Shown here piece by piece: positions 1 through 64,000 of a stretch of DNA of 64,000 nucleotides. Location of the stretch: contig NC_087381.1 of NCBI RefSeq assembly GCF_963675165.1, positions 434,001 through 498,000 on the forward strand, given 5' to 3'. The notes under the pieces were generated by a model. That model did not search any database and had not been told where the DNA came from. It saw only the letters and a program-made list of their open reading frames with translations. The DNA comes from Halichondria panicea. Lineage: Eukaryota > Porifera > Demospongiae > Suberitida > Halichondriidae. Position 1 is the stretch's first letter, and each line of letters opens with the position of its first letter. The position numbers were made by a program, and so were the translations under genes.

Positions 1-994
1 CAAAGGACACATCGGCTACCCTGGTCATAAAGGGGAGGTGGGTCCAAGGGGTCCTATCGGCGATCCCGGCCCAATGGGGTACCGAGGGGTTAAAGGAGAT
101 ATGGGCGAGATCGGTCAACGAGGTGAGGCGGGGGTTAAAGGCGAGCGAGGTTTTAAAGGACATTATGGTTTCCCAGGACACAAAGGCGAGAGTGGCGGGC
201 CAGGTGCCAAGGGGGTTAAAGGAGATCGAGGCTTTGGAGGCAATAATGGACAAAAGGGAGAGAAAGGAATGACGGGAGTGCCAGGTCCACCGGGACCTAT
301 TCCCACTATTCCCTCTGAGGCGTGTGGTGGTCTTGGATGGAGGAAGGTGGCATTCATTGATATGACTGATACTAGCCAAAACTGCCCTCAAGGACTAACA
401 CTGACTGGCTACTCAAAACGATCATGTGGTGCAGCACATACAGGTAATCACGCTTGTTCATCAGTCACCTTTCCTGTTGGTGGAGGTCAATACAGTCGAG
501 TGTGTGGGAGAGCTAAGGCTTATCACTATGGGTGGCTACATTCCTTTTATGGGTATAACCGTGCTTCACATGGTATCAATGCACAGTACGTTGATGGACT
601 AAGCTTCACTCATGGAACACCTAGGACACACATTTGGACATTTGGAGCTGGATTATATCAACGTAGTGGTACTACCCATGGAAACGAACGTTGCCCTTGT
701 AGCCAAGGCAACACCTACAGCCCCCCTCCTTTTGTTGGTAATGATTATTTCTGTGAGAGTGCCGTACATTCTTTGTCTCCAATTGGAAGTAACATATTTC
801 ATGCTAATGATCCACTTTGGGATGGTCAGGGCTGTATCCATGGCAACCCGTGCTGTCAGTTAAACAACCCACCATGGTTTACCAAAACACTACCAACCCC
901 CACAACTGATGATATTGAAATGAGAATGTGCATATGGCAAACTGCAAATGCTGGTAACATTGCTCTTGAACAAATGGAACTATACGTCTACTGA
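1..994 (+). CDS. Collagen-like type II membrane protein, array copy 1 (5' end outside window)
   Basis: The reading frame is open from base 2 and stops at TGA 992-994, so the window edge cuts the gene inside its collagen region. Visible parts are about 30 Gly-X-Y triplets (residues such as KGHYGFPGHKGE), a short PIPTIPSEA linker and the C-terminal domain starting CGGLGWRKVAF and ending MELYVY. No frameshift is seen in the visible part. Variable-window residues are AHTGNHAC after the SKRSCG motif, YGWLHSFYGYNRASH, YQRSGTTHGNERC and IWQTANAG. It lacks the NSS or GISG motif that other copies carry after AGxYQ. The N-terminal tail, membrane helix and coiled coil are inferred from the complete copies. 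The family resembles sponge short-chain collagens; a receptor role is inference. Confidence 0.85.
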   Translation, partial: KGHIGYPGHKGEVGPRGPIGDPGPMGYRGVKGDMGEIGQRGEAGVKGERGFKGHYGFPGHKGESGGPGAKGVKGDRGFGGNNGQKGEKGMTGVPGPPGPIPTIPSEACGGLGWRKVAFIDMTDTSQNCPQGLTLTGYSKRSCGAAHTGNHACSSVTFPVGGGQYSRVCGRAKAYHYGWLHSFYGYNRASHGINAQYVDGLSFTHGTPRTHIWTFGAGLYQRSGTTHGNERCPCSQGNTYSPPPFVGNDYFCESAVHSLSPIGSNIFHANDPLWDGQGCIHGNPCCQLNNPPWFTKTLPTPTTDDIEMRMCIWQTANAGNIALEQMELYVY

Positions 995-2620
995 TGAACT
1001 AGAGACACTGAACATTGATCTGACTCTGTTAGCTACTAGATTGATTTACATACTGTATCCGTATAGCGGGTATTTTCGTATGGGATATTGTAGAGCATTA
1101 TACGAAAAGAATATTCTACCGCATTACGGTAGGTTCGCTCCACATCTGTGACAGTGTGTGTGGTGTGGGCGGGGATAGTATTATACCGTATAATCTGGTT
1201 AGTAAGCACATGCGCCTATAGGGAAAAGAGCAGACCTCTATGCGCCGATTATCCAGGTGCGTTTATAGAGATTAACCACGCCCATGACGTTTCAATGAAG
1301 CAAATCTTCATTAGCTACGTTTTTCTGCAAGAAGTCTATAGTCATATCTGACAGCAGTAACACAACTACCGGTAGTGAAAGAGACTTACATGTAACATCT
1401 ATAAAGAAGTGTGGAGACAAGTTGTTGGGCAGAGAACTGTGCAGAAAACCATGCGCCTTCTATCAAGGCTCTTGGTCTGCTAACCAGTATGCGCCTATTA
1501 GTTGACGTGCGCTTATTAACCAGATTATAATTATGGTAGATACTTAATAATTCACCTGTAGTAACGGAGGTCGTCATCTGATGCTTGACCTCGGTAGCGC
1601 TGTCCATCACACCTCCCCCCGATACACACAGCCGAGGAGCTGAGGGGTGAAAGGGCAAAGCTTGTAGCCTGTGCCCCAAGAAACTCGGGGAATTCATCCA
1701 CACCCACTTTCTGTACAGAGGAGGGGGAGTGGTCGTCAGAAAACAGTATTACCATTATCGCTGAATATAGTCGAGTCATGTCAGTACATCAAACCCATAT
1801 CCCGCACTATATTCATACTATAATTATATAGAGCTACAGTATAATTATTAGTCCTTGACTCACCTGGCCACCTTCCGTGGTTACCAAGGAGACGGGACCA
1901 GTGGGCGTGTATACAGGTACAGGATCTTCCCTCCTCTCCTCATTAGGTATAGTGACAAGTGAGGGACAGGCTCACCGTGACTATTGACACTGAGCTGAAG
2001 TTTATTGATCAATGGATGACTTCATGAACAGAATAAACTAAGCATTGTGTGTAGGTAGACATGCAATGGAGACTGAATACATTGGATACCTGTACGTTTT
2101 TATTTCGACAATCTGAACACAAATTACGAGCTTTCAAAAGATAATAGCTACAACAAGGGCAGAAATTTTGAAAAAAGCAGAACGCTTATATAATTATTAT
2201 AACCTTGCTTTTGTTATAAGCACATCACATTGGAAAGGTAATTCTGAGAGAGCTATTGAAATTGAACGCAAATTACAGGCTCTCAAAGCATAGGGTAGCT
2301 GCCAAAACGGCTGAAAATTTGAGGCAAGCTAAGCCTTTGCTTTGTTTTTGTTAATGCCTGGCAGCTTAGTACACCCACCTTCAGCAGTAGAGCGTTGCAA
2401 GCTTTCTTCTCAATGCCAGTTTTAATCCTCTTGGGATTTGTCGATCACGAGGAGGTCATCAGCCACAATCTGTATATCTGTACTAGCCGTAAACTCCGCC
2501 CAGTTGTCTGACCTCTGACGGCTTGTCTGTACAAAAATAGAAACTAAGAATACATTTAGTATTTGAGGTAAAAGATAATTTGATGGTCAGAAACCAAAAG
2601 CACCGCAACCACTTAGAAAC
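995..2620. repeat. Array spacer 1: inverted-repeat element, block Ec, enolase exon-4 fragment
   Basis: No intact gene seen. Bases about 1055-1130 hold half of the element family with TACCGTATAGCGGGTA ends. A separate 341-bp inverted-repeat element lies at 1189-1529 (ends TATAATCTGGTTAGTAAGC and its near-complement). Bases about 1551-1740 carry exon-like block Ec on the minus strand. Bases 2377-2508 match the 3' part of enolase exon 4 on the minus strand. The promoter block that normally precedes array genes (about 2580-2620) is joined directly to the truncated copy that follows. Confidence 0.7.
1189..1529. mobile_element. Small inverted-repeat element (MITE-like), 341 bp
   Basis: The ends TATAATCTGGTTAGTAAGC (from 1189) and GCTTATTAACCAGATTATA (to 1529) are near-perfect reverse complements, and both arms continue into related ATGCGCCTAT motifs. 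It interrupts the relic intron next to block Eb and is absent from the equivalent spacers. No coding capacity seen. Non-autonomous DNA transposon is inference. Confidence 0.5.
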
Positions 2621-2944
2621 GATAAATATAGAGATATTCACTGTCCTTGTAACCCAGGTAACAACTATGGCTACCCTCCTTTTGTTGGTAATGACTATTT
2701 CTGTGAGAGTGGCGTAGGCTCTCGTTCTGCAATTGATTATAACACATTTTACCCTGATGATCCACTCTGGGATGGTCAGGGCTGTATCTATGGTAACCCG
2801 TGCTGTCAGTTGAACAACCCACCATGGTTTAGCAAAACACTACCAATCCCCACAACTGATGATATTTAAATGAGACTATGCATGTATAATTGTGCAGGAC
2901 GTGCTAACATAGCTCTTGAACAAATGGAACTATACGTCTACTGA
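2621..2944 (+). pseudogene. Truncated array copy: C-terminal domain fragment
   Basis: Only the last ~107 codons of the collagen-like gene remain, from the tyrosine-arginine stretch before CPCNPGN to the terminal ELYVY and TGA 2942-2944. The upstream promoter block ends at about 2620, so an internal deletion of roughly 1.3 kb fused promoter to C-terminus. An in-frame TAA replaces the usual GAA in DDIEMR (about 2866). The sequence is closest to the copy at 33446 (both have GYPPFVGNDYFCESGVGS), which suggests a shared source. It cannot encode a full receptor but could donate sequence in gene conversion. Confidence 0.85.
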
Positions 2945-4291
2945 TGAACTAGAGACACTGAACATTGATCTGACTCTGTTAGCTACTGAATATTCTTTAT
3001 TTACTTTACACCATAATAGCGGGTTATTTTCGGATGGGGAAATTTTTCATAATGATTATTGTAGAGCATCATACGAAAATAAAAATAAAAATATTCTACC
3101 GCAATAGGTCACTATCCTGAGCTGTACGAATATTTAATTGGGCAGTTCATACAAAAATGTGCACCAACAAAAATTACCCGCTATACAGTATTAATTATTG
3201 TGACAGTCGTTGGCACATTGCCCATACACCCACACACCTCAAGAGTTGTCTGGTAGTAGGATTGGAGGTTCCTCCAGCTAGTCAACGACCAGCTCAGCTG
3301 TTGTAGCCATGGAAAAACAGGCAGGTCTATGGTCATCTTGTCACAACCTGCAGAGTCTCGACTCGCTCCACATCTGTGACAGTGTGTGTGTGGGCGGGGA
3401 TAGAGTTATAGTCGCATGGAACTAAAATTAAAGTACAGTCCAAGGTCACAGTACAATGACATAATTATAATAGGGAGTACCCTAGTGTGTACGTACGTGT
3501 GTGTGTGAAGAGTGTATATAGTGAGGGTACACATTACCCCCCTGGCCTCACCATCGCCATGATAGGGTAGAGAGTGGCTGTACAGGGACCCCCCGGACAG
3601 AAACAACGCTTGACGACCTTCCCTACTCAAGTTGATGGTGTTGGGGAGTCCTTGGAATGACCTCAGTAGCCAATCTTAATGGAGCGACATGTTTGAATCA
3701 TCTCTTGGAAATCCATGGCAGCTGTGGCTGAGTAGTGTGGTAACGCCCCCTCTAGAAAAACGCTGAATCAGCAGTTATTTGTACAAAGAGGGGTGGGGCT
3801 GATCTGCAGCTAAAATTAATTGGCTATTAATAATTATCAGCTCTGTATCCAAGCTAGTTACACAGGGAGCTCCATGCAAACATTTCCATCCATTAAATAA
3901 TTCATAACAATCTCGAGGTCAGACCTCACAAATTACACAAAAACTAAAAACTAAGAATTTTAAGCTAATTCACAATACTAGACTTCAAATAATTATACGG
4001 CAACCATAAAAATATGACATGTACAGCAGTATAATGAGACCCTTTTACATGTACAATGTCATGTAATTGTTACGTTTGGGAAAACCAATTTGAAGCTCTA
4101 TAGCTGCTCCAGCTGACCTCTGACAGCTGTCTGTGCAAAAATAGAAACTAAGAATACATTTAGTATTTAAGGTAAAAGATAATTTGATGGTCAGAAACCA
4201 AAAGCACCACAACCACTTAGAAACCTTGTAACGTGTGGAATGATTGAATTGTGTGCTTTAGTCAGTGCATTCTTCGAACTGAGAGCTACAC
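2945..4291. repeat. Array spacer 2: inverted-repeat element, blocks Eb and Ea, TATA-less promoter
   Basis: Bases about 3003-3190 carry the TACCGTATAGCGGGTA-type element. Bases about 3200-3385 are block Eb and about 3530-3725 are block Ea, both relic exons reading on the minus strand. Bases about 3770-4130 are AT-rich unit sequence shared with the spacers at 13.5-14.0 and 35.9-36.3 kb. Bases about 4185-4240 are the conserved promoter block. No complete gene is present. Confidence 0.65.
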
Positions 4292-5878
4292 ATGTACAGC
4301 ACAAAGATGGGCTCGAATGTGAAGATTATCGGTATCTCAGTGGCAGCGTTTGTGCTACTGACAATCACACTATACGGAGGTCTATCCTTTGCTGTGTGGA
4401 ATCTACATAGCCAAACTGTGAGTCTAAAGGATGAAAATTGGAACCAAGACACTGAATTGCAAAGTCAAATCATTGAATTGCGAAGTCTAAAATCTGAGAA
4501 TGCGAACTTACAAAACCAAATCTCTGAATTGCGAGGCTTTGTCGGAGCTAATCCAAACCCCCACTCGAGTGATGAAGCCATGGTGATGAACACACTAAAG
4601 CGACTAACTCGACAATCTGGCTCCTCTCAAAGTGCTACTGATCTACTTGCTGATGCTCTGGCAGAACTAATTGAAAAGAAACTGTACACTATAATGGACT
4701 GTGCTAGAGATGACGCTGATAATTTAACCGACTGTTCGCTCAAGCCAGGCCCAAAGGGGGACAAGGGATGCCTGGGTGATCAAGGTAAAGAAGGCCCTCA
4801 GGGAATGAACGGAGAGCCTGGGATCAAAGGACACATTGGCTACCCTGGTCATAAAGGCGAGGTGGGTGCAAAGGGTCCTATCGGCAATCCCGGCCCAATG
4901 GGGGACCGAGGGGTTAAGGGAGATATGGGCGAGATCGGTCAACAAGGTGAGGCTGGGAATAAAGGCGAGCGAGGTTTGAAAGGACATTATGGTTTCCCTG
5001 GACACAAAGGCGAGAATGGGGGGCCGGGTGCCAAGGGGGTTAAAGGAGATCGAGGCTTTGGAGGCAATAATGGACAAAAGGGAGAGAAAGGAATGACGGG
5101 GGTGCCAGGTCCACTGGGACCTATTCCCACCACACAACCACCAACTACTGGAGCACTGACTACACAACCACCAACTGTCCCCTCTGAGAAGTGTGGTGGT
5201 CCTGGATGGAGGAAGGTGGCATTCATTGATATGACTAATACTAGCCAAAACTGCCCTCAAGGACTAACACTGACTAGCTACTCAAAACGATCATGTGGTC
5301 GAACACATACAAATGGCCAGGCTTGTTCATCAGTCACCTTTCCTGTTGGTGGGGGTCAATACAGTCGAGTGTGTGGGAGAGCTAAGGCTTATCACTGGGG
5401 GTACCTGAATTCCTTTCTTGCGTATAACCGTAACTCACGTGGTATCAATGCACAGTACGTTGCTGGACTAAGCTTCACTCATGGAACACCCAGGACACAC
5501 ATTTGGACATTTGCAGCTGGTTTATATCAAGCAAACAGTAGTAATAATTTCTTTTTTGGATATGGATACGTTCACTGCCCTTGTAACCCAGGCAACACCT
5601 ACAGCTCCCCTCCTTTTGTTGGTAATGACTATTTCTGTGAGAGTGGCCCAAGCTCTCGTTCTGCAATTGGACCTAACATATTTTACCCTGATGATCCACT
5701 CTGGGATGGTCAGGGCTGTATCCATGGCAACCCGTGCTGTTCGTTAAACAACCCACCGTGGTTTAATAAAACACTACCAACCCCCACAACTGGTGACATT
5801 GAAATGAGAATGTGTATGTGGGAAGCTGCATCTCGAGCTAACATAGCTCTTGAACAAATGGAACTATACGTCTACTGA
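4292..5878 (+). CDS. Collagen-like type II membrane protein with hypervariable C-terminal domain, copy at 4.3 kb (528 aa)
   Basis: Intact and intronless, the longest copy. Residues 1-11 are a short basic tail (MYSTKMGSNVK), about 12-36 a hydrophobic signal-anchor, about 40-80 a heptad-like coiled coil (LRSLKSENANLQNQISELRG), about 85-150 a linker ending in a two-cysteine segment with an NLTD sequon, about 152-277 uninterrupted Gly-X-Y, and about 301-528 a 12-cysteine domain. Only this copy carries a threonine/proline linker with a repeated TTQPPT motif between collagen and domain. Variable windows read TNGQAC, WGYLNSFLAYNRNS, YQANSSNNFFFGYGYVHC and MWEAASRA. The ATG at 4292 was chosen because all copies keep CTACACATGTACAGC there. 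The architecture is like MARCO or membrane collagens with a different head; recognition of particles or self is inference. Confidence 0.9.
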   Translation: MYSTKMGSNVKIIGISVAAFVLLTITLYGGLSFAVWNLHSQTVSLKDENWNQDTELQSQIIELRSLKSENANLQNQISELRGFVGANPNPHSSDEAMVMNTLKRLTRQSGSSQSATDLLADALAELIEKKLYTIMDCARDDADNLTDCSLKPGPKGDKGCLGDQGKEGPQGMNGEPGIKGHIGYPGHKGEVGAKGPIGNPGPMGDRGVKGDMGEIGQQGEAGNKGERGLKGHYGFPGHKGENGGPGAKGVKGDRGFGGNNGQKGEKGMTGVPGPLGPIPTTQPPTTGALTTQPPTVPSEKCGGPGWRKVAFIDMTNTSQNCPQGLTLTSYSKRSCGRTHTNGQACSSVTFPVGGGQYSRVCGRAKAYHWGYLNSFLAYNRNSRGINAQYVAGLSFTHGTPRTHIWTFAAGLYQANSSNNFFFGYGYVHCPCNPGNTYSSPPFVGNDYFCESGPSSRSAIGPNIFYPDDPLWDGQGCIHGNPCCSLNNPPWFNKTLPTPTTGDIEMRMCMWEAASRANIALEQMELYVY

Positions 5879-6200
5879 TGAACTATAGAGACACTGAAAA
5901 TCGATCTCACTCTGTTAGCTATTAGATTTACATAACTATTGTGACATTCTTAGTTATAAGTATATAATTATATAGAGTGATTACTACAAGCGAAAAATCT
6001 TTGCAAATGAGTTAAATTATATACCTGAAATGTGTTGACAATTTGCGTTCTAACTTTTGCGATAATTATGGCAATGATCATGATGTCATACAAGCTAGTT
6101 CCAGAGATATTTACAACCCTTACTTTTTGCGAAGCTTTTAGCACTCGCAAAGTTTGCATAAGTTTGGTGCTCGCAAAACATTGCATTGTTATAAGTAATA

Positions 6201-7315
6201 CCAGGAGTACATGAATAGGAGTAAGCAACTACTATGTACACCATATAAATTGGTTATTATCTCACTACGTCACAAACACTTGTAGTAGTGTAAACTGTGG
6301 TTACTTTGTGTACACATGACCATGTATGGCTGCTTGGTAGGCTCACTTACAAATTGTCAACAAGAGTGCAAGTGCATGTGCAGGCTAGGCTGAAACTATA
6401 TACAAGACTTAGAGAATAGCATAGATCTAGATCTACTCAGCTAATATCATCTAGAGAATGCTTAACCTTAGAAAAAGACGGAATTGGCTGTTCACCATGA
6501 AATTGGTAACTAATCTTTGCTGAATAACATGTTTGATGCAATGCAAAGCAGTTAGCATTGTGTGTGGTGCCGGGTTACCGTTTATAGAGAGAACTAAACT
6601 AGAGGTGTGACAAGCTGCTCCATCTCTTACTTGCAATGTCATGGAATATTGCAAGTTGTGTGTCTGAGGAAACAACGTCAACCTTGAGAGACACAGCAGT
6701 AACAAGGGATGCCCATGCACTAAAAGTAGGAGTTTCTTCATATAGTCTGAGTCGATTACTTGTGAGTCTTTTGAGAGCTTTTATTTCTACCCCAGATGCA
6801 ATGCAACGTAGGAAATCGTACCCACTGAATTTGAAAATTTAAGTATGCATCTTTGCCTTTACACTTGATGTAAAATTGTTTGTATTGATTGCACAGGCTG
6901 CAAGCTTCACCAAGCCATCGTCCTGTCCTTAGAGATTATATTAAAAACCTGTTTTCTCTCAGGGTACATCTCTAGTTGTGGTAGCTTCTCTACTTCTTCA
7001 GTTAATTTTCTCACCAATGCTAGATTATTTTATTCAGTAGCAAGCTTTTGGCAACTTCTATCACAGTTGCTTTGCTGTGTTCATGTTTCTTTGCTTTTCT
7101 TCATTTGTGCAAGAGCTAGCCACGTACCTGGACCTATTCTACCAAGTGTGCTTGCACAATGCATGTAATTAACCACACTGTTTTGATTGTGGTTGTAGGC
7201 CACTTGAGATGTGGGCGTTTTACACATGTAGTATGACGTGGCATGACACAGTGAGATAACAACACGTTTGTATGGTGTGTATAGTAGTTGCTTACTCCTA
7301 TTCATGTACTCCTGG
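6201..7315. mobile_element. Non-autonomous DNA transposon-like element, 1115 bp, with ~70-bp terminal inverted repeats
   Basis: The left end starts CCAGGAGTACATGAATAGGA and the right end is its reverse complement. The arms stay alignable for about 70 bp. Direct TAATA copies flank it (6196-6200 and 7316-7320), consistent with a 5-bp target duplication. The paralogous spacers at 20.3, 24.7 and 38.2 kb run through the equivalent point without it, so they act as empty sites. No open frame inside looks like a transposase. The superfamily is not identified. Confidence 0.75.
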
Positions 7316-8217
7316 TAATACGGTAATATTTAATTGTTCACCTGTAGTAACAGAGGTCATCTGATGCTTGACCCCGGTAGCGCTGTCCACCACACCTCCC
7401 CCGACACACACAGCTGAGGAGCTGAGAGGTTATTAAAGGGAAAACGTTTGTAGTCCAGTGCCCCAGGAAACTCAGCCACACCCACTTCCTGTACAGAGGA
7501 GAGGGTGGTTATTAGAACAGTATTATCATAATCACAGATATCTACTGAATATATGCAGCCGTCATGTCAGTACATCAACCATCATACTGTGTATATATGT
7601 ATAATTATTAGTCCTAAGCAAGTTTATTGATCAATGCATGACTCAATGAACAGATTACGCCCTCGTAGTCGGGAGGTTTACTGTCATAAACCCCTCTACA
7701 CTGTACATTAACTAATACATAGACATGCAGTGGAGACTGAATATTGGATACCTGTAGCTATAATATAAGTCTTTAATTTGACAATTTGAACACAAATTAC
7801 GGGCTCTCAAAGATAGCTATACCACAACGGCAGATAGCATTTGCTTTTGAGAATAATCACAAAATTTGTATCTAATTAATTAGTTCTGAGAGCTATTGAA
7901 TGCATAATTAGTCGTGAACGTTCTGAACACAAATTACGGGCTTTCTTTGTTTTGTTATAATATAGTACACTCACCTTCAGCAGTAGAGCGTTGCAAGCTT
8001 ACTTCTCAATGCCAGTCTTAATCCTCCTCTTAGGATTTGTCACGAGGACGTCAATCTGTATATCTGTACTAGCCGTAAACTCCGCCCAGTTGTCTGAACT
8101 CTGACGGCTTGTCTGTGCAAAAATAGAAATAGAATACATTTAAAAGGTAATTTGATGGTCAGAAACCAAAAGCACCACAACCGCTGAAACCTTGTAACGT
8201 GTGGGAATAGGTTACTG

Positions 8218-8223
8218 TATAAA
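8218..8223 (+). promoter_or_regulatory. Candidate TATA box of array copy at 8266
   Basis: TATAAA in CTGTATAAATTGTG, 43 bp before the conserved ATG. The same box occurs before the copies at 22974, 30822, 33446 and 39261, all of which have the KFT(V/I)FALL membrane helix. Confidence 0.5.
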
Positions 8224-8265
8224 TTGTGCACTTTAGTAGAGCATCAACTTCGAACTGAGCTACAC

Positions 8266-9600
8266 ATGTACAGCACAAAGATGGGCTCGAATGTGAAGTT
8301 CACTATATTTGCGCTACTGACAATCACACTGTACGGTGGTCTTTCCTTTGCTGTGTGGAATCTACATAGCCAAAGCGTGAGTCTAAAGGATGAGAATCAG
8401 AACCAAAACACTGAATTGCGAAGTCAAATCACTGAATTGAGAAGTCTAAAATCTGAGAATGCAAATCTACAAAACCAAATCTCTGAATTGCGAGGCTTTG
8501 TCGGAGCTAATCCAAACCCCCACTCGAGTGATGAAGCCACGGTGATGGACACACTAAAACGACTAACTCGACAATCCGGCTCCTCTCAAAGTGCTACTGA
8601 TCTACTTACTGATAAGGACACATCGGCTACCCTGGTCATACAGGAGAGGTGGGTCCAAAGGGTCCTATCGGCAATCCCGGTCCAATGGGGCACCAAGGGG
8701 TTAAAGGAGATATGGGCGAGATCGGTCAACGAGGTGAGGCAGGGGTTAAAGGCAAGCAAGGTTCGAAAGGACATTATGGTTTCCCTGGACACAAAGGCGA
8801 GAGTGGCGGGCCGGGTGCCAAGGGAGTTAAAGGAGATCGAGGCTTTGGAGGCAATAATGGACAAAAGGGAGAGAAAGGAATGACGGGACCTATTCCCACT
8901 ATTCCCTCTGAGACGTGTGGTGGTCTTGGATGGAGGAAGGTGGCATTCATTGATATGACTAATACTAGCCAAAACTGCCCTCAAGGACTAACACTGACTG
9001 GCTACTCAAAACGATCATGTGGTCGAACACATACAAATGCACACTCTTGTTCATCAGTCACCTTTCCTGTTGGTGGGGGTCAATACAGTCGAGTGTGTGG
9101 GAGAGCTAAAGCATATCACTGGGGGTACCTGTATGCCTTTTATGGGAATAACGCTGGTTCACGTGGTATCAATGCACAGTACGTTGATGGACTAAGCTTC
9201 ACTCATGGAACACCCAGGACACACATTTGGACATTTGCAGCTGGTTACTATCAACAAATCAGTGGTGATAGAAGCTTTAGAATCTTTTGCTGTCATTGTA
9301 ACCCTAGAAACAGCTACGGCGGCTCCCCTCCTTTTGTTGGTAATGACTATTTCTGTGAGAGTGGCGTAAGCTCTCTTTCTGCAATAGGAAACAACATATT
9401 TTACCCTGATGATCCACTCTGGGATGGTCAGGGCTGTATCCATGACAATCCGTGCTGTTCGTTAAACAACCCACCGTGGTTTAACCAAACACTACCAACC
9501 CCCACAACTGATGATAATAATTGAAATGAGACTATGCTTGCATAATTCTGCAACACAAGGTAACATTGCTCTTGAACAAATGGAACTATACGTCTACTGA
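8266..9600 (+). pseudogene. Broken array copy: out-of-frame internal deletion and 3' frameshift
   Basis: The first frame gives tail, helix KFTIFALLTITLYGG and coiled coil. At about 8614 some 172 bases found in other copies are missing (between the LLADA segment and the KGHIGYPG collagen start), which throws the collagen region out of frame. Collagen and C-terminal domain then read in another frame to about 9510, where extra bases (GATGATAATAATTGA) create a stop before the final 25 codons. The original terminal TGA is 9598-9600. Variable windows are still readable: TNAHSC, WGYLYAFYGNNAGS, YQQISGDRSFRIFCC and HNSATQG. The CCHC spacing here differs from the usual CPC. Confidence 0.85.
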
Positions 9601-10996
9601 TGAACTAGAAACTTTTTTTTTTACATACCGTATCCGTATAGTGGGTTATTTTCATATGGAGAAAGTTCATATTGTAGAGCATCATACAAAAAACAACATC
9701 TAAGAAATTATTCTACCGTGATAGGTTTTACGTCACTATCCTGAGCTGTACGAATATTTAAAATACAAAGTATTTAATTGAGCAGTTTATACGAAAATTA
9801 CCCGCTATACACGGTATTATTACTGTGACAAAACTTCGTTGGTACATTGCCCACCCCCCCCCACACACACACACCTTGGGGTGAATGGACAACAAGGTTT
9901 AGATACTGTAGCCATAGCAACAGGAAGATCTACGGCCATATTATCACAAACTGCATGGTCTCACTCCACATCTGGACAGTGTGTGTGGTGTGTGGTGTGG
10001 GCGGGGGATATGGTTGTAGTCTCGTACACTGGAACTGAATAATTCTACACTAATAAATTACTGTCCAAGGTCACAATACAATGACATAGGGAGTATCCCA
10101 GTGTGCATGTACGTGTGTGTGAAGAGTGTGTATAGTTAGGGTACACATTACCCCACCCCCTCACCATCGCCATGATAGGGTAGGGAGTGGCTGTACAGGG
10201 ACCCCGGACAGAAACAACACTTGACGACCGTCCCTACTAAAGTTGATGGTGTTGGGGAGTCTTTAGAATGGCCTTGAGTAGCCAGTCTTAATGGAGGAAA
10301 GGTTTGAATCATCTTTTGGAAATTCATGGTTTAGAGAAAGCTGAATCAGCAGTTATTAGTACAAAGAGGGGTGGGGCTGGTCTGCAGCTAAAATGGATAA
10401 TTATCAGCTCTGTATCCAAGCTAGTTAAGTTACCTCTGCTCCATGCAAACATTTCCAAAATTAATTAATGACAATAATATTCATAATTCTCAAGGTCAGA
10501 CCTCACAAATTAAAGACTACAAACTAAAGAATTTTGAGTTAGTTCACAATACTACTGACAACGTTTCAATAATTGTTCATCTTTTACAATAGAGGATTGC
10601 GGAATTTCTCTCCAGCGAACTTTGCCCCCTTCCCCAGTTTCTCCTACAAAACGGTTGAAATTTTGAGACAAGCTAATTTTGTTTTGTTAGTACACCCACC
10701 TTCAGCAGTAGAGCGTTGCAAGCTTTCTTCTCAATGCCAGTCATAATCCTCTTGGGATTTGTCACGAGGACGTCAATCTGTATATCTGTACTAGCCGTAA
10801 ACTCCGCCCAGTTGTCTGACCTCTAACGGCTTGTCTGTATAAAAATAGAAACTAAGAATACATTTAGTATTTGAGGTAAAAGGTAATTTGATGGTCAGAA
10901 ACCAAAAGCACCACAACCACTTAGAAACCTTGTAACCTGTGGGAATAATTGAATTGTGTGCTTTAGTCAGTGCATTCTTCAAACTGAGAGCTACAC
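9601..10996. repeat. Array spacer 4: inverted-repeat element, blocks Eb and Ea, enolase exon-6 and exon-4 fragments
   Basis: Bases about 9624-9815 are the TACCGTATAG-type element, about 9840-9995 block Eb, about 10140-10340 block Ea, about 10584-10645 a piece of enolase exon 6, and 10697-10817 a piece of enolase exon 4. Exons 6 and 4 lie in the same order as in the real enolase gene but with exon 5 deleted. A promoter block follows. Confidence 0.7.
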
Positions 10997-12487
10997 ATGT
11001 ACAGCACAAAGATGGGCTCGAATGTGAAGTTCACTGTATTTGCGCTACTGACAATCACACTATACAGAGGTCTATTCTTTGCTGTGTGGAATCTACATAC
11101 CCAAAGTATTGCCCAAAGTGTGAATCTAAAGGATGAGAATCGGAACCAAAACAATGAATTGCAAAGTCTAAAATCTGAGAATGCAAACCTACAAACCAAA
11201 TCTCTGAATTGCGAGGCTTTGTCGGAGCTAATCCAAACCCCCACTCGAGTGATGAAGCCACGGTGATGGACACACTAAAACGACTAACTCGACAATCTGG
11301 CTCCTCTCAAAGTGCTACTGATCTACTTGCTGATGCTCTGGCAGAACTAATTGAAAAGAAACTCTACACTATAATGGACTGTGCTAGAGATGACGCTGAT
11401 AATTTAACTGACTGTTCGCTCAAGCCAGGCCCAAAGGGGGACAAGGGATGCCTGGGTGATCAAGGCCCTCAGGGAATGAACGGAGAGCGTGGGGTCAAAG
11501 GACACATCGGCTGCCCTGGTCATAAAGGGGAAGTGGGTCCAAAGGGTCCTATCGGTGATCCCGGCCCAATGGGGCACCGAGGAGTTAAAGGAGATATGGG
11601 CGAGATCGGTTCACAAGGTGAGGCGGGGGTTAAAGGTGAGCGAGGTATGAAAGGACATTATGGTTTCCCTGGACACAAAGGCGAGAGTGGCAGGCCGGGT
11701 GCCAAGGGGGTTAAAGGAGATCGAGGCTTTGGAGGCAATAATGGACAAAAGGGAGAGAAAGGAATGACGGGGGTGCCAGGTCCACTGGGACCTATTGCCG
11801 CTACCATTCCCTCTGAGAGGTGTGGTGGTCCTGGATGGAGGAAGGTGGCATCCATTGATATGACTAATACTAGCCAAAACTGCCCTCAAGGACTAACACT
11901 GACTGGCTACTCAAAACGATCATGTGGTCGAACACATACAGATTGGAGAAATTGTTCATCGGTCACCTTTCCTGTTGGTTGTGATCAATACAGTCGAGTG
12001 TGTGGGAGAGCTAAGGCTTATCACTGGGGGCTCCTGCATTCCTTTTATGGGTATCACCATGAATCACATGATATCAATGCACAGTACGTTAATGGACTAA
12101 GCTTCACTCATGGAACACCCAGGACACACATTTGGACATTTGCAGCTGGTGCATATCAAGCAAACAGTAGTGATACTTTCTTTGATCCAGAATATAGAGA
12201 CTTTCACTGCCCTTGTAACCCAGGCAACACGTACGGCTCCCCTCCTTTTGTTTGTAATGACTATTTCTGTGAGTGCAGTATCTAACATATTTTACCCTGA
12301 TGATCCACTCTGGGATGGTCAGGGCTGTATTCATGGAAACCCGTGCTGTTCGTTGAATAACCCACCGTGGTTTAGCAAAACACTACCAACCCCCACAACT
12401 GATAATATTGAAATGAGACTATGTATGAATGGTGATGAAACGCTTGCTAACATTGCTCTTGAACAAATGGAACTATACGTCTACTGA
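10997..12487 (+). pseudogene. Broken array copy with two frameshifts
   Basis: ATG 10997 opens the usual tail and a helix with LYRGLFFAVW, plus a six-residue SIAQSV insertion shared only with the copy at 39261. One A is missing in the run at about 11191-11195, so the frame leaves the coiled coil. The main frame resumes from 11209 through collagen and most of the head domain. A deletion of about two dozen bases near 12271 (after YFCE) shifts it again. The last frame ends at TGA 12485-12487. Variable windows: TDWRNC, WGLLHSFYGYHHES, YQANSSDTFFDPEYRDFHC, MNGDETLA. These windows nearly match the intact copy at 33446 except the first. Confidence 0.85.
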
Positions 12488-14113
12488 TAAACTAGAGACA
12501 CTGAACATTGATCTGACTCTGTTAGCTACTTAATATCCTAGATTGCCGTATCCGTATAGCGGGTTATTTCGTATGGGGAAATTTTCATATTATTTTTCAT
12601 AATTATTGTAGAGCAAAAAGAAAAATATTCTACCCCAATACTGAGCTGTAAGCATGAAGTGATCCCTATTAAACGTATAAATGTAGATTTTTGCTTCCTA
12701 TTTATTCATGTCAACAGCCGAGGGTTAGCACTTCAGTGCTCTACTTCATATTGTAGAGCATCGTACGAAAAGAAGAACTACGCAATTATTCTACCGCAAT
12801 AGGTTCAACATCACTATCTGAGCTGTACGAATTTAGTATATGAAATATTTAATTGGGCAGTTCATACAAAAATTTGCACCAACAAAAATTACCCGCTATA
12901 CGGTATCATTATTGTGACAGTCGTTGGTACATTGCCCACACACACACACACTCACACCCACCCACACCCAAACACACACACCTCGACAGTTATCTGGTGG
13001 GAGGATTGGAGGAGCACAGTTTCCTCCAGCTAGTCGACGACCAGCTCAGCTGTTGTAGCCATGGAAACAGGCAGGTCTATGGTCATCTTGTCACAACCTG
13101 CAGAGTATCGCTCCACATCTGTGACAGTGTGTGGTGTGGGCGGGGGATAGAGTTAGAGTCGCATGGAACTAAAATTAAAGTGCGGTCCAAGGTCACAGTA
13201 CAATGACATAATTATAATAGGGAGTACCCTAGTGTGTACGTGTGTGTGTGAAGAGTGTATATAATGAGGGTACACATTACCCCCCTTGGCCTCACCATCG
13301 CCATGATAGGGTAGAGAGTGGCTGTACAGGGACCCCCCGGACAGAAACAACACTTGACGACCGTCCCTACTCAAGTTGGTGTTGGGGAGTCCTTGGAATG
13401 GCCTGAGTAGCCAGTCTTAATGGAGCGACACTTCTAAATCATCTCTTGGATATCCATGGCAGCCATAGCTCTAGAATAGGTCGAGAATAGGTGGGTGGCT
13501 GGTGTGGTAACGCCCCCTCTAGAGACCGCTGATTCAGCAGTTATTAGCTACAAAAGGGGCGGGGCTGGTCTGCAGCTAACACTCAGCTCTGTATCTACAC
13601 AACCAAAAGAAAGCTAGCTACTAGTAACTGTGTATACAAGAGCTCCATGAAAACATTTCCATCCACCAAAATTAATCAATGACAATAATCATAATTCATA
13701 AATCAATCTCAAGATCAGACTAAACAAAACTATAAACTAAGAATTTTGAGCTAGTTCACAATAATAATTATACTATACTGACAACGTTAAAGCGGTTTCA
13801 CATAAGAATAATTATACGGCAACTATATAAATATGACATGTACATGCAGTATAATGATACCTCTTTAAATGTACAATGTCATGTGATAATTACGTTGGGA
13901 AAATCAAATTTGAAGCTATACAGCTGCTCCAGCTGCTCCGACAGCTGACCTCTGACAACTGTCTGCAAAAATAGAAACTAAGAAGTATTTGAGGTAAAAG
14001 ATAATTTGATGGTCAGAAACCAAAAGCACCACAACCACTTAGAAACCTTGTAACGTGTGGAGTAATTGAATTGTGTACTTTAGTCAGTGCATTCTTTGAA
14101 CTGAGAGCTACAC
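12488..14113. repeat. Array spacer 5: inverted-repeat element, blocks Eb and Ea, TATA-less promoter
   Basis: Nearly collinear with the spacer at 34.9-36.5 kb. Bases about 12545-12907 are the TACCGTATAG-type element, containing an inner AGCACTTCAGTGCT palindrome. Bases about 12910-13140 are block Eb, about 13265-13465 block Ea, and about 13500-14060 shared AT-rich promoter DNA. No intact gene. Confidence 0.65.
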
Positions 14114-15580
14114 ATGTACAGCACAAAGATGGGCTCGAATGTGAAGATTATCGGTATCTCAGTGGCAGCGTTTGTGCTACTGACAATCACACTATACGGA
14201 GGTCTATCGTTTGCTGTGTGGAATCTACATACCCAAAGTGTGAGTCTAAAGTATGAGAATGCAAACCTACAGAATCAAATTTCTGAATTACGAGGCTTTG
14301 TCAGAGCTAATCCAAACCCCCACTCGAGTGATGAAGCCACGGTGATGGACACACTAAAGCGACTAACTCGACAATCCGGCTCCTCTCAAAGTGCTACTGA
14401 TCTACTTGCTGATGCTCTGGCAGAACTAATTGAAAAGAAACTCTACACTATAATGGACTGTGCTAGAGATGACGCTGATAATTTAACCGACTGTTCGCTC
14501 AAGCCAGGCCCAAAGGGGGACAAGGGATGCCTGGGTGATCAAGGTAAAGAAGGCCCTCAGGGAATAAACGGAGAGCCTGGGGTCAAAGGACACATCGGCT
14601 ACCCTGGTCATAAAGGGGAGGTGGGTCCAAAGGGTCCTATCGGCAATCCTGGCCCAATGGGGCACCGAGGGGTTAAAGGAGATATGGGCGAGATCGGTCA
14701 ACGTGGTGAGGCGGGGGTTAAAGGCGAGCAAGGTATGAAAGGACATTATGGTTTCCCTGGACACAAAGGCGAGAGTGGCGGGCCGGGTGCCAAGGGGGTT
14801 AAAGGTGATCAAGGCTTTAGAGGCAATAAAGGACGAAAAGGAGAAAAAGGAATGACAGGGATGCAAGGTTCACCGGGACCTATTGCCACAACCGATCCCT
14901 CTGAGGCGTGTGGTGGTCCTGGATGGAGGAAGGTGGCATTCATTGATATGACTAATACTAGCCAAAACTGCCCTCAAGGACTAACACAGACTGGCTACTC
15001 AAAACGATCATGTGGTCGAACACATACAAATTTATACGATTGTTCATCAGTCACCTTTCCTGTTGGTGGGCGTCAATACAGTCGAGTGTGTGGGAGAGCT
15101 AAGGCTTATCAGTGGGGTGAAATGAATTCCTTTTATGGGTATAACCGTGACTCACGTGGTATCAATGAACAGTATGTTGATGGACTAAGCTTCGCTCATG
15201 GAACACCCAGGACACACATTTGGACATTTGCAGGTGGTCGTTATCAAGCAAACAGTAGTGATACTAGCAATAGAATCCTTCGTTGTCCTTGTAACCTAGG
15301 AAACACTTACGGCTCCCCTCCTTTTGTCGGTAATGACTATTTCTGTGAGAGTGGCGTAAGCTCTCGTTCTGGACAGAAATACCAAGGGTTTTTTTCTGAT
15401 GATCCACTCTGGGATGGTCAGGGGTGTATTCATGGCAACCCGTGCTGTCAATTCCCATCGTGGTTTAGGAAAACACTACCAACCCCCACAACTGATAATA
15501 TTGAAATGAGAATGTGCATGTATGGTGATCGAAGATATACTAACATAGCTCTTGAACAAATGGAACTATATGTCTACTGA
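14114..15580 (+). CDS. Collagen-like type II membrane protein with hypervariable C-terminal domain, copy at 14.1 kb (488 aa)
   Basis: Intact single-exon copy with the KIIGISVAAFVLL membrane helix and a shortened coiled coil (the ENWNQDTELQ-type heptads are missing). The collagen stretch includes a unique FRGNKGRKGEKGMTGMQGSP run. Variable windows: TNLYDC, QWGEMNSFYGYNRDS, YQANSSDTSNRILRC and MYGDRRYT. The usually invariant CCSLNNPPWF is CCQFPSWF here, a small in-frame deletion. Twelve cysteines are kept. It shares its TATA-less promoter type with the copies at 4292 and 36482. Surface recognition is inferred from architecture only. Confidence 0.9.
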   Translation: MYSTKMGSNVKIIGISVAAFVLLTITLYGGLSFAVWNLHTQSVSLKYENANLQNQISELRGFVRANPNPHSSDEATVMDTLKRLTRQSGSSQSATDLLADALAELIEKKLYTIMDCARDDADNLTDCSLKPGPKGDKGCLGDQGKEGPQGINGEPGVKGHIGYPGHKGEVGPKGPIGNPGPMGHRGVKGDMGEIGQRGEAGVKGEQGMKGHYGFPGHKGESGGPGAKGVKGDQGFRGNKGRKGEKGMTGMQGSPGPIATTDPSEACGGPGWRKVAFIDMTNTSQNCPQGLTQTGYSKRSCGRTHTNLYDCSSVTFPVGGRQYSRVCGRAKAYQWGEMNSFYGYNRDSRGINEQYVDGLSFAHGTPRTHIWTFAGGRYQANSSDTSNRILRCPCNLGNTYGSPPFVGNDYFCESGVSSRSGQKYQGFFSDDPLWDGQGCIHGNPCCQFPSWFRKTLPTPTTDNIEMRMCMYGDRRYTNIALEQMELYVY

Positions 15581-16755
15581 TCATGAGAGACACTGAACAT
15601 TGATCTAGCTACTGAATATCTTAAGATTTACATACTATTATTGTAGTATTACTGTATTACTGAAATGTTTTGCAAGCGAATTCAAAGTGATCTAAATCAA
15701 CTGAAAATTTGTTCTAACTTTGCGTTCAGACATGTGATGTCGTACAAGTATTGTGATGTCACAAGTATACCGGTATAGGTTTGTTATCTTATTTCACAAA
15801 ATTTACAGAATAATTATGTTTGCAAAACATTGTAGTAATGCGGTAGTATTTAGTTAATTGTTCACCTGTGGTAACAGAGGTCATCTGATGCTTGACCCCG
15901 GTAGCGTTATCCATCACCCACACCTCCCCCGACACACACAGCCGAGGAGCTGAGGGGTCAAAGGGCAAAGCTTGTAATTCAGTGTCCCAGGAAACTCAAC
16001 CACACCCACTTCCTGTACAGAGGAGGGGGTGGTTACTAGAACAGTATTACCATAATCACAGATATCTACTGAATATGCAGCCGAGTCATGCATGTCAGTA
16101 CATCAACCATCATACTGTGTATATAGTATAATTATTATAGTCCTAAGCTGAAGGGTTTATTGATCAATGGATGACGTACTCCATGAAAAGAATGAATGAA
16201 CTAAGCATTATGTGTGCGTATATAGGTGTAGACAAGCAGTGGAGACTGCATATTGGATACCTGTAGCTATAATGTAAATCTTTAATTTGACAATTTGAAC
16301 ACAAATTACGGGCTCACAAAGATAGCTACCACAACGGCAGATAGCCTTTGCTAATCACAAAACTTGTATCTAAGGTAATTCTGAGAGCTATTGATTAGTC
16401 GTGTGAAATTGGACATTCTGAACACTATTATGGGCTCTTTATGCCAGCTAGTACACTCACCTTCAGCAGTAGAGCGTTGCAAGCTTTCTTCTCAATCCCA
16501 GTCTTAATCCTCTTGGGATTTGTCACGAGGAGGTCATCACCAACAATCTGTATATCTGTACTAGCCGTTAAACTCTGCCCAGTTGTCTGACCTCTGACAG
16601 CTTGTCTATGCAAAAATAGAAACTAAGAATACATTTAGTATTTGAGGTAAAAGATAATTTAATGATCAGATACCAAAAGCACCACAACCACTGAAACCTT
16701 GTAACGCGTGGATAAGAGGTCACCTCATAAATTGTGAAGAATATCAACGCTACAC
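15581..16755. repeat. Array spacer 6: block Ec and enolase exon-4 fragment
   Basis: Bases about 15860-16035 are block Ec (minus strand), about 16140-16440 shared spacer sequence, and 16458-16587 the enolase exon-4 fragment. Bases about 16650-16755 are the promoter. No intact gene. Confidence 0.65.
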
Positions 16756-18291
16756 ATGTACAGCACAAAGATGGGCTCGAATGTGAAGATTATCGGTATC
16801 TCAGTGGCAGCGTTTGTGCTACTGACAATCACACTATACGGAGGTCTGTCCTTAGCTGTGTGGAATCTACATACCCAAAGTGTGAGTCTAAAGAATGAGA
16901 ATCAGAACCAAAACACTGAATTGCAAAGTCAAATCTCTAAATTGCGAAGTCTAAAATCTGAGAATGCAAACCTACAGAACCAAATCTCTGAATTGCGAGG
17001 CTTTGTTGGAGCTAATCCAAACCCCCACTTAAGTGATGAAGCCACGGTGATGGACACACTAAAGCGACTATAACTCGACAATCTGGCTCCTCTCAAAGTG
17101 CTACTGATCTACTTGCTGATGCTCTGGCAGAACTAATTGAAAAGAAACTCTACACTATAATGGACTGTGCTAGATATGACGCCGATAATTTAACCGATTG
17201 TTCTCTCAAGCCAGGCCCAAAGGGGGACAAGGGATGCCTGGGTGATCAAGGTAAAGAAGGCCCTCAGGGAATGAACGGAGAGCCTGGGGTCAAAGGACAC
17301 GTTGGCTACCCTGGTCATAAAGGGGAGGTGGGTTCAAAGGGTCCTATCGGCAATCCCGGACCATTGGGGCACCGAGGGGTTAAAGGAGATATGGGCGAGA
17401 TCGGTCAACGAGGTGAGGCGGGGGTTAAAGGCGAGCGAGGTTCGAAAGGACATTATGGTTTCCCTGGACACAAAGGCGAGAGTGGCGGGCCGGGTGCCAA
17501 TGGAGTTAAAGGAAATCGAGGCTTTGTAGGAAATAATGGACAAAAGGGAGAGAAAGGAAAAATGGGGGTACAAGGTCCACCAGGACCTATTGCCGCTAAC
17601 ATTCCCTCCGAGAGGTGTGGTGGTCCTGGATGGAGGAAGGTGGCATTCATTGATATGACTAATACTAGCCAAAACTGCCCTCAAGGACTAACACTGACTG
17701 GCTACTCAAAACGATCATGTGGTGCAACACATACAGATTGGAGAAATTGTTCATCAAGTCACCTTTCCTTGTGGTGGGGGTCAATACAGTCGAGTGTGTG
17801 GGAGAGCTAAGGCTTATCACTGGGGGTACCTGAATTCCTTTCATGGGTATCACTATCGCTCATATGATATCAATGCACAGTACGTTAATGGACTAAGCTT
17901 CACTCATGGAACACTCAGGACACACATTTGGACATTTGTGGCTGGTCGTTATCAGGGAATCAGTGGTGACACTGTAAATATACAACTTCGTTGTCCTTGT
18001 AACCCAGGCAACACCTACGGCTCCCCTCCTTTTGTTGGTAATGACTATTTCTGTGAGAGTGGAGTAAGCTCTGAATCAGCAGTTGGACGTAACTTTTTCC
18101 CTGATGATCCTCTCTGGGATGGTCAGGGCTGTATCCATGGTAACCCGTGCTGTTCGTTGAACAACCCACCATGGTTTAATAAAACACTACCAACCCCCAC
18201 AACTGATGATATTGAAATGAGACTATGCTTGAATAATCATGCATATTGGGCTAACATAGCTCTTGAACAAATGGAACTATACGTCTACTGA
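16756..18291 (+). pseudogene. Broken array copy with two compensating insertions
   Basis: A 2-base insertion at about 17070 (CGACTATAACTCG) creates an immediate TAA after 105 codons. A 1-base insertion at about 17756 (TCATCAAGTC) later restores the original frame, which runs to TGA 18289-18291. Between the two lesions the collagen region is open in another frame. Bases about 17045-17750 are almost identical to about 27410-28115 (same rare YDADNLTDCSL, KGNRGFVGNNG and TDW motifs), showing a recent shared origin with the copy at 27136. Its head domain after the first variable window differs from that copy. Confidence 0.85.
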
Positions 18292-19549
18292 TGAACACTA
18301 GAGACACTGAACATTGATCGGACTACTGAATGTCCTAGATTGATTTACATATCGTATCCGTATAGCTAGTGGGTTTCGTATGGGGAAATTTTCACATAAT
18401 TATTGTAGAGCAGAGAAAAACTACGAAATTATTCTAGGTTCAATGTCACTATCCTGAGCTGTATAATAATTATGAAACATTTAATTGGGTAGTTCAAGTG
18501 AAAATTTGGCACCAACAAAAATATCCGCTATCAGTGTGAAAGTCGTTGGTACATTGCCCCCCCCACACACCCACACACCTCAAGAGTTGTCTGGTGGGAT
18601 GATCGGAGGAGCACAGTTTCTTCCAGCTAGTCTGCATTGGACGACCAGGTTTAGTAGTCATGGCAACATAAGGGTCTACAATGGTCTCGCTCCACATCTG
18701 TGACAGTGTGTGAGTGGTGTGGGCGGGGGATAGAGTTATAGTCGCATGGAACTGAATAATTCTACACTAATAAATTACTGTCCAAAGTCACAGTACAATG
18801 ACATAGGGAGTATCCCAGTGCGCATGTACATACGTACATGTGTGTGAAGAGTGTGTGAAGAGTGTTTATAGTGAGGGTACACATTACCCCCCCTGGCCTC
18901 ACCATCACCATGATAGGGTAGAGAGTGGCTGTACAGGGACCCCCGGACAGAAACAACACTTAACGACCGTCCCTACTCAAGTTGATGGTGTTGGGGAGTC
19001 TTTGGAATGGCCTCGAGTAGCCAGTCTTAATTGAGCAACACGTTTGAATCATCTCTTGGAAATCCATGGCAGCCATAGCTCTAGATAGGTGGGTGGCTGA
19101 TGTGGTAACACCCCCTCTAGAAAACAGCTGATTCAGTAGTTATTAGTACAAAAAGGGGTGGGGCTGGTCTGCAGCTAAAATTAATTGATAATTTATCAGC
19201 TCTGTATCCAAGCTAGTTACCTGTACACAGTGACAGGGAGCTCTATGTGTAACTTAGAATTCTAATATTCAACTGATCTGAACACGTGTAACACATCATG
19301 TGTTGCACACACACACACACAGTTTGACATCACGTAAGATATGCATGCATGACAGAAACGATCATTACTGCTAAGGTAATACTAAATACAGGAAGTTAGG
19401 TTCTAGTCCAGTTACATATGCCCATCCCTCATTGCTCAATAACAATCTCGAGGTCAGACCTCACAAATACACAAAAACTACCAACTAAGAATTTTAAGCT
19501 AGTTCACAGTACTACTTCAAATAATTATACGGCAACCATAAAAATATGA
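18292..19549. repeat. Array spacer 7: inverted-repeat element, blocks Eb and Ea
   Basis: Bases about 18345-18535 are a decayed TACCGTATAG-type element, about 18540-18725 block Eb and about 18880-19080 block Ea. A stretch at about 19240-19435 is unlike the other spacers and includes a GTGTAACACATCATGTGTTG near-palindrome. The shared sequence then resumes up to the deletion junction at about 19549. Confidence 0.6.
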
Positions 19550-20065
19550 CTGTTGGTGGGGGTCAATACAGTCGAGTGTGTGGGAGAGCTAAGGCTTATC
19601 ACTATGGGTGGCTGTATTCCTTTGTTGGGTATAACAGTCGGTCACGTGGTATCAATGCACAGTACGTTGATGGACTAAGCTTCACTCATGGAACACTCAG
19701 GACACACATTTGGACATTTGCAGCTGGTCGCTATCAAGGAATCAGTGGAAATAATCGTACAAACCAACGGTGTCCTTGTAACCCGGGCAACACCTACGGC
19801 TCCCTCCTTTTGTTGGTAATGACTATTTCTGTGAGAGTGGCAGTAAGCTCTTATTCTGCACATGGATTTAACATATTTTACCATGATGATCCACTCTGGG
19901 ATGGTCAGGGGTGTATCCATGGCAACCCATGCTGTTCATTAAACATCCCACCGTGGTTTAAGAAAACACTACCAACCCCCACAACTGAAATGAAAAATGT
20001 GCATGCTTCATCCAGCAAGATCTGCTAACATAGCTCTTGAACAAATGGAACTATACGTCTACTGA
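19550..20065 (+). pseudogene. Truncated array copy: C-terminal half of head domain only
   Basis: The sequence jumps from spacer DNA that normally lies ~300 bp upstream of the gene (GCAACCATAAAAATATGAC) straight into GGGQYSRVCGRAKAYH. N-terminus, collagen and the first third of the head are gone. A missing C in CTCCCTCCT (about 19802) and a later added base give a shifted island, and a deletion removes the DDIEMR segment near 19988. The terminal TGA is 20063-20065. Variable windows: YGWLYSFVGYNSRS and YQGISGNNRTNQRC. Confidence 0.85.
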
Positions 20066-21070
20066 TAAACTAGAGACACTAAACATTGATATCTGACTGT
20101 ACATGTTAGCTTATTGTGACAGCATTAGCGTATTACAAGAATGTTTGTGTTGCAAACCTTTGCCAAATTGGGAATGAACTAAATGAACTGACAATTATAT
20201 TTTGGCGATCTGGCACGAGGATCGTGATGTCATACAAGTACTGGTATAGATATTTGCACTTGCTTTTGCAAACCATAATAATTATAGCACTGGAAAAGTT
20301 TGCATAATTATGTTTGATGCTTGCAGTATTAATAGAATTACAGTAATATTTAATTGTTCACCTGTAGTAACAGAGGTCATCTGATGCTTAACCCCGGTAG
20401 CGCTGTCACACACAGCCGAGGAACTGAGGGGTCAAAGGGCAAAGCTTGTAGTCCACTGTGTAGAATAGGCTAAGTAGTAATTAGTTTGTTAATCAATGGA
20501 TGACTCCAGTATGAAATAATCATTGTGCGCATGTAGCAGACATAAATTATTATACTTATCACCTGACAGTGAAATTGTAGCTACCAGTATAATTTATATA
20601 GGTACCATTGGTTTATTATATAAGGAAGCTACAAAAAATGGCTGGAAAAGGACAGACGCACGGCTTTGCTTTTGCTCTGAGAGCAAATAGAATACATTAA
20701 TTAGCTCTCAATCTCAATATTTATAGTGCATATAATTATACAGGAATAGTATAATTATATAAGACTCATACAGCTGTACGTTGGTACATTACCTTCCCCC
20801 CACACACATACACACACCTCGAGAGTTGTCTAGTAGGATGATCGGAGGACCACAGTTTCGGCCTATGGGGTGGTATTCATAGCAACAGGAAGATCTACGG
20901 CCATATTGTCACAATCTTCATAGTCTCGCTCAACATCTGTGACAGTGTGTGAGTGGTATGGGCGGGGATAGGGTTATAGTCTCGTACCACTGCATGGAAA
21001 TAAATAACTATACCCACCAATAAATTACTGTCTCAAGCCACAGTACAACGACATACAGAGTACCCCAGTG

Positions 21071-21219
<149 letters not shown>

Positions 21220-21786
21220 CTAGAGTGGACTGTGTATATAATGAGGGTACACATTACCCCCCCTCACTATCGCCGTGATAGGGTAGAGAGTGGCTGTACA
21301 GGGACCCCCCGGACAGAAACAACACTTGACGACCGTCCCTACTCAAGTTGATGGTGTTGGGGAGTCCTTGGAATGGCCTCGAGTAGCCAGTCGAGTCTTA
21401 ATGGATATGGAGCGACACGTTTGAATCACCTTTTGGATATCCATGGCATGCAGGCAGCATTGATAATAGAGACATTTCTCTATGCTTTTCTGACAGCTGT
21501 GGCTGAGTGTGGTAACACCCCCTCAGGGAAACGCTGATTCAGCAGTTATTAGTACAAAGAGGGGTGGGGCTGGTCTACAGCTAAAATTAATATTGGATAA
21601 TTATCAGCTCTGTATCCAAGCTAGTTACACAGGGAGCTCCATGCAAACATTTCCATCCCACCAAAATAATTCATAACAATCTCGAGGTCAGACCTCACAA
21701 ATTACACACAAAACTACAAACTAAGAATTTTAAGCTAGTTCACAATACTACTGACAACGTTTCATTAATTGTTCATCTTTAGTTTA

Positions 21787-21948
<162 letters not shown>

Positions 21949-22351
21949 CTACAAAAAATAAAAATACATTGAGGTAAAAGATAATTAATTGATTGTCAGA
22001 TACCAAATGAACAACAACATCACTTAGAAACCTTGTAACATGTGGGAAAATGTTATTAAGAGGTTAATTACTGAACCAAAGTACAGAATCCTCGGCATTT
22101 GTGTGGCTGGGTTCAGAGACGGTGTTTCATAATGTTCCCATGAGCACATGGATGGGCTCCATGGTAATAGAGTGAGCATGAGCATGACTAGACACTAAGG
22201 GTAGCTTGATGACTAGAATCAAAGACACATGTCTTCCTACGTACAGGTTCGATTTTGCTTGCTTTTATTCATAAACGATGCTTTGTAGAAATATAATTTT
22301 GCCATGATAGTGGCAACTTACAAAAAATGTCGTATAACAGTTTATGGTTAC

Positions 22352-22549
22352 ATTATCTGTTTGCAATCTGACACTGATATCATACCCTATAGTAGGACCT
22401 AGCATTGCAGATACTAAATTATCTGTTTGCAATCTGACACTGACATCATACCCTATAGTAGGACCTAGCATTGCAGATACTAAATTATCTGTTTGCAATC
22501 TGACACTGACATCATACCCTATAGTAGGACCTAGCATTGCAGATACTAA
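22352..22549. repeat. Three tandem copies of a 66-bp unit
   Basis: Unit starts ATTATCTGTTTGCAATCTGA and ends GCAGATACTAA, with copies at 22352, 22418 and 22484. The paralogous spacer has a single copy at about 30326-30391, so the triplication happened after that duplication. The unit length is a multiple of three, so open frames exist on both strands, but nothing suggests translation. Confidence 0.9.
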
Positions 22550-22933
22550 ATGAACAAATGTACAACTATAGTCAAGATTGGGGGGAGGGGCCACCCTGGC
22601 CGTCCCTGTTCCTACTCCACAGCTAAGAGCTACAGTTAGTTTTGCAATTGGACAATCAGAACAGATTAAAATATTTTAGCAAAAATTAAGATGTTGAAAT
22701 TACAATTTGATTTTACTCAGCTTCTTTCATTTTACGTAGGTTGCCACCAGTAGCCAGTGTAGAGCTCATGTATAATAAAGGAGGGTGCTCCAGATGACCT
22801 CTGACCCCCACGCTCGTCTAAAAAATAGAATAGATTTAGTAATTGAAAAGATAAGATGTAATGGTCAGATACCAAATGAACAACATCACTTAGAAACCTT
22901 GTAACGTGGGAATGATTGAATAAGAGGTTACTG

Positions 22934-22939
22934 TATAAA
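22934..22939 (+). promoter_or_regulatory. Candidate TATA box of array copy at 22974
   Basis: TATAAA 40 bp before the conserved ATG, in the same CTGTATAAATTGTGTACTTT context as in the other KFTVFALL-type copies. Confidence 0.5.
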
Positions 22940-22973
22940 TTGTGTACTTTAGTAGAGCATCAATTTCATACAC

Positions 22974-24467
22974 ATGTACAGCACAAAGATGGGCTCGAAT
23001 GTGAAGTTCACTGTATTTGCGCTACTGACAATCACACTATACGGAGGTCTATCCTTTGCTGTGTGGAATCTTCATACCCAAAGTGCGAGTCTAAAGACTG
23101 AAGTCACTGAATTGCGAAGTCTAAAATCTGAGAATGCAAACCTACAGAACCAAATCTCTGAATTGCGAGGCTTTGTCGGAGCTAATCCAAACCCCCACTC
23201 GAGTGATGAAACCATAATGATGGACACACTAAAGCGACTAACTCGACAATCCGGCTCCTCTCAAAGTGCTACTGATCTACTTGCTGATGCTCTGGCAGAA
23301 CTAATTGAAAACAAACTCTACACTATAATGGACTGTGCTAGAAATGATGCTGATAATTTAACCGACTGTTCGCTCAAGCCAGGCCCAAAGGGAGACAAGG
23401 GATGCCTGGGTGATCAAGGTAAAGAAGGCCCTAAGGGAATGAACGGAGAGCCTGGGGTCAAAGGACACATTGGCTACCCTGGTCATAAAGGGGAGGTGGG
23501 TTCAATCGGCCCTATCGGCGATCCCGGCTCAATGGGGCACCGAGGGGTTAAAGGAGATACTGGCGAGATCGGTCAACGAGGTGATACAGGGGTTAAAGGC
23601 GAGCGAGGATTTAAAGGACATTATGGTTTCCCTGGACACAAAGGCGAGAGTGGCGGGCCAGGTGCCAAGGGGGTTAAAGGAGATCGAGGCTTTGGAGGCA
23701 ATAATGGACAAAAGGGAGAGAAAGGAATGACGGGGGTGCCAGGTCCACCGGGACCTATTGCCGCTACCATTCCCTCTGAGAGGTGTGGTGGTCCTGGATG
23801 GAGGAAGGTGGCATTCATTGATATGACTAATACTAGCCAAGACTGCCCTCAAGGACTAAACCTGACTGGCTACTCAAAACGATCATGTGGTCGAACACAT
23901 ACAAACGAACAGGCTTGTTCATCAGTCACCTTTCCTGTTGGTGGGGGTCAATACAGTCGAGTGTGTGGGAGAGCTAAGGCTTATCACTGGGGTGACCTGG
24001 GGTCCTTCTGTGGGTACAATCGTGACTCACGTGGTATCAATGCACAGTACGTTGATGGACTAAGCTTCACTCATGGAACACCCAAGACACACATTTGGAC
24101 ATATGCAGCTGGTACATATCAAGAACTCGATAGTTATACATTCGCATACAATGGAATCTATCGCTGTCCTTGTAACCCAGGCAACACCTACGGCTCCCCT
24201 CCTTTTGTTGGTAATGACTATTTCTGTGAGAGTGGCGTAAGCTCTTATTCAGCACGTGAATTAAACATACTTTACACTGATGATCCACTCTGGGATGGTC
24301 AGGGGTGTATCCATGGCAACCCTTGCTGTTCGTTGAACAACCCCCCGTGGTTTAAGAAAACACTACCAACCCTCACAACTGATGATATTGAAATGAGAGT
24401 ATGTTTGACTAATGGTGCAGGAGCTGCTAATATTGCTCTTGAACAAATGGAACTATACGTCTACTGA
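22974..24467 (+). CDS. Collagen-like type II membrane protein with hypervariable C-terminal domain, copy at 23.0 kb (497 aa)
   Basis: Intact copy with the KFTVFALLTITLYGG membrane helix and a medium coiled coil (ASLKTEVTELRSLKSENAN). Collagen has a variant GSIGPIGDPGSMG run. Variable windows: TNEQAC, WGDLGSFCGYNRDS (an extra cysteine), YQELDSYTFAYNGIYRC and TNGAGAA. Its nearest relative is the broken copy at 30822, which shares the YQEL-S--FAYN-IYRC loop and the whole upstream region. The terminal stop is TGA 24465-24467. Orientation (N-terminus in cytosol) is predicted from the short basic tail and lack of a cleavable signal peptide. Confidence 0.9.
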   Translation: MYSTKMGSNVKFTVFALLTITLYGGLSFAVWNLHTQSASLKTEVTELRSLKSENANLQNQISELRGFVGANPNPHSSDETIMMDTLKRLTRQSGSSQSATDLLADALAELIENKLYTIMDCARNDADNLTDCSLKPGPKGDKGCLGDQGKEGPKGMNGEPGVKGHIGYPGHKGEVGSIGPIGDPGSMGHRGVKGDTGEIGQRGDTGVKGERGFKGHYGFPGHKGESGGPGAKGVKGDRGFGGNNGQKGEKGMTGVPGPPGPIAATIPSERCGGPGWRKVAFIDMTNTSQDCPQGLNLTGYSKRSCGRTHTNEQACSSVTFPVGGGQYSRVCGRAKAYHWGDLGSFCGYNRDSRGINAQYVDGLSFTHGTPKTHIWTYAAGTYQELDSYTFAYNGIYRCPCNPGNTYGSPPFVGNDYFCESGVSSYSARELNILYTDDPLWDGQGCIHGNPCCSLNNPPWFKKTLPTLTTDDIEMRVCLTNGAGAANIALEQMELYVY

Positions 24468-25011
24468 TGAACTGAACATTGATCTGACTCTGTTAGCTAC
24501 TGAATATCCTAGTGGCAGTTATAGATATTAGCGTATCACTACAATGTTTTGCAAGTGAAACATCGTTGCAAAATGACCTGAAATGTTGACAGTTTGCTTT
24601 CTAACTTTTACAATATGGCAACATAATGTCATACAAGTTCCAGTATATAGGTCTTATTTTTGCGAAGTCATTAGCACTCGAAAAGTTTGCATAAGTTTGG
24701 TGCTCGCAAAACATTACATTGCAGTAATAATATTGTTCATCTGTAGTAACAGAGGTCATATGATGCTTGACCCCGGCATCACCCACACCTCCCCCTAGTT
24801 GGGCGTGGCTCGACCGTCTTCTGATGGGAGGTCGGGCCACGCCCAACTAACCTCCCCCTAACACACAGCCAAGGAGCTGCGGGGTCAAAGGGCAAAACTT
24901 GTAGTCCAGTTCCATAAGAAACTGGGGTAATTCAGCCACACCCACTTCCTGTACAGGAAGTGGGTGGTCAGAACAGTATTACCATAATCACTGAATATAC
25001 CGTATTACTAG
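24468..25011. repeat. Array spacer 9: short 3' flank and block Ec with hairpin insertion
   Basis: Bases about 24735-24965 are block Ec, interrupted by the 54-nt hairpin listed separately. It ends abruptly at about 25011, where coding sequence of the next, truncated copy begins. The enolase fragment and promoter found in sister spacers are deleted. Confidence 0.65.
24796..24849. mobile_element. 54-nt perfect-ended hairpin insertion with 9-bp target duplication
   Basis: The arms TAGTTGGGCGTGGC and GCCACGCCCAACTA are exact complements and extend to ~20 bp with one mismatch, around a 14-nt loop. ACCTCCCCC flanks it on both sides (24787-24795 and 24850-24858). Sister Ec blocks have a single ACCTCCCCC and no hairpin, so this is a clean insertion. 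Confidence 0.75.
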
Positions 25012-25642
25012 AATGCCCTCAAGGACTAACACTGACTAACTACTCAAAGCGATCATGTGGTTGAACACATACAAATCGATGGGATTGTTCATCAGTCACC
25101 TTTCCTGTTGGTGGGGGTCAATACAGTCGAGTGTGTGGGAGAGCTAAAGCTTATCACTATGCGTACGTGCATTCCTTTAGGGGGTATAACTATGTTTCAC
25201 GTGGTATCAATGCACAGTACGTTGATGGACTAAGCTTCACTCATGGAACACCCAGGACACACATTTGGACATTTGCAGCTGGTCACTATCAAGGAATCAG
25301 TAGTGATACTGAACATAGAATCATTTGTTGCCCTTGTAACCAAGGCAACACGTACGGCTCCCCTCCTTTTGTTGGTAATGACTATTTCTGTGAGAGTGGC
25401 GTAAGCTCTTATTCAGCATATAAATTATGCATGGAGATCACCTTCACCCTGATGATCCACTTTGGGATGGTCAGGGGTGTATCCATGGCAACCTGTGCTG
25501 TTCGTTAAACAAACCACCGTGGTTTACCAAAACACTACCAACCCCCACAACTGATGATATTGAAATGGACTATGCATGATTCAACCTGCATCCGCTGGTA
25601 ACATTGCTCTTGAACAAATGGAACTATAATTATGTCTACTGA
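25012..25642 (+). pseudogene. Truncated array copy: head domain only
   Basis: Starts inside the head domain at NCPQGLTLT with no N-terminus or collagen. The RTHT arginine codon has become TGA (TGTGGTTGA, about 25060). Frame is lost near 25425 where the ...SAYKL segment runs into a rearranged stretch before DDPLWDG, and the ELYVY end is altered by inserted bases (stop TGA 25640-25642). Variable windows: TNRWDC, YAYVHSFRGYNYVS, YQGISSDTEHRIICC. Confidence 0.85.
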
Positions 25643-27135
25643 TGAAATACTGAACATTGATCTGACTCCGTTAGCTATCGTATTATTATTATGACAGTCA
25701 TAGATATTACCGTATTGCATGTTGACAATTTGCTTTCTAACTTTTGCGATAATAATGGCAATATCGTGATGTCATACAAGTACCTAGGTAGGTATTTGCA
25801 ATCTTACTTAATTTGCAAAACTCTTAATTAGCATTCGCAATGTTTGGTGATCACAACACATTGTAGTGTTACTACATACAGCTTATAATTAACTAGAGGT
25901 CATCTGATGCTTGACCCCGGTAGCGCTGTCCATTACCCACACCTCCCCCCGATACACACAGCCGAGGAGCTGAGAGGTCAAAGGACAAAGCTTGTAGTCT
26001 AGTGCCCCCAGGAAACTCAGCCACACCCACTTTCTGTACAGGGGAGGGGTGCTCGTCAGAACAATAAGATATCCTCAGCACGTAGAGTGACACGTGAGAG
26101 ACAGGCTCACTGAGACTATTGATCTAAGCTGAAGTTTATTGATCAATGGAGTATGAACAGAATAAGTGTGTATCAGACATGCAGTGGAGACTGTACATAC
26201 CTTTAAACAGTAGTGTGGGAAGCAATTTCTCAATGGGGGGGGCTCTATAGTTTTTGAATGGAAAAAATACGCCTATCTACAGAGTGCAGCTTGATAAGTC
26301 ATCTCTACTTAATAACCTGGAAAGATGGGGGGCTCCAGCCCCTGGAGCCCTCCCCCTTCCTACACCACTGCCTTAAGGTGACATATTTTCGCGTGTATTA
26401 ATTTCTGCTATTTCTGCGAATGAGAGCAAAATGGCAAAAATGTGTACTCGCAGATAATTGGAAAATGCAATGAATCTCATAATTAAAACCATTTGCGAGT
26501 AATTAGAAACGCTATCAATAACATTAATTTCAAAACTTGAGCAGAATTTAGCGGAATGTAATACCAGAAAAATGAGCTAAACAGTGAAATTGCAGACAAA
26601 TTACCTGTGAAGATATGTCACCTTAAGTTACCTGTAGGTTTTTTTAATCTGAACACGAACTCTCAAAGATAGCTAAACGGTTGAACTTTGGAAAAGCACA
26701 AGGCCTTGGTTTTTGTTAAAATTGTCTAGGACACCATTGGGAAGGTAATTCTTAAAATTAATGCACCAACTAATTGAAATTGGATGCTCTGTATATACAC
26801 AAATTATAGGCCCTCAAAGAATGCTGCAAAACAGCAGCTGAAATTTGAAAAAAAACTGTGCAAGACCTTTTCTTCTCAATCTCAATCTTAATCCTTTTGG
26901 GATTTGTCACAAGGAGGTCATCGCCCATGCACAATCTGAATATCTGTACTAGCCGTTAAACTCTGCCCAGTTGTCTGACCTCTGACTGCTTGTCTATAAA
27001 ATAAGAAGCATTTAGTATTTGAGGTAAAAGATAATTTGATGATCAGATACCAAAAGCACCACAACCACTTAGAAACCTTGTAACGTGTGGATAAGAGGTC
27101 ACCTCAAAAATTGTGAAGAGTATCAACGCTACACA
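25643..27135. repeat. Array spacer 10: block Ec, TTAA-flanked element, enolase exon-4 fragment
   Basis: Bases about 25885-26065 are block Ec. Bases 26226-26370 are not seen elsewhere in the array and contain a GGGGCTCCAGCCCCTGGAGC-type near-palindrome. The 26373-26626 element is listed separately. Bases 26870-26974 are a degraded enolase exon-4 fragment, followed by the promoter block. Confidence 0.6.
26373..26626. mobile_element. TTAA-flanked inverted-repeat element, ~250 bp
   Basis: TTAA (26373-26376) is followed by GGTGACATATTTTC; the other end is the near-complement GAAGATATGTCACC followed by TTAA (26623-26626). TTAA duplication is the signature of piggyBac-type insertion, but the terminal GGTGAC does not match the usual piggyBac CCC start, so the class is uncertain. 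AT-rich inside, no coding frame. Absent from sister spacers. Confidence 0.6.
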
Positions 27136-28659
27136 TGTACAGCACAAAGATGGGCTCGAATGTGAAGTTCACTGTATTTGCGCTACTGACAATCAACACT
27201 ATACGGAGGTCTATCTTTTGCTGTGTGGAATCTACATACCCAAACTGTGAGTCTAAAGACTGACGATCGGAACCAAAACACTGAATTGCGAAGAGAATTG
27301 CGAAGTCTAAAATCTGAGAATACAAACCTACAGAATCAAATATCTGAATTCCGAGGCTTTGTCGAAGCTAATCCAAACCCCCACTTAAGTGATGAAGCCA
27401 CGGTGATGGACACACTAAAGCGACTAACTCGACAATCTGGCTCCTCTCAAAGTGCTACTGATCTACTTGCTGATGCTCTGGCAGAACTAATTGAAAAGAA
27501 ACTCTACACTATAATGGACTGTGCTAGATATGACGCCGATAATTTAACCGATTGTTCTCTCAAGCCAGGCCCAAAGGGGGACAAGGGATGCCTGGGTGAT
27601 CAAGGTAAAGAAGGCCCTCAGGGAATGAACGGAGAGCCTGGGGTCAAAGGACACGTTGGCTACTCTGGTCATAAAGGGGAGGTGGGTTCAAAGGGTCCTA
27701 TCGGCAATCCCGGACCATTGGGGCACCGAGGGGTTAAAGGAGATATGGGCGAGATCGGTCAACGAGGTGAGGCGGGGGTTAAAGGCGAGCGAGGTTCGAA
27801 AGGACATTATGGTTTCCCTGGACACAAAGGCGAGAGTGGCGGGCCGGGTGCCAATGGAGTTAAAGGAAATCGAGGCTTTGTAGGAAATAATGGACAAAAG
27901 GGAGAGAAAAGAAAAATGGGGGTACAAGGTCCACCAGGACCTATTGCCGCTAACATTCCCTCCGAGAGGTGTGGTGGTCCTGGATGGAGGAAGGTGGCAT
28001 TCATTGATATGACTAATACTAGCCAAAACTGCCCTCAAGGACTAACACTGACTGGCTACTCAAAACGATCATGTGGTGCAACACATACAGATTGGAAAAA
28101 TTGTTCATCAGTCACCTTTCCTTGTGGTGGGGGTCAATACAGTCGAGTGTGTGGGAGAGCTAAGGCTTATCACTGGGGGCTCCTGCACTCCTTTTATGGG
28201 TATCACCATGAATCACATGATATCAATGCACAGTACGTTAATGGACTAAGCTTCACTTATGGAACACCCAGGACACACATTTGGACATTTGCAGCTGGTT
28301 TATATCAAGCAAACAGTAGTGATACTTTCTTCAATCCTGAATATAGAGACTTTCACTGTCCTTGTAATCCAGGCAACACCTACGGCTCCCCTCCTTTTGT
28401 TTGTAATGACTATTTCTGTGAGAGTGGCGTAAGCTCTCGTTCTGCACTTGATATTAACACATTTTATCCTGATGATCCACTCTGGGATGGTCAGGGCTGT
28501 ATCCATGGCAACCCGTGCTGTTCGTTCAATAACCCACCGTGGTTTACCAAAACACTACCAACCCCCACAACTGATGATATTGAAATGAGACTATGCTTGA
28601 GTGGTGGTGCACCTCATGCTAACATTGCTCTTGAACAAATGGAACTATACGTCTACTGA
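27136..28659 (+). pseudogene. Array copy with a single frameshift in the membrane helix
   Basis: The conserved ATG 27136 is present, but an extra A at about 27195 (AATCAACACTATAC instead of AATCACACTATAC) breaks the frame inside the membrane helix. Everything downstream (478 codons from 27223 to TGA 28657-28659) is open with all domains. The downstream frame has a TGA just 5' of the helix and no suitable ATG. It is either a young pseudogene, a polymorphic null or a base-calling error. The N-terminal and collagen parts match 16756. The head after the first variable window matches 10997 and 33446 (LLHSFYGYHHESHD, ANSSDTFFNPEYRDFHC). Confidence 0.75.
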
Positions 28660-30821
28660 TGAACTAGAAACACTGAACATTGATCTGACTCTGTTAGCTA
28701 CTAAATATCCAAGATTCACATATCATTTCCGTATAGCGGGTTATTTTTGTATGGGGAAATTTTAACATTTATAATCTACCGCAATAGATTTAACATCACT
28801 ATCCTGACGATTTGAAATATTTAATTGGGCAGTTCATACAAAAATTTGCACCAACAAAAATTACCTGGTATAAGATATTATTTGTGACAGTCGTTGGTAC
28901 ATTGCCCACACCTCTCACACACACCACACACACCTTGGGAGCTGTCTGGTGGGATGATCGGAGGAGCACAGTTTCCTCTAGCTAGTCTGCAATGGACAAC
29001 CATGCTCAGCTGCTGTAGTCATAGCAACAGGCAGGTCTACGGTCATATTGTCACAACCTGCAGAGTCTCGTTCAACATCTGTGACAGTGTGTGTGGTGTA
29101 GTGTGGGCGGGGGATAGGGTTATATAGTACATAGAACTAATATTATACCCACTATACTGTCCAAGGTCACAGTAAATGACATAGGGAGTACCCCAGTGTG
29201 CATGTACGTGTGTATGAAGAGTGTATATAGTGAGGGTACACATTACCCCACCCTGCCCCCTCACCATCGCCATGATAGGGTAGAGAGTGGCTGTACAGGG
29301 ACCCCCCGGACAGAAACAACACTTGACAACCGTCCCTACTCAAGATGGTGTTGGAGAGTCCTTGGAGAATGGCCTCGAGTAGCCAGTCTTAATGGAGTGA
29401 CATGTTTGAATCATCTCTTGGAAATCCATGGCAGCTGTGGCTGGTGTGGTAACGCCCCCTCTAGAGAAACGCTGATTCAACAGTTATTAGTACAAAGAGG
29501 GGTGGGGCTGGTCTGCAGCTAAAATTAATATAATGCTTGATCTCTGTATCCAAGCTAGTTACCTCTATATAACACAGGGAGCTCCATGCAAACAATATTT
29601 CCAGCCAGCAAAATAATCAATGACAACAATAATAGTTCATAAATCAATCTCGAGGTCAGACCTCACAAATTACACAAAACTAAGAATTTTAAGCTAGTTC
29701 CAAGTACTATTGATAACGTTCATTTTAATGGGAAATTAATTGTTCATGTTTAGTTTACGATAGAGAGTTGCGGAATTTCTCTCTAGCGAACTTTGCTCCC
29801 TTTCCTAGTTTCCTCCTCGATCCTCAGTAGCTGATTGTACTTGGCCAGTCTCTCTGAGCGATACGGAGCACCTGTGTGAGGGGGTGGGGGTGGGGAGCTC
29901 CAGCTGACCTCTGACCCCCAGGCTCGTCTACAAAAAATAAATACATTGAGGTAAAAGATAATCAATTGATTGTCAGATACGGAATGAACAACAACATCAC
30001 TTAGAAACCTTGTAACATGTGGGAAAATGTTACTAAGAGGTTAATTACTGAACCAAAGTGCAGAATCCTCGACATTTGTGGGCTGGGTTCAGAGACGATG
30101 TTTCATAATGTTCACATGAGCACATGGATGGGCTCCATGGTAATAGAGTGAGCATGAGCATGACTTGACACTAAGGGTGGCTTGATGACTAGAATCAAAG
30201 ACACATGTCTTCCTACATGCAGGTTCGATTTTGCTTGCTTTTATTCGTAAACGATGCTTTGTTGAGAAATATAATTTTGCCATGATAGTGGCAACTTACA
30301 AGAATGTCGCATAACAGTTTATGGATGCATTATCTGTTTGCAATCTGACATTGACATCATACCCTATAGTAGGACCTAGCATTGCAGATACTAAATGAAC
30401 AAATGTACAACTATAGTCAAGATTGGGGGGGGAGGGGCCACCCTGGCCGTCCCTGTTCCTACTCCACAGCTAAGAGCTACAGTTAGTTTTGCAATTGGAC
30501 AATCAGAACAGATTAAAATATTTTAGCAAAAATTAAGATGTTGAAATTACAATTTGATTTTACTCAGCTTCTTTCCTTTTACGTAGGTTGCCACCAGTAG
30601 CCAGTGTAGAGCTCATGTATAATAAAGGAGGGTGCTCCAGATGACCTCTGACCCCCACGCTCGTCTAAACAATAGAATAGACTTAGTAATTGAAAAGATA
30701 AGATGTAATGGTCAGACCAAATACACAACAACATCACTTAGAAACCTTGTAACGTGGGAATGATTGAATAAGAGATTACTGTATAAATTGTGTACTTTAG
30801 TAGAGCATCAATTTCATACAC
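28660..30821. repeat. Array spacer 11: inverted-repeat element, blocks Eb and Ea, enolase exon-6 fragment
   Basis: Bases about 28717-28875 are the TACCGTATAG-type element, about 28890-29090 the best preserved Eb block, about 29230-29440 block Ea, and 29755-29873 an enolase exon-6 fragment. Bases 29880-30821 are near-identical to 21900-22973 apart from the single 66-bp unit. A TATA-type promoter is at the end. Confidence 0.7.
30782..30787 (+). promoter_or_regulatory. Candidate TATA box of array copy at 30822
   Basis: TATAAA 40 bp before the ATG, same context and spacing as upstream of 22974. Confidence 0.5.
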
Positions 30822-32311
30822 ATGTACAGCACAAAGATGGGCTCGAATGTGAAGTTCACTGTATTTGCGCTACTGACAATCACACTATACGGAGGTCTAT
30901 CCTTTGCTGTGTGGAATCTACATACCCAAAGTGCTAGTGTAAAGACTGAAGTCACTGAATTGCGAAGTCTAAAGTCTGAGAATGCAAACCTACAGAACCA
31001 AATCTCTGAATTGCGAGGCTTTGTCGGAGCTAATCCAAACCCCCACTCGAGTGATGAAGCCACGGTGATGGACACACTAAAGCGACTAACTCGACAATCC
31101 AGCTCCTCTCAAAGTGCTACTGATCTACTTGCTGATGCTCTGGCAGAACTAATTGAAAAGAAACTCTACACTATAATGGACTGTGCTAGAGATGACGCTG
31201 ATAATTCAACTGACTGTTCGCTCAAGCCAGGCCCAAAGGGGGACAAGGGATGCCTGGGTAATCAAGGTAAAGAAGGCCCTCAGGGAATGAACGGAGAGCC
31301 TGGGGTCGAAGGACACATTGGCTACCCTGGTCATACAGGAGAGTTGGGTCCAATGGGTCCTATCGGCGATTCCGGCCCAATGGGGCACCGAGGGATTAAA
31401 GGAGATATAGGCGAGATCGGTCAACGAGGTGAAGCGGGGGTTAAAGGTGAACAAGGTTCGAAAGGACATTATGGTTTCCCTGGACACAAAGGCAAGAGTG
31501 GCGGGCCGGGTGCCAAGGGGGTTAAAGGAGATCGAGGCTTTGGAGGCAATAATGGACAAAAGGGAGAGAAAGGAATGACGGGGGTTCAAGGTCCACCGGG
31601 ACCTATTACCACTATTCCGTCTGAGGCGTGTGGTGGTCCTGGATGGAGGAAGGTGGCATTTATTGACATGACTGATACTAGCCAAGACTGCCCTCAAGGA
31701 CTAAACCTGACTGGCTACTCAAAACGATCATGTGGTGCAACACATACAAACAAACAGGCGTGTTCATCGTCACCTTTCCTATTGGTGGGGGTCAATACAG
31801 TCGAGTGTGTGGGAGAGCTAAGGCTTATCACTATGGGGACCTGGGGTCCTTCAGTGGGTACAATCGTGACTCTCGTGGTATCAATGAACAGTACGTTGAT
31901 GGACTAAGCTTCACTCATGGAACACCCAGGACACACATTTGGACATTTGCAGCTGGTACATATCAAGAACTCGGTAGTTATATATTCGCGTACAATAGTA
32001 TCTATCGCTGTCCTTGTAACCCACGCAACACCAACGGCTCCCCTCCTTTTGTTGGCAATGACTATTTCTGTGAGAGTGGTGTAAGCTCTTATTCTGCACG
32101 TGAATCTAACTCATTTTATCCTGATAATCCACTTTGGGATGGTCAGGGGTGTATCCATGGCAACCCGTGCTGTTCGTTGAACAACCCCCCGTGGTTTAGG
32201 AAAAAACTACCAACCCTCACAACTGATGATATTGAAATGAGACTATGCTTAACTAATGTTGCACCTGGTTCTAACATTGCTCTTGAACAAATGGAACTAT
32301 ACGTCTACTGA
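30822..32311 (+). pseudogene. Array copy with a single frameshift in the head domain
   Basis: Open from ATG 30822 through helix (KFTVFALL), coiled coil and collagen to SKRSCGATHTNKQACSS. One base is missing at about 31768 (TTCATCGTCACC instead of TTCATCAGTCACC). The remaining 180 codons are open in the next frame to TGA 32309-32311. It is the sister of the intact copy at 22974. Collagen carries unusual residues (GVEGHIGYPGHTGELGPMG). Variable windows: TNKQAC, YGDLGSFSGYNRDS, YQELGSYIFAYNSIYRC, TNVAPGS. A sequencing error cannot be excluded. Confidence 0.8.
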
Positions 32312-33445
32312 TGAACTAGAAACACTGAACATTGATCTGACTCTGTTAGACTGATTTACATACTATTATTGTGATATTACTGTATTACTAAATGTTTTGC
32401 AAGCGAAGTGATCTAAATCAACTGAAAATTTGTTCTAACTTGCGTTCAGACATATGATGTCATACAAGTATTCTGATGTCACAAGTACTGGTATAATTAT
32501 GTAGGTATTTGTTATCTTATTTTTGCACTCCAAATAGAATAATTATGTTTGCAAAACATTGCAGTAAATGCGGTAGTATTTAGATTAATTGTTCATGTAC
32601 CTGTAGGTAACCGAGGTCGTCTGATGCTTGACCCCGGTAGCGCTGTCCATCACCCACACCTCTCCCCGAGGAGCTGAGGGGTCAAAGGGCAACGTTTGTA
32701 GTCCAGTGCCCAGGAAATTTAGCCACACCCACTTCCTGTGCAGGGAGATGGGTCGGCAAAACAGTATTACCATAATCACAGATGTATCTACTGAATACAG
32801 TCGAGTAATGCCCGTACATCAAACTATCCCTACAATGTGTATGCAAGTGACAGAGTACATTGACAAAATTTATGTACTTTCCTGCAGCTCCAGTGGTAGA
32901 ATTATAGTTATAGCCTTCGCTTTCGTTACAATAATTAATTTGATGAATTTTGGCTAATCACAAAACTTGTATCTAAGCAGATCATCGGAAAGGTAATTCT
33001 GAGAGCTACAATTAGTTTTGAAATTGGACAATCTGAACACAAATTACAGGCTCTCAATAGTAGCTATCAAAACGGGTGAAATTTTGAGGCAAGCTAAGCC
33101 TTTGTTTTTGTTAATGCCAGCTAGTACACTCACCTTCAGCAGTAGAGCGTTGCAAGCTCTTCTCAATGCCAGTCTTAATCCTCTTGGGATTTGTCACGAG
33201 GAGGTCATCGCCACAATCTGTATATCCGTACTAGCCGTAAACTCCGCCCAGTTGTCTAACCTCTGACGGCTTGTCTGTGCAAAAATAGAAAATAAGAATA
33301 CATTCAGTAATTGAGGTAAAAGTAATAATTATGATGGTCAGAAACCAAAAGCACCACAACCACTTAGAAACCTTGTAACGTGTGGGAATAGGATACTGTA
33401 TAAATTGTGTACTTTAGTAGAGCATCAACTCGAACTGAGCTACAC
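32312..33445. repeat. Array spacer 12: block Ec, enolase exon-4 fragment, TATA-type promoter
   Basis: Bases about 32590-32765 are block Ec, in which a minus-strand reading WVMDSATGVKHQ is well preserved. Bases 33131-33257 are the enolase exon-4 fragment (reading LLVTNPKRI on the minus strand), followed by the conserved promoter block and TATA box. Confidence 0.7.
33399..33404 (+). promoter_or_regulatory. Candidate TATA box of array copy at 33446
   Basis: TATAAA 47 bp before the ATG. No stop separates it from the gene in frame, so a longer frame exists upstream, but the conserved ATG context places the start at 33446. Confidence 0.5.
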
Positions 33446-34912
33446 ATGTACAGCACAAAGATGGGCTCGAATGTGAAGTTCACTGTATTTGCACTACTGA
33501 CAATCACACTGTACGGAGGTCTATCCTTTGCTGTGTGGAATCTACATACCCAAACTGTGAGTCTAAAGTATGAGAATGCTAACCTACAGAACCAAATCAA
33601 TAAAAAGCAAGATATTGTCGGAGCTAATCCAAACCCCCACTCGAGTGATGAAGCCACGGTGATGGACACACTAAAGCGACTAACTCGACAATCCGGCTCC
33701 TCTCAAAGTGCTACTGATCTACTTGCTGATGCTCTGGCAGAACTAATTGAAAAGAAACTCTACACTATAATGGACTGTGCTAGAGATGATGCTGATAATT
33801 TAACTGACTGTTCGCTCAAGCCAGGCCCAAAGGGGGACAAGGGATGCCTGGGTGATCAAGGTAAAGAAGGCCCTCAGGGAATGAACGGAGAGCCTGGGGT
33901 CAAAGGACACATCGGCTACCCTGGTCATAAAGGGGAGGTGGGTCCAAAGGGTCCTATCGGCGATCCTGGCCCAATGGGGCACCAAGGGGTTAAAGGAGAT
34001 ATGGGCGAGATCGGTCACGAAGGTGAGGCTGGGGTTAAAGGCGAGCAAGGTATGAAAGGAAATTATGGTTTCCCTGGACACAAAGGCGAGAGTGGCGGGC
34101 CAGGTGCCAATGGGGTTAAGGGAGATCGAGGCTTTGGAGGCAATAATGGACGAAAGGGAGAGAAAGGAATGGCGGGTGATCCAGGTCCACCGGGACCTAT
34201 TCCCACTATTCCCTCTGAGGTGTGTGGTGGTCTTGGATGGAGGAAGGTGGTATTCATTGATTTGACTGATACTGGCCAAAACTGCCCTCAAGGACTAAAC
34301 CTGACTGGCTACTCAAAACGATCATGTGGTCGAACACATACAGGTCAAAGAAATTGTTCATCAGTCACCTTTCCTGTTGGTGGGGGTCAATACAGTCGAG
34401 TGTGTGGGAGAGCTAAGGCTTATCACTATGGGCTCCTGCATTCCTTTTATGGGTATCACCATGAATCACATGATATCAATGCACAGTACGTTACTGGACT
34501 AAGCTTCACTCATGGAACACCCAGGACACACATTTGGACATTTGCAGCTGGTTACTATCAAGCAAACAGCAGTGATACTTTCTTCGATCCTGAATATAGA
34601 GATATTCACTGTCCTTGTAACCCAGGTAACACCTACGGCTACCCTCCTTTTGTTGGTAATGACTATTTCTGTGAGAGTGGCGTAGGCTCTCGTTCTACAC
34701 TTGGATATAACACATTTTACCCTGATGATCCACTCTGGGATGGTCAGGGCTGTATCCATGGAAACCCGTGCTGCTCATTGAACAAACCACCGTGGTTTAG
34801 CAAAACACTACCAACCCCCACAACTGATAATATTGAAATGAGACTATGTATGAGTGGTGATGAAACGCTTGCTAACATTGCTCTTGAGCAAATGGAACTA
34901 TACGTCTACTGA
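33446..34912 (+). CDS. Collagen-like type II membrane protein with hypervariable C-terminal domain, copy at 33.4 kb (488 aa)
   Basis: Intact copy, KFTVFALL helix type. The coiled coil is short and ends in a unique INKKQDIVGANPN stretch in place of ISELRGFVGANPN. Collagen has HEGEAGVKGEQGMKGNYG and GMAGDPGPPG variants. Variable windows: TGQRNC, YGLLHSFYGYHHES, YQANSSDTFFDPEYRDIHC, SGDETLA. Unlike most copies the head begins CGGLGWRKVVFIDLTDTGQ. The frame also extends 13 codons upstream to 33407 without an ATG, so 33446 (CTACACATGTACAGC) was chosen. This copy's head matches fragments at 2621, 10997 and 27136, making it a likely partner in sequence exchange. Confidence 0.9.
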   Translation: MYSTKMGSNVKFTVFALLTITLYGGLSFAVWNLHTQTVSLKYENANLQNQINKKQDIVGANPNPHSSDEATVMDTLKRLTRQSGSSQSATDLLADALAELIEKKLYTIMDCARDDADNLTDCSLKPGPKGDKGCLGDQGKEGPQGMNGEPGVKGHIGYPGHKGEVGPKGPIGDPGPMGHQGVKGDMGEIGHEGEAGVKGEQGMKGNYGFPGHKGESGGPGANGVKGDRGFGGNNGRKGEKGMAGDPGPPGPIPTIPSEVCGGLGWRKVVFIDLTDTGQNCPQGLNLTGYSKRSCGRTHTGQRNCSSVTFPVGGGQYSRVCGRAKAYHYGLLHSFYGYHHESHDINAQYVTGLSFTHGTPRTHIWTFAAGYYQANSSDTFFDPEYRDIHCPCNPGNTYGYPPFVGNDYFCESGVGSRSTLGYNTFYPDDPLWDGQGCIHGNPCCSLNKPPWFSKTLPTPTTDNIEMRLCMSGDETLANIALEQMELYVY

Positions 34913-34976
34913 TGAACTAGAGACACTGAACATTGATCTGACTCTGTTAGCTACTTAATATCCTAGATTGCTTTAC

Positions 34977-35342
34977 ACCGTATCCGTATAGCGGGTTATT
35001 TCGTATGGGGAAATTTTCATATTATTTTTCATACTTATTGTAGAGCAAAAAGAAAAATATTCTACCCCAATACTGAGTTGTAAGCATGAAGTGATCCCTA
35101 TTAAACGTATAAATGTAGGTTGTTGCTTCTTAATCTATTTATTCATGTCAACAGCCGAGGGTTAGCACTTCAGTGCTCTAGTCCATATTGTAGAGCATCG
35201 TACGAAAAGAAGAACTACGCAATTATTCTACCGCACTAGGTTCAATGTCACTATCTGAGCTGTACGAATTTAGTATATGAAATATTTAATTGGGCAGTTC
35301 ATACAAAAATTTGCACCAACAAAATTTACCCGCTATACGGTA
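34977..35342. mobile_element. Inverted-repeat element with TACCGTATAGCGGGTA-type ends (best array copy)
   Basis: Left end ACCGTATCCGTATAGCGGGT, right end ACCCGCTATACGGTA. Related copies lie at about 3003, 9624, 12545, 18345, 28717 and 40205 in the array and, independently, inside introns of HMG20 (55305-55484) and the secreted-protein gene (58155-58365). No coding frame. Non-autonomous transposon family is inference from structure and copy number. Confidence 0.65.
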
Positions 35343-36375
35343 TCATTATTGTGACAGTCGTTGGTACATTGCCCACACACACACACACACCTTGACAGTT
35401 ATCTGGTGGGAGGATTGGAGGAGCACAGTTTCCTCCAGCTAGTCGACGACCAGCTCAGCTGTTGTAGCCATGGAAACAGGCAGGTCTACGGTCATCTTGT
35501 CACAACCTGCAGTCTCGCTCCACATCTGTGACAGTGTGTGTGGTGTGGGCGGGGGATAGAGTTATAGTCGCATGGAACTAAAATTAAAGTACGGTCCAAG
35601 TACAATGACATAATTATAATAGGGAGTATCCCAGTATGTACTATGTACGTTTGTGGAGTGTGAAGAGTGTGTATAATGAGGGTACACATTACCCCCCCCC
35701 CCCGGACAGAAACAACACTTGACGACCATCCCTACTCAAGTTGGTGTTGGGGAATCCTTGGAATGGCTTCGAGTAGCCAGTCTTAATGGAGGACACTTTT
35801 AAATCATCTCTTGGAAATCCATGGCAGCCAGGTCGAGAATAGGTGGGTGGCTGGTGTGGTAACTCCCCCTCTAGAGACCGCTGATTCAACAGCTATTAGC
35901 TACAAAAAGGGGTGGGGCTGGTCTGCAGCTAACACTCAGATCTGTTCACACTCACCAAAAGCAAGCTAGCTACTAGTAACTGTATATACAAGAGCTCCAT
36001 GCAAACATTTCCATCTATAATTATACCAAAATTAAGCAATAACAATAATCATAATTCATAAATCAATCTCAAGAGATCAGACTAAACAAAACTACAAACT
36101 AAGAATTTTGAGCTAGTTCACAATAATAATTATACTATACTGACAACGTTAAAGCGGTTTCACATAAGAATAATTATACGGCAACCATATAAATATGACG
36201 TGTACATGCAGTATAATGAGACCTCTTTACATGTACAATGTCATGTGATAATTACGTTGGGAAAAACAAATTTGAAAGCTATACAGCTGCTCCAGCTGCT
36301 CCAGCTGACCTCTGACAGCTGTCTGCAAAAATAGAAACTAAGAATACATTTAGTATTTGAGGTAAAAGATAATTT

Positions 36376-36430
36376 GATGGTCAGAAACCAAAAGCACCAC
36401 AACCACTTAGAAACCTTGTAACCTGTGGAG
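36376..36430 (+). promoter_or_regulatory. Conserved proximal promoter block of the array genes
   Basis: A block beginning GATGGTCAGAAACC and ending in CCTTGTAACCTGTGG lies ~50-105 bp before the ATG. Close copies precede every array gene with an intact 5' end, and also the truncated copy at 2621. It is kept although flanking DNA differs: it is attached to enolase exon-4 fragments, exon-6 fragments or unrelated AT-rich DNA. This suggests it is the functional promoter core. Confidence 0.55.
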
Positions 36431-36481
36431 TAATTGAATTGTGTACTTTAGTCAGTGCATTCTTCAAACTGAGAGCTACAC

Positions 36482-37948
36482 ATGTACAGCATAAAGATGG
36501 GCTCGAATGTGAAGATTATCAGTATATCAGTGGCAGCGTTTGTGCTACTGACAATCACACTATACGGAGGTCTATCCTTTGCTGTGTGGAATCTACATAC
36601 CCAAAGTGTGAGTCTAAAGTATGAGAATGCTAACCTACAGAACCAAATCTCTGAATTGCGAGGCTTTATCGGAGCTAATCCAAACCCCCACTCGAGTGAT
36701 GAAGCCACGGTGATGGACACACTAAAGCGACTAACTCGACAATCCGGCTCCTCTCAAAGTGCTACTGATCTACTTGCTGATGCTTTGGCAGAACTAATTG
36801 AAAAGAAACTCTACACTATAATGGACTGTGCTAGAGATGACGCTGATAATTTAACCGACTGTTCGCTCAAGCCAGGCCCAAAGGGGGACAAGGGATGCCT
36901 GGGTGATCAAGGTAAAGAAGGTCCTCAGGGAATGAACGGAGAGCCTGGGGTCAAAGGACACATCGGCTACCCTGGTCATAAAGGGGAAGTGGGTCCAAAG
37001 GGTCCTATCGGCAATCCTGGCCCAATGGGGCACCGAGGGGTTAAAGGAGATATGGGCGAGATCGGTCAACGAGGTGAGGCGGGGGTTAAAGGCGAGCGAG
37101 GTTTTAAAGGACATTATGGTTTCCCTGGACACAAAGGCGAGAGTGGCGGGCCGGGTGCCAAGGGGGTTAAAGGAGATCGAGGCTTTGGAGGCAATAATGG
37201 ACGAAAGGGAGAGAAAGGAATGACGGGGGTGCAAGGTCCACCGGGATCTATTCCAACTACTATTCCCTCTGAGGCGTGTGGTGGTCTTGGATGGAGGAAG
37301 GTGGCATTCATTGATATGACTGATACTAGCCAAAACTGCCCTCAAGGACTAACACTGACTGGCTACTCAAAACGATCATGTGGTCGGACACATACAAATG
37401 CATGGGCCTGTTCATCAGTCACCTTTCCTGTTGGTGGGGGTCAATACAGTCGAGTGTGTGGGAGAGCTAAGGCTTATCAGTGGGGTGAAATGAATTCCTT
37501 TTTGGGGTACCATAGACATTCACGTGGTATCAATGCACAATACGTTGCTGGACTAAGCTTCACTCATGGAACACCCAGGACACATATTTGGTCATTCGCA
37601 GCTGGTTTATATCAAGGAATCAGTGGTACCAACTATGGAATCCATCGCTGTCCTTGTAACCCAGGCAACACTGCCAGCCCCCCTCCTTATGTTGGTAATG
37701 ACTATTTCTGTGAGAGTGGCGTAAGCTCTAATTCAGCACGTGGAGGTCGCCTTTACCCTGCTGATCCACTCTGGGATGGTCAAGGCTGTATCCATGGTAA
37801 CCAGTGCTGTTCATTGAACAACCCACCGTGGTTTTTTAAAACACTACCAACCCCCACAACTGATGATATTGAAATGAGATTATGCTTGACTAATGCAGCA
37901 TCAATTTCTAACATTGCTCTTGAACAAATGGAACTATACGTCTACTGA
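36482..37948 (+). CDS. Collagen-like type II membrane protein with hypervariable C-terminal domain, copy at 36.5 kb (488 aa)
   Basis: Intact copy with a KIISISVAAFVLL helix and the short LKYENANLQNQISELRG coiled coil; overall closest to the copy at 14114 in the N-terminal half and promoter. Variable windows: TNAWAC, QWGEMNSFLGYHRHS, YQGISGTNYGIHRC and TNAASIS, with a distinctive SSNSARGGRLYPADPLWDG segment. The invariant HGNPCC is HGNQCC and IWTFAAG is IWSFAAG. The second window shares QWGEMNSF only with 14114, while the third is of the GISG type found in 16756, 19550, 25012 and 39261, so different windows have different relatives. Confidence 0.9.
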   Translation: MYSIKMGSNVKIISISVAAFVLLTITLYGGLSFAVWNLHTQSVSLKYENANLQNQISELRGFIGANPNPHSSDEATVMDTLKRLTRQSGSSQSATDLLADALAELIEKKLYTIMDCARDDADNLTDCSLKPGPKGDKGCLGDQGKEGPQGMNGEPGVKGHIGYPGHKGEVGPKGPIGNPGPMGHRGVKGDMGEIGQRGEAGVKGERGFKGHYGFPGHKGESGGPGAKGVKGDRGFGGNNGRKGEKGMTGVQGPPGSIPTTIPSEACGGLGWRKVAFIDMTDTSQNCPQGLTLTGYSKRSCGRTHTNAWACSSVTFPVGGGQYSRVCGRAKAYQWGEMNSFLGYHRHSRGINAQYVAGLSFTHGTPRTHIWSFAAGLYQGISGTNYGIHRCPCNPGNTASPPPYVGNDYFCESGVSSNSARGGRLYPADPLWDGQGCIHGNQCCSLNNPPWFFKTLPTPTTDDIEMRLCLTNAASISNIALEQMELYVY

Positions 37949-39260
37949 TGAACTAGAGACACTGAAAATCGATCTGACTCTGTTAGCTACTAGATTTACA
38001 GAATTATTGTGACATTTTTAGTTTTATATAGAGTGATTACTGTATTAATACAATGTTTTGCAAGCGAAAATCTTTGCAATTGAGTTAAATTATATACCTG
38101 AAATGTGTTGACAATTTGCGTTCTAACTTTTGCGATAATTATGGCAATGATCATGATGTCATACAAGCTAGTTCCAGAGGTATTTACAATCCTTACTTTT
38201 TGCGAAGCCTTTAGTACTCGCAAAGTTTGGTGCTCGCAAAACAATAAGTATACGGTTATACTTAATTGTTCACCTATAGTAACAGAGGTCATCTGATGCT
38301 TGACCCCGGTAGCGCTGTCCATCACCCACACCTCCCCCGACACACACAGCCGAGGAGCTAAGGGGTTATTAAAGGGGCACGCTTGTAGTACAGTGCCCCA
38401 GGAAACTCAGCCACACCCACTTCCTGTACAGAGGAGGGGGTGGTTACTAGAACAGTATTACCACAATATCTACTGAATATATGCAGCCGAGTCATGTCAG
38501 TACATCAACCATCGTACTGTGTATATATAATTATTAGTCCTAAGCAAGTTTATTGATCAATGGATGACTTCATGAACAGAATGAACTAAGCATTGTGTGT
38601 GTATAGGCAGACATGCAGTGGAGACTGAATACATCGGATACCTGTACGTTGTTTGTGTGTGTATATATAACAATATTCCTAGGTCATTCCATCCCAGGGT
38701 ATAGGTGTAGACATGCAGTGGAGACTGAATACATTGGATACCTGTAGCTATAATATAAGTCTTTAATTTGACAATTTGAACACAAATTACGGGCTCTCAA
38801 AGATAGCTACCACAACGGCAGATAGCATTTGCTTTTGAATAATCACAAAACTTGTATCTAATTATAAGGTAGTTCTGAGAGCTATTGAATGCATAATTAG
38901 TCGTGAAATTGGACGTTCTGAACACAAATTACGGGCTTTCTTTGTTTTGTTATAATATAGTACACTCACCTTCAGCAGTAGAGCGTTGCAAGCTTACTTC
39001 TCAATGCCAGTCTTAATCCTCCTCTTAGGATTTGTCACGAGGACGTCAATCTGTATATCTGTACTAGCCGTAAACTCCGCCCAGTTGTCTGAACTCTGAC
39101 GGCTTGTCTGTGCAAAAATAGAAATAGAATACATTTAAAAGGTAATTTGATGGTCAGAAACCAAAAGCACCACAACCACTGAAACCTTGTAACGTGTGGG
39201 AATAGGTTACTGTATAAATTGTGTACTTTAGTAGAGCAGCAACTTTGAACTGAGCTACAC
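37949..39260. repeat. Array spacer 14: block Ec and enolase exon-4 fragment
   Basis: Bases 37949-38260 parallel 5879-6200, acting as an empty site for the 6201-7315 element. Block Ec is about 38265-38445. A short segment (ACATGCAGTGGAGACTGAAT) is duplicated at about 38612 and 38711. The enolase exon-4 fragment is 38967-39089, followed by the TATA promoter. Confidence 0.65.
39213..39218 (+). promoter_or_regulatory. Candidate TATA box of array copy at 39261
   Basis: TATAAA 48 bp before the ATG in the usual CTGTATAAATTGTGTACTTT context. Confidence 0.5.
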
Positions 39261-40150
39261 ATGTACAGCACAAAGATGGGCTCGAATGTGAAGTTCACTG
39301 TATTTGCGCTACTGACAATCACACTATACAGAGGTCTATTCTTTGCTGTGTGGAATCTACATAACCAAAGTATAGCCCAAAGTGTGAGTCTAAAGGATGA
39401 GAATCGGAACCAAAACAATGAATTGCGAAGTCTAAAATCTGAGAATGCAAACCTACAGAATCAAATCTCTGAATTGCGAGGCTTTGTCGGAGCTAATCCA
39501 AACTCCCACACGAGTGATGAAGCCATGGTGATGGACACACTAAAGCGACTAACTCGACAATCCGGCTCCTCTCAAAGTGTGGTCGGACACATACAAATAG
39601 TATAGATTGTTCATCAGTCACCTTTCCTGTTGGTGGGGATCAATACAGTCGAGTGTGTGGGAGAGCTAAGGCTTATCACTATGGGTGGCTATATTCCTTT
39701 CTTGGGTATCACCAGTCACGTGGTATCAATGCACAGTACGTTGATGGACTAAGCTTCACTCATGGAACACCCAGGACACACATTTGGACATTTGCAGCTG
39801 GATTATATCAAGGAATTAGTGGTGATACTAACTATAGAAACTATCGTTGCCCTTGTAACCCAGGCAACACCTACACCTCCCCTCCTTTTGTTGGTAATGA
39901 CTATTTCTGTGAGAGTGGCGTAAGCTCTCGTTCTGCAGTTGGACGTAACATATTTTACCCTGATGATCCACTCTGGGATGGTCAGGGCTGTATCCATGGC
40001 AACCCATGCTGTTCGTTGAACAAACCACCGTGGTTTACCAAAACACTACCAACCCCCACAACTGATGATATTGAAATGAGAATGTGCATATGGCAAATTG
40101 CAGTAGCTGGTAACATAGCTCTTGAACAAATGGAACTATACGTCTACTGA
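39261..40150 (+). pseudogene. Array copy lacking the collagen region (~0.62-kb deletion)
   Basis: Tail, helix (LYRGLFFAVW, as in 10997) and coiled coil are open to RQSGSSQS. The sequence then jumps to the GRTHT part of the head domain, out of frame, giving a stop after 114 codons. The head is open in another frame from 39653 to TGA 40148-40150. Variable windows: TNSIDC, YGWLYSFLGYHQS, YQGISGDTNYRNYRC, WQIAVAG. It is the last copy of the array, next to the intact enolase gene. Confidence 0.85.
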
Positions 40151-41300
40151 TGATCGAACTAGAGACACTGAACATTGATCTGACTCTGTTAGCTACTAGA
40201 TTTACATACCGTATCCGTAGGGTTATTTTCATATGGAGAAATGTTCATATTGTAGAGCATTATACAAAGAAAAAAATTATTATTCTACCGCAATAGGTTT
40301 TACGTCACTATCATGAGCTGTACGAATATTTAGAATATGAAGTATTTAATTGCAAAGTTCATACGAAAATTTGCACCAACAAAAATTACTCGTCATACCA
40401 TATTATTGTGACAGTCGTTGGTACATTGCCCACCCCCCCACACACCCACACCCACACACCTCGAGAGTTGTCTGGTGAATGGACAACAAGGTGCTGCTCT
40501 GTTGTAGCCATGGCAACAGGCAGGTCTACAGTCATCTTGTCACAATCTTCAGAGCCTCGCTCCACATCTCTAACAGTGTGGTGTGTGGGCGGGGGATAGG
40601 GTTATAGTCTCGTACACTGGAACTGAATAATTATACATATAATAAATTATACTGTCAAGGTCACAGTTGAAGATAGCGAATGGCTGGTCTCGAGGCTAGG
40701 TCACAGTACACAGACATAGGGAGTATCCCAGTGTGCATGTACATACGTGTGTGTGTGTGTGTGTGTGAAGAGTGTATATAGTGAGGGTACACATTACCCC
40801 CCCTGGCCTCACCATCGCCATGATAGGGTAGAGAGTGGCTGTACAGGGACCCCCCGGACAGAAACAACACTTGACGACTGTCCCTACTCAAGTTGATGGT
40901 GTTGGGGAGTCACTTGGAATGGCCTCGAGTAGCCAGTCTTAATGGAGGAAAGGTTTGGTTTGAATCATCTCTTGTGTCTTGGAAATCCATGGCATGGCAG
41001 CTGTGGCTGAATGTGGTAACGCCCCCTCTAGAGAAACGCCGAGCAGCAGTTATTAGTACAAAGAGGGGTGGGGCTGGTCTGCAGCTAAAATTAATTTTGT
41101 TTTATCACCAAGCTAGTTACTGTACATAGGGAGCTCTATGCAAACATTTCCATCCACCAAAATTACTTATAATTAATGACAATAATTCATTGCTCAATAC
41201 AATCTCGAGGTCAGATCTCACAAATTACACAAAACTACAAACTAAAGAATTTCGAGCTAGTTGACAATACTACTGATAACGTTTCATTAATTGTTCATCT
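40151..41300. repeat. Array/enolase boundary: inverted-repeat element, blocks Eb and Ea
   Basis: Bases about 40205-40405 are the TACCGTATAG-type element, about 40410-40590 block Eb and about 40790-41010 block Ea. The Ea/Eb blocks lie directly 3' of the genuine enolase exon 6, the same order seen in the spacers with exon-6 fragments. This locus therefore shows the ancestral arrangement that was duplicated. Confidence 0.65.
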
Positions 41301-44039
<2,739 letters not shown>

Positions 44040-44526
44040 CTTGATAGTCTAGTAGGGAACGGCTGAGGCTTGGTTAATTGGCTGCAACTGTCTCGGTTAG
44101 CTTGCAAACTGCAAATTAGTACGCTGCCCCTGCAATGCTCTGTACGTATGTACTTAGGATATGAGGTACAAAGGTCAGTGACGGATACAGGAAATGATGT
44201 CATGTTGACGCTTCCGCTAGACTAGTATACGGAAGTGGACACAGGACCGTGTATGTCACTTTCGTAACCGGGAGTATACGGACTAGGTGTGGCTCTCGTA
44301 TGCACTGGTACCCGTGTACGTACTGATCTCACTTCACAGTAAAAAAGTGTCTCTTACCTAGCCTAGCTCTATCGCTACCTCATCTGTATAACCCGCACAA
44401 GGCCTGGAAGAGATATACAAGACAGCCGCTATAAGAGTACTCACTTCGTTGTAGCTAGGAAAATAGCCTGGCAGTAGTCAAGATCAGAAGATACTCAATT
44501 GATTTCTGACACTGACTGACTGAGAA
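44040..44526. promoter_or_regulatory. Divergent upstream region of enolase (-) and CDC42SE-like (+)
   Basis: 487 bp separate the two start codons. No TATA box or other motif could be identified with confidence. A shared or bidirectional promoter is inferred from the spacing only. Confidence 0.4.
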
Positions 44527-44582
44527 ATGGGAGATTCGTGGTCTTGTTTATCATGTTTAGGAGCTGAGGAGGCCCCAGTGAG

Positions 44583-44616
<34 letters not shown>

Positions 44617-47600
44617 CACACACACACTCACACGTACACACACGTACACACACACACCTCACACACACACACACACGTACATGTACGTACATATAAAGAG
44701 GCTATAATTAGTGTAGGTTGCACATCATAATTATACAGTGAAGTAACAGGCTATAAATACATTCATGAACAGCGTTTATCACGCTGTGTTTTTGTCATTG
44801 TCATTCTATTCATACGATGAACTGTAGCGTTGCCAGAACACTCTCTATTGAGCCAGCTTTGTCCACTTCCCTTGTGTGTGTATGTATGTTACTATGTATG
44901 AAGGTTAACTGCAATGCCTCCGCTGTTGTCGTCGTGTTGTCTAATCAAAATTTATGTTGTTGTACACTATTTATAGACGGAGTCCCAATTTTTATTAATA
45001 TGAAAACTTGATAGTAGTTCTGTACGTGTGAATAATGACACAAAGACACGCTTATTGTTGAATGGTACTGGATCTTACACACCTCAACATGTGTTTCTGA
45101 CCATAGAGCTTAATTACTCCTTAATTAAGTGCAGTTGATACTAGAAAATGAAGCCGATATTATTATATTATTTTGTAAAGCATCCCTTCTATTGGTCATT
45201 GATACTACATAAGCAGGTTGTACCAATTTTATACGAGATTGTCAAACGAGCTTTTATAGGTCTATACGCACTGTTTCACGGTCTTTGTCTATACACGACC
45301 GTGCATTGCTCTATTTGGCATGGCATTGTGTAAATGCCTTTGTGTATCCATGGTCTATAAATAGGCATTTCTGTAGAGATATTCGTACCAATGGGACATT
45401 CCTTCAAGCCGAGGAGCGAGTGCCAACCGTCCTGTATAGCTATTGTGTGTAATGCCTTAATTGTTCTTAAGAGCTTATGTATTAGGGTACATGTGAACTT
45501 AAGTTAATGACATTTCTGAGGCAATTAGAGTCATTACATTGCTCATCATCTTGTTCTAATGCTAGAGCTACTTAAAAGTGTGCGACATTCCACCATTTTA
45601 GTAGCTACACTGTAGATGCCTTGTATATCTCCTAGCTACACCGTACTACCCACTATACACTGACTGTATATGCCCTAGCCACCTAGCTACACTGTACAGT
45701 TATGCCCTAACCCTAGCCCCCTAGCTACACTGTACAGTTATGCTCTAACCCTAGCCCCCTAGCTACACTGTACAATTATGCCCCAATCCTAGCCCCCTAG
45801 CTACACTGTACAGTTATGCCCTAACCCTAGCCCCCTAGCTACACTGTACAGTTATACCCCAATCCTAGCCCCCTAGCTACACTGTACAGTTATGCTCTAA
45901 CCCTAGCCCCCTAGCTACACTGTACAATTATGCCCCAATCCTAGCCCCCTAGCTACACTGTACAGTTATGCTCTAACCCTAGCCCCCTAGCTACACTGTA
46001 CAATTATGCCCTAATCCTAGCCCCCTAGCTACACTGTACAGTTATGCTCTAACCCTAGCCCCCTAGCTACACTGTACAGTTATGCTCTAACCCTAGCCCC
46101 CTAGCTACACTGTACAGTTATGCTCTAACCCTAACCCTAGCCCCCTAGCTTCACACCAACCCCCTACCTCATACCACACACTAGTGAAGTCTAGTCCCTG
46201 TGTTTGTAACTATCATGTGTTTAGTCTCTCAACACCTCAACACCATACACAGACTTTGTGTGAAGCCAGAACGTAACCAATAATAATAATAATTATGCAA
46301 CTCTATTATTATGATTGAGAAATCCATCATTTGGGATATTTCATATCATTTGCATTCCAAAATTGTATTTAGGTATCTACTACATATGGTGTGTATCTAG
46401 GCAACCATACGATGCTACTTGTACTAGTTATAGTTGGCATATCTTTATGGTGGCAGGTTCAGAAGAGCCATGGCATATATATTATACTGTACTTTATTTT
46501 TGTCAAAGAATGGTGAAAATGATCATATTTGTTTTGCAGCAATGCTGTATTTTTATGTACACACAGAGAGCGTAAGTTGTGGTGTTCCATATTTAGACCT
46601 TTGTGTGAGTCTATTTATAGCAGGAAGTATTAATTATAGAGCTGGTTAGAGGTCATTCAACTGTATGCTTATATAAGGCAGTGGGATAATGTGGATAATG
46701 TGATCACCACACACACACACACACCCCACATGCACACATCCCCACATCCCACACACACACCCTGCCCACACACACACACACACACACACCACACACACAG
46801 CCACCTCGTAGAAGAAAAATCGATAAATCTTTGATAGGACTCCCTACAGATTTCCACGTAAGTTCACAACACCGCTCGTATGTGTGTATACGTTACTGTC
46901 CTTCCATGTCATGTGACTGCCCTTACATGTCATGTGATCTCCCTCACAGCATACGGGACACATTGGGAGCAGTGACTTTGGTACTGTAGATGTGAGTTCA
47001 ATATAATTATTTTACAGAACTTCTTATACTGTATATTTCAAGCGTATAGACTTTTGCTGATTAAGTATGTACCGCGAATATTATAATTATGTATGTAGCC
47101 TGGCCTTGAACAGGGTTACGATCCATTTTGTCTCTCTCTTCCAATCACAAATATTTGCACATGTCCACACGGACAGTGTCTCAACTATTAAGCTCACTGT
47201 GTGTTACACAATAGTAGCCTCATAATTATTATCCATTGTCTCCCTTTCTCTTACAGTTAAGTAACGTGCAATCGCAAATGCAGTCCAAAGGCGGCTCAGA
47301 AACAGGCACAACCATCCCGGAATCAATTACACCTACTGGGAAATTTGTGGTAAGAATGTGTACATGTACATATAACATTAGATCATGTGATCTCTAGATA
47401 GCCTTGGGCGTTCCTTAGAATGTATGGCCAACATGATCTAGCTTCGTCCCAGGCCAATTTTATAGTGTTACAATAGAGAAAGTGAGGCCAGGAATGAGGC
47501 TAGAACGTGTAGGGTTTAGGGTCAGTGTTAGTGTGTACTATAGTGTTTTCAACTGAGCTTCTCAACTAATTGCAAGCTACCTTCAACACAGCTGATGGCA

Positions 47601-48668
47601 GTGGCATAGCTATCTCTAAATATTGATGGAGTTATAATTATAGGAAACTTGTTTAGGAGTTCATTTCTTAGCAATTTTGATATACTGTACACTGTGTACA
47701 ATATTATTATGACATGTACAGTGATGTGCCCACACTGGTCGTGGTGGTGGTGGTTGGTACTAACCACCTCCTAGGCCTATGGTTGACCACATGTTAGGCC
47801 ATTAAAGAGGTGTTGAATTAAGGATTGAAAAATAGCTGCCACTTTCGACACATCACTGCTGTACAATTAACATAATTTTATTGCAGTACTTTGTGTACAA
47901 ACTACCCCCCCCCCCCACACACACACACACACACTTTAACCCCCTCCTCCACACACACACACACACTTGCAGGGCAATCACACGCAATAGTACAATGAAG
48001 CTTTATATATAATAAAACAAGACAGTGCAAAATGTATTATTGTATTTGATTGTCATCATTTCTGGATCTAGAAACTAGTGACAGATTTTACCAGCCCACT
48101 ATAAACGTTCGTCTCTTTAACCAAACTCTTTAGGATGTGTAGTTTTTGTGTTTTCATTATTTCTGCTGCTCTTTACGGAGCGATTATTCTAATTTGGGCC
48201 ACTGTGTGTGTGTACATGTATTTTTTTCATCTATAAGCAAAATCTTGTTAATTATTAGTTTATTTACTAGCACTTCAATTAATTTTAGTCAATGTTAGTG
48301 TTGTTTTTGGTTCAGCGATGTATTAATTTGATTTTTGTGTGAGCTCAAAAATTATTTATGCAATTGAACAACCTCGATATAAAGCCGCATGATAGTCAAT
48401 ATCAAACCTCGTTCTAGCATGTTTGTTAGCGTATAAGAGTTGACTATTTTGGAATTCCTGGCTCCTTTGCATGCATGGGGTATAGCTACCCCGACATCCA
48501 ATTATCCCCAAATATCCTCTTCATTTTGAAGAGTTATCAGTACCATAGAGTGTTTACTAGATTTCTGCCAGCCAGTACAATGCAAGCTATATATACAGCT
48601 AATATAACTTTTTTTTTTTACAGTTGTTCAGTATCTATGGTAACATAAGAACATGGAATGTCACATGA
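44527..48668 (+). CDS. CDC42SE: CDC42 small effector (CDC42SE/SPEC) homologue, five coding exons, ~95 aa
   Basis: A small CRIB-domain protein that in animals binds GTP-loaded CDC42 at the membrane and affects actin. Exons: 44527-44577, 46801-46857, 46950-46991, 47257-47349 and a probable last exon 48624-48668. All junctions are GT-AG and phase 0. The protein starts MGDSWSCLSCLGAEEAP with cysteines 7 and 10 placed as in the palmitoylated N-terminus of vertebrate CDC42SE. Next come a basic PPRRRKIDK stretch and the CRIB motif IGLPTDFHHTGHIG (consensus ISxPxxFxHxxHVG), then SNVQSQMQSKGG, a second family hallmark. The last exon is the least certain; reading through the exon-4 donor would give a different short tail. 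Intron 1 (2.2 kb) contains a minisatellite. Confidence 0.8.
45660..46150. repeat. Minisatellite, ~12 copies of a 38-bp unit containing CCCTAACCCTAG
   Basis: The anchor GCTACACTGTACA recurs every 38 bases from 45686 to 46104. Two unit variants (CTCTAACCC and CCCCAATCC) tend to alternate, suggesting a 76-bp higher-order unit. It lies in intron 1 of the CDC42SE-like gene and resembles, but is not, a telomeric (TTAGGG)n tract. Confidence 0.9.
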
Positions 48669-49355
48669 ATGATGACGCATGTCTTACCCAAGTTGATCAC
48701 GTGCAACCATAGATAGTGTAGAAAGTGGGATTGGAAACGGGATCACGTACGTAGGCTTATCAAGTGTGTGTAATAAACGTAAAGGCCAGTGGACAATCCA
48801 GGCTTCGATTAACGCAGCTACAAGCGCTAAATTACGCACGTTCAGAGATACCAAAGACAAGGTTTTCTCCTATTCTTGGACAAAGGTAACACTATCAAAT
48901 TTTTTTTTCTTTCTTTAAACAATATAACTTTGATGCATTGCATACAGGGAAGGATTATTATTATAGCTTATGGTAATGTCAACCTAAAAACAGAAAAACA
49001 AGACATAACAGCACAACAAAAATTATTAAGAAAAAGAAAAAAACAGAAACATAGAACACAACAAAAACAAAACAAGGACAACAATATTAAAATTAGTGTA
49101 GTTAGTGCTACGTACTAAAAAGACAATGTAATTTCTTTTTAAAACTAAAAGAAGATGTACTATCTACAATAAACCTAGGTAAAGTATTCCAGTGAGTAAT
49201 AACTTCTATATATATAAAAAAGGAAGACTTATTATGTGCAATAGTGCTTATATACATATGGCTTAAAAAGTGGTTTGGAGTGCGGGGTGAGGGGTGAGGG
49301 GTGAGGGTGAGGCGTGAAGAGGTTGGAGGGTATGCATGAATTGTTATTAAGAATA
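48669..49355. other. Intergenic, no gene recognised
   Basis: AT-rich with poly-A/A-rich runs at about 48970-49080 and a GGGGTGAGGGGTGAGG purine-rich stretch at about 49280-49330. The open frame at 48876-49118 is low-complexity lysine/glutamine sequence with no family resemblance. Confidence 0.4.
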
Positions 49356-49535
49356 TTATAGCATACTTTTAGTTTTTCTTCTGATGGTAAGCGGCAACCA
49401 GTTTAGTTCTTCTAGTAGGATACTGTACGGTTCCTTCCATTTGCCCGTGATCACCCTGCCAGCGAACTTCTGAACATTCTCTAGGGCCAAGTTATCAACT
49501 GAGCTCCTAGGGTCCCAGATCGCAATAAGACCAGT
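49356..49535 (-). mobile_element. LINE-type reverse transcriptase C-terminal fragment (relic)
   Basis: The minus-strand frame reads AIWDPRSSVDNLALENVQK followed by FAGRVI and LLEELNWLPLTIRRK. This WDP...LE.VQ.FA.R...L..LNW..L..RR pattern is typical of the tail end of non-LTR retrotransposon ORF2 proteins. No other reverse transcriptase motifs remain upstream, so it is a 5'-truncated dead copy. The family is not determined. Confidence 0.55.
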
Positions 49536-49935
49536 AGCAGTATTTATTAGAGCCTCTCTTACCATGTAGGTGCTAATTATTAATTGGGGCCTGGATTTCC
49601 AGGCGTATATTAGTGAAATTAGCGGCATATTCAACTGGGAATGACTTTCTGTATACCTATTATCTTTGTTTATGCCTCGATGCGCATGCGCAAGCGAGGT
49701 ATACGGTAGTGTGTTTGTGTGTCTACCAATACCATAGGCCTCCATGCTTTTGCACTTGGAAGTCATCTACAGTATAAACATGGCTGCCACATCTATAGAT
49801 AAATGAATAATGTTTATTCCAGTCCTGTCTTCTCTTCTTGAACTTCTCTTGCTTCTTGATGTTCCTCATAGGTATTTCACTTTCATTATTGAGAAAAGAA
49901 GGCCGGTGAAGGAGGCTAACTCCTCAATTCCCTGA

Positions 49936-50355
49936 GTGAAGTTGCTAGGATTGCCAGGAAAAGAAAAGCGCGAAAAAGCGAAGAAACAAGAAATTCGGCG
50001 AGTGCATAACTCCAATCCATTACAACGTCATGAACATGTACAGTCGAGTGGCCTACTGTTGATAGAATCAAAATACAGGTTGGGTAAAATGCACAGTCAT
50101 TGCACTACAATAAGAATTCACCTTTGGACAGTGAAACTAAAATTAATAAATATTACTAGCAATAACATAATTATTACTTGCAATGTGAAAGGATTGGCCA
50201 GGAAAAGTACCAAAACAAAAATATATATAGCTTAAATTTCTTGAAACAGTACATGTGAATGACGTTGTAACGGATTGGAGTTATGCACTCGCCGAATTTC
50301 TTGTTTCTTCGCTTTTTCGCGCTTTTCTTTTCCTGGCAATCCTAGCAACGTTCAC
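49936..50355. mobile_element. Foldback element, 420 bp with ~107-bp inverted arms
   Basis: Bases 49936-50043 and 50249-50355 are reverse complements with only a few differences (shared core GGATTGCCAGGAAAAGAAAA). A third partial copy of the arm motif (GGATTGGCCAGGAAAAG) lies at about 50192. The ~200-bp centre is AT-rich and non-coding. The high arm identity suggests recent insertion. No convincing target duplication was found. Confidence 0.75.
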
Positions 50356-52150
50356 ATTGCAAATGTTTTTTAGTTTCGATATATTCCCAGTACTGGCTGC
50401 AACAAGATGCTGTAGTGATGCCACAAGGACTGAAGTTCACAGTCAGGTACGTATATATACAATGTGTATCGTAAACCTAAAACTCCCCTCGTCCCTTTGC
50501 AGTCAAATCATTCATTGACATGGTAGGGGACCTGTTCATCCTCCCTGACGCAAGTGCCTTTCTGAGTGAGCGAATCGGCTGGAACCCTCTCGAAGTGTTT
50601 AACTATATTTCTATTTGATTAATTATTTTTTGACGTGTGATCAAACAACCATAATTATAATTATGAATCGAATAAACTATAATACTAAGAGTATAAGAGT
50701 GTGAATACACAATACGCTAAAGTGATCAAGCTATTAAATTGTATTTCCCTCGTAAATCATCCATTCATAGCTACAACTTTGTTGCTAAAGTCAGTGCAGT
50801 TACATGATGCTGGCACTGCTAAATATCTTGAATCCTTCGTCTTCACAAACAGAGGCTTAGTGGCTTCTCTCGATCTCAGTAGAGTGTTTCTCTGTATTAA
50901 TATTAAAAGGGACAAATATTAAAATGGACAAGCAAGCTATACAAATGTAGACTGGTATTTTGGACTTATACATTCGATGCTCATCACTTCTCTTTAGCTC
51001 TAGCTCTTCTCAAGTTTCATGTGCTGTCTGCTCTGTAATCTGTGCTGCCATCATATCCCAAGGTGCTGTGAAGAAACTATTATTAGCTTCCGGTGGAGTG
51101 AATTAACTTCCTGTGTAGCTTGGACTGGCCAACAGTCGCGGTCTGTTTCCAATTCCCTCTTTCTACACTATCTATGGTGTAGAAAGACGCTCATGTAAAT
51201 TTGCCTAAATTTTTTTGTGTTGAAGTTTCTAAGCAAAGCCCATGTGGCGGCTTTGTGGCTATATTTAGTTCCTGCCATGTGTAATAAGATTGGTGCAGGA
51301 AACAGGAAATAAACTGCAAGAGCTAGAGTTATAGCTACTTTTGCGCTAGCCTCGATTCCAGGCCGCTAAGGCCAAGCAATTGCGAATAGCTCATTAATAA
51401 ATTCATGAGAAAATAAAACTCCACATAGGAGCATGCGCTGGAACCATGCGGTTCGACTGTGTGCTCAATTCTCACCTGAAACTCTCCTCAACTCTGCATG
51501 ATGGCGGACTATCAAGCACCTATGCCTATCCCAACAAACCCAATAATCCAAACCGATTGGACGACCAAATTGGGTAGATCAGATACAAGAGCACCTCTAG
51601 CAGTTAGGTCTGCCTACCAGCTTCTCAGCAAAAGTGATAGTAGACCTACTGTCACCCAAGATTATTACCCGAGGCCCGCGTGGGCGGCCACGGGTATAGT
51701 AGTCCGTTGGTCTGTTTGTTTGTTTGTACTTGCACATGCGTTACTTATAACTGAAGTGATCCTGTACCAGGTCCAGAAACAATGGAACAGGGTCACTAAA
51801 GTAGAAAGCTGTATATACCAGGAACAATATTGGAACAGGGTCACTAAACCAGAAAGCTTGCTTTAGCTGACTGGGATCCATGCAGGACCTGGAGCCATAC
51901 TTCTCTGAGACTCCATGCTTCTTTGCTGTGATCCTAATCCACAGTGCATATATTTATAGTACTACTACCTGTTCTCAAATGTTTCAGCATGCCTCCAGTC
52001 TGGTTTAGTTTTATTGCTCCTGAGTTGCTGTGCAAGTCATGCATGATGATGATAACAACATCACTATATGCACTGCATTATATCAGTCTTCTGGTTTCTT
52101 TATAATCATGTCACCAGCCGAGGGTTTGCACTTTAGTGCTCTAGTATCAA
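50356..52150. other. Gene-poor stretch, nothing firmly assigned
   Basis: Bases about 50500-50600 contain a short open stretch (frame reading DMVGDLFILPDASAF) that looks exon-like but could not be joined to a neighbour in frame. The 122-codon frame at 51498-51866 has one hydrophobic segment and ends in a duplicated QWNRVTK-like motif; no family is recognised. Nothing else is supported. Confidence 0.35.
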
Positions 52151-53360
52151 GAGGCTTTTTTCTTGCAATAAACCTGCTGCCCGACCGTCATATAATTTAA
52201 AGGATATCTTAGGCACGGAGTATATTACTGCCCATGAAGCCGAGAGAGCTCTGCGCAATTATGTCGCTACTATTCTCTCTACACGTACACAAGCTGTGCC
52301 TGTCGGTAATTGTAAGTTGAAGCTCGTCCCACCTGTGAATACGATCCCAACGAGTAAAGTGAAGATACTGGATGGTTCCATTGAGGAAAACAGCGCCACC
52401 ATCTTTATATTCGAATTGGAGTCCGATGCAAACTGGTATACCAGTACTCTAAAACTGGCTATTTATCTTTCAAAAATGCTAGCTTCACTCTAAGGCCGGG
52501 GGCCCAACCGATCGATTCCATTTCTGGATTTTACATTCCTTATAAAAGTGTCCAGTGTGTGGTGGAGGTTCAAGTGAAGTGGTCTGATAAGGATTTAAAG
52601 TTTGTTGAAACTCATTCTAATGTCGAAAAGAACGATATTGAAACAAGAGTCAAAGCTATTTATTTGAAAAACAAAGGTTATTGGAATGATTATAGTGAGC
52701 CGATGCCTTCTATGACGGTATTCAATTATCCAGTCACCCCTTTGTATCTATCAGCCAATTTCGGAGATGAGGCAATACAAATTGAGTCAGGACACTCTGT
52801 AGTCGTCGCAATTTCGAATTTAATTTACAAGAAACCGATGAGCGACACAGATGTTAAACGGTTGTCTGAACTCGTAATAAACCCACCGGAACCTGATTTT
52901 CAAATCGCTTTTCCCTTCTCGGACACACGTCGTGTAGGAAGGTGTGTGTGGTTCATAACGAATCAGTATCTACCACCACCAAGTGACTCTGTGATCCAGG
53001 AGAATCGTGTATGGTATACAAGATCATTGGTGAAAGTTGTAAACACCTTGCGTTCTAAAGGCATTGCACATCTAGATATAAGAAGCGATAACATTTGTGT
53101 ATGCCGTGATGGTAATAACCTAGCACTCATCGACTTAGACAGGAGCTGTGATTCAGATGAGGATGCAATGGTTTATCAGTATTTGTACCAGTGGCTCTGG
53201 AATAAAAGAGCATTGGACTGTCGTAAATCTTGACTGGTTCCAGGTTGGAGTCCTGTTGAACGACAAATTTCCTGACCATGCGGAAGATCGTTTCATTTTA
53301 AAACTCAAGACCGATGGTGAGATATTGGCCATTCTTGTCATAATTATATACCTATTCTAA
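52150..53360 (+). pseudogene. Degenerate protein-kinase-like gene
   Basis: Coding-like sequence runs in three frames. First frame: from about 52160 (NLKDILGTEYITAHEAERAL) to about 52455. Second: about 52455-53185, with the kinase catalytic-loop pattern HLDIRSDNICV (HxDxxxxN) followed by LIDLDRS in the place of DFG. Third: about 53190-53350 (VVNLDWFQVGVLLNDKF). Frameshifts near 52455 and 53200 separate them. No start codon, glycine-rich loop or obvious VAIK lysine was found, so this is a decayed or atypical kinase fold. It lies in a transposon-rich stretch and may itself belong to a mobile or recently expanded family. The function is unknown. Confidence 0.55.
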
Positions 53361-53851
53361 ACCTGTAGGTGTTCTTGATGCTCCTCTACTTGAAGCATTT
53401 TGCCAATGAAGATTGAGAACTTGTAATTTACTTAATATAAGCAATTAAAAAAAGGGTATTTCATATGTTATTATTATCATTATAATAATATTATTATATC
53501 ATCATCTGATTGTTCATCTATCCTAACTTATGCTCTCCCGTTCTACCGCAACCTTCTTCGTTCAAAACTGGATTGTGATGTAGAACGTGGTAGGATGTAT
53601 GATAGGGTTGTTGTAGGATGTGGTAGGGTGTGGTACATTGTGATGTGGTAGGATAAAGGTACAAGGATGGCTGAACAATCCTGTGTATATACTACAATTA
53701 AAAAATACGATATTGTACTGTTTACAATTAAAATAAATTGTTAATATCAAATTTCATATTAAAATTTTTATGAATGTAAGAAATGGATGCATACAAATGT
53801 TTAGTATAACTACAATAGTAAGGTACACATGTATTTGCTCGTGTACTTAGT
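53361..53851. other. Intergenic / 3' flank of HMG20, no gene seen
   Basis: AT-rich with a TGTAGGATGTGGTAGGGTG-like purine-rich stretch at about 53580-53650. No coding or structural feature is supported. Confidence 0.4.
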
Positions 53852-56800
53852 TCACTGCTCGGAGGCCCCTCCCCCTTCCTCCGTTAACGTGAGGCCGTCT
53901 TGTTCCAGTCGAGGTTTGAGCACTGTGTCCAACTGTTTGGCTATGTCAGACACCTACGTGGGTGGAATTTATTATTATTAGAATAAAAGATTGACACTTT
54001 ACTACTCCAGTATTGGAATTACAGATTCTTAAATTTCGTGGATTGGCCTGCATTTCGTTGAATAAATTTAGGGCAAATCTTCTGTTAGCTTAGCATTTCG
54101 TGGACCCAGTTTTCGTGTAGGATTGCTAACCCACGAAAATAGTGAAAACTTCGCGCTATACTAAAGTACATATATGTTACGTGTTTATGCACAAGTAGGA
54201 AGCAAGCTCTACTTGGCTAAAAAAGCTGTTAGATTTAATATAATTAGTGACACGAAACTGTTGCTCATACCTTGACCATGAGGTCCGGATACTTGTCCGG
54301 GTCATTAGAGATAGCTTGCTGTAGCTTTCCCATGTAAGCATCAATAGTGTCCACGGTGGGGAGATCCCCTGAGCCTGAGGGGGGCGGGGCATCATACGTA
54401 ATAATACATGTACGACCCTTTTCATGTACCTCACTCTCGAAACTAAAATTTTATAAAGAGGGGGAAATGCGAAAACATGTTACAAGTAGTGTTACAGTAG
54501 TGTGGGGATATATACAACAGTTAGAATGAAGGATTATATTAGCAGTTGATTATAATTTTTAATATTAATACAAAGCTGAAAGTAGCTGCTAACTACAATG
54601 TACAGGTGTTGGCTATCATTATAAGATCAGGAGTACTGTATATGCAATCTTGATAAGATGTAAAAGTATTCACGCAAGAAAAAAATACAGCAAAAAATAG
54701 TTTACCTGGTAGAGGAACCTCCTTGAACATGGTGACTAGGATCTCACGCAGCATCACGAGGTGACCTTGTAGCTTCCCATTCCTGTCTTCCTGCTTCTTA
54801 ACCTGCATCACATGACTATCGTAATCATGACACTCACATGACTTGGAAATGCTAATACCTACAAATTGTAGCACTATCAAAGAGCAACTAAATACATTTT
54901 TTTACTTTGAAATCGGATGTTTCCAACTCAAGTTATGGACAATCAAAGTTAGCTCCGAAACAAAATGGAATGTACTTAAACAGCCTTAACTCGAGTATCG
55001 TTGATCCAATATCAAAAATTTTAGGATTTTCTGAAAGCTTAGAAAGAGACCTTTCAAATGATGTGTTTCAATCCAAAATTTTGTCGGGGGTCTAATTTGT
55101 CATTTTTCGGCCTTGGACCATGGGCTATTATTCATGGTATCGCCAAATTGGCAAACACTTTTATCTCTCAAATATGATTTTTGATGATGCTATTTGAACT
55201 ATTTTTTTCTAAGCTTTCAGAAAATCCCCAAAAATTTGACATTGGATCCACGGAATTCAAGTTATGGCAGCCGAAAGAATCACCAAACCATTGAATAAGC
55301 CTGCTACCGTATAGCGGGTATATTTCGAGGGTATACTGATTAAGTATGTACCGCGAACATTTATACCCACGAATTTAATATCACATGCATGCATGCTGCA
55401 AAAAGGTTGCTATTACACGAAAATCTTTCTAACGGGTCATTCCGCGAACGTTTACACCCTCGAAAAATATACCCGCTATACGGTGGTACCTCATTTTGTA
55501 CTTTAAGTACAGCGCTCTTCATGCTATCAACATGCCGACTCAGCAAAGCATTCTCTTCCTCAAGATTAGAGCTCGACTGCCGCAGTTTACGCAACTTTGC
55601 CTCCATTTCTGCAATGGATCACATGATGCTATCACATGACCTATCACATGGCATACGAACCTCTGTTGTGTTTGAGAAACTCGTCTGAAAATATCGGAAT
55701 ATTCAGTCCTGGAACAAATTGTTGTTGGCATGACAACGGGGTTTTCCCAGACGAAGCTCCAGCCTGAAATAAAAAGACAAAATTAATAATATTATTATGC
55801 AATGAAATTTGCAAGGCCATAAATTTAACACTTAAAAACTGTATGGTGTGAAATTTCCGAGGCACATCATTTTCATTGTACAACTATCTCTAAAAGCATT
55901 TTGTTGACTAAATTTCTCGCTATTATTTTAGTCAAATGACGTGGACTTACTTTTCGTAGAGGATTGCTAACCCACGAAAACAGCGAAAAATTAAGCGCCT
56001 CGAAAATGTTTTATAATAATTATGGTATCCTGTAGTTCTAAGATCTTAATCATTATCACATGACGTACCTTTGCAGACGGTGTGGTAGTTGTTTTGGAGC
56101 TGGTGGCGCTTTTCTCGTCATCTGTTTTTGGTTTCTTCGACTGAAGGTTTGGGAATTTCTTGCGAATGAATTCTTTGTAGATGTCAGTTTCCTGATAAGC
56201 CACGTACTCTTGTATGTATCTCTCCTTGTCCTCCTGGGCCTTCTGTTGGTACTCCTGTGTGTGTGTGTGTGTGTGTGGGGGGTGTGTGTGTGGGGGGGGT
56301 GTGTGTGTCCATGTGCGTGTGTGTGTGTGGGGGATGTGTGTGGTGTGTGTGTGGGGGTGTGTGTGTGTGTGTGTGATGTGTGTGGTGTGTGTGTGTGTGT
56401 GTGTGTGTGCCCAGAATTTTAAAAATTTACATACTGTAAAAGGCGAATGTATACATGTATACAATGCACCAGCAACTACATGTACATGTACAACAGTGTT
56501 CATACAGTGTCTACATAGGAAGCAATAATAAACCAAACTATGGTGTACATGAAATGTGAACGTTACGCTTGATTTTGCACAGTCAAATTTGTCAAAACAA
56601 CTTATAATTATAGCACCGCACCCACACCTTTTTCTTAGTCTGTTCAAGGTCTGCCCACATACGCCCGATGATTTTCGCTCGATCTGAAACGGATGTGTCA
56701 GGATGATCCAATCGAACGTCTTTCCGCACATCGTTTGTGAACATCATGTACGCAGTTTGCGGTCGCCTCGGGGCATTAGGATCCTTTGATTCATGGGGGC

Positions 56801-57045
56801 CACGGGTGGTCCGTTTTCGTTTACCAGGAGTGGGTGTGGCCTCTTCAGCTGATTGGCTCGTCTCCAGTGACGGAATCTCAATCTCTGCAACTGTTGAAAA
56901 ATGTGCAAAAACGATTATTTTTACAGCATTTTGCAAAAATTTGGGTGTGATTTTTGATCGCATACAGATTTTTTCGCTCACTACTTGACATGTCTGTTGG
57001 AAGGATTTCCGACAAGTTGACCTCGGCTTCTTTACTTTGGGCCAT
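53852..57045 (-). CDS. HMG20A: HMG20-family HMG-box protein (HMG20A/HMG20B homologue), eight coding exons, 342 aa
   Basis: In vertebrates HMG20A/B are chromatin proteins of the LSD1-CoREST complex. Exons: 57045-56985, 56884-56628, 56254-56069, 55763-55661, 55608-55490, 54802-54706, 54374-54271, 53953-53852; all GT-AG with consistent phase. Domains: basic GKRKRTTR (about 41-48), HMG box about 56-125 (DPNAPRRPQTAYMMF to YVAYQETDIYKEF), the family hallmark NIPIFSDEFLKHN (about 190-202), a coiled coil from LRKLRQSSSNLEEENALL (about 205-265), and VDTIDAYMGKLQQAI near the end. Length matches human HMG20A (347 aa). It cannot be decided whether this is the single ancestor of HMG20A and B. Start codons of this gene and the secreted-protein gene are 240 bp apart. 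Confidence 0.88.
54970..55303. repeat. Dispersed inverted-repeat element (halves A then B) in HMG20 intron 5
   Basis: Half A (about 54974-55122, from CAGCCTTAACTCGAGTATCG) and half B (about 55123-55303, from TATCGCCAAATTGGCAAA) are imperfect reverse complements of each other. The same two halves occur at 63486-63830 in the opposite order. No coding frame. Confidence 0.65.
55305..55484. mobile_element. Inverted-repeat element touching an HMG20 splice donor, 180 bp
   Basis: Ends TACCGTATAGCGGGTA and TACCCGCTATACGGT are complementary, with arms extending to ~28 bp (CGAGGGT/ACCCTCG). The right end stops about four bases from the GT (55489-55488) of HMG20 exon 5, so it forms the start of that intron. 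Confidence 0.7.
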
Positions 57046-57285
57046 GGTAGCACACACACAAGTAGCAGAAGAGCGAGTAAAAATCGATGTCTTTCAGGTC
57101 GTCAAAGAACAAAGAGACATTTTGTGTGCCCATAAGAGCACGTGATCCTCATGCTGGCTGATGAAAAGGGGGCGTGAACGTGTAGAAAGGGGGCGTGACG
57201 GGTGTTACAAAAAGGAGGGTGGGGCTGCTCTGCAGAACACACACAGTGCAGCCATAGATAATAGAGCAATCTATGGTGCAGCAAG
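57046..57285. promoter_or_regulatory. Divergent upstream region of HMG20 (-) and secreted-protein gene (+)
   Basis: 240 bp between start codons. It contains two copies of GGGGGCGTGA-type GC-rich sequence (about 57168 and 57188) and no clear TATA box. A bidirectional promoter is likely from spacing; element identity is not claimed. Confidence 0.4.
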
Positions 57286-58795
57286 ATGAGGCTTTTGTTG
57301 GTGCTTGTGTGTGTATCTCTAGTCAACGCACAGTGTGATGAGAACAGCTGTACCGTACTCTGCTATCCAGGTACCCAAACTAGAGAGACTTTTTACATTA
57401 ATTGTGGCACTAGAGAGTAGGCTGGCTAGCTATAGTCTATATAGTAGTTGTGTACACTGTACATTGATTCAGAGTATAGCTGCTAAACTTAGCTGTTGAG
57501 TACATTGATTGCATCTCTCTTCTTTCCTTCCAGTGCATTGGCAACGAGATCTGTGCCAGTTTTACCAGCAGCTGACAGTGTGGAGGAACTCTGCCTCAGG
57601 CTGTGGTCTCTCCCTGCCTGCACTACCTGAGTCCAGACCTGGGTTATGGCCTGAGGGGGTCTCTTCCTCTGAGGAGCAGTGGCAGATAGCCAGTGAATAT
57701 TGGCAGGAGGTGACATCTCTGTGGGAGAGACGCTACGACAGTGCACAGGAGTCAGGTGATATAATGTACCCTCTACTTATTTATTAAAAGCTAATCGCAG
57801 TCTCAAAAAATGTTCTAATATATTTTTACCCTCATAATAAAATTATTATATCATCCTTCATGCCCCACAGTCACTGTATCCCCACTTATCGTTATGACTA
57901 CCAACGCTCCGTCTATTGAGCCGACCAATGGCATCCTCACACCTGATAACAACTTATTCTCCGGCTCTGGTAGCGGCAGTGACATCACTACAGACCTGCC
58001 TACCATGGCAACAACTACCATGGCAACAGACGAGCCAACCACTGCTGAGCCAGGAGCCTCCATGTTGAACAACAGAGAGAGATGGAATGCGTCCAATGAG
58101 GTAAGAGGAACAATTAGTGCAGCTATAATAATAATTTAGGTGTGACCCTCTGCATACCGTATAGCGTGTAATTTTCGTGGGGCAAAATATTCGTGGTTTT
58201 CGTGGTTGGAGGTCTGACCACGAATATTTTACCCACGAATGAAGCGACCTTGCCTACCTTTACCCTGCAGTGCAAGCAGCAATCACGAAAATATTACACA
58301 CAAAATGTCTCAATATTGCTGAACCACGAATATTTTGTCCCCCGAAAATTACCCGCTATACGGTAGTTTATACATTAGCAAATAGACAATTAGACCTCCT
58401 AATTATAATGGAACATCCGTATGACTCTGAGCGCTATATTATATAGAGCTACAATTACAACTATAATTAAAGTTATAATGCAATTAAATATTTAATGCAG
58501 TATAATTATTGTTGTAAAGTCAAGCGGTAATTTCATCGTACACATGTGTGTACACCGATAATAATAGTGCATCATTTTTATGAAGGAATGGGAGCTGCTT
58601 TTCACGAGGTGGGTGGAGTCTTCTCAGCAGGGGGCGGGTCTGAGGTTGCCATCAGACGTGGATGTGGGTGTGGTCATTGACAGCTACAGTCAGAACGAAC
58701 AAATGAACAGGGAAGCATGGTCACGGCTGGTTAGATTCTGGAGAGAAAATCATGACGTTTACAACGAGAACTATAACGGAGTGTGCCCGGAATAA
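57286..58795 (+). CDS. Novel secreted protein with two related helical modules and a Thr/Pro/Ser linker, four exons, 248 aa
   Basis: Not recognised. Exons: 57286-57370, 57534-57755, 57871-58100, 58586-58795, with GT-AG borders. It starts with a signal peptide MRLLLVLVCVSLVNA followed by a cysteine-rich start (QCDENSCTVLC). Module 1 (about 30-102) has WQRDLCQFYQQLTVWRNSAS, then GLSLPALPES, then EEQWQIASEYWQEVTSLWER. Module 2 (about 170-248) repeats the pattern: WELLFTRWVESSQQGAGLRL, PSDVD, then EQMNREAWSRLVRFWREN. The middle (about 103-168) is rich in Thr, Ser and Pro with a doubled TTTMAT-like motif, likely O-glycosylated. Both modules are Trp-rich and predicted helical. Paired with HMG20 by position only. 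Confidence 0.7.
58155..58365. mobile_element. Inverted-repeat element in intron 3 of the secreted-protein gene, 211 bp
   Basis: Begins TACCGTATAGCGTGTAATTT and ends with the near-complement AAATTACCCGCTATACGGTA; arms extend to ~45 bp. Same end family as the elements in the array and in HMG20. Confidence 0.7.
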
Positions 58796-59078
58796 TTAAT
58801 AGTAGTTTTGTTTTATTCCCATGCACAAATTATACGCTCTCTCCTTATATATATAATTAATATTAATTTCACCAATATCCTCGACCATTATCTGACTATC
58901 TCTCCATCCACCTTTCTTCCTCACCTTATTTAACGTGTATATATAATTTATTATTGTCAGTCAAAAGTTGAACGTGAAACAGTGCACACACGTAATATAA
59001 AACAGGAAAATAACTCGTACATTGCAGTACATGTTTAGTAAATGCAGGGCATTCTATAATTCTAATGACAAGTCCAGT
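58796..59078. other. Convergent 3' ends, no gene
   Basis: 283 bp between the stop codons of the secreted-protein gene (+) and the HPS6-like gene (-). AT-rich, nothing further supported. Confidence 0.5.
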
Positions 59079-62000
59079 TTATCTGTTCAGGTGTTCGAGA
59101 TTTGTCTGTTTCAACAAGTCTAGAACTTTAGAGCCAATAGAAGCGACCTACAGAAGAATATAAAATAAAATAAATACAATTCTAGCGTTCGTATGTATTC
59201 AGTGTACGTATATCTACACAGCTATACGTACAGTGAGGTGATGGACGTCCTCCGCCACAAGGGGTGTGTCTTCCTCGCCTCCTCTCACAGCCATTTTCAG
59301 AGCTCCCACAAAATCGAACACACTGCAGCAATAGAGAGAAGGGCAAAAACTTACATGTATAACCCAAGAAGCCACTTGACATTTGTATGTAAATTTAATT
59401 TTCGTACGGCCATTTAACTTGTTGATACGTTCAAATCAAATTTTTGAATATGCGCTGTACCTGAACTTGTTGGGAATGAGAGTCCAGAGACGGTCGAGAT
59501 GCTCGAGAAGTACACCATTCTGCAATAATAGTTTTAAGGAATTACTATAGACTTATAAGCACTTGCATATAGCACAGTATACACAAGCAGCTATAGAAAC
59601 GTGTTATCATCTTACATTTGCAAGGCTGACCAACAGACAGTGAAATAGTGCGCAGTGGGACGACTCTTCGTTCTTTAGTTCCTCCACCAGAGTGATGGCG
59701 TCTAACCATAACTTGTTGGATAGTAAGAGCTGCAGGCAACTCATGTGTGCGTTCAGATAGTCACTGTGTGCGTGGTGTGGGCGTGTGTGTGGTGTGGGGG
59801 GGGGTAAATGAAGACTCTGGTATAATCAAATTAATCAAGAGTGTATAATAGTTTCCAAATCAATTTTCATACATGTACACGTGTACACACATAATTACTC
59901 GTACCTTCGCAACAGTAATTGACACCTCGCTTGTATAGCTTCTTTTGAAGTGGGTGTGGTTTTGAGCGACACAAACATTGGGAGAGCGTTGAGTGCACGA
60001 TGAAAAAAGAAATTTTTTCGACATTTTCTCGCAAATGCCGAATCTCCTTGAGCTTGAAAATCTCGTACCAGCTGTGCAAATGTCACAAATGGGAGGAGGT
60101 CCGAGGGGTGGGTGCGGTACAGTAGTCGACACGTCTCCTCAAATAGAGGAAGGTGATTGGTCGTTGCCTATAAGTGGGCGGGGCTAATTGGATGAAATGT
60201 TACTGTAACAGTTAACGTACTCTCATATAACTTCGTTGAATTCGGACGGCAGACTCGGTTGCTAGGATACCACGCCAATTTCTGGTTGACGACCAACTAC
60301 CAGCCTCCAGCTCCTCGATAGCTGGGCGCGTGAGGTACAAAGTTCAAAGTTCAAGCACTATTATTGTTAATAATTTACCTTTTTCAAAGTTGTCCACATC
60401 AAAGAAATCTCTGATGCCTAGCAACGCTTGTTCCGTGTCTCTCGCACACAGAGAATGGAAAAGAGCTCTCGACGATGCTGTATTTCAGGGGCAGTATATA
60501 TTATTGTATTACTAGATACTTTGCTGGTGAAAAAAACTATTGCAAGGATTGTGGTGTTATACAAGTAAGTACTGGTATTATAGGTTACAACTGTATGCGA
60601 TTTTATTCTCAAAAATCGCAAATGTTTGATGCTCGCAGTGATAGTGTTTCTTGCATATTGTACTGACCTTCGACCTCTCCGTCAGATACACTCTCTGACT
60701 CGGAGCTTTTCAGGAGTTTACATAATTCAGCACGAACATCCACACTCCCACCACCGTCCTGTAGCAGTGCAGACAATAGGTATACTCACTGTATACACAC
60801 CCACGCCACCCACACACCCACACACACACACAGTTCTTACGTACATTGGGTTGCTCTAGTTGCTCTAGTCCTGACTCAAACTCGTGACACAACTGAAGAA
60901 ACTCTTCCAACAAAGGAACTGCACAGACAACATAGATGTTGTATAAAACAATACGTACAGTGTACGAAATAAATGTATAAAAATTATAGCTATATAAATT
61001 TTTGTTCACCTATATCAGCATTGAGTGGAGTCAAAAGGTCCTTGTCGGACGAGCCGTTACTATGGTACCGGTTAAGGAATGTTCCCACACACTCGCTCAG
61101 TTGCTGTCTGAACTCTGGGTACTGGAGGCAGCAAAGAACAACGGAAGTGGACGTTGGAAAACATATTAATAGTCACATGACTTACTCCGGCCAACAGGGC
61201 TACTATAAGGGCAGGATTTTGTAGGGCAGAGTTCTCACTCAGTAAGCGAATCAACTAGATAAAAAAAAAGATTATTAATAGCCAATTTTACAGCACATTG
61301 TATACATGCATGTACAGTGACACCTGTTTATATAGTACAGGTGTTTAGCCCTAGGGGCAGACAACAGTGGCTGTATTATAGAGGGTGGTCTGCTAACACA
61401 GGTCCAAACACATGCTATGGAGACTTTGGGGCCCATTAACCTGGCTGTATTATAGAGGGTGGTCTGCTATAGGGACATCACAATAGCTAAACTTCACTGC
61501 ATAAATACAGCATTTATAATTCACCTCGTGATGTGGCTGTGGTAGGAAGGACTCTTTAACAGCTGACTCATTCTCATCCACATTAGCCTCATTCTCATCC
61601 ACATTAGCCTGGGACATGGGAACGAAATATTAACGGAAAGTTTTAGCATACAGCATTGGTAATTACAGAGTATAACGTTCTGTACTTGTATCAACATTAT
61701 TGTATCACCTTGACAACATCGAATACCCCCTCTAGTGAGTAGCGTGTGACGAGGAGGTGGAGGTTCCAGAGCTGAGACAGTTTAGCAGCTAGTAACTGAC
61801 CACTGTCCAGGTATTCACCAGGAGTTGTCTGCGTGGGTGTGTGTGGGTGTGGAGTGGGTGTGTGTGTGTGTGTGTGTGGAGGGGATATAGTCTTACAATT
61901 TCATTGTACTTCTACTACAGGCAAGGTTAGGTGGGTGAGATGAGTGTGGAGTGTGCGTGATATGTGTGTGAGATGTGTGTGGAGTGTGCGTGTGGGTGGG

Positions 62001-64000
62001 CGTGAGATGTGTGTGGAGTGTGTGTGTGGGTGGGCGTGAGATGTGTGTGGAGTGTGCGTGTGGGTGGGCGTGAGATGTGTGTGGAGTGTATGTGTGGGTG
62101 GGCGTGAGATGTGTGTGTGTGTGTGTGTGTGTGTAGCTGTATGGCTATGAATATACTTACTTCATCGGCATTGGTGGCTATTGGGAACAAAGCTGTGGCC
62201 ATAAAATGAGCATGATCTACAATTTTATGACTTCTCAGCAACCATAGTCCGTTGTTTCCATGGACACCACAGAATTCCGGGGTGGTGGGTGTGGTCCACA
62301 GCATTGACCCCATCCCCTCATGATCATCACACTCCCACACAAACTCTCCAGTGAACTTATCGTAAATTCTGGAAGAAATAATGGTATGATAATTACGACA
62401 GTTTATGAATTCATATTTACGTACCGTATTATTTTCGCTAAAATTACTGGCTTAGAGAGAGCCCTTTTGCGATCTAACTATTGCGTTTGGCAAGGATCGT
62501 GTGTATTTACTGTGTCATACTAGTTTAGGTTTTGAGGCCCTTTGGGCTTCTAAATCGTGTAGAAACTTCCTAAACAGCTAGTGACTCCTGTTTCCAATTC
62601 CTTTCCTTTAGATCATGCAAACTAAGTAAAAAAAAAACTGTTTAATTTAAAAATATAATTTGAAGAGTGGATCTAACAAGTGAGTGGGGGGGGGGCCATC
62701 CATAATAGTCTCTTAAAGGTCACCATACACCAGGCAACTTTCAGCAGTTGTAGGCAACAGATTTCCTGGCTGGTGTATGGTGGCCTTTATTAGATCACGT
62801 TTGCCATAAATACTGCAGACACTGTTTAGGAAGTTTCCACATGATTTAGAAGCCCTCAGGGCTAGTAGAACCCTCACTAAGTTCGGGATACTACAACCAG
62901 CCCTTTGGGCTTCTATTTAAAATCATGTAGAAACTTCCTAAATAGTGTCTAATTATGTTTGATGCTCGCAAAACATTCTAGTGATACAATACGATATACG
63001 TAAGTATTACTGCTGACCTCAGCACTCCTTTGAGACAGTAGCCAAAGTAGGTGTGTACGCAGAAGAGGTGTGGCGTAGTGTAGAGGTGGGGGGCGGTGAA
63101 TATATCGGAGGGGGAGGGGTTTCGTTGAGCAAAATCCGACAGTCGTGTCAACTGAGATGTCCCAATTAAACCTGCAAATACAAATCAGGTTGTAATAAAT
63201 AATTATTAAAAGTATTAACATTCATTAATTCGCTTCATTTTCGGGGAACTAAAGTTTTGCCGATTGCACAATTATACGATAGTATTAAGGTACACAAATC
63301 ACACACACATTGGAGCGTTGTATCACCTTGCTTGTTGACTGATATACTGTGGACAGTTCCATCACTGGCCAGAGCTAAAAGCTGTCCTGTATGAGAGTTG
63401 GTATCCACGGAAACCAGGCTCGGCCCAGACAAATCCTGCAAATAATATAAATAAAATTTAAAGTACTCGTACATACATGTACGTGATTATGGTATCGCCA
63501 AATTGGCAAATACTTTATCTCTCAAATATGATTTTTGATGACTCCATTAATTTTATTAAACTCTTTTTTTCTAAGCTTTCAGAAAATCCTAAAAATTTGA
63601 CATTGGATCCACGGAATTTAAGTTATGGCAGCCGAAAGAATCCCCGAACCATTGAATAAACGGATGTAGTTGAACATCTTTCAACAGCCTTAACTTGAGT
63701 ACCGTTGATCCAATGCCAAAAATTTTATGATTTTCTGAAAGCTTAGAAAGAGACCTTTAAAATGATGTGTTGCAGTCTAAAATTTTGTTGGGGCCCTAAT
63801 TTGTCATTTTCGGCTGGGCTATTATTCAAATTTAAGCATGCTTCAGAAGAAAAAAAGAATAATTATACAGATCGACTTACTTTGCTCCAATATCCGGCCA
63901 ACCTCAGGGTGAGGGTTTTAAAAGAGGTGGTCCTTGAGGCCACGCCCACTAGCAGAGATGGTAGTGTCCTGTGTGAGCCCCACACCATAGCACTCAGCTC
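59079..64000 (-). CDS. HPS6: HPS6-like protein (BLOC-2 subunit), 17 coding exons visible, 5' end outside window
   Basis: HPS6 is a BLOC-2 subunit needed for lysosome-related organelles. Exons: 64000-63881 (partial), 63435-63327, 63171-63018, 62368-62161, 61828-61709, 61608-61525, 61254-61186, 61121-61010, 60918-60845, 60758-60668, 60477-60379, 60321-60221, 60167-59905, 59763-59616, 59519-59461, 59322-59232, 59147-59079. They join in phase into 656 residues ending NLEHLNR. The first part looks like beta-propeller blades (GQLLALASDGTVHSISV, LRIYDKFTGEFVWE, GNNGLWLLRSHKIVDH). The rest is an all-helical solenoid. C-terminal spacing of PFVTFAQL, LLLSNKLWLDAI, LLEHLDRLWTLIP and HLTVASIGSKVLDLLKQ parallels human HPS6 as I remember it. 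The gene model is firm; the family name is moderate. A tandem ANVDENE repeat lies at 61608-61567. Confidence 0.6.
61957..62117. repeat. Tandem repeat, ~34-bp unit, in an HPS6-like intron
   Basis: About four to five copies of a GTGGAGTGTGCGTGTGGGTG-containing unit ending in GGCGTGAGAT, merging into (TG)n next to the donor of the 62368-62161 exon. Confidence 0.85.
62541..62960. repeat. Nested repeats and a 78-nt hairpin in an HPS6-like intron
   Basis: CCTTTGGGCTTCTA...GTAGAAACTTCCTAAA occurs at about 62541 and about 62903 in direct orientation and, inverted, at about 62825. Between them, about 62713-62790 forms a hairpin: AAAGGTCACCATACACCAGG against CTGGTGTATGGTGGCCTTT. Confidence 0.65.
63486..63830. 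repeat. Dispersed inverted-repeat element (halves B then A) in an HPS6-like intron
   Basis: Contains half B (about 63489-63661) followed by half A (about 63685-63825) of the element also found at 54970-55303, where the order is A then B. Confidence 0.65.

Follow-up and report, generated by a model that had tools for sequence, protein, structure and literature searches.

The window, by which we mean the whole 64,000-nucleotide stretch of NC_087381.1 from Halichondria panicea that was analyzed, carries a head-to-tail array of 15 collagen-like gene copies within 40 kb, all on the + strand, as recovered by tblastn with one intact copy. Matched pieces share 62 to 90% protein identity with copy 3 (tblastn), and the array is therefore not due to chance. 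Six of the 15 copies are intact. Five of these are complete open frames of 488 to 528 codons inside the window: copy 3 (4292..5878, 528 aa, head at 5192-5875), copy 6 (14114..15580, 488 aa, head at 14909-15577), copy 9 (22974..24467, 497 aa, head at 23784-24464), copy 13 (33446..34912, 488 aa, head at 34223-34909), and copy 14 (36482..37948, 488 aa, head at 37277-37945). The sixth, copy 1, has part of its rod and its head (323-991) in the window at 1..994 and is open over 496 codons once the ~0.5 kb upstream that holds its 5′ end is included. The nine broken copies are truncated, frameshifted, interrupted, or missing their start and anchor. Four were delineated by tblastn as pieces in more than one frame: copy 5, split over three frames (10997..12484); copy 7, in three pieces of different frames (16756..18288); and the head fragments copy 8, in two frames (19552..20062), and copy 10, in three (24873..25626). 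Copy 2, a head fragment containing a stop (2627..2941), and copy 15, which has an internal deletion and ends the array (39261..40150), were likewise placed by tblastn, while tblastn and open frames together placed copy 4, both frameshifted and truncated (8266..9524), and copy 12, with a frameshift in its head (30822..32311). Copy 11 (27196..28659, head at 27970-28656) is an open frame that lacks a start codon and membrane anchor. Thus, the description in an earlier note of fifteen copies in one orientation over 40 kb is borne out, and its count of five intact products is right for the window and rises to six with copy 1. Its statement that the genes are intronless also agrees with our data, as each intact frame runs from ATG to stop without an intron, an intron in the 5′ untranslated region being still possible.

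The proteins of the window share a layout of a short N-terminal tail, a hydrophobic anchor, a rod of 42 Gly-X-Y triplets, and a cysteine-rich head of ~225 residues. The rod was already recognized in the earlier note, and the collagen profile PF01391 scores 66 to 71 bits against a cutoff of 27.2 in all five intact window proteins. A head with 12 cysteines, as previously claimed, is found in five of seven long copies, the remaining two having 13 and 14. A coiled coil, judged by eye from heptad-like leucines, differs in length between copies. The hydrophobic segment near the N terminus ends in ...LSFA-VW by inspection of the translations, an ending that would presumably also suit cleavage of a signal peptide. 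The cytoplasmic tail of the window proteins, as cut by our script, is ~9 to 11 residues long and contains no YxxI/L/M/V, YxxP, or NPxY motif, so any signaling would need a partner. AlphaFold2 models of 14 window head sequences reached a mean pLDDT of 40.8, which is too low for a fold search, and we therefore only infer that the loops of the head are exposed.

None of the searches made (Pfam, NCBIfam, and PDB) linked the head domain to a named family. No Pfam relative was found for the head in the five intact window proteins at an E value of ≤1, and a PDB search with a 25-sequence core profile returned nothing up to an E value of 10. The head had been said to resemble that of sponge short-chain collagens, a claim that we do not uphold: no match to PF01413 (C4/NC1) was obtained in the five intact proteins at an E value of ≤1, and the sole PF01413 locus of the genome lies elsewhere (C9:6766511-6766849). 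A spongin-type or collagen IV NC1 identity is thereby rejected. Identity with the scavenger receptor cysteine-rich domain (SRCR) is rejected as well, there being no PF00530 match in the same proteins at that threshold; the genome has 213 SRCR matches, and among the matches listed none falls in the window. The head core is likewise not an ordinary fibrinogen domain, given that PF00147 had no match in the five window proteins; window heads align to the seven fibrinogen domains of the same genome with an hhalign probability of 1.2%. COLFI, the fibrillar collagen C-propeptide profile, was also without a match in these proteins at an E value of ≤1. A prokaryotic or viral origin was not adopted, as none of 12 pattern matches in GTDB genomes and 29 in IMG/VR was confirmed as a relative; with one and two short peptide patterns, respectively, as queries, these scans would miss distant relatives. 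Cthrc1, compared by description only, was set aside because nothing in the excerpted text of PMC7058181 ties it to the head. Among the literature matches listed, no open-access paper evidently describes the head family or this sponge architecture in the text available for it.

Genome-wide, the head returns 152 matches, carried on collagen, mucin-like, coiled-coil, and type II membrane stalks, and the window array is one clade of this larger family. In most siblings that we read, a fibrinogen/fibrillar-collagen-type cap ("YCD..GGGW") precedes the head; the window clade lacks it, and its protein has no match to the cap profile NF040941 at an E value of ≤0.01. Among siblings, NF040941 scores 34.4 bits in L050 against a cutoff of 30 and falls below the cutoff in L025 and L032 (22.4 and 25.3 bits). 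Sibling heads align to the seven fibrinogen domains of the genome solely through the cap (hhalign probability 89.7%, E value 1.8e-6), and it is for the cap that we retain a kinship with fibrinogen. A capped profile searched against the PDB gave weak fibrinogen beta matches (best E value 0.0023) over profile positions 4-83, which span the cap and the beginning of the core. The cap also matches COLFI within positions ~3-78, above the cutoff in 12 of 16 such places by hand count, and in these 16 places the remainder of COLFI goes unmatched. In six sibling frames classed as membrane-anchored, the tail exceeds 60 residues and contains candidate YxxI/L/M/V, YxxP, or NPxY motifs. The earlier note had covered the window array alone; the genome-wide family on several stalks and the sibling cap are additional to it.

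We compared substitution rates along the proteins. Across 13 sequences, dN is 0.142 in the head versus 0.073 in the N-terminal part and 0.074 in the rod with linker, while dS is 0.16 to 0.18 throughout. Differences between copies had been described as confined to the head; they are concentrated there, but the stalk has its own dN of 0.073 to 0.074, variation in coiled-coil length, and a few selected sites. In 12 intact heads of the window clade, model M2a outperforms M1a (2ΔlnL of 222.9), with 16% of sites at an omega of ~6, in a tree-based test of a kind that recombination inflates; stalk codons also favor M2a (2ΔlnL of 49.5). The loops have elevated synonymous change as well. When each site was given its own synonymous rate, P(beta>alpha) still exceeded 0.9 at 32 of 225 head sites, compared with 5 of 260 stalk codons. 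In copy 3, these sites fall in six diversified loops between 5312 and 5842 (V1, 5312-5323; V2, 5399-5443; V3, 5525-5581; V4, 5651-5689; V5, 5747-5773; and V6, 5816-5842; + strand, approximate coordinates placed by hand from head residue numbers), with one further site, head residue 139, outside them. Copy 11 was included in the dN/dS and shared-tract analyses and left out of the site-model, PHI, loop-correlation, and clade-comparison tests.

A second clade, C15, carries the same head on a Thr/Ser-rich mucin-like stalk, and 42 of its 223 sites have P(beta>alpha) of >0.9. Over 220 shared columns, 21 selected sites coincide between the window clade (31 sites) and C15 (41 sites), an overlap with a Fisher P value of 3.8e-11 that none of 219 circular shifts reached. 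When columns were chosen in one clade and counted tree-free in the other, pN/pS was 1.48 (1.16 to 1.87) and 1.65 (1.21 to 2.49), versus 0.51 and 0.59 elsewhere. The lack of an amino acid excess in the variable windows had been named beforehand as a finding contrary to the receptor reading; the excess is present, in the M2a comparison, the 32 sites, and both out-of-sample ratios. From these codon patterns, there is evidently strong selection in two clades for the head loops to diverge among copies, and positive selection thus falls in the presumed binding region. In two capped arrays of similar divergence, just 2 of 222 and 3 of 219 sites are selected, and we therefore do not extend the repertoire reading to the whole family.

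Stalk tracts shared by eight copy pairs are longer than expected by chance (global P < 0.05), which suggests gene conversion. The PHI test is significant for the N-terminal part (P = 0.001) and the rod (P = 0.021) and not significant for the head (P = 0.086) or overall (P = 0.176), and incompatibility is seen in 62% of pairs of informative head sites. Distances from loop to loop show no significant correlation in 9 of 10 loop pairs, for which saturation could account.

Altogether, these results are best explained, with a probability that we put at roughly 58%, by an array that codes for a family of cell-surface recognition proteins diversified in the germline. The "diversified surface repertoire" of the earlier note thus stands as the best reading, now with selection on the loops and without the relationship to sponge short-chain collagens that had been suggested for the head. 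An unlikely alternative is that these are structural or matrix proteins, short collagens secreted after N-terminal cleavage, in which head variation reflects relaxed constraint and birth-and-death turnover. The collagen rod, the many broken copies, and a hydrophobic segment whose end would suit cleavage are all in keeping with this. However, relaxed constraint predicts beta equal to alpha, while both out-of-sample ratios have lower bounds above 1, the same loops are selected in C15 where there is no collagen rod, and there is no NC1 domain. Sponges show allorecognition, and hypervariable loops on a membrane anchor would fit equally well a role in allorecognition or gamete recognition, with diversified heads marking self versus non-self cells instead of microbes; we hold this to be similarly improbable, as the evidence, from one haplotype, fits microbe recognition too. 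Least credible is the view that in a decaying tandem cluster, gene conversion and the misalignment of loops of variable length have produced the selection signal as an artifact, a view for which the incompatible head sites, indels in loop V3, 9 of 15 broken copies, and the absence of any site above 0.9 in one of three random 6-sequence subsets might speak, but with which neither the tree-free counts in a second clade nor the two or three sites in capped arrays under the same analysis agree.

The proteins invite comparison with several known systems. MARCO and SR-A, class A scavenger receptors, are type II membrane proteins with a coiled coil, a collagen rod, and a C-terminal cysteine-rich head. 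The window proteins are alike in their predicted type II orientation and order of parts (the rod is present, the hydrophobic segment is present but possibly cleavable, and the coiled coil is judged by eye); they differ in a head without SRCR and in their tandem, intronless, loop-diversified copies. FREPs, ficolins, and FIBCD1 also place a globular C-terminal head on a stalk, siblings carry a fibrinogen-like cap, and snail FREPs, in the portions of the literature at hand, form a diversified multigene family; unlike in these proteins, the head core has no PF00147 match, siblings align through the cap alone, and window heads do not align at all. Fibrillar collagens resemble the siblings where the cap matches the start of COLFI and differ in the remainder and from the window proteins. 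Spongin short-chain collagens likewise combine a short collagen rod with a C-terminal domain of conserved cysteines in the excerpted text of PMC5395295, a likeness shared with collagen IV NC1, from both of which the window proteins are set apart by the C4/NC1 profile rather than by alignment to spongin. Sponge SRCR and NLR families are similarly large and partly tandem (in one sponge, 158 of 296 SRCR genes are tandem; PMC10855680) but have different domains. In the parts of the sponge literature at hand, microbe recognition mainly concerns SRCR, NLR, Ig, GPCR, C-type-lectin, and fibrinogen-domain genes.

In the proposed recognition proteins, the coiled coil and rod would be held by a signal-anchor behind a short cytoplasmic tail, or possibly would follow a cleaved signal peptide. 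Three chains may trimerize and display three heads ~35 nm from the membrane, at the rise per residue that we assume, so that weak single contacts would add up. The cysteine-rich scaffold would stay constant while about six loops, probably exposed at the surface, are selected to differ. Tandem duplication would both add and destroy copies, and gene conversion appears to homogenize the stalk while the loops retain separate histories. Probable ligands are surface molecules of microbes, food particles, or non-self cells, perhaps bound by the loops in a lectin-like or FREP-like manner, and those siblings that have a long cytoplasmic tail could signal. A bolder version, possible but rather doubtful, is that an early-branching animal built its own germline repertoire from a fibrinogen/COLFI-associated head. 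This head would have lost an ancestral cap and been placed on stalks of collagen and mucin, and diversifying selection would have acted specifically on its loops. Since gene conversion would keep the stalks interchangeable, chains of different copies could cotrimerize, so that mixed sets of heads would be displayed; the resulting repertoire, anticipatory or for allorecognition, would not need somatic recombination.

The head thus defines a large family for which neither Pfam nor NCBIfam has a model, and one of its branches appears to evolve like a recognition interface. With candidate contact residues now listed, the question of its ligand is directly testable, and the answer may bear on how frequently diversified receptor repertoires have arisen from fibrinogen-type modules in animals.

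The genome searched was a 131.5-Mb assembly of 39 contigs, in which the window is C5:434001-498000. A tblastn search with the intact copy at 4292-5875 as the query returned 15 copies on the + strand, between positions 2 and 40147, bearing out the fifteen same-orientation copies in 40 kb that the earlier note had counted. Six of the 15 are intact, five lying wholly within the window and one, copy 1, recovered after reading the adjoining upstream bases; the other nine are truncated, frameshifted, interrupted, or lack a start. The matches listed, drawn from scoring of the best candidates, include no additional head in C5 238811-434323 or 474147-537944. Matches to other parts of the window cover ≥95% of the sequence in 33 of the 40 one-kilobase bins up to 40 kb; past ~41 kb, such coverage is at most 57% in every bin. 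Flanks are up to 97% identical across ~500 bases between copies 9 (22974..24467) and 12 (30822..32311) and 92% identical between copies 6 (14114..15580) and 14 (36482..37948). These homologous flanks argue that the array grew by tandem duplication. Directly upstream of copy 9, a 66-base unit occurs three times in nearly identical form (22352-22551); this region is shared in part with that upstream of copy 12.

An enolase gene of several exons (42178-43945, - strand; Pfam Enolase_N, 4e-54, and Enolase_C, 4e-46) adjoins the array end, so introns are present in a neighboring gene. Further along are a tandem repeat of 12.2 copies of a 38-base unit (45673-46137), two + strand open frames (52137-52493 and 52385-53233) with no Pfam match at E≤0.001, and an HMG-box exon (56592-57101, - strand; 8.5e-11). 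By eye, the terminal stretch of the second open frame (HLDIRSDN...LIDLD) is kinase-like in appearance.

Intact copies begin with a short lysine-bearing segment and a hydrophobic stretch (Kyte-Doolittle mean, 1.85 to 2.14 over the best 19 residues), which may serve as a membrane anchor or be cleaved off as a signal peptide. Next come a coiled-coil-like segment that varies in length, a constant two-cysteine segment, and a rod that in most copies has 42 unbroken Gly-X-Y triplets (two copies of a sister array have 44, and copy 11, at 27196..28659, has 38). A linker, with a TTQPP repeat in some copies, leads to the C-terminal head of ~225 residues.

We examined selection in 12 intact coding sequences, comprising six from the window, four from the sister array, and two single genes, with copy 11 excluded. 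With copy 11 included, dN/dS was 0.80 overall in the head, 0.43 in the N-terminal part, and 0.45 in the rod. Model M2a was favored over M1a with 2dlnL of 222.9 for the head and 49.5 for the stalk (N-terminal part and rod). Since the variable windows of the head also show elevated synonymous change, we fitted a grid model with a per-site synonymous rate, which placed 32 of 225 head sites and 5 of 260 stalk sites at P>0.9; 12 and 26 sites remain when each half of the head is given its own tree. The excess of amino acid change on which the earlier note's reading depended is thus present in the variable windows. Its claim that differences are confined to the head holds as a concentration there and fails as a strict limit, given the selected stalk sites and the variable coiled coil.

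A second clade, on contig C15, carries heads 55 to 59% identical to the window head on mucin-like stalks. Its seven heads yielded 42 selected sites (16 in an earlier four-head run). Over 220 shared columns, 21 sites are common to the window (31) and C15 (41) clades (Fisher p, 3.8e-11), an overlap matched by none of 219 circular shifts. When columns were chosen in one clade and scored in the other, tree-free pN/pS was 1.48 (95%, 1.16 to 1.87; 41 columns) against 0.51 in the remaining columns and, reciprocally, 1.65 (1.21 to 2.49; 31 columns) against 0.59. Loop diversification in C15 is at least equal to that of the window clade. Two arrays whose heads carry an additional N-terminal cap, sampled by six and seven heads only, gave two and three selected sites (three when pooled) at mean identities (0.79 and 0.83) similar to those of the window clade (0.79) and the C15 clade (0.81); the capped array at 880-950 kb plus sibling locus L031 gave zero. 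Results from small samples are unstable: three random six-head subsets of the window clade returned 36, 30, and 0 sites.

Eight copy pairs share identical runs of polymorphic sites longer than permutation permits (global p<0.05). These long shared tracts are confined to the N-terminal part and the rod, and some link the window to arrays elsewhere, C5:6.26 Mb among them. PHI test p values are significant for the N-terminal part, at 0.001, and for the rod, at 0.021, and nonsignificant for the head (0.086) and overall (0.176); 62% of site pairs in the head are incompatible. Distances among five head loops are mutually uncorrelated except V1-V2 (r, 0.49; p, 0.009), and none of the five correlates significantly with the backbone (lowest p, 0.086). 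The strongest correlation, between head backbone and stalk, is of borderline significance (r, 0.69; p, 0.054). These patterns suggest that the stalk is homogenized while the loops follow separate histories; the missing loop correlations could instead reflect saturation of the loops.

In five window proteins, Pfam placed no family on the head at E≤1 save one weak, chance-like hit, and a 25-sequence core profile matched nothing in PDB up to E=10. By eye, most of the sibling genes inspected elsewhere in the genome have a segment of the form NPASSC...SGEYWI...VYCDM...GGW directly ahead of the core (L047, for example, does not). This cap is absent from the window and C15 clades. By hand count, 16 of the genome's 26 matches to the fibrillar collagen C-propeptide (COLFI) sit at most 300 bases upstream of a listed head, 12 of these over the cutoff (best E, 4e-8). 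The NCBIfam fibrinogen-like YCDxxxxGGGW domain scores 34.4 bits in L050 (cutoff, 30), falls below the cutoff in L025 and L032, and has no match in a window protein. Among 17 sibling heads scanned individually, six matched COLFI and five Fibrinogen_C at E≤0.1. In hhalign, the sibling cap aligned with the genome's own fibrinogen domains (probability, 89.7%; E, 1.8e-6; 48 columns), and window heads aligned with sibling heads over nearly their full length (100%; 214 columns) but not with fibrinogen domains (1.2%), against their being fibrinogen domains themselves. Together, these alignments and cap matches argue that the head is a cysteine-rich core elsewhere positioned behind a fibrinogen/COLFI-type cap.

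One head as the query gave at least 152 matches in the genome, a lower bound for matches (150 of 216 first-look candidates were scored) in which broken genes count more than once; by hand count among the matches listed, ~100, across 13 contigs, are stop-free and close to full length. Stalks preceding the head differ strongly among the loci examined. Collagen rods occur in the window clade, the sister array (C5:214-239 kb), singles at C5:2.44 and 6.26 Mb, and, in short form, L044; Thr/Ser-rich repeats of very different lengths occur on C15 (L027-L030, L051-L055); a secreted-looking coiled coil occurs at C5:880-950 kb; and a type II membrane stalk with a long cytoplasmic tail occurs in L031-L034, L039, and L040. 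Membrane anchoring is predicted for 22 of 49 frames scanned, and 11 of the 22 do not belong to the window clade. In seven of those 11, the predicted tail contains YxxI/L/V/M/F, YxxP, or NPxY as raw pattern occurrences: the six type II loci (YETM, YETI, YDVP, YELI, YDEI, or NPAY, in tails of 63 to 103 residues) and L036 (15 residues). L030, L038, L046, and L049 have none. The six type II loci are candidate signaling members of the family.

The genome, which has the character of an animal's, also contains 213 SRCR, 32 fibrinogen-domain, and at least 141 collagen-repeat matches; these counts make a sponge source plausible, another early-branching animal being a possible alternative. Its one collagen-IV-type NC1 locus adjoins collagen-rod matches on C9 and would be consistent with a homoscleromorph: according to PMC5395295, collagen IV is present in homoscleromorphs and undetectable in demosponges. 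A dense one-strand run of fibrinogen-domain matches (G000:C6:4161286-4209973) is possibly another diversified tandem family. Diversified receptor families are already known in invertebrates. For the head core, we found no family model in Pfam or in NCBIfam, a library made for prokaryotes, and no evident description among the open-access papers listed; uncharacterized relatives probably exist in annotated sponge proteomes. On sequence evidence, the array fits a set of germline-diversified surface recognition proteins on collagen stalks, and microbe recognition, food capture, and allorecognition each fit equally well.
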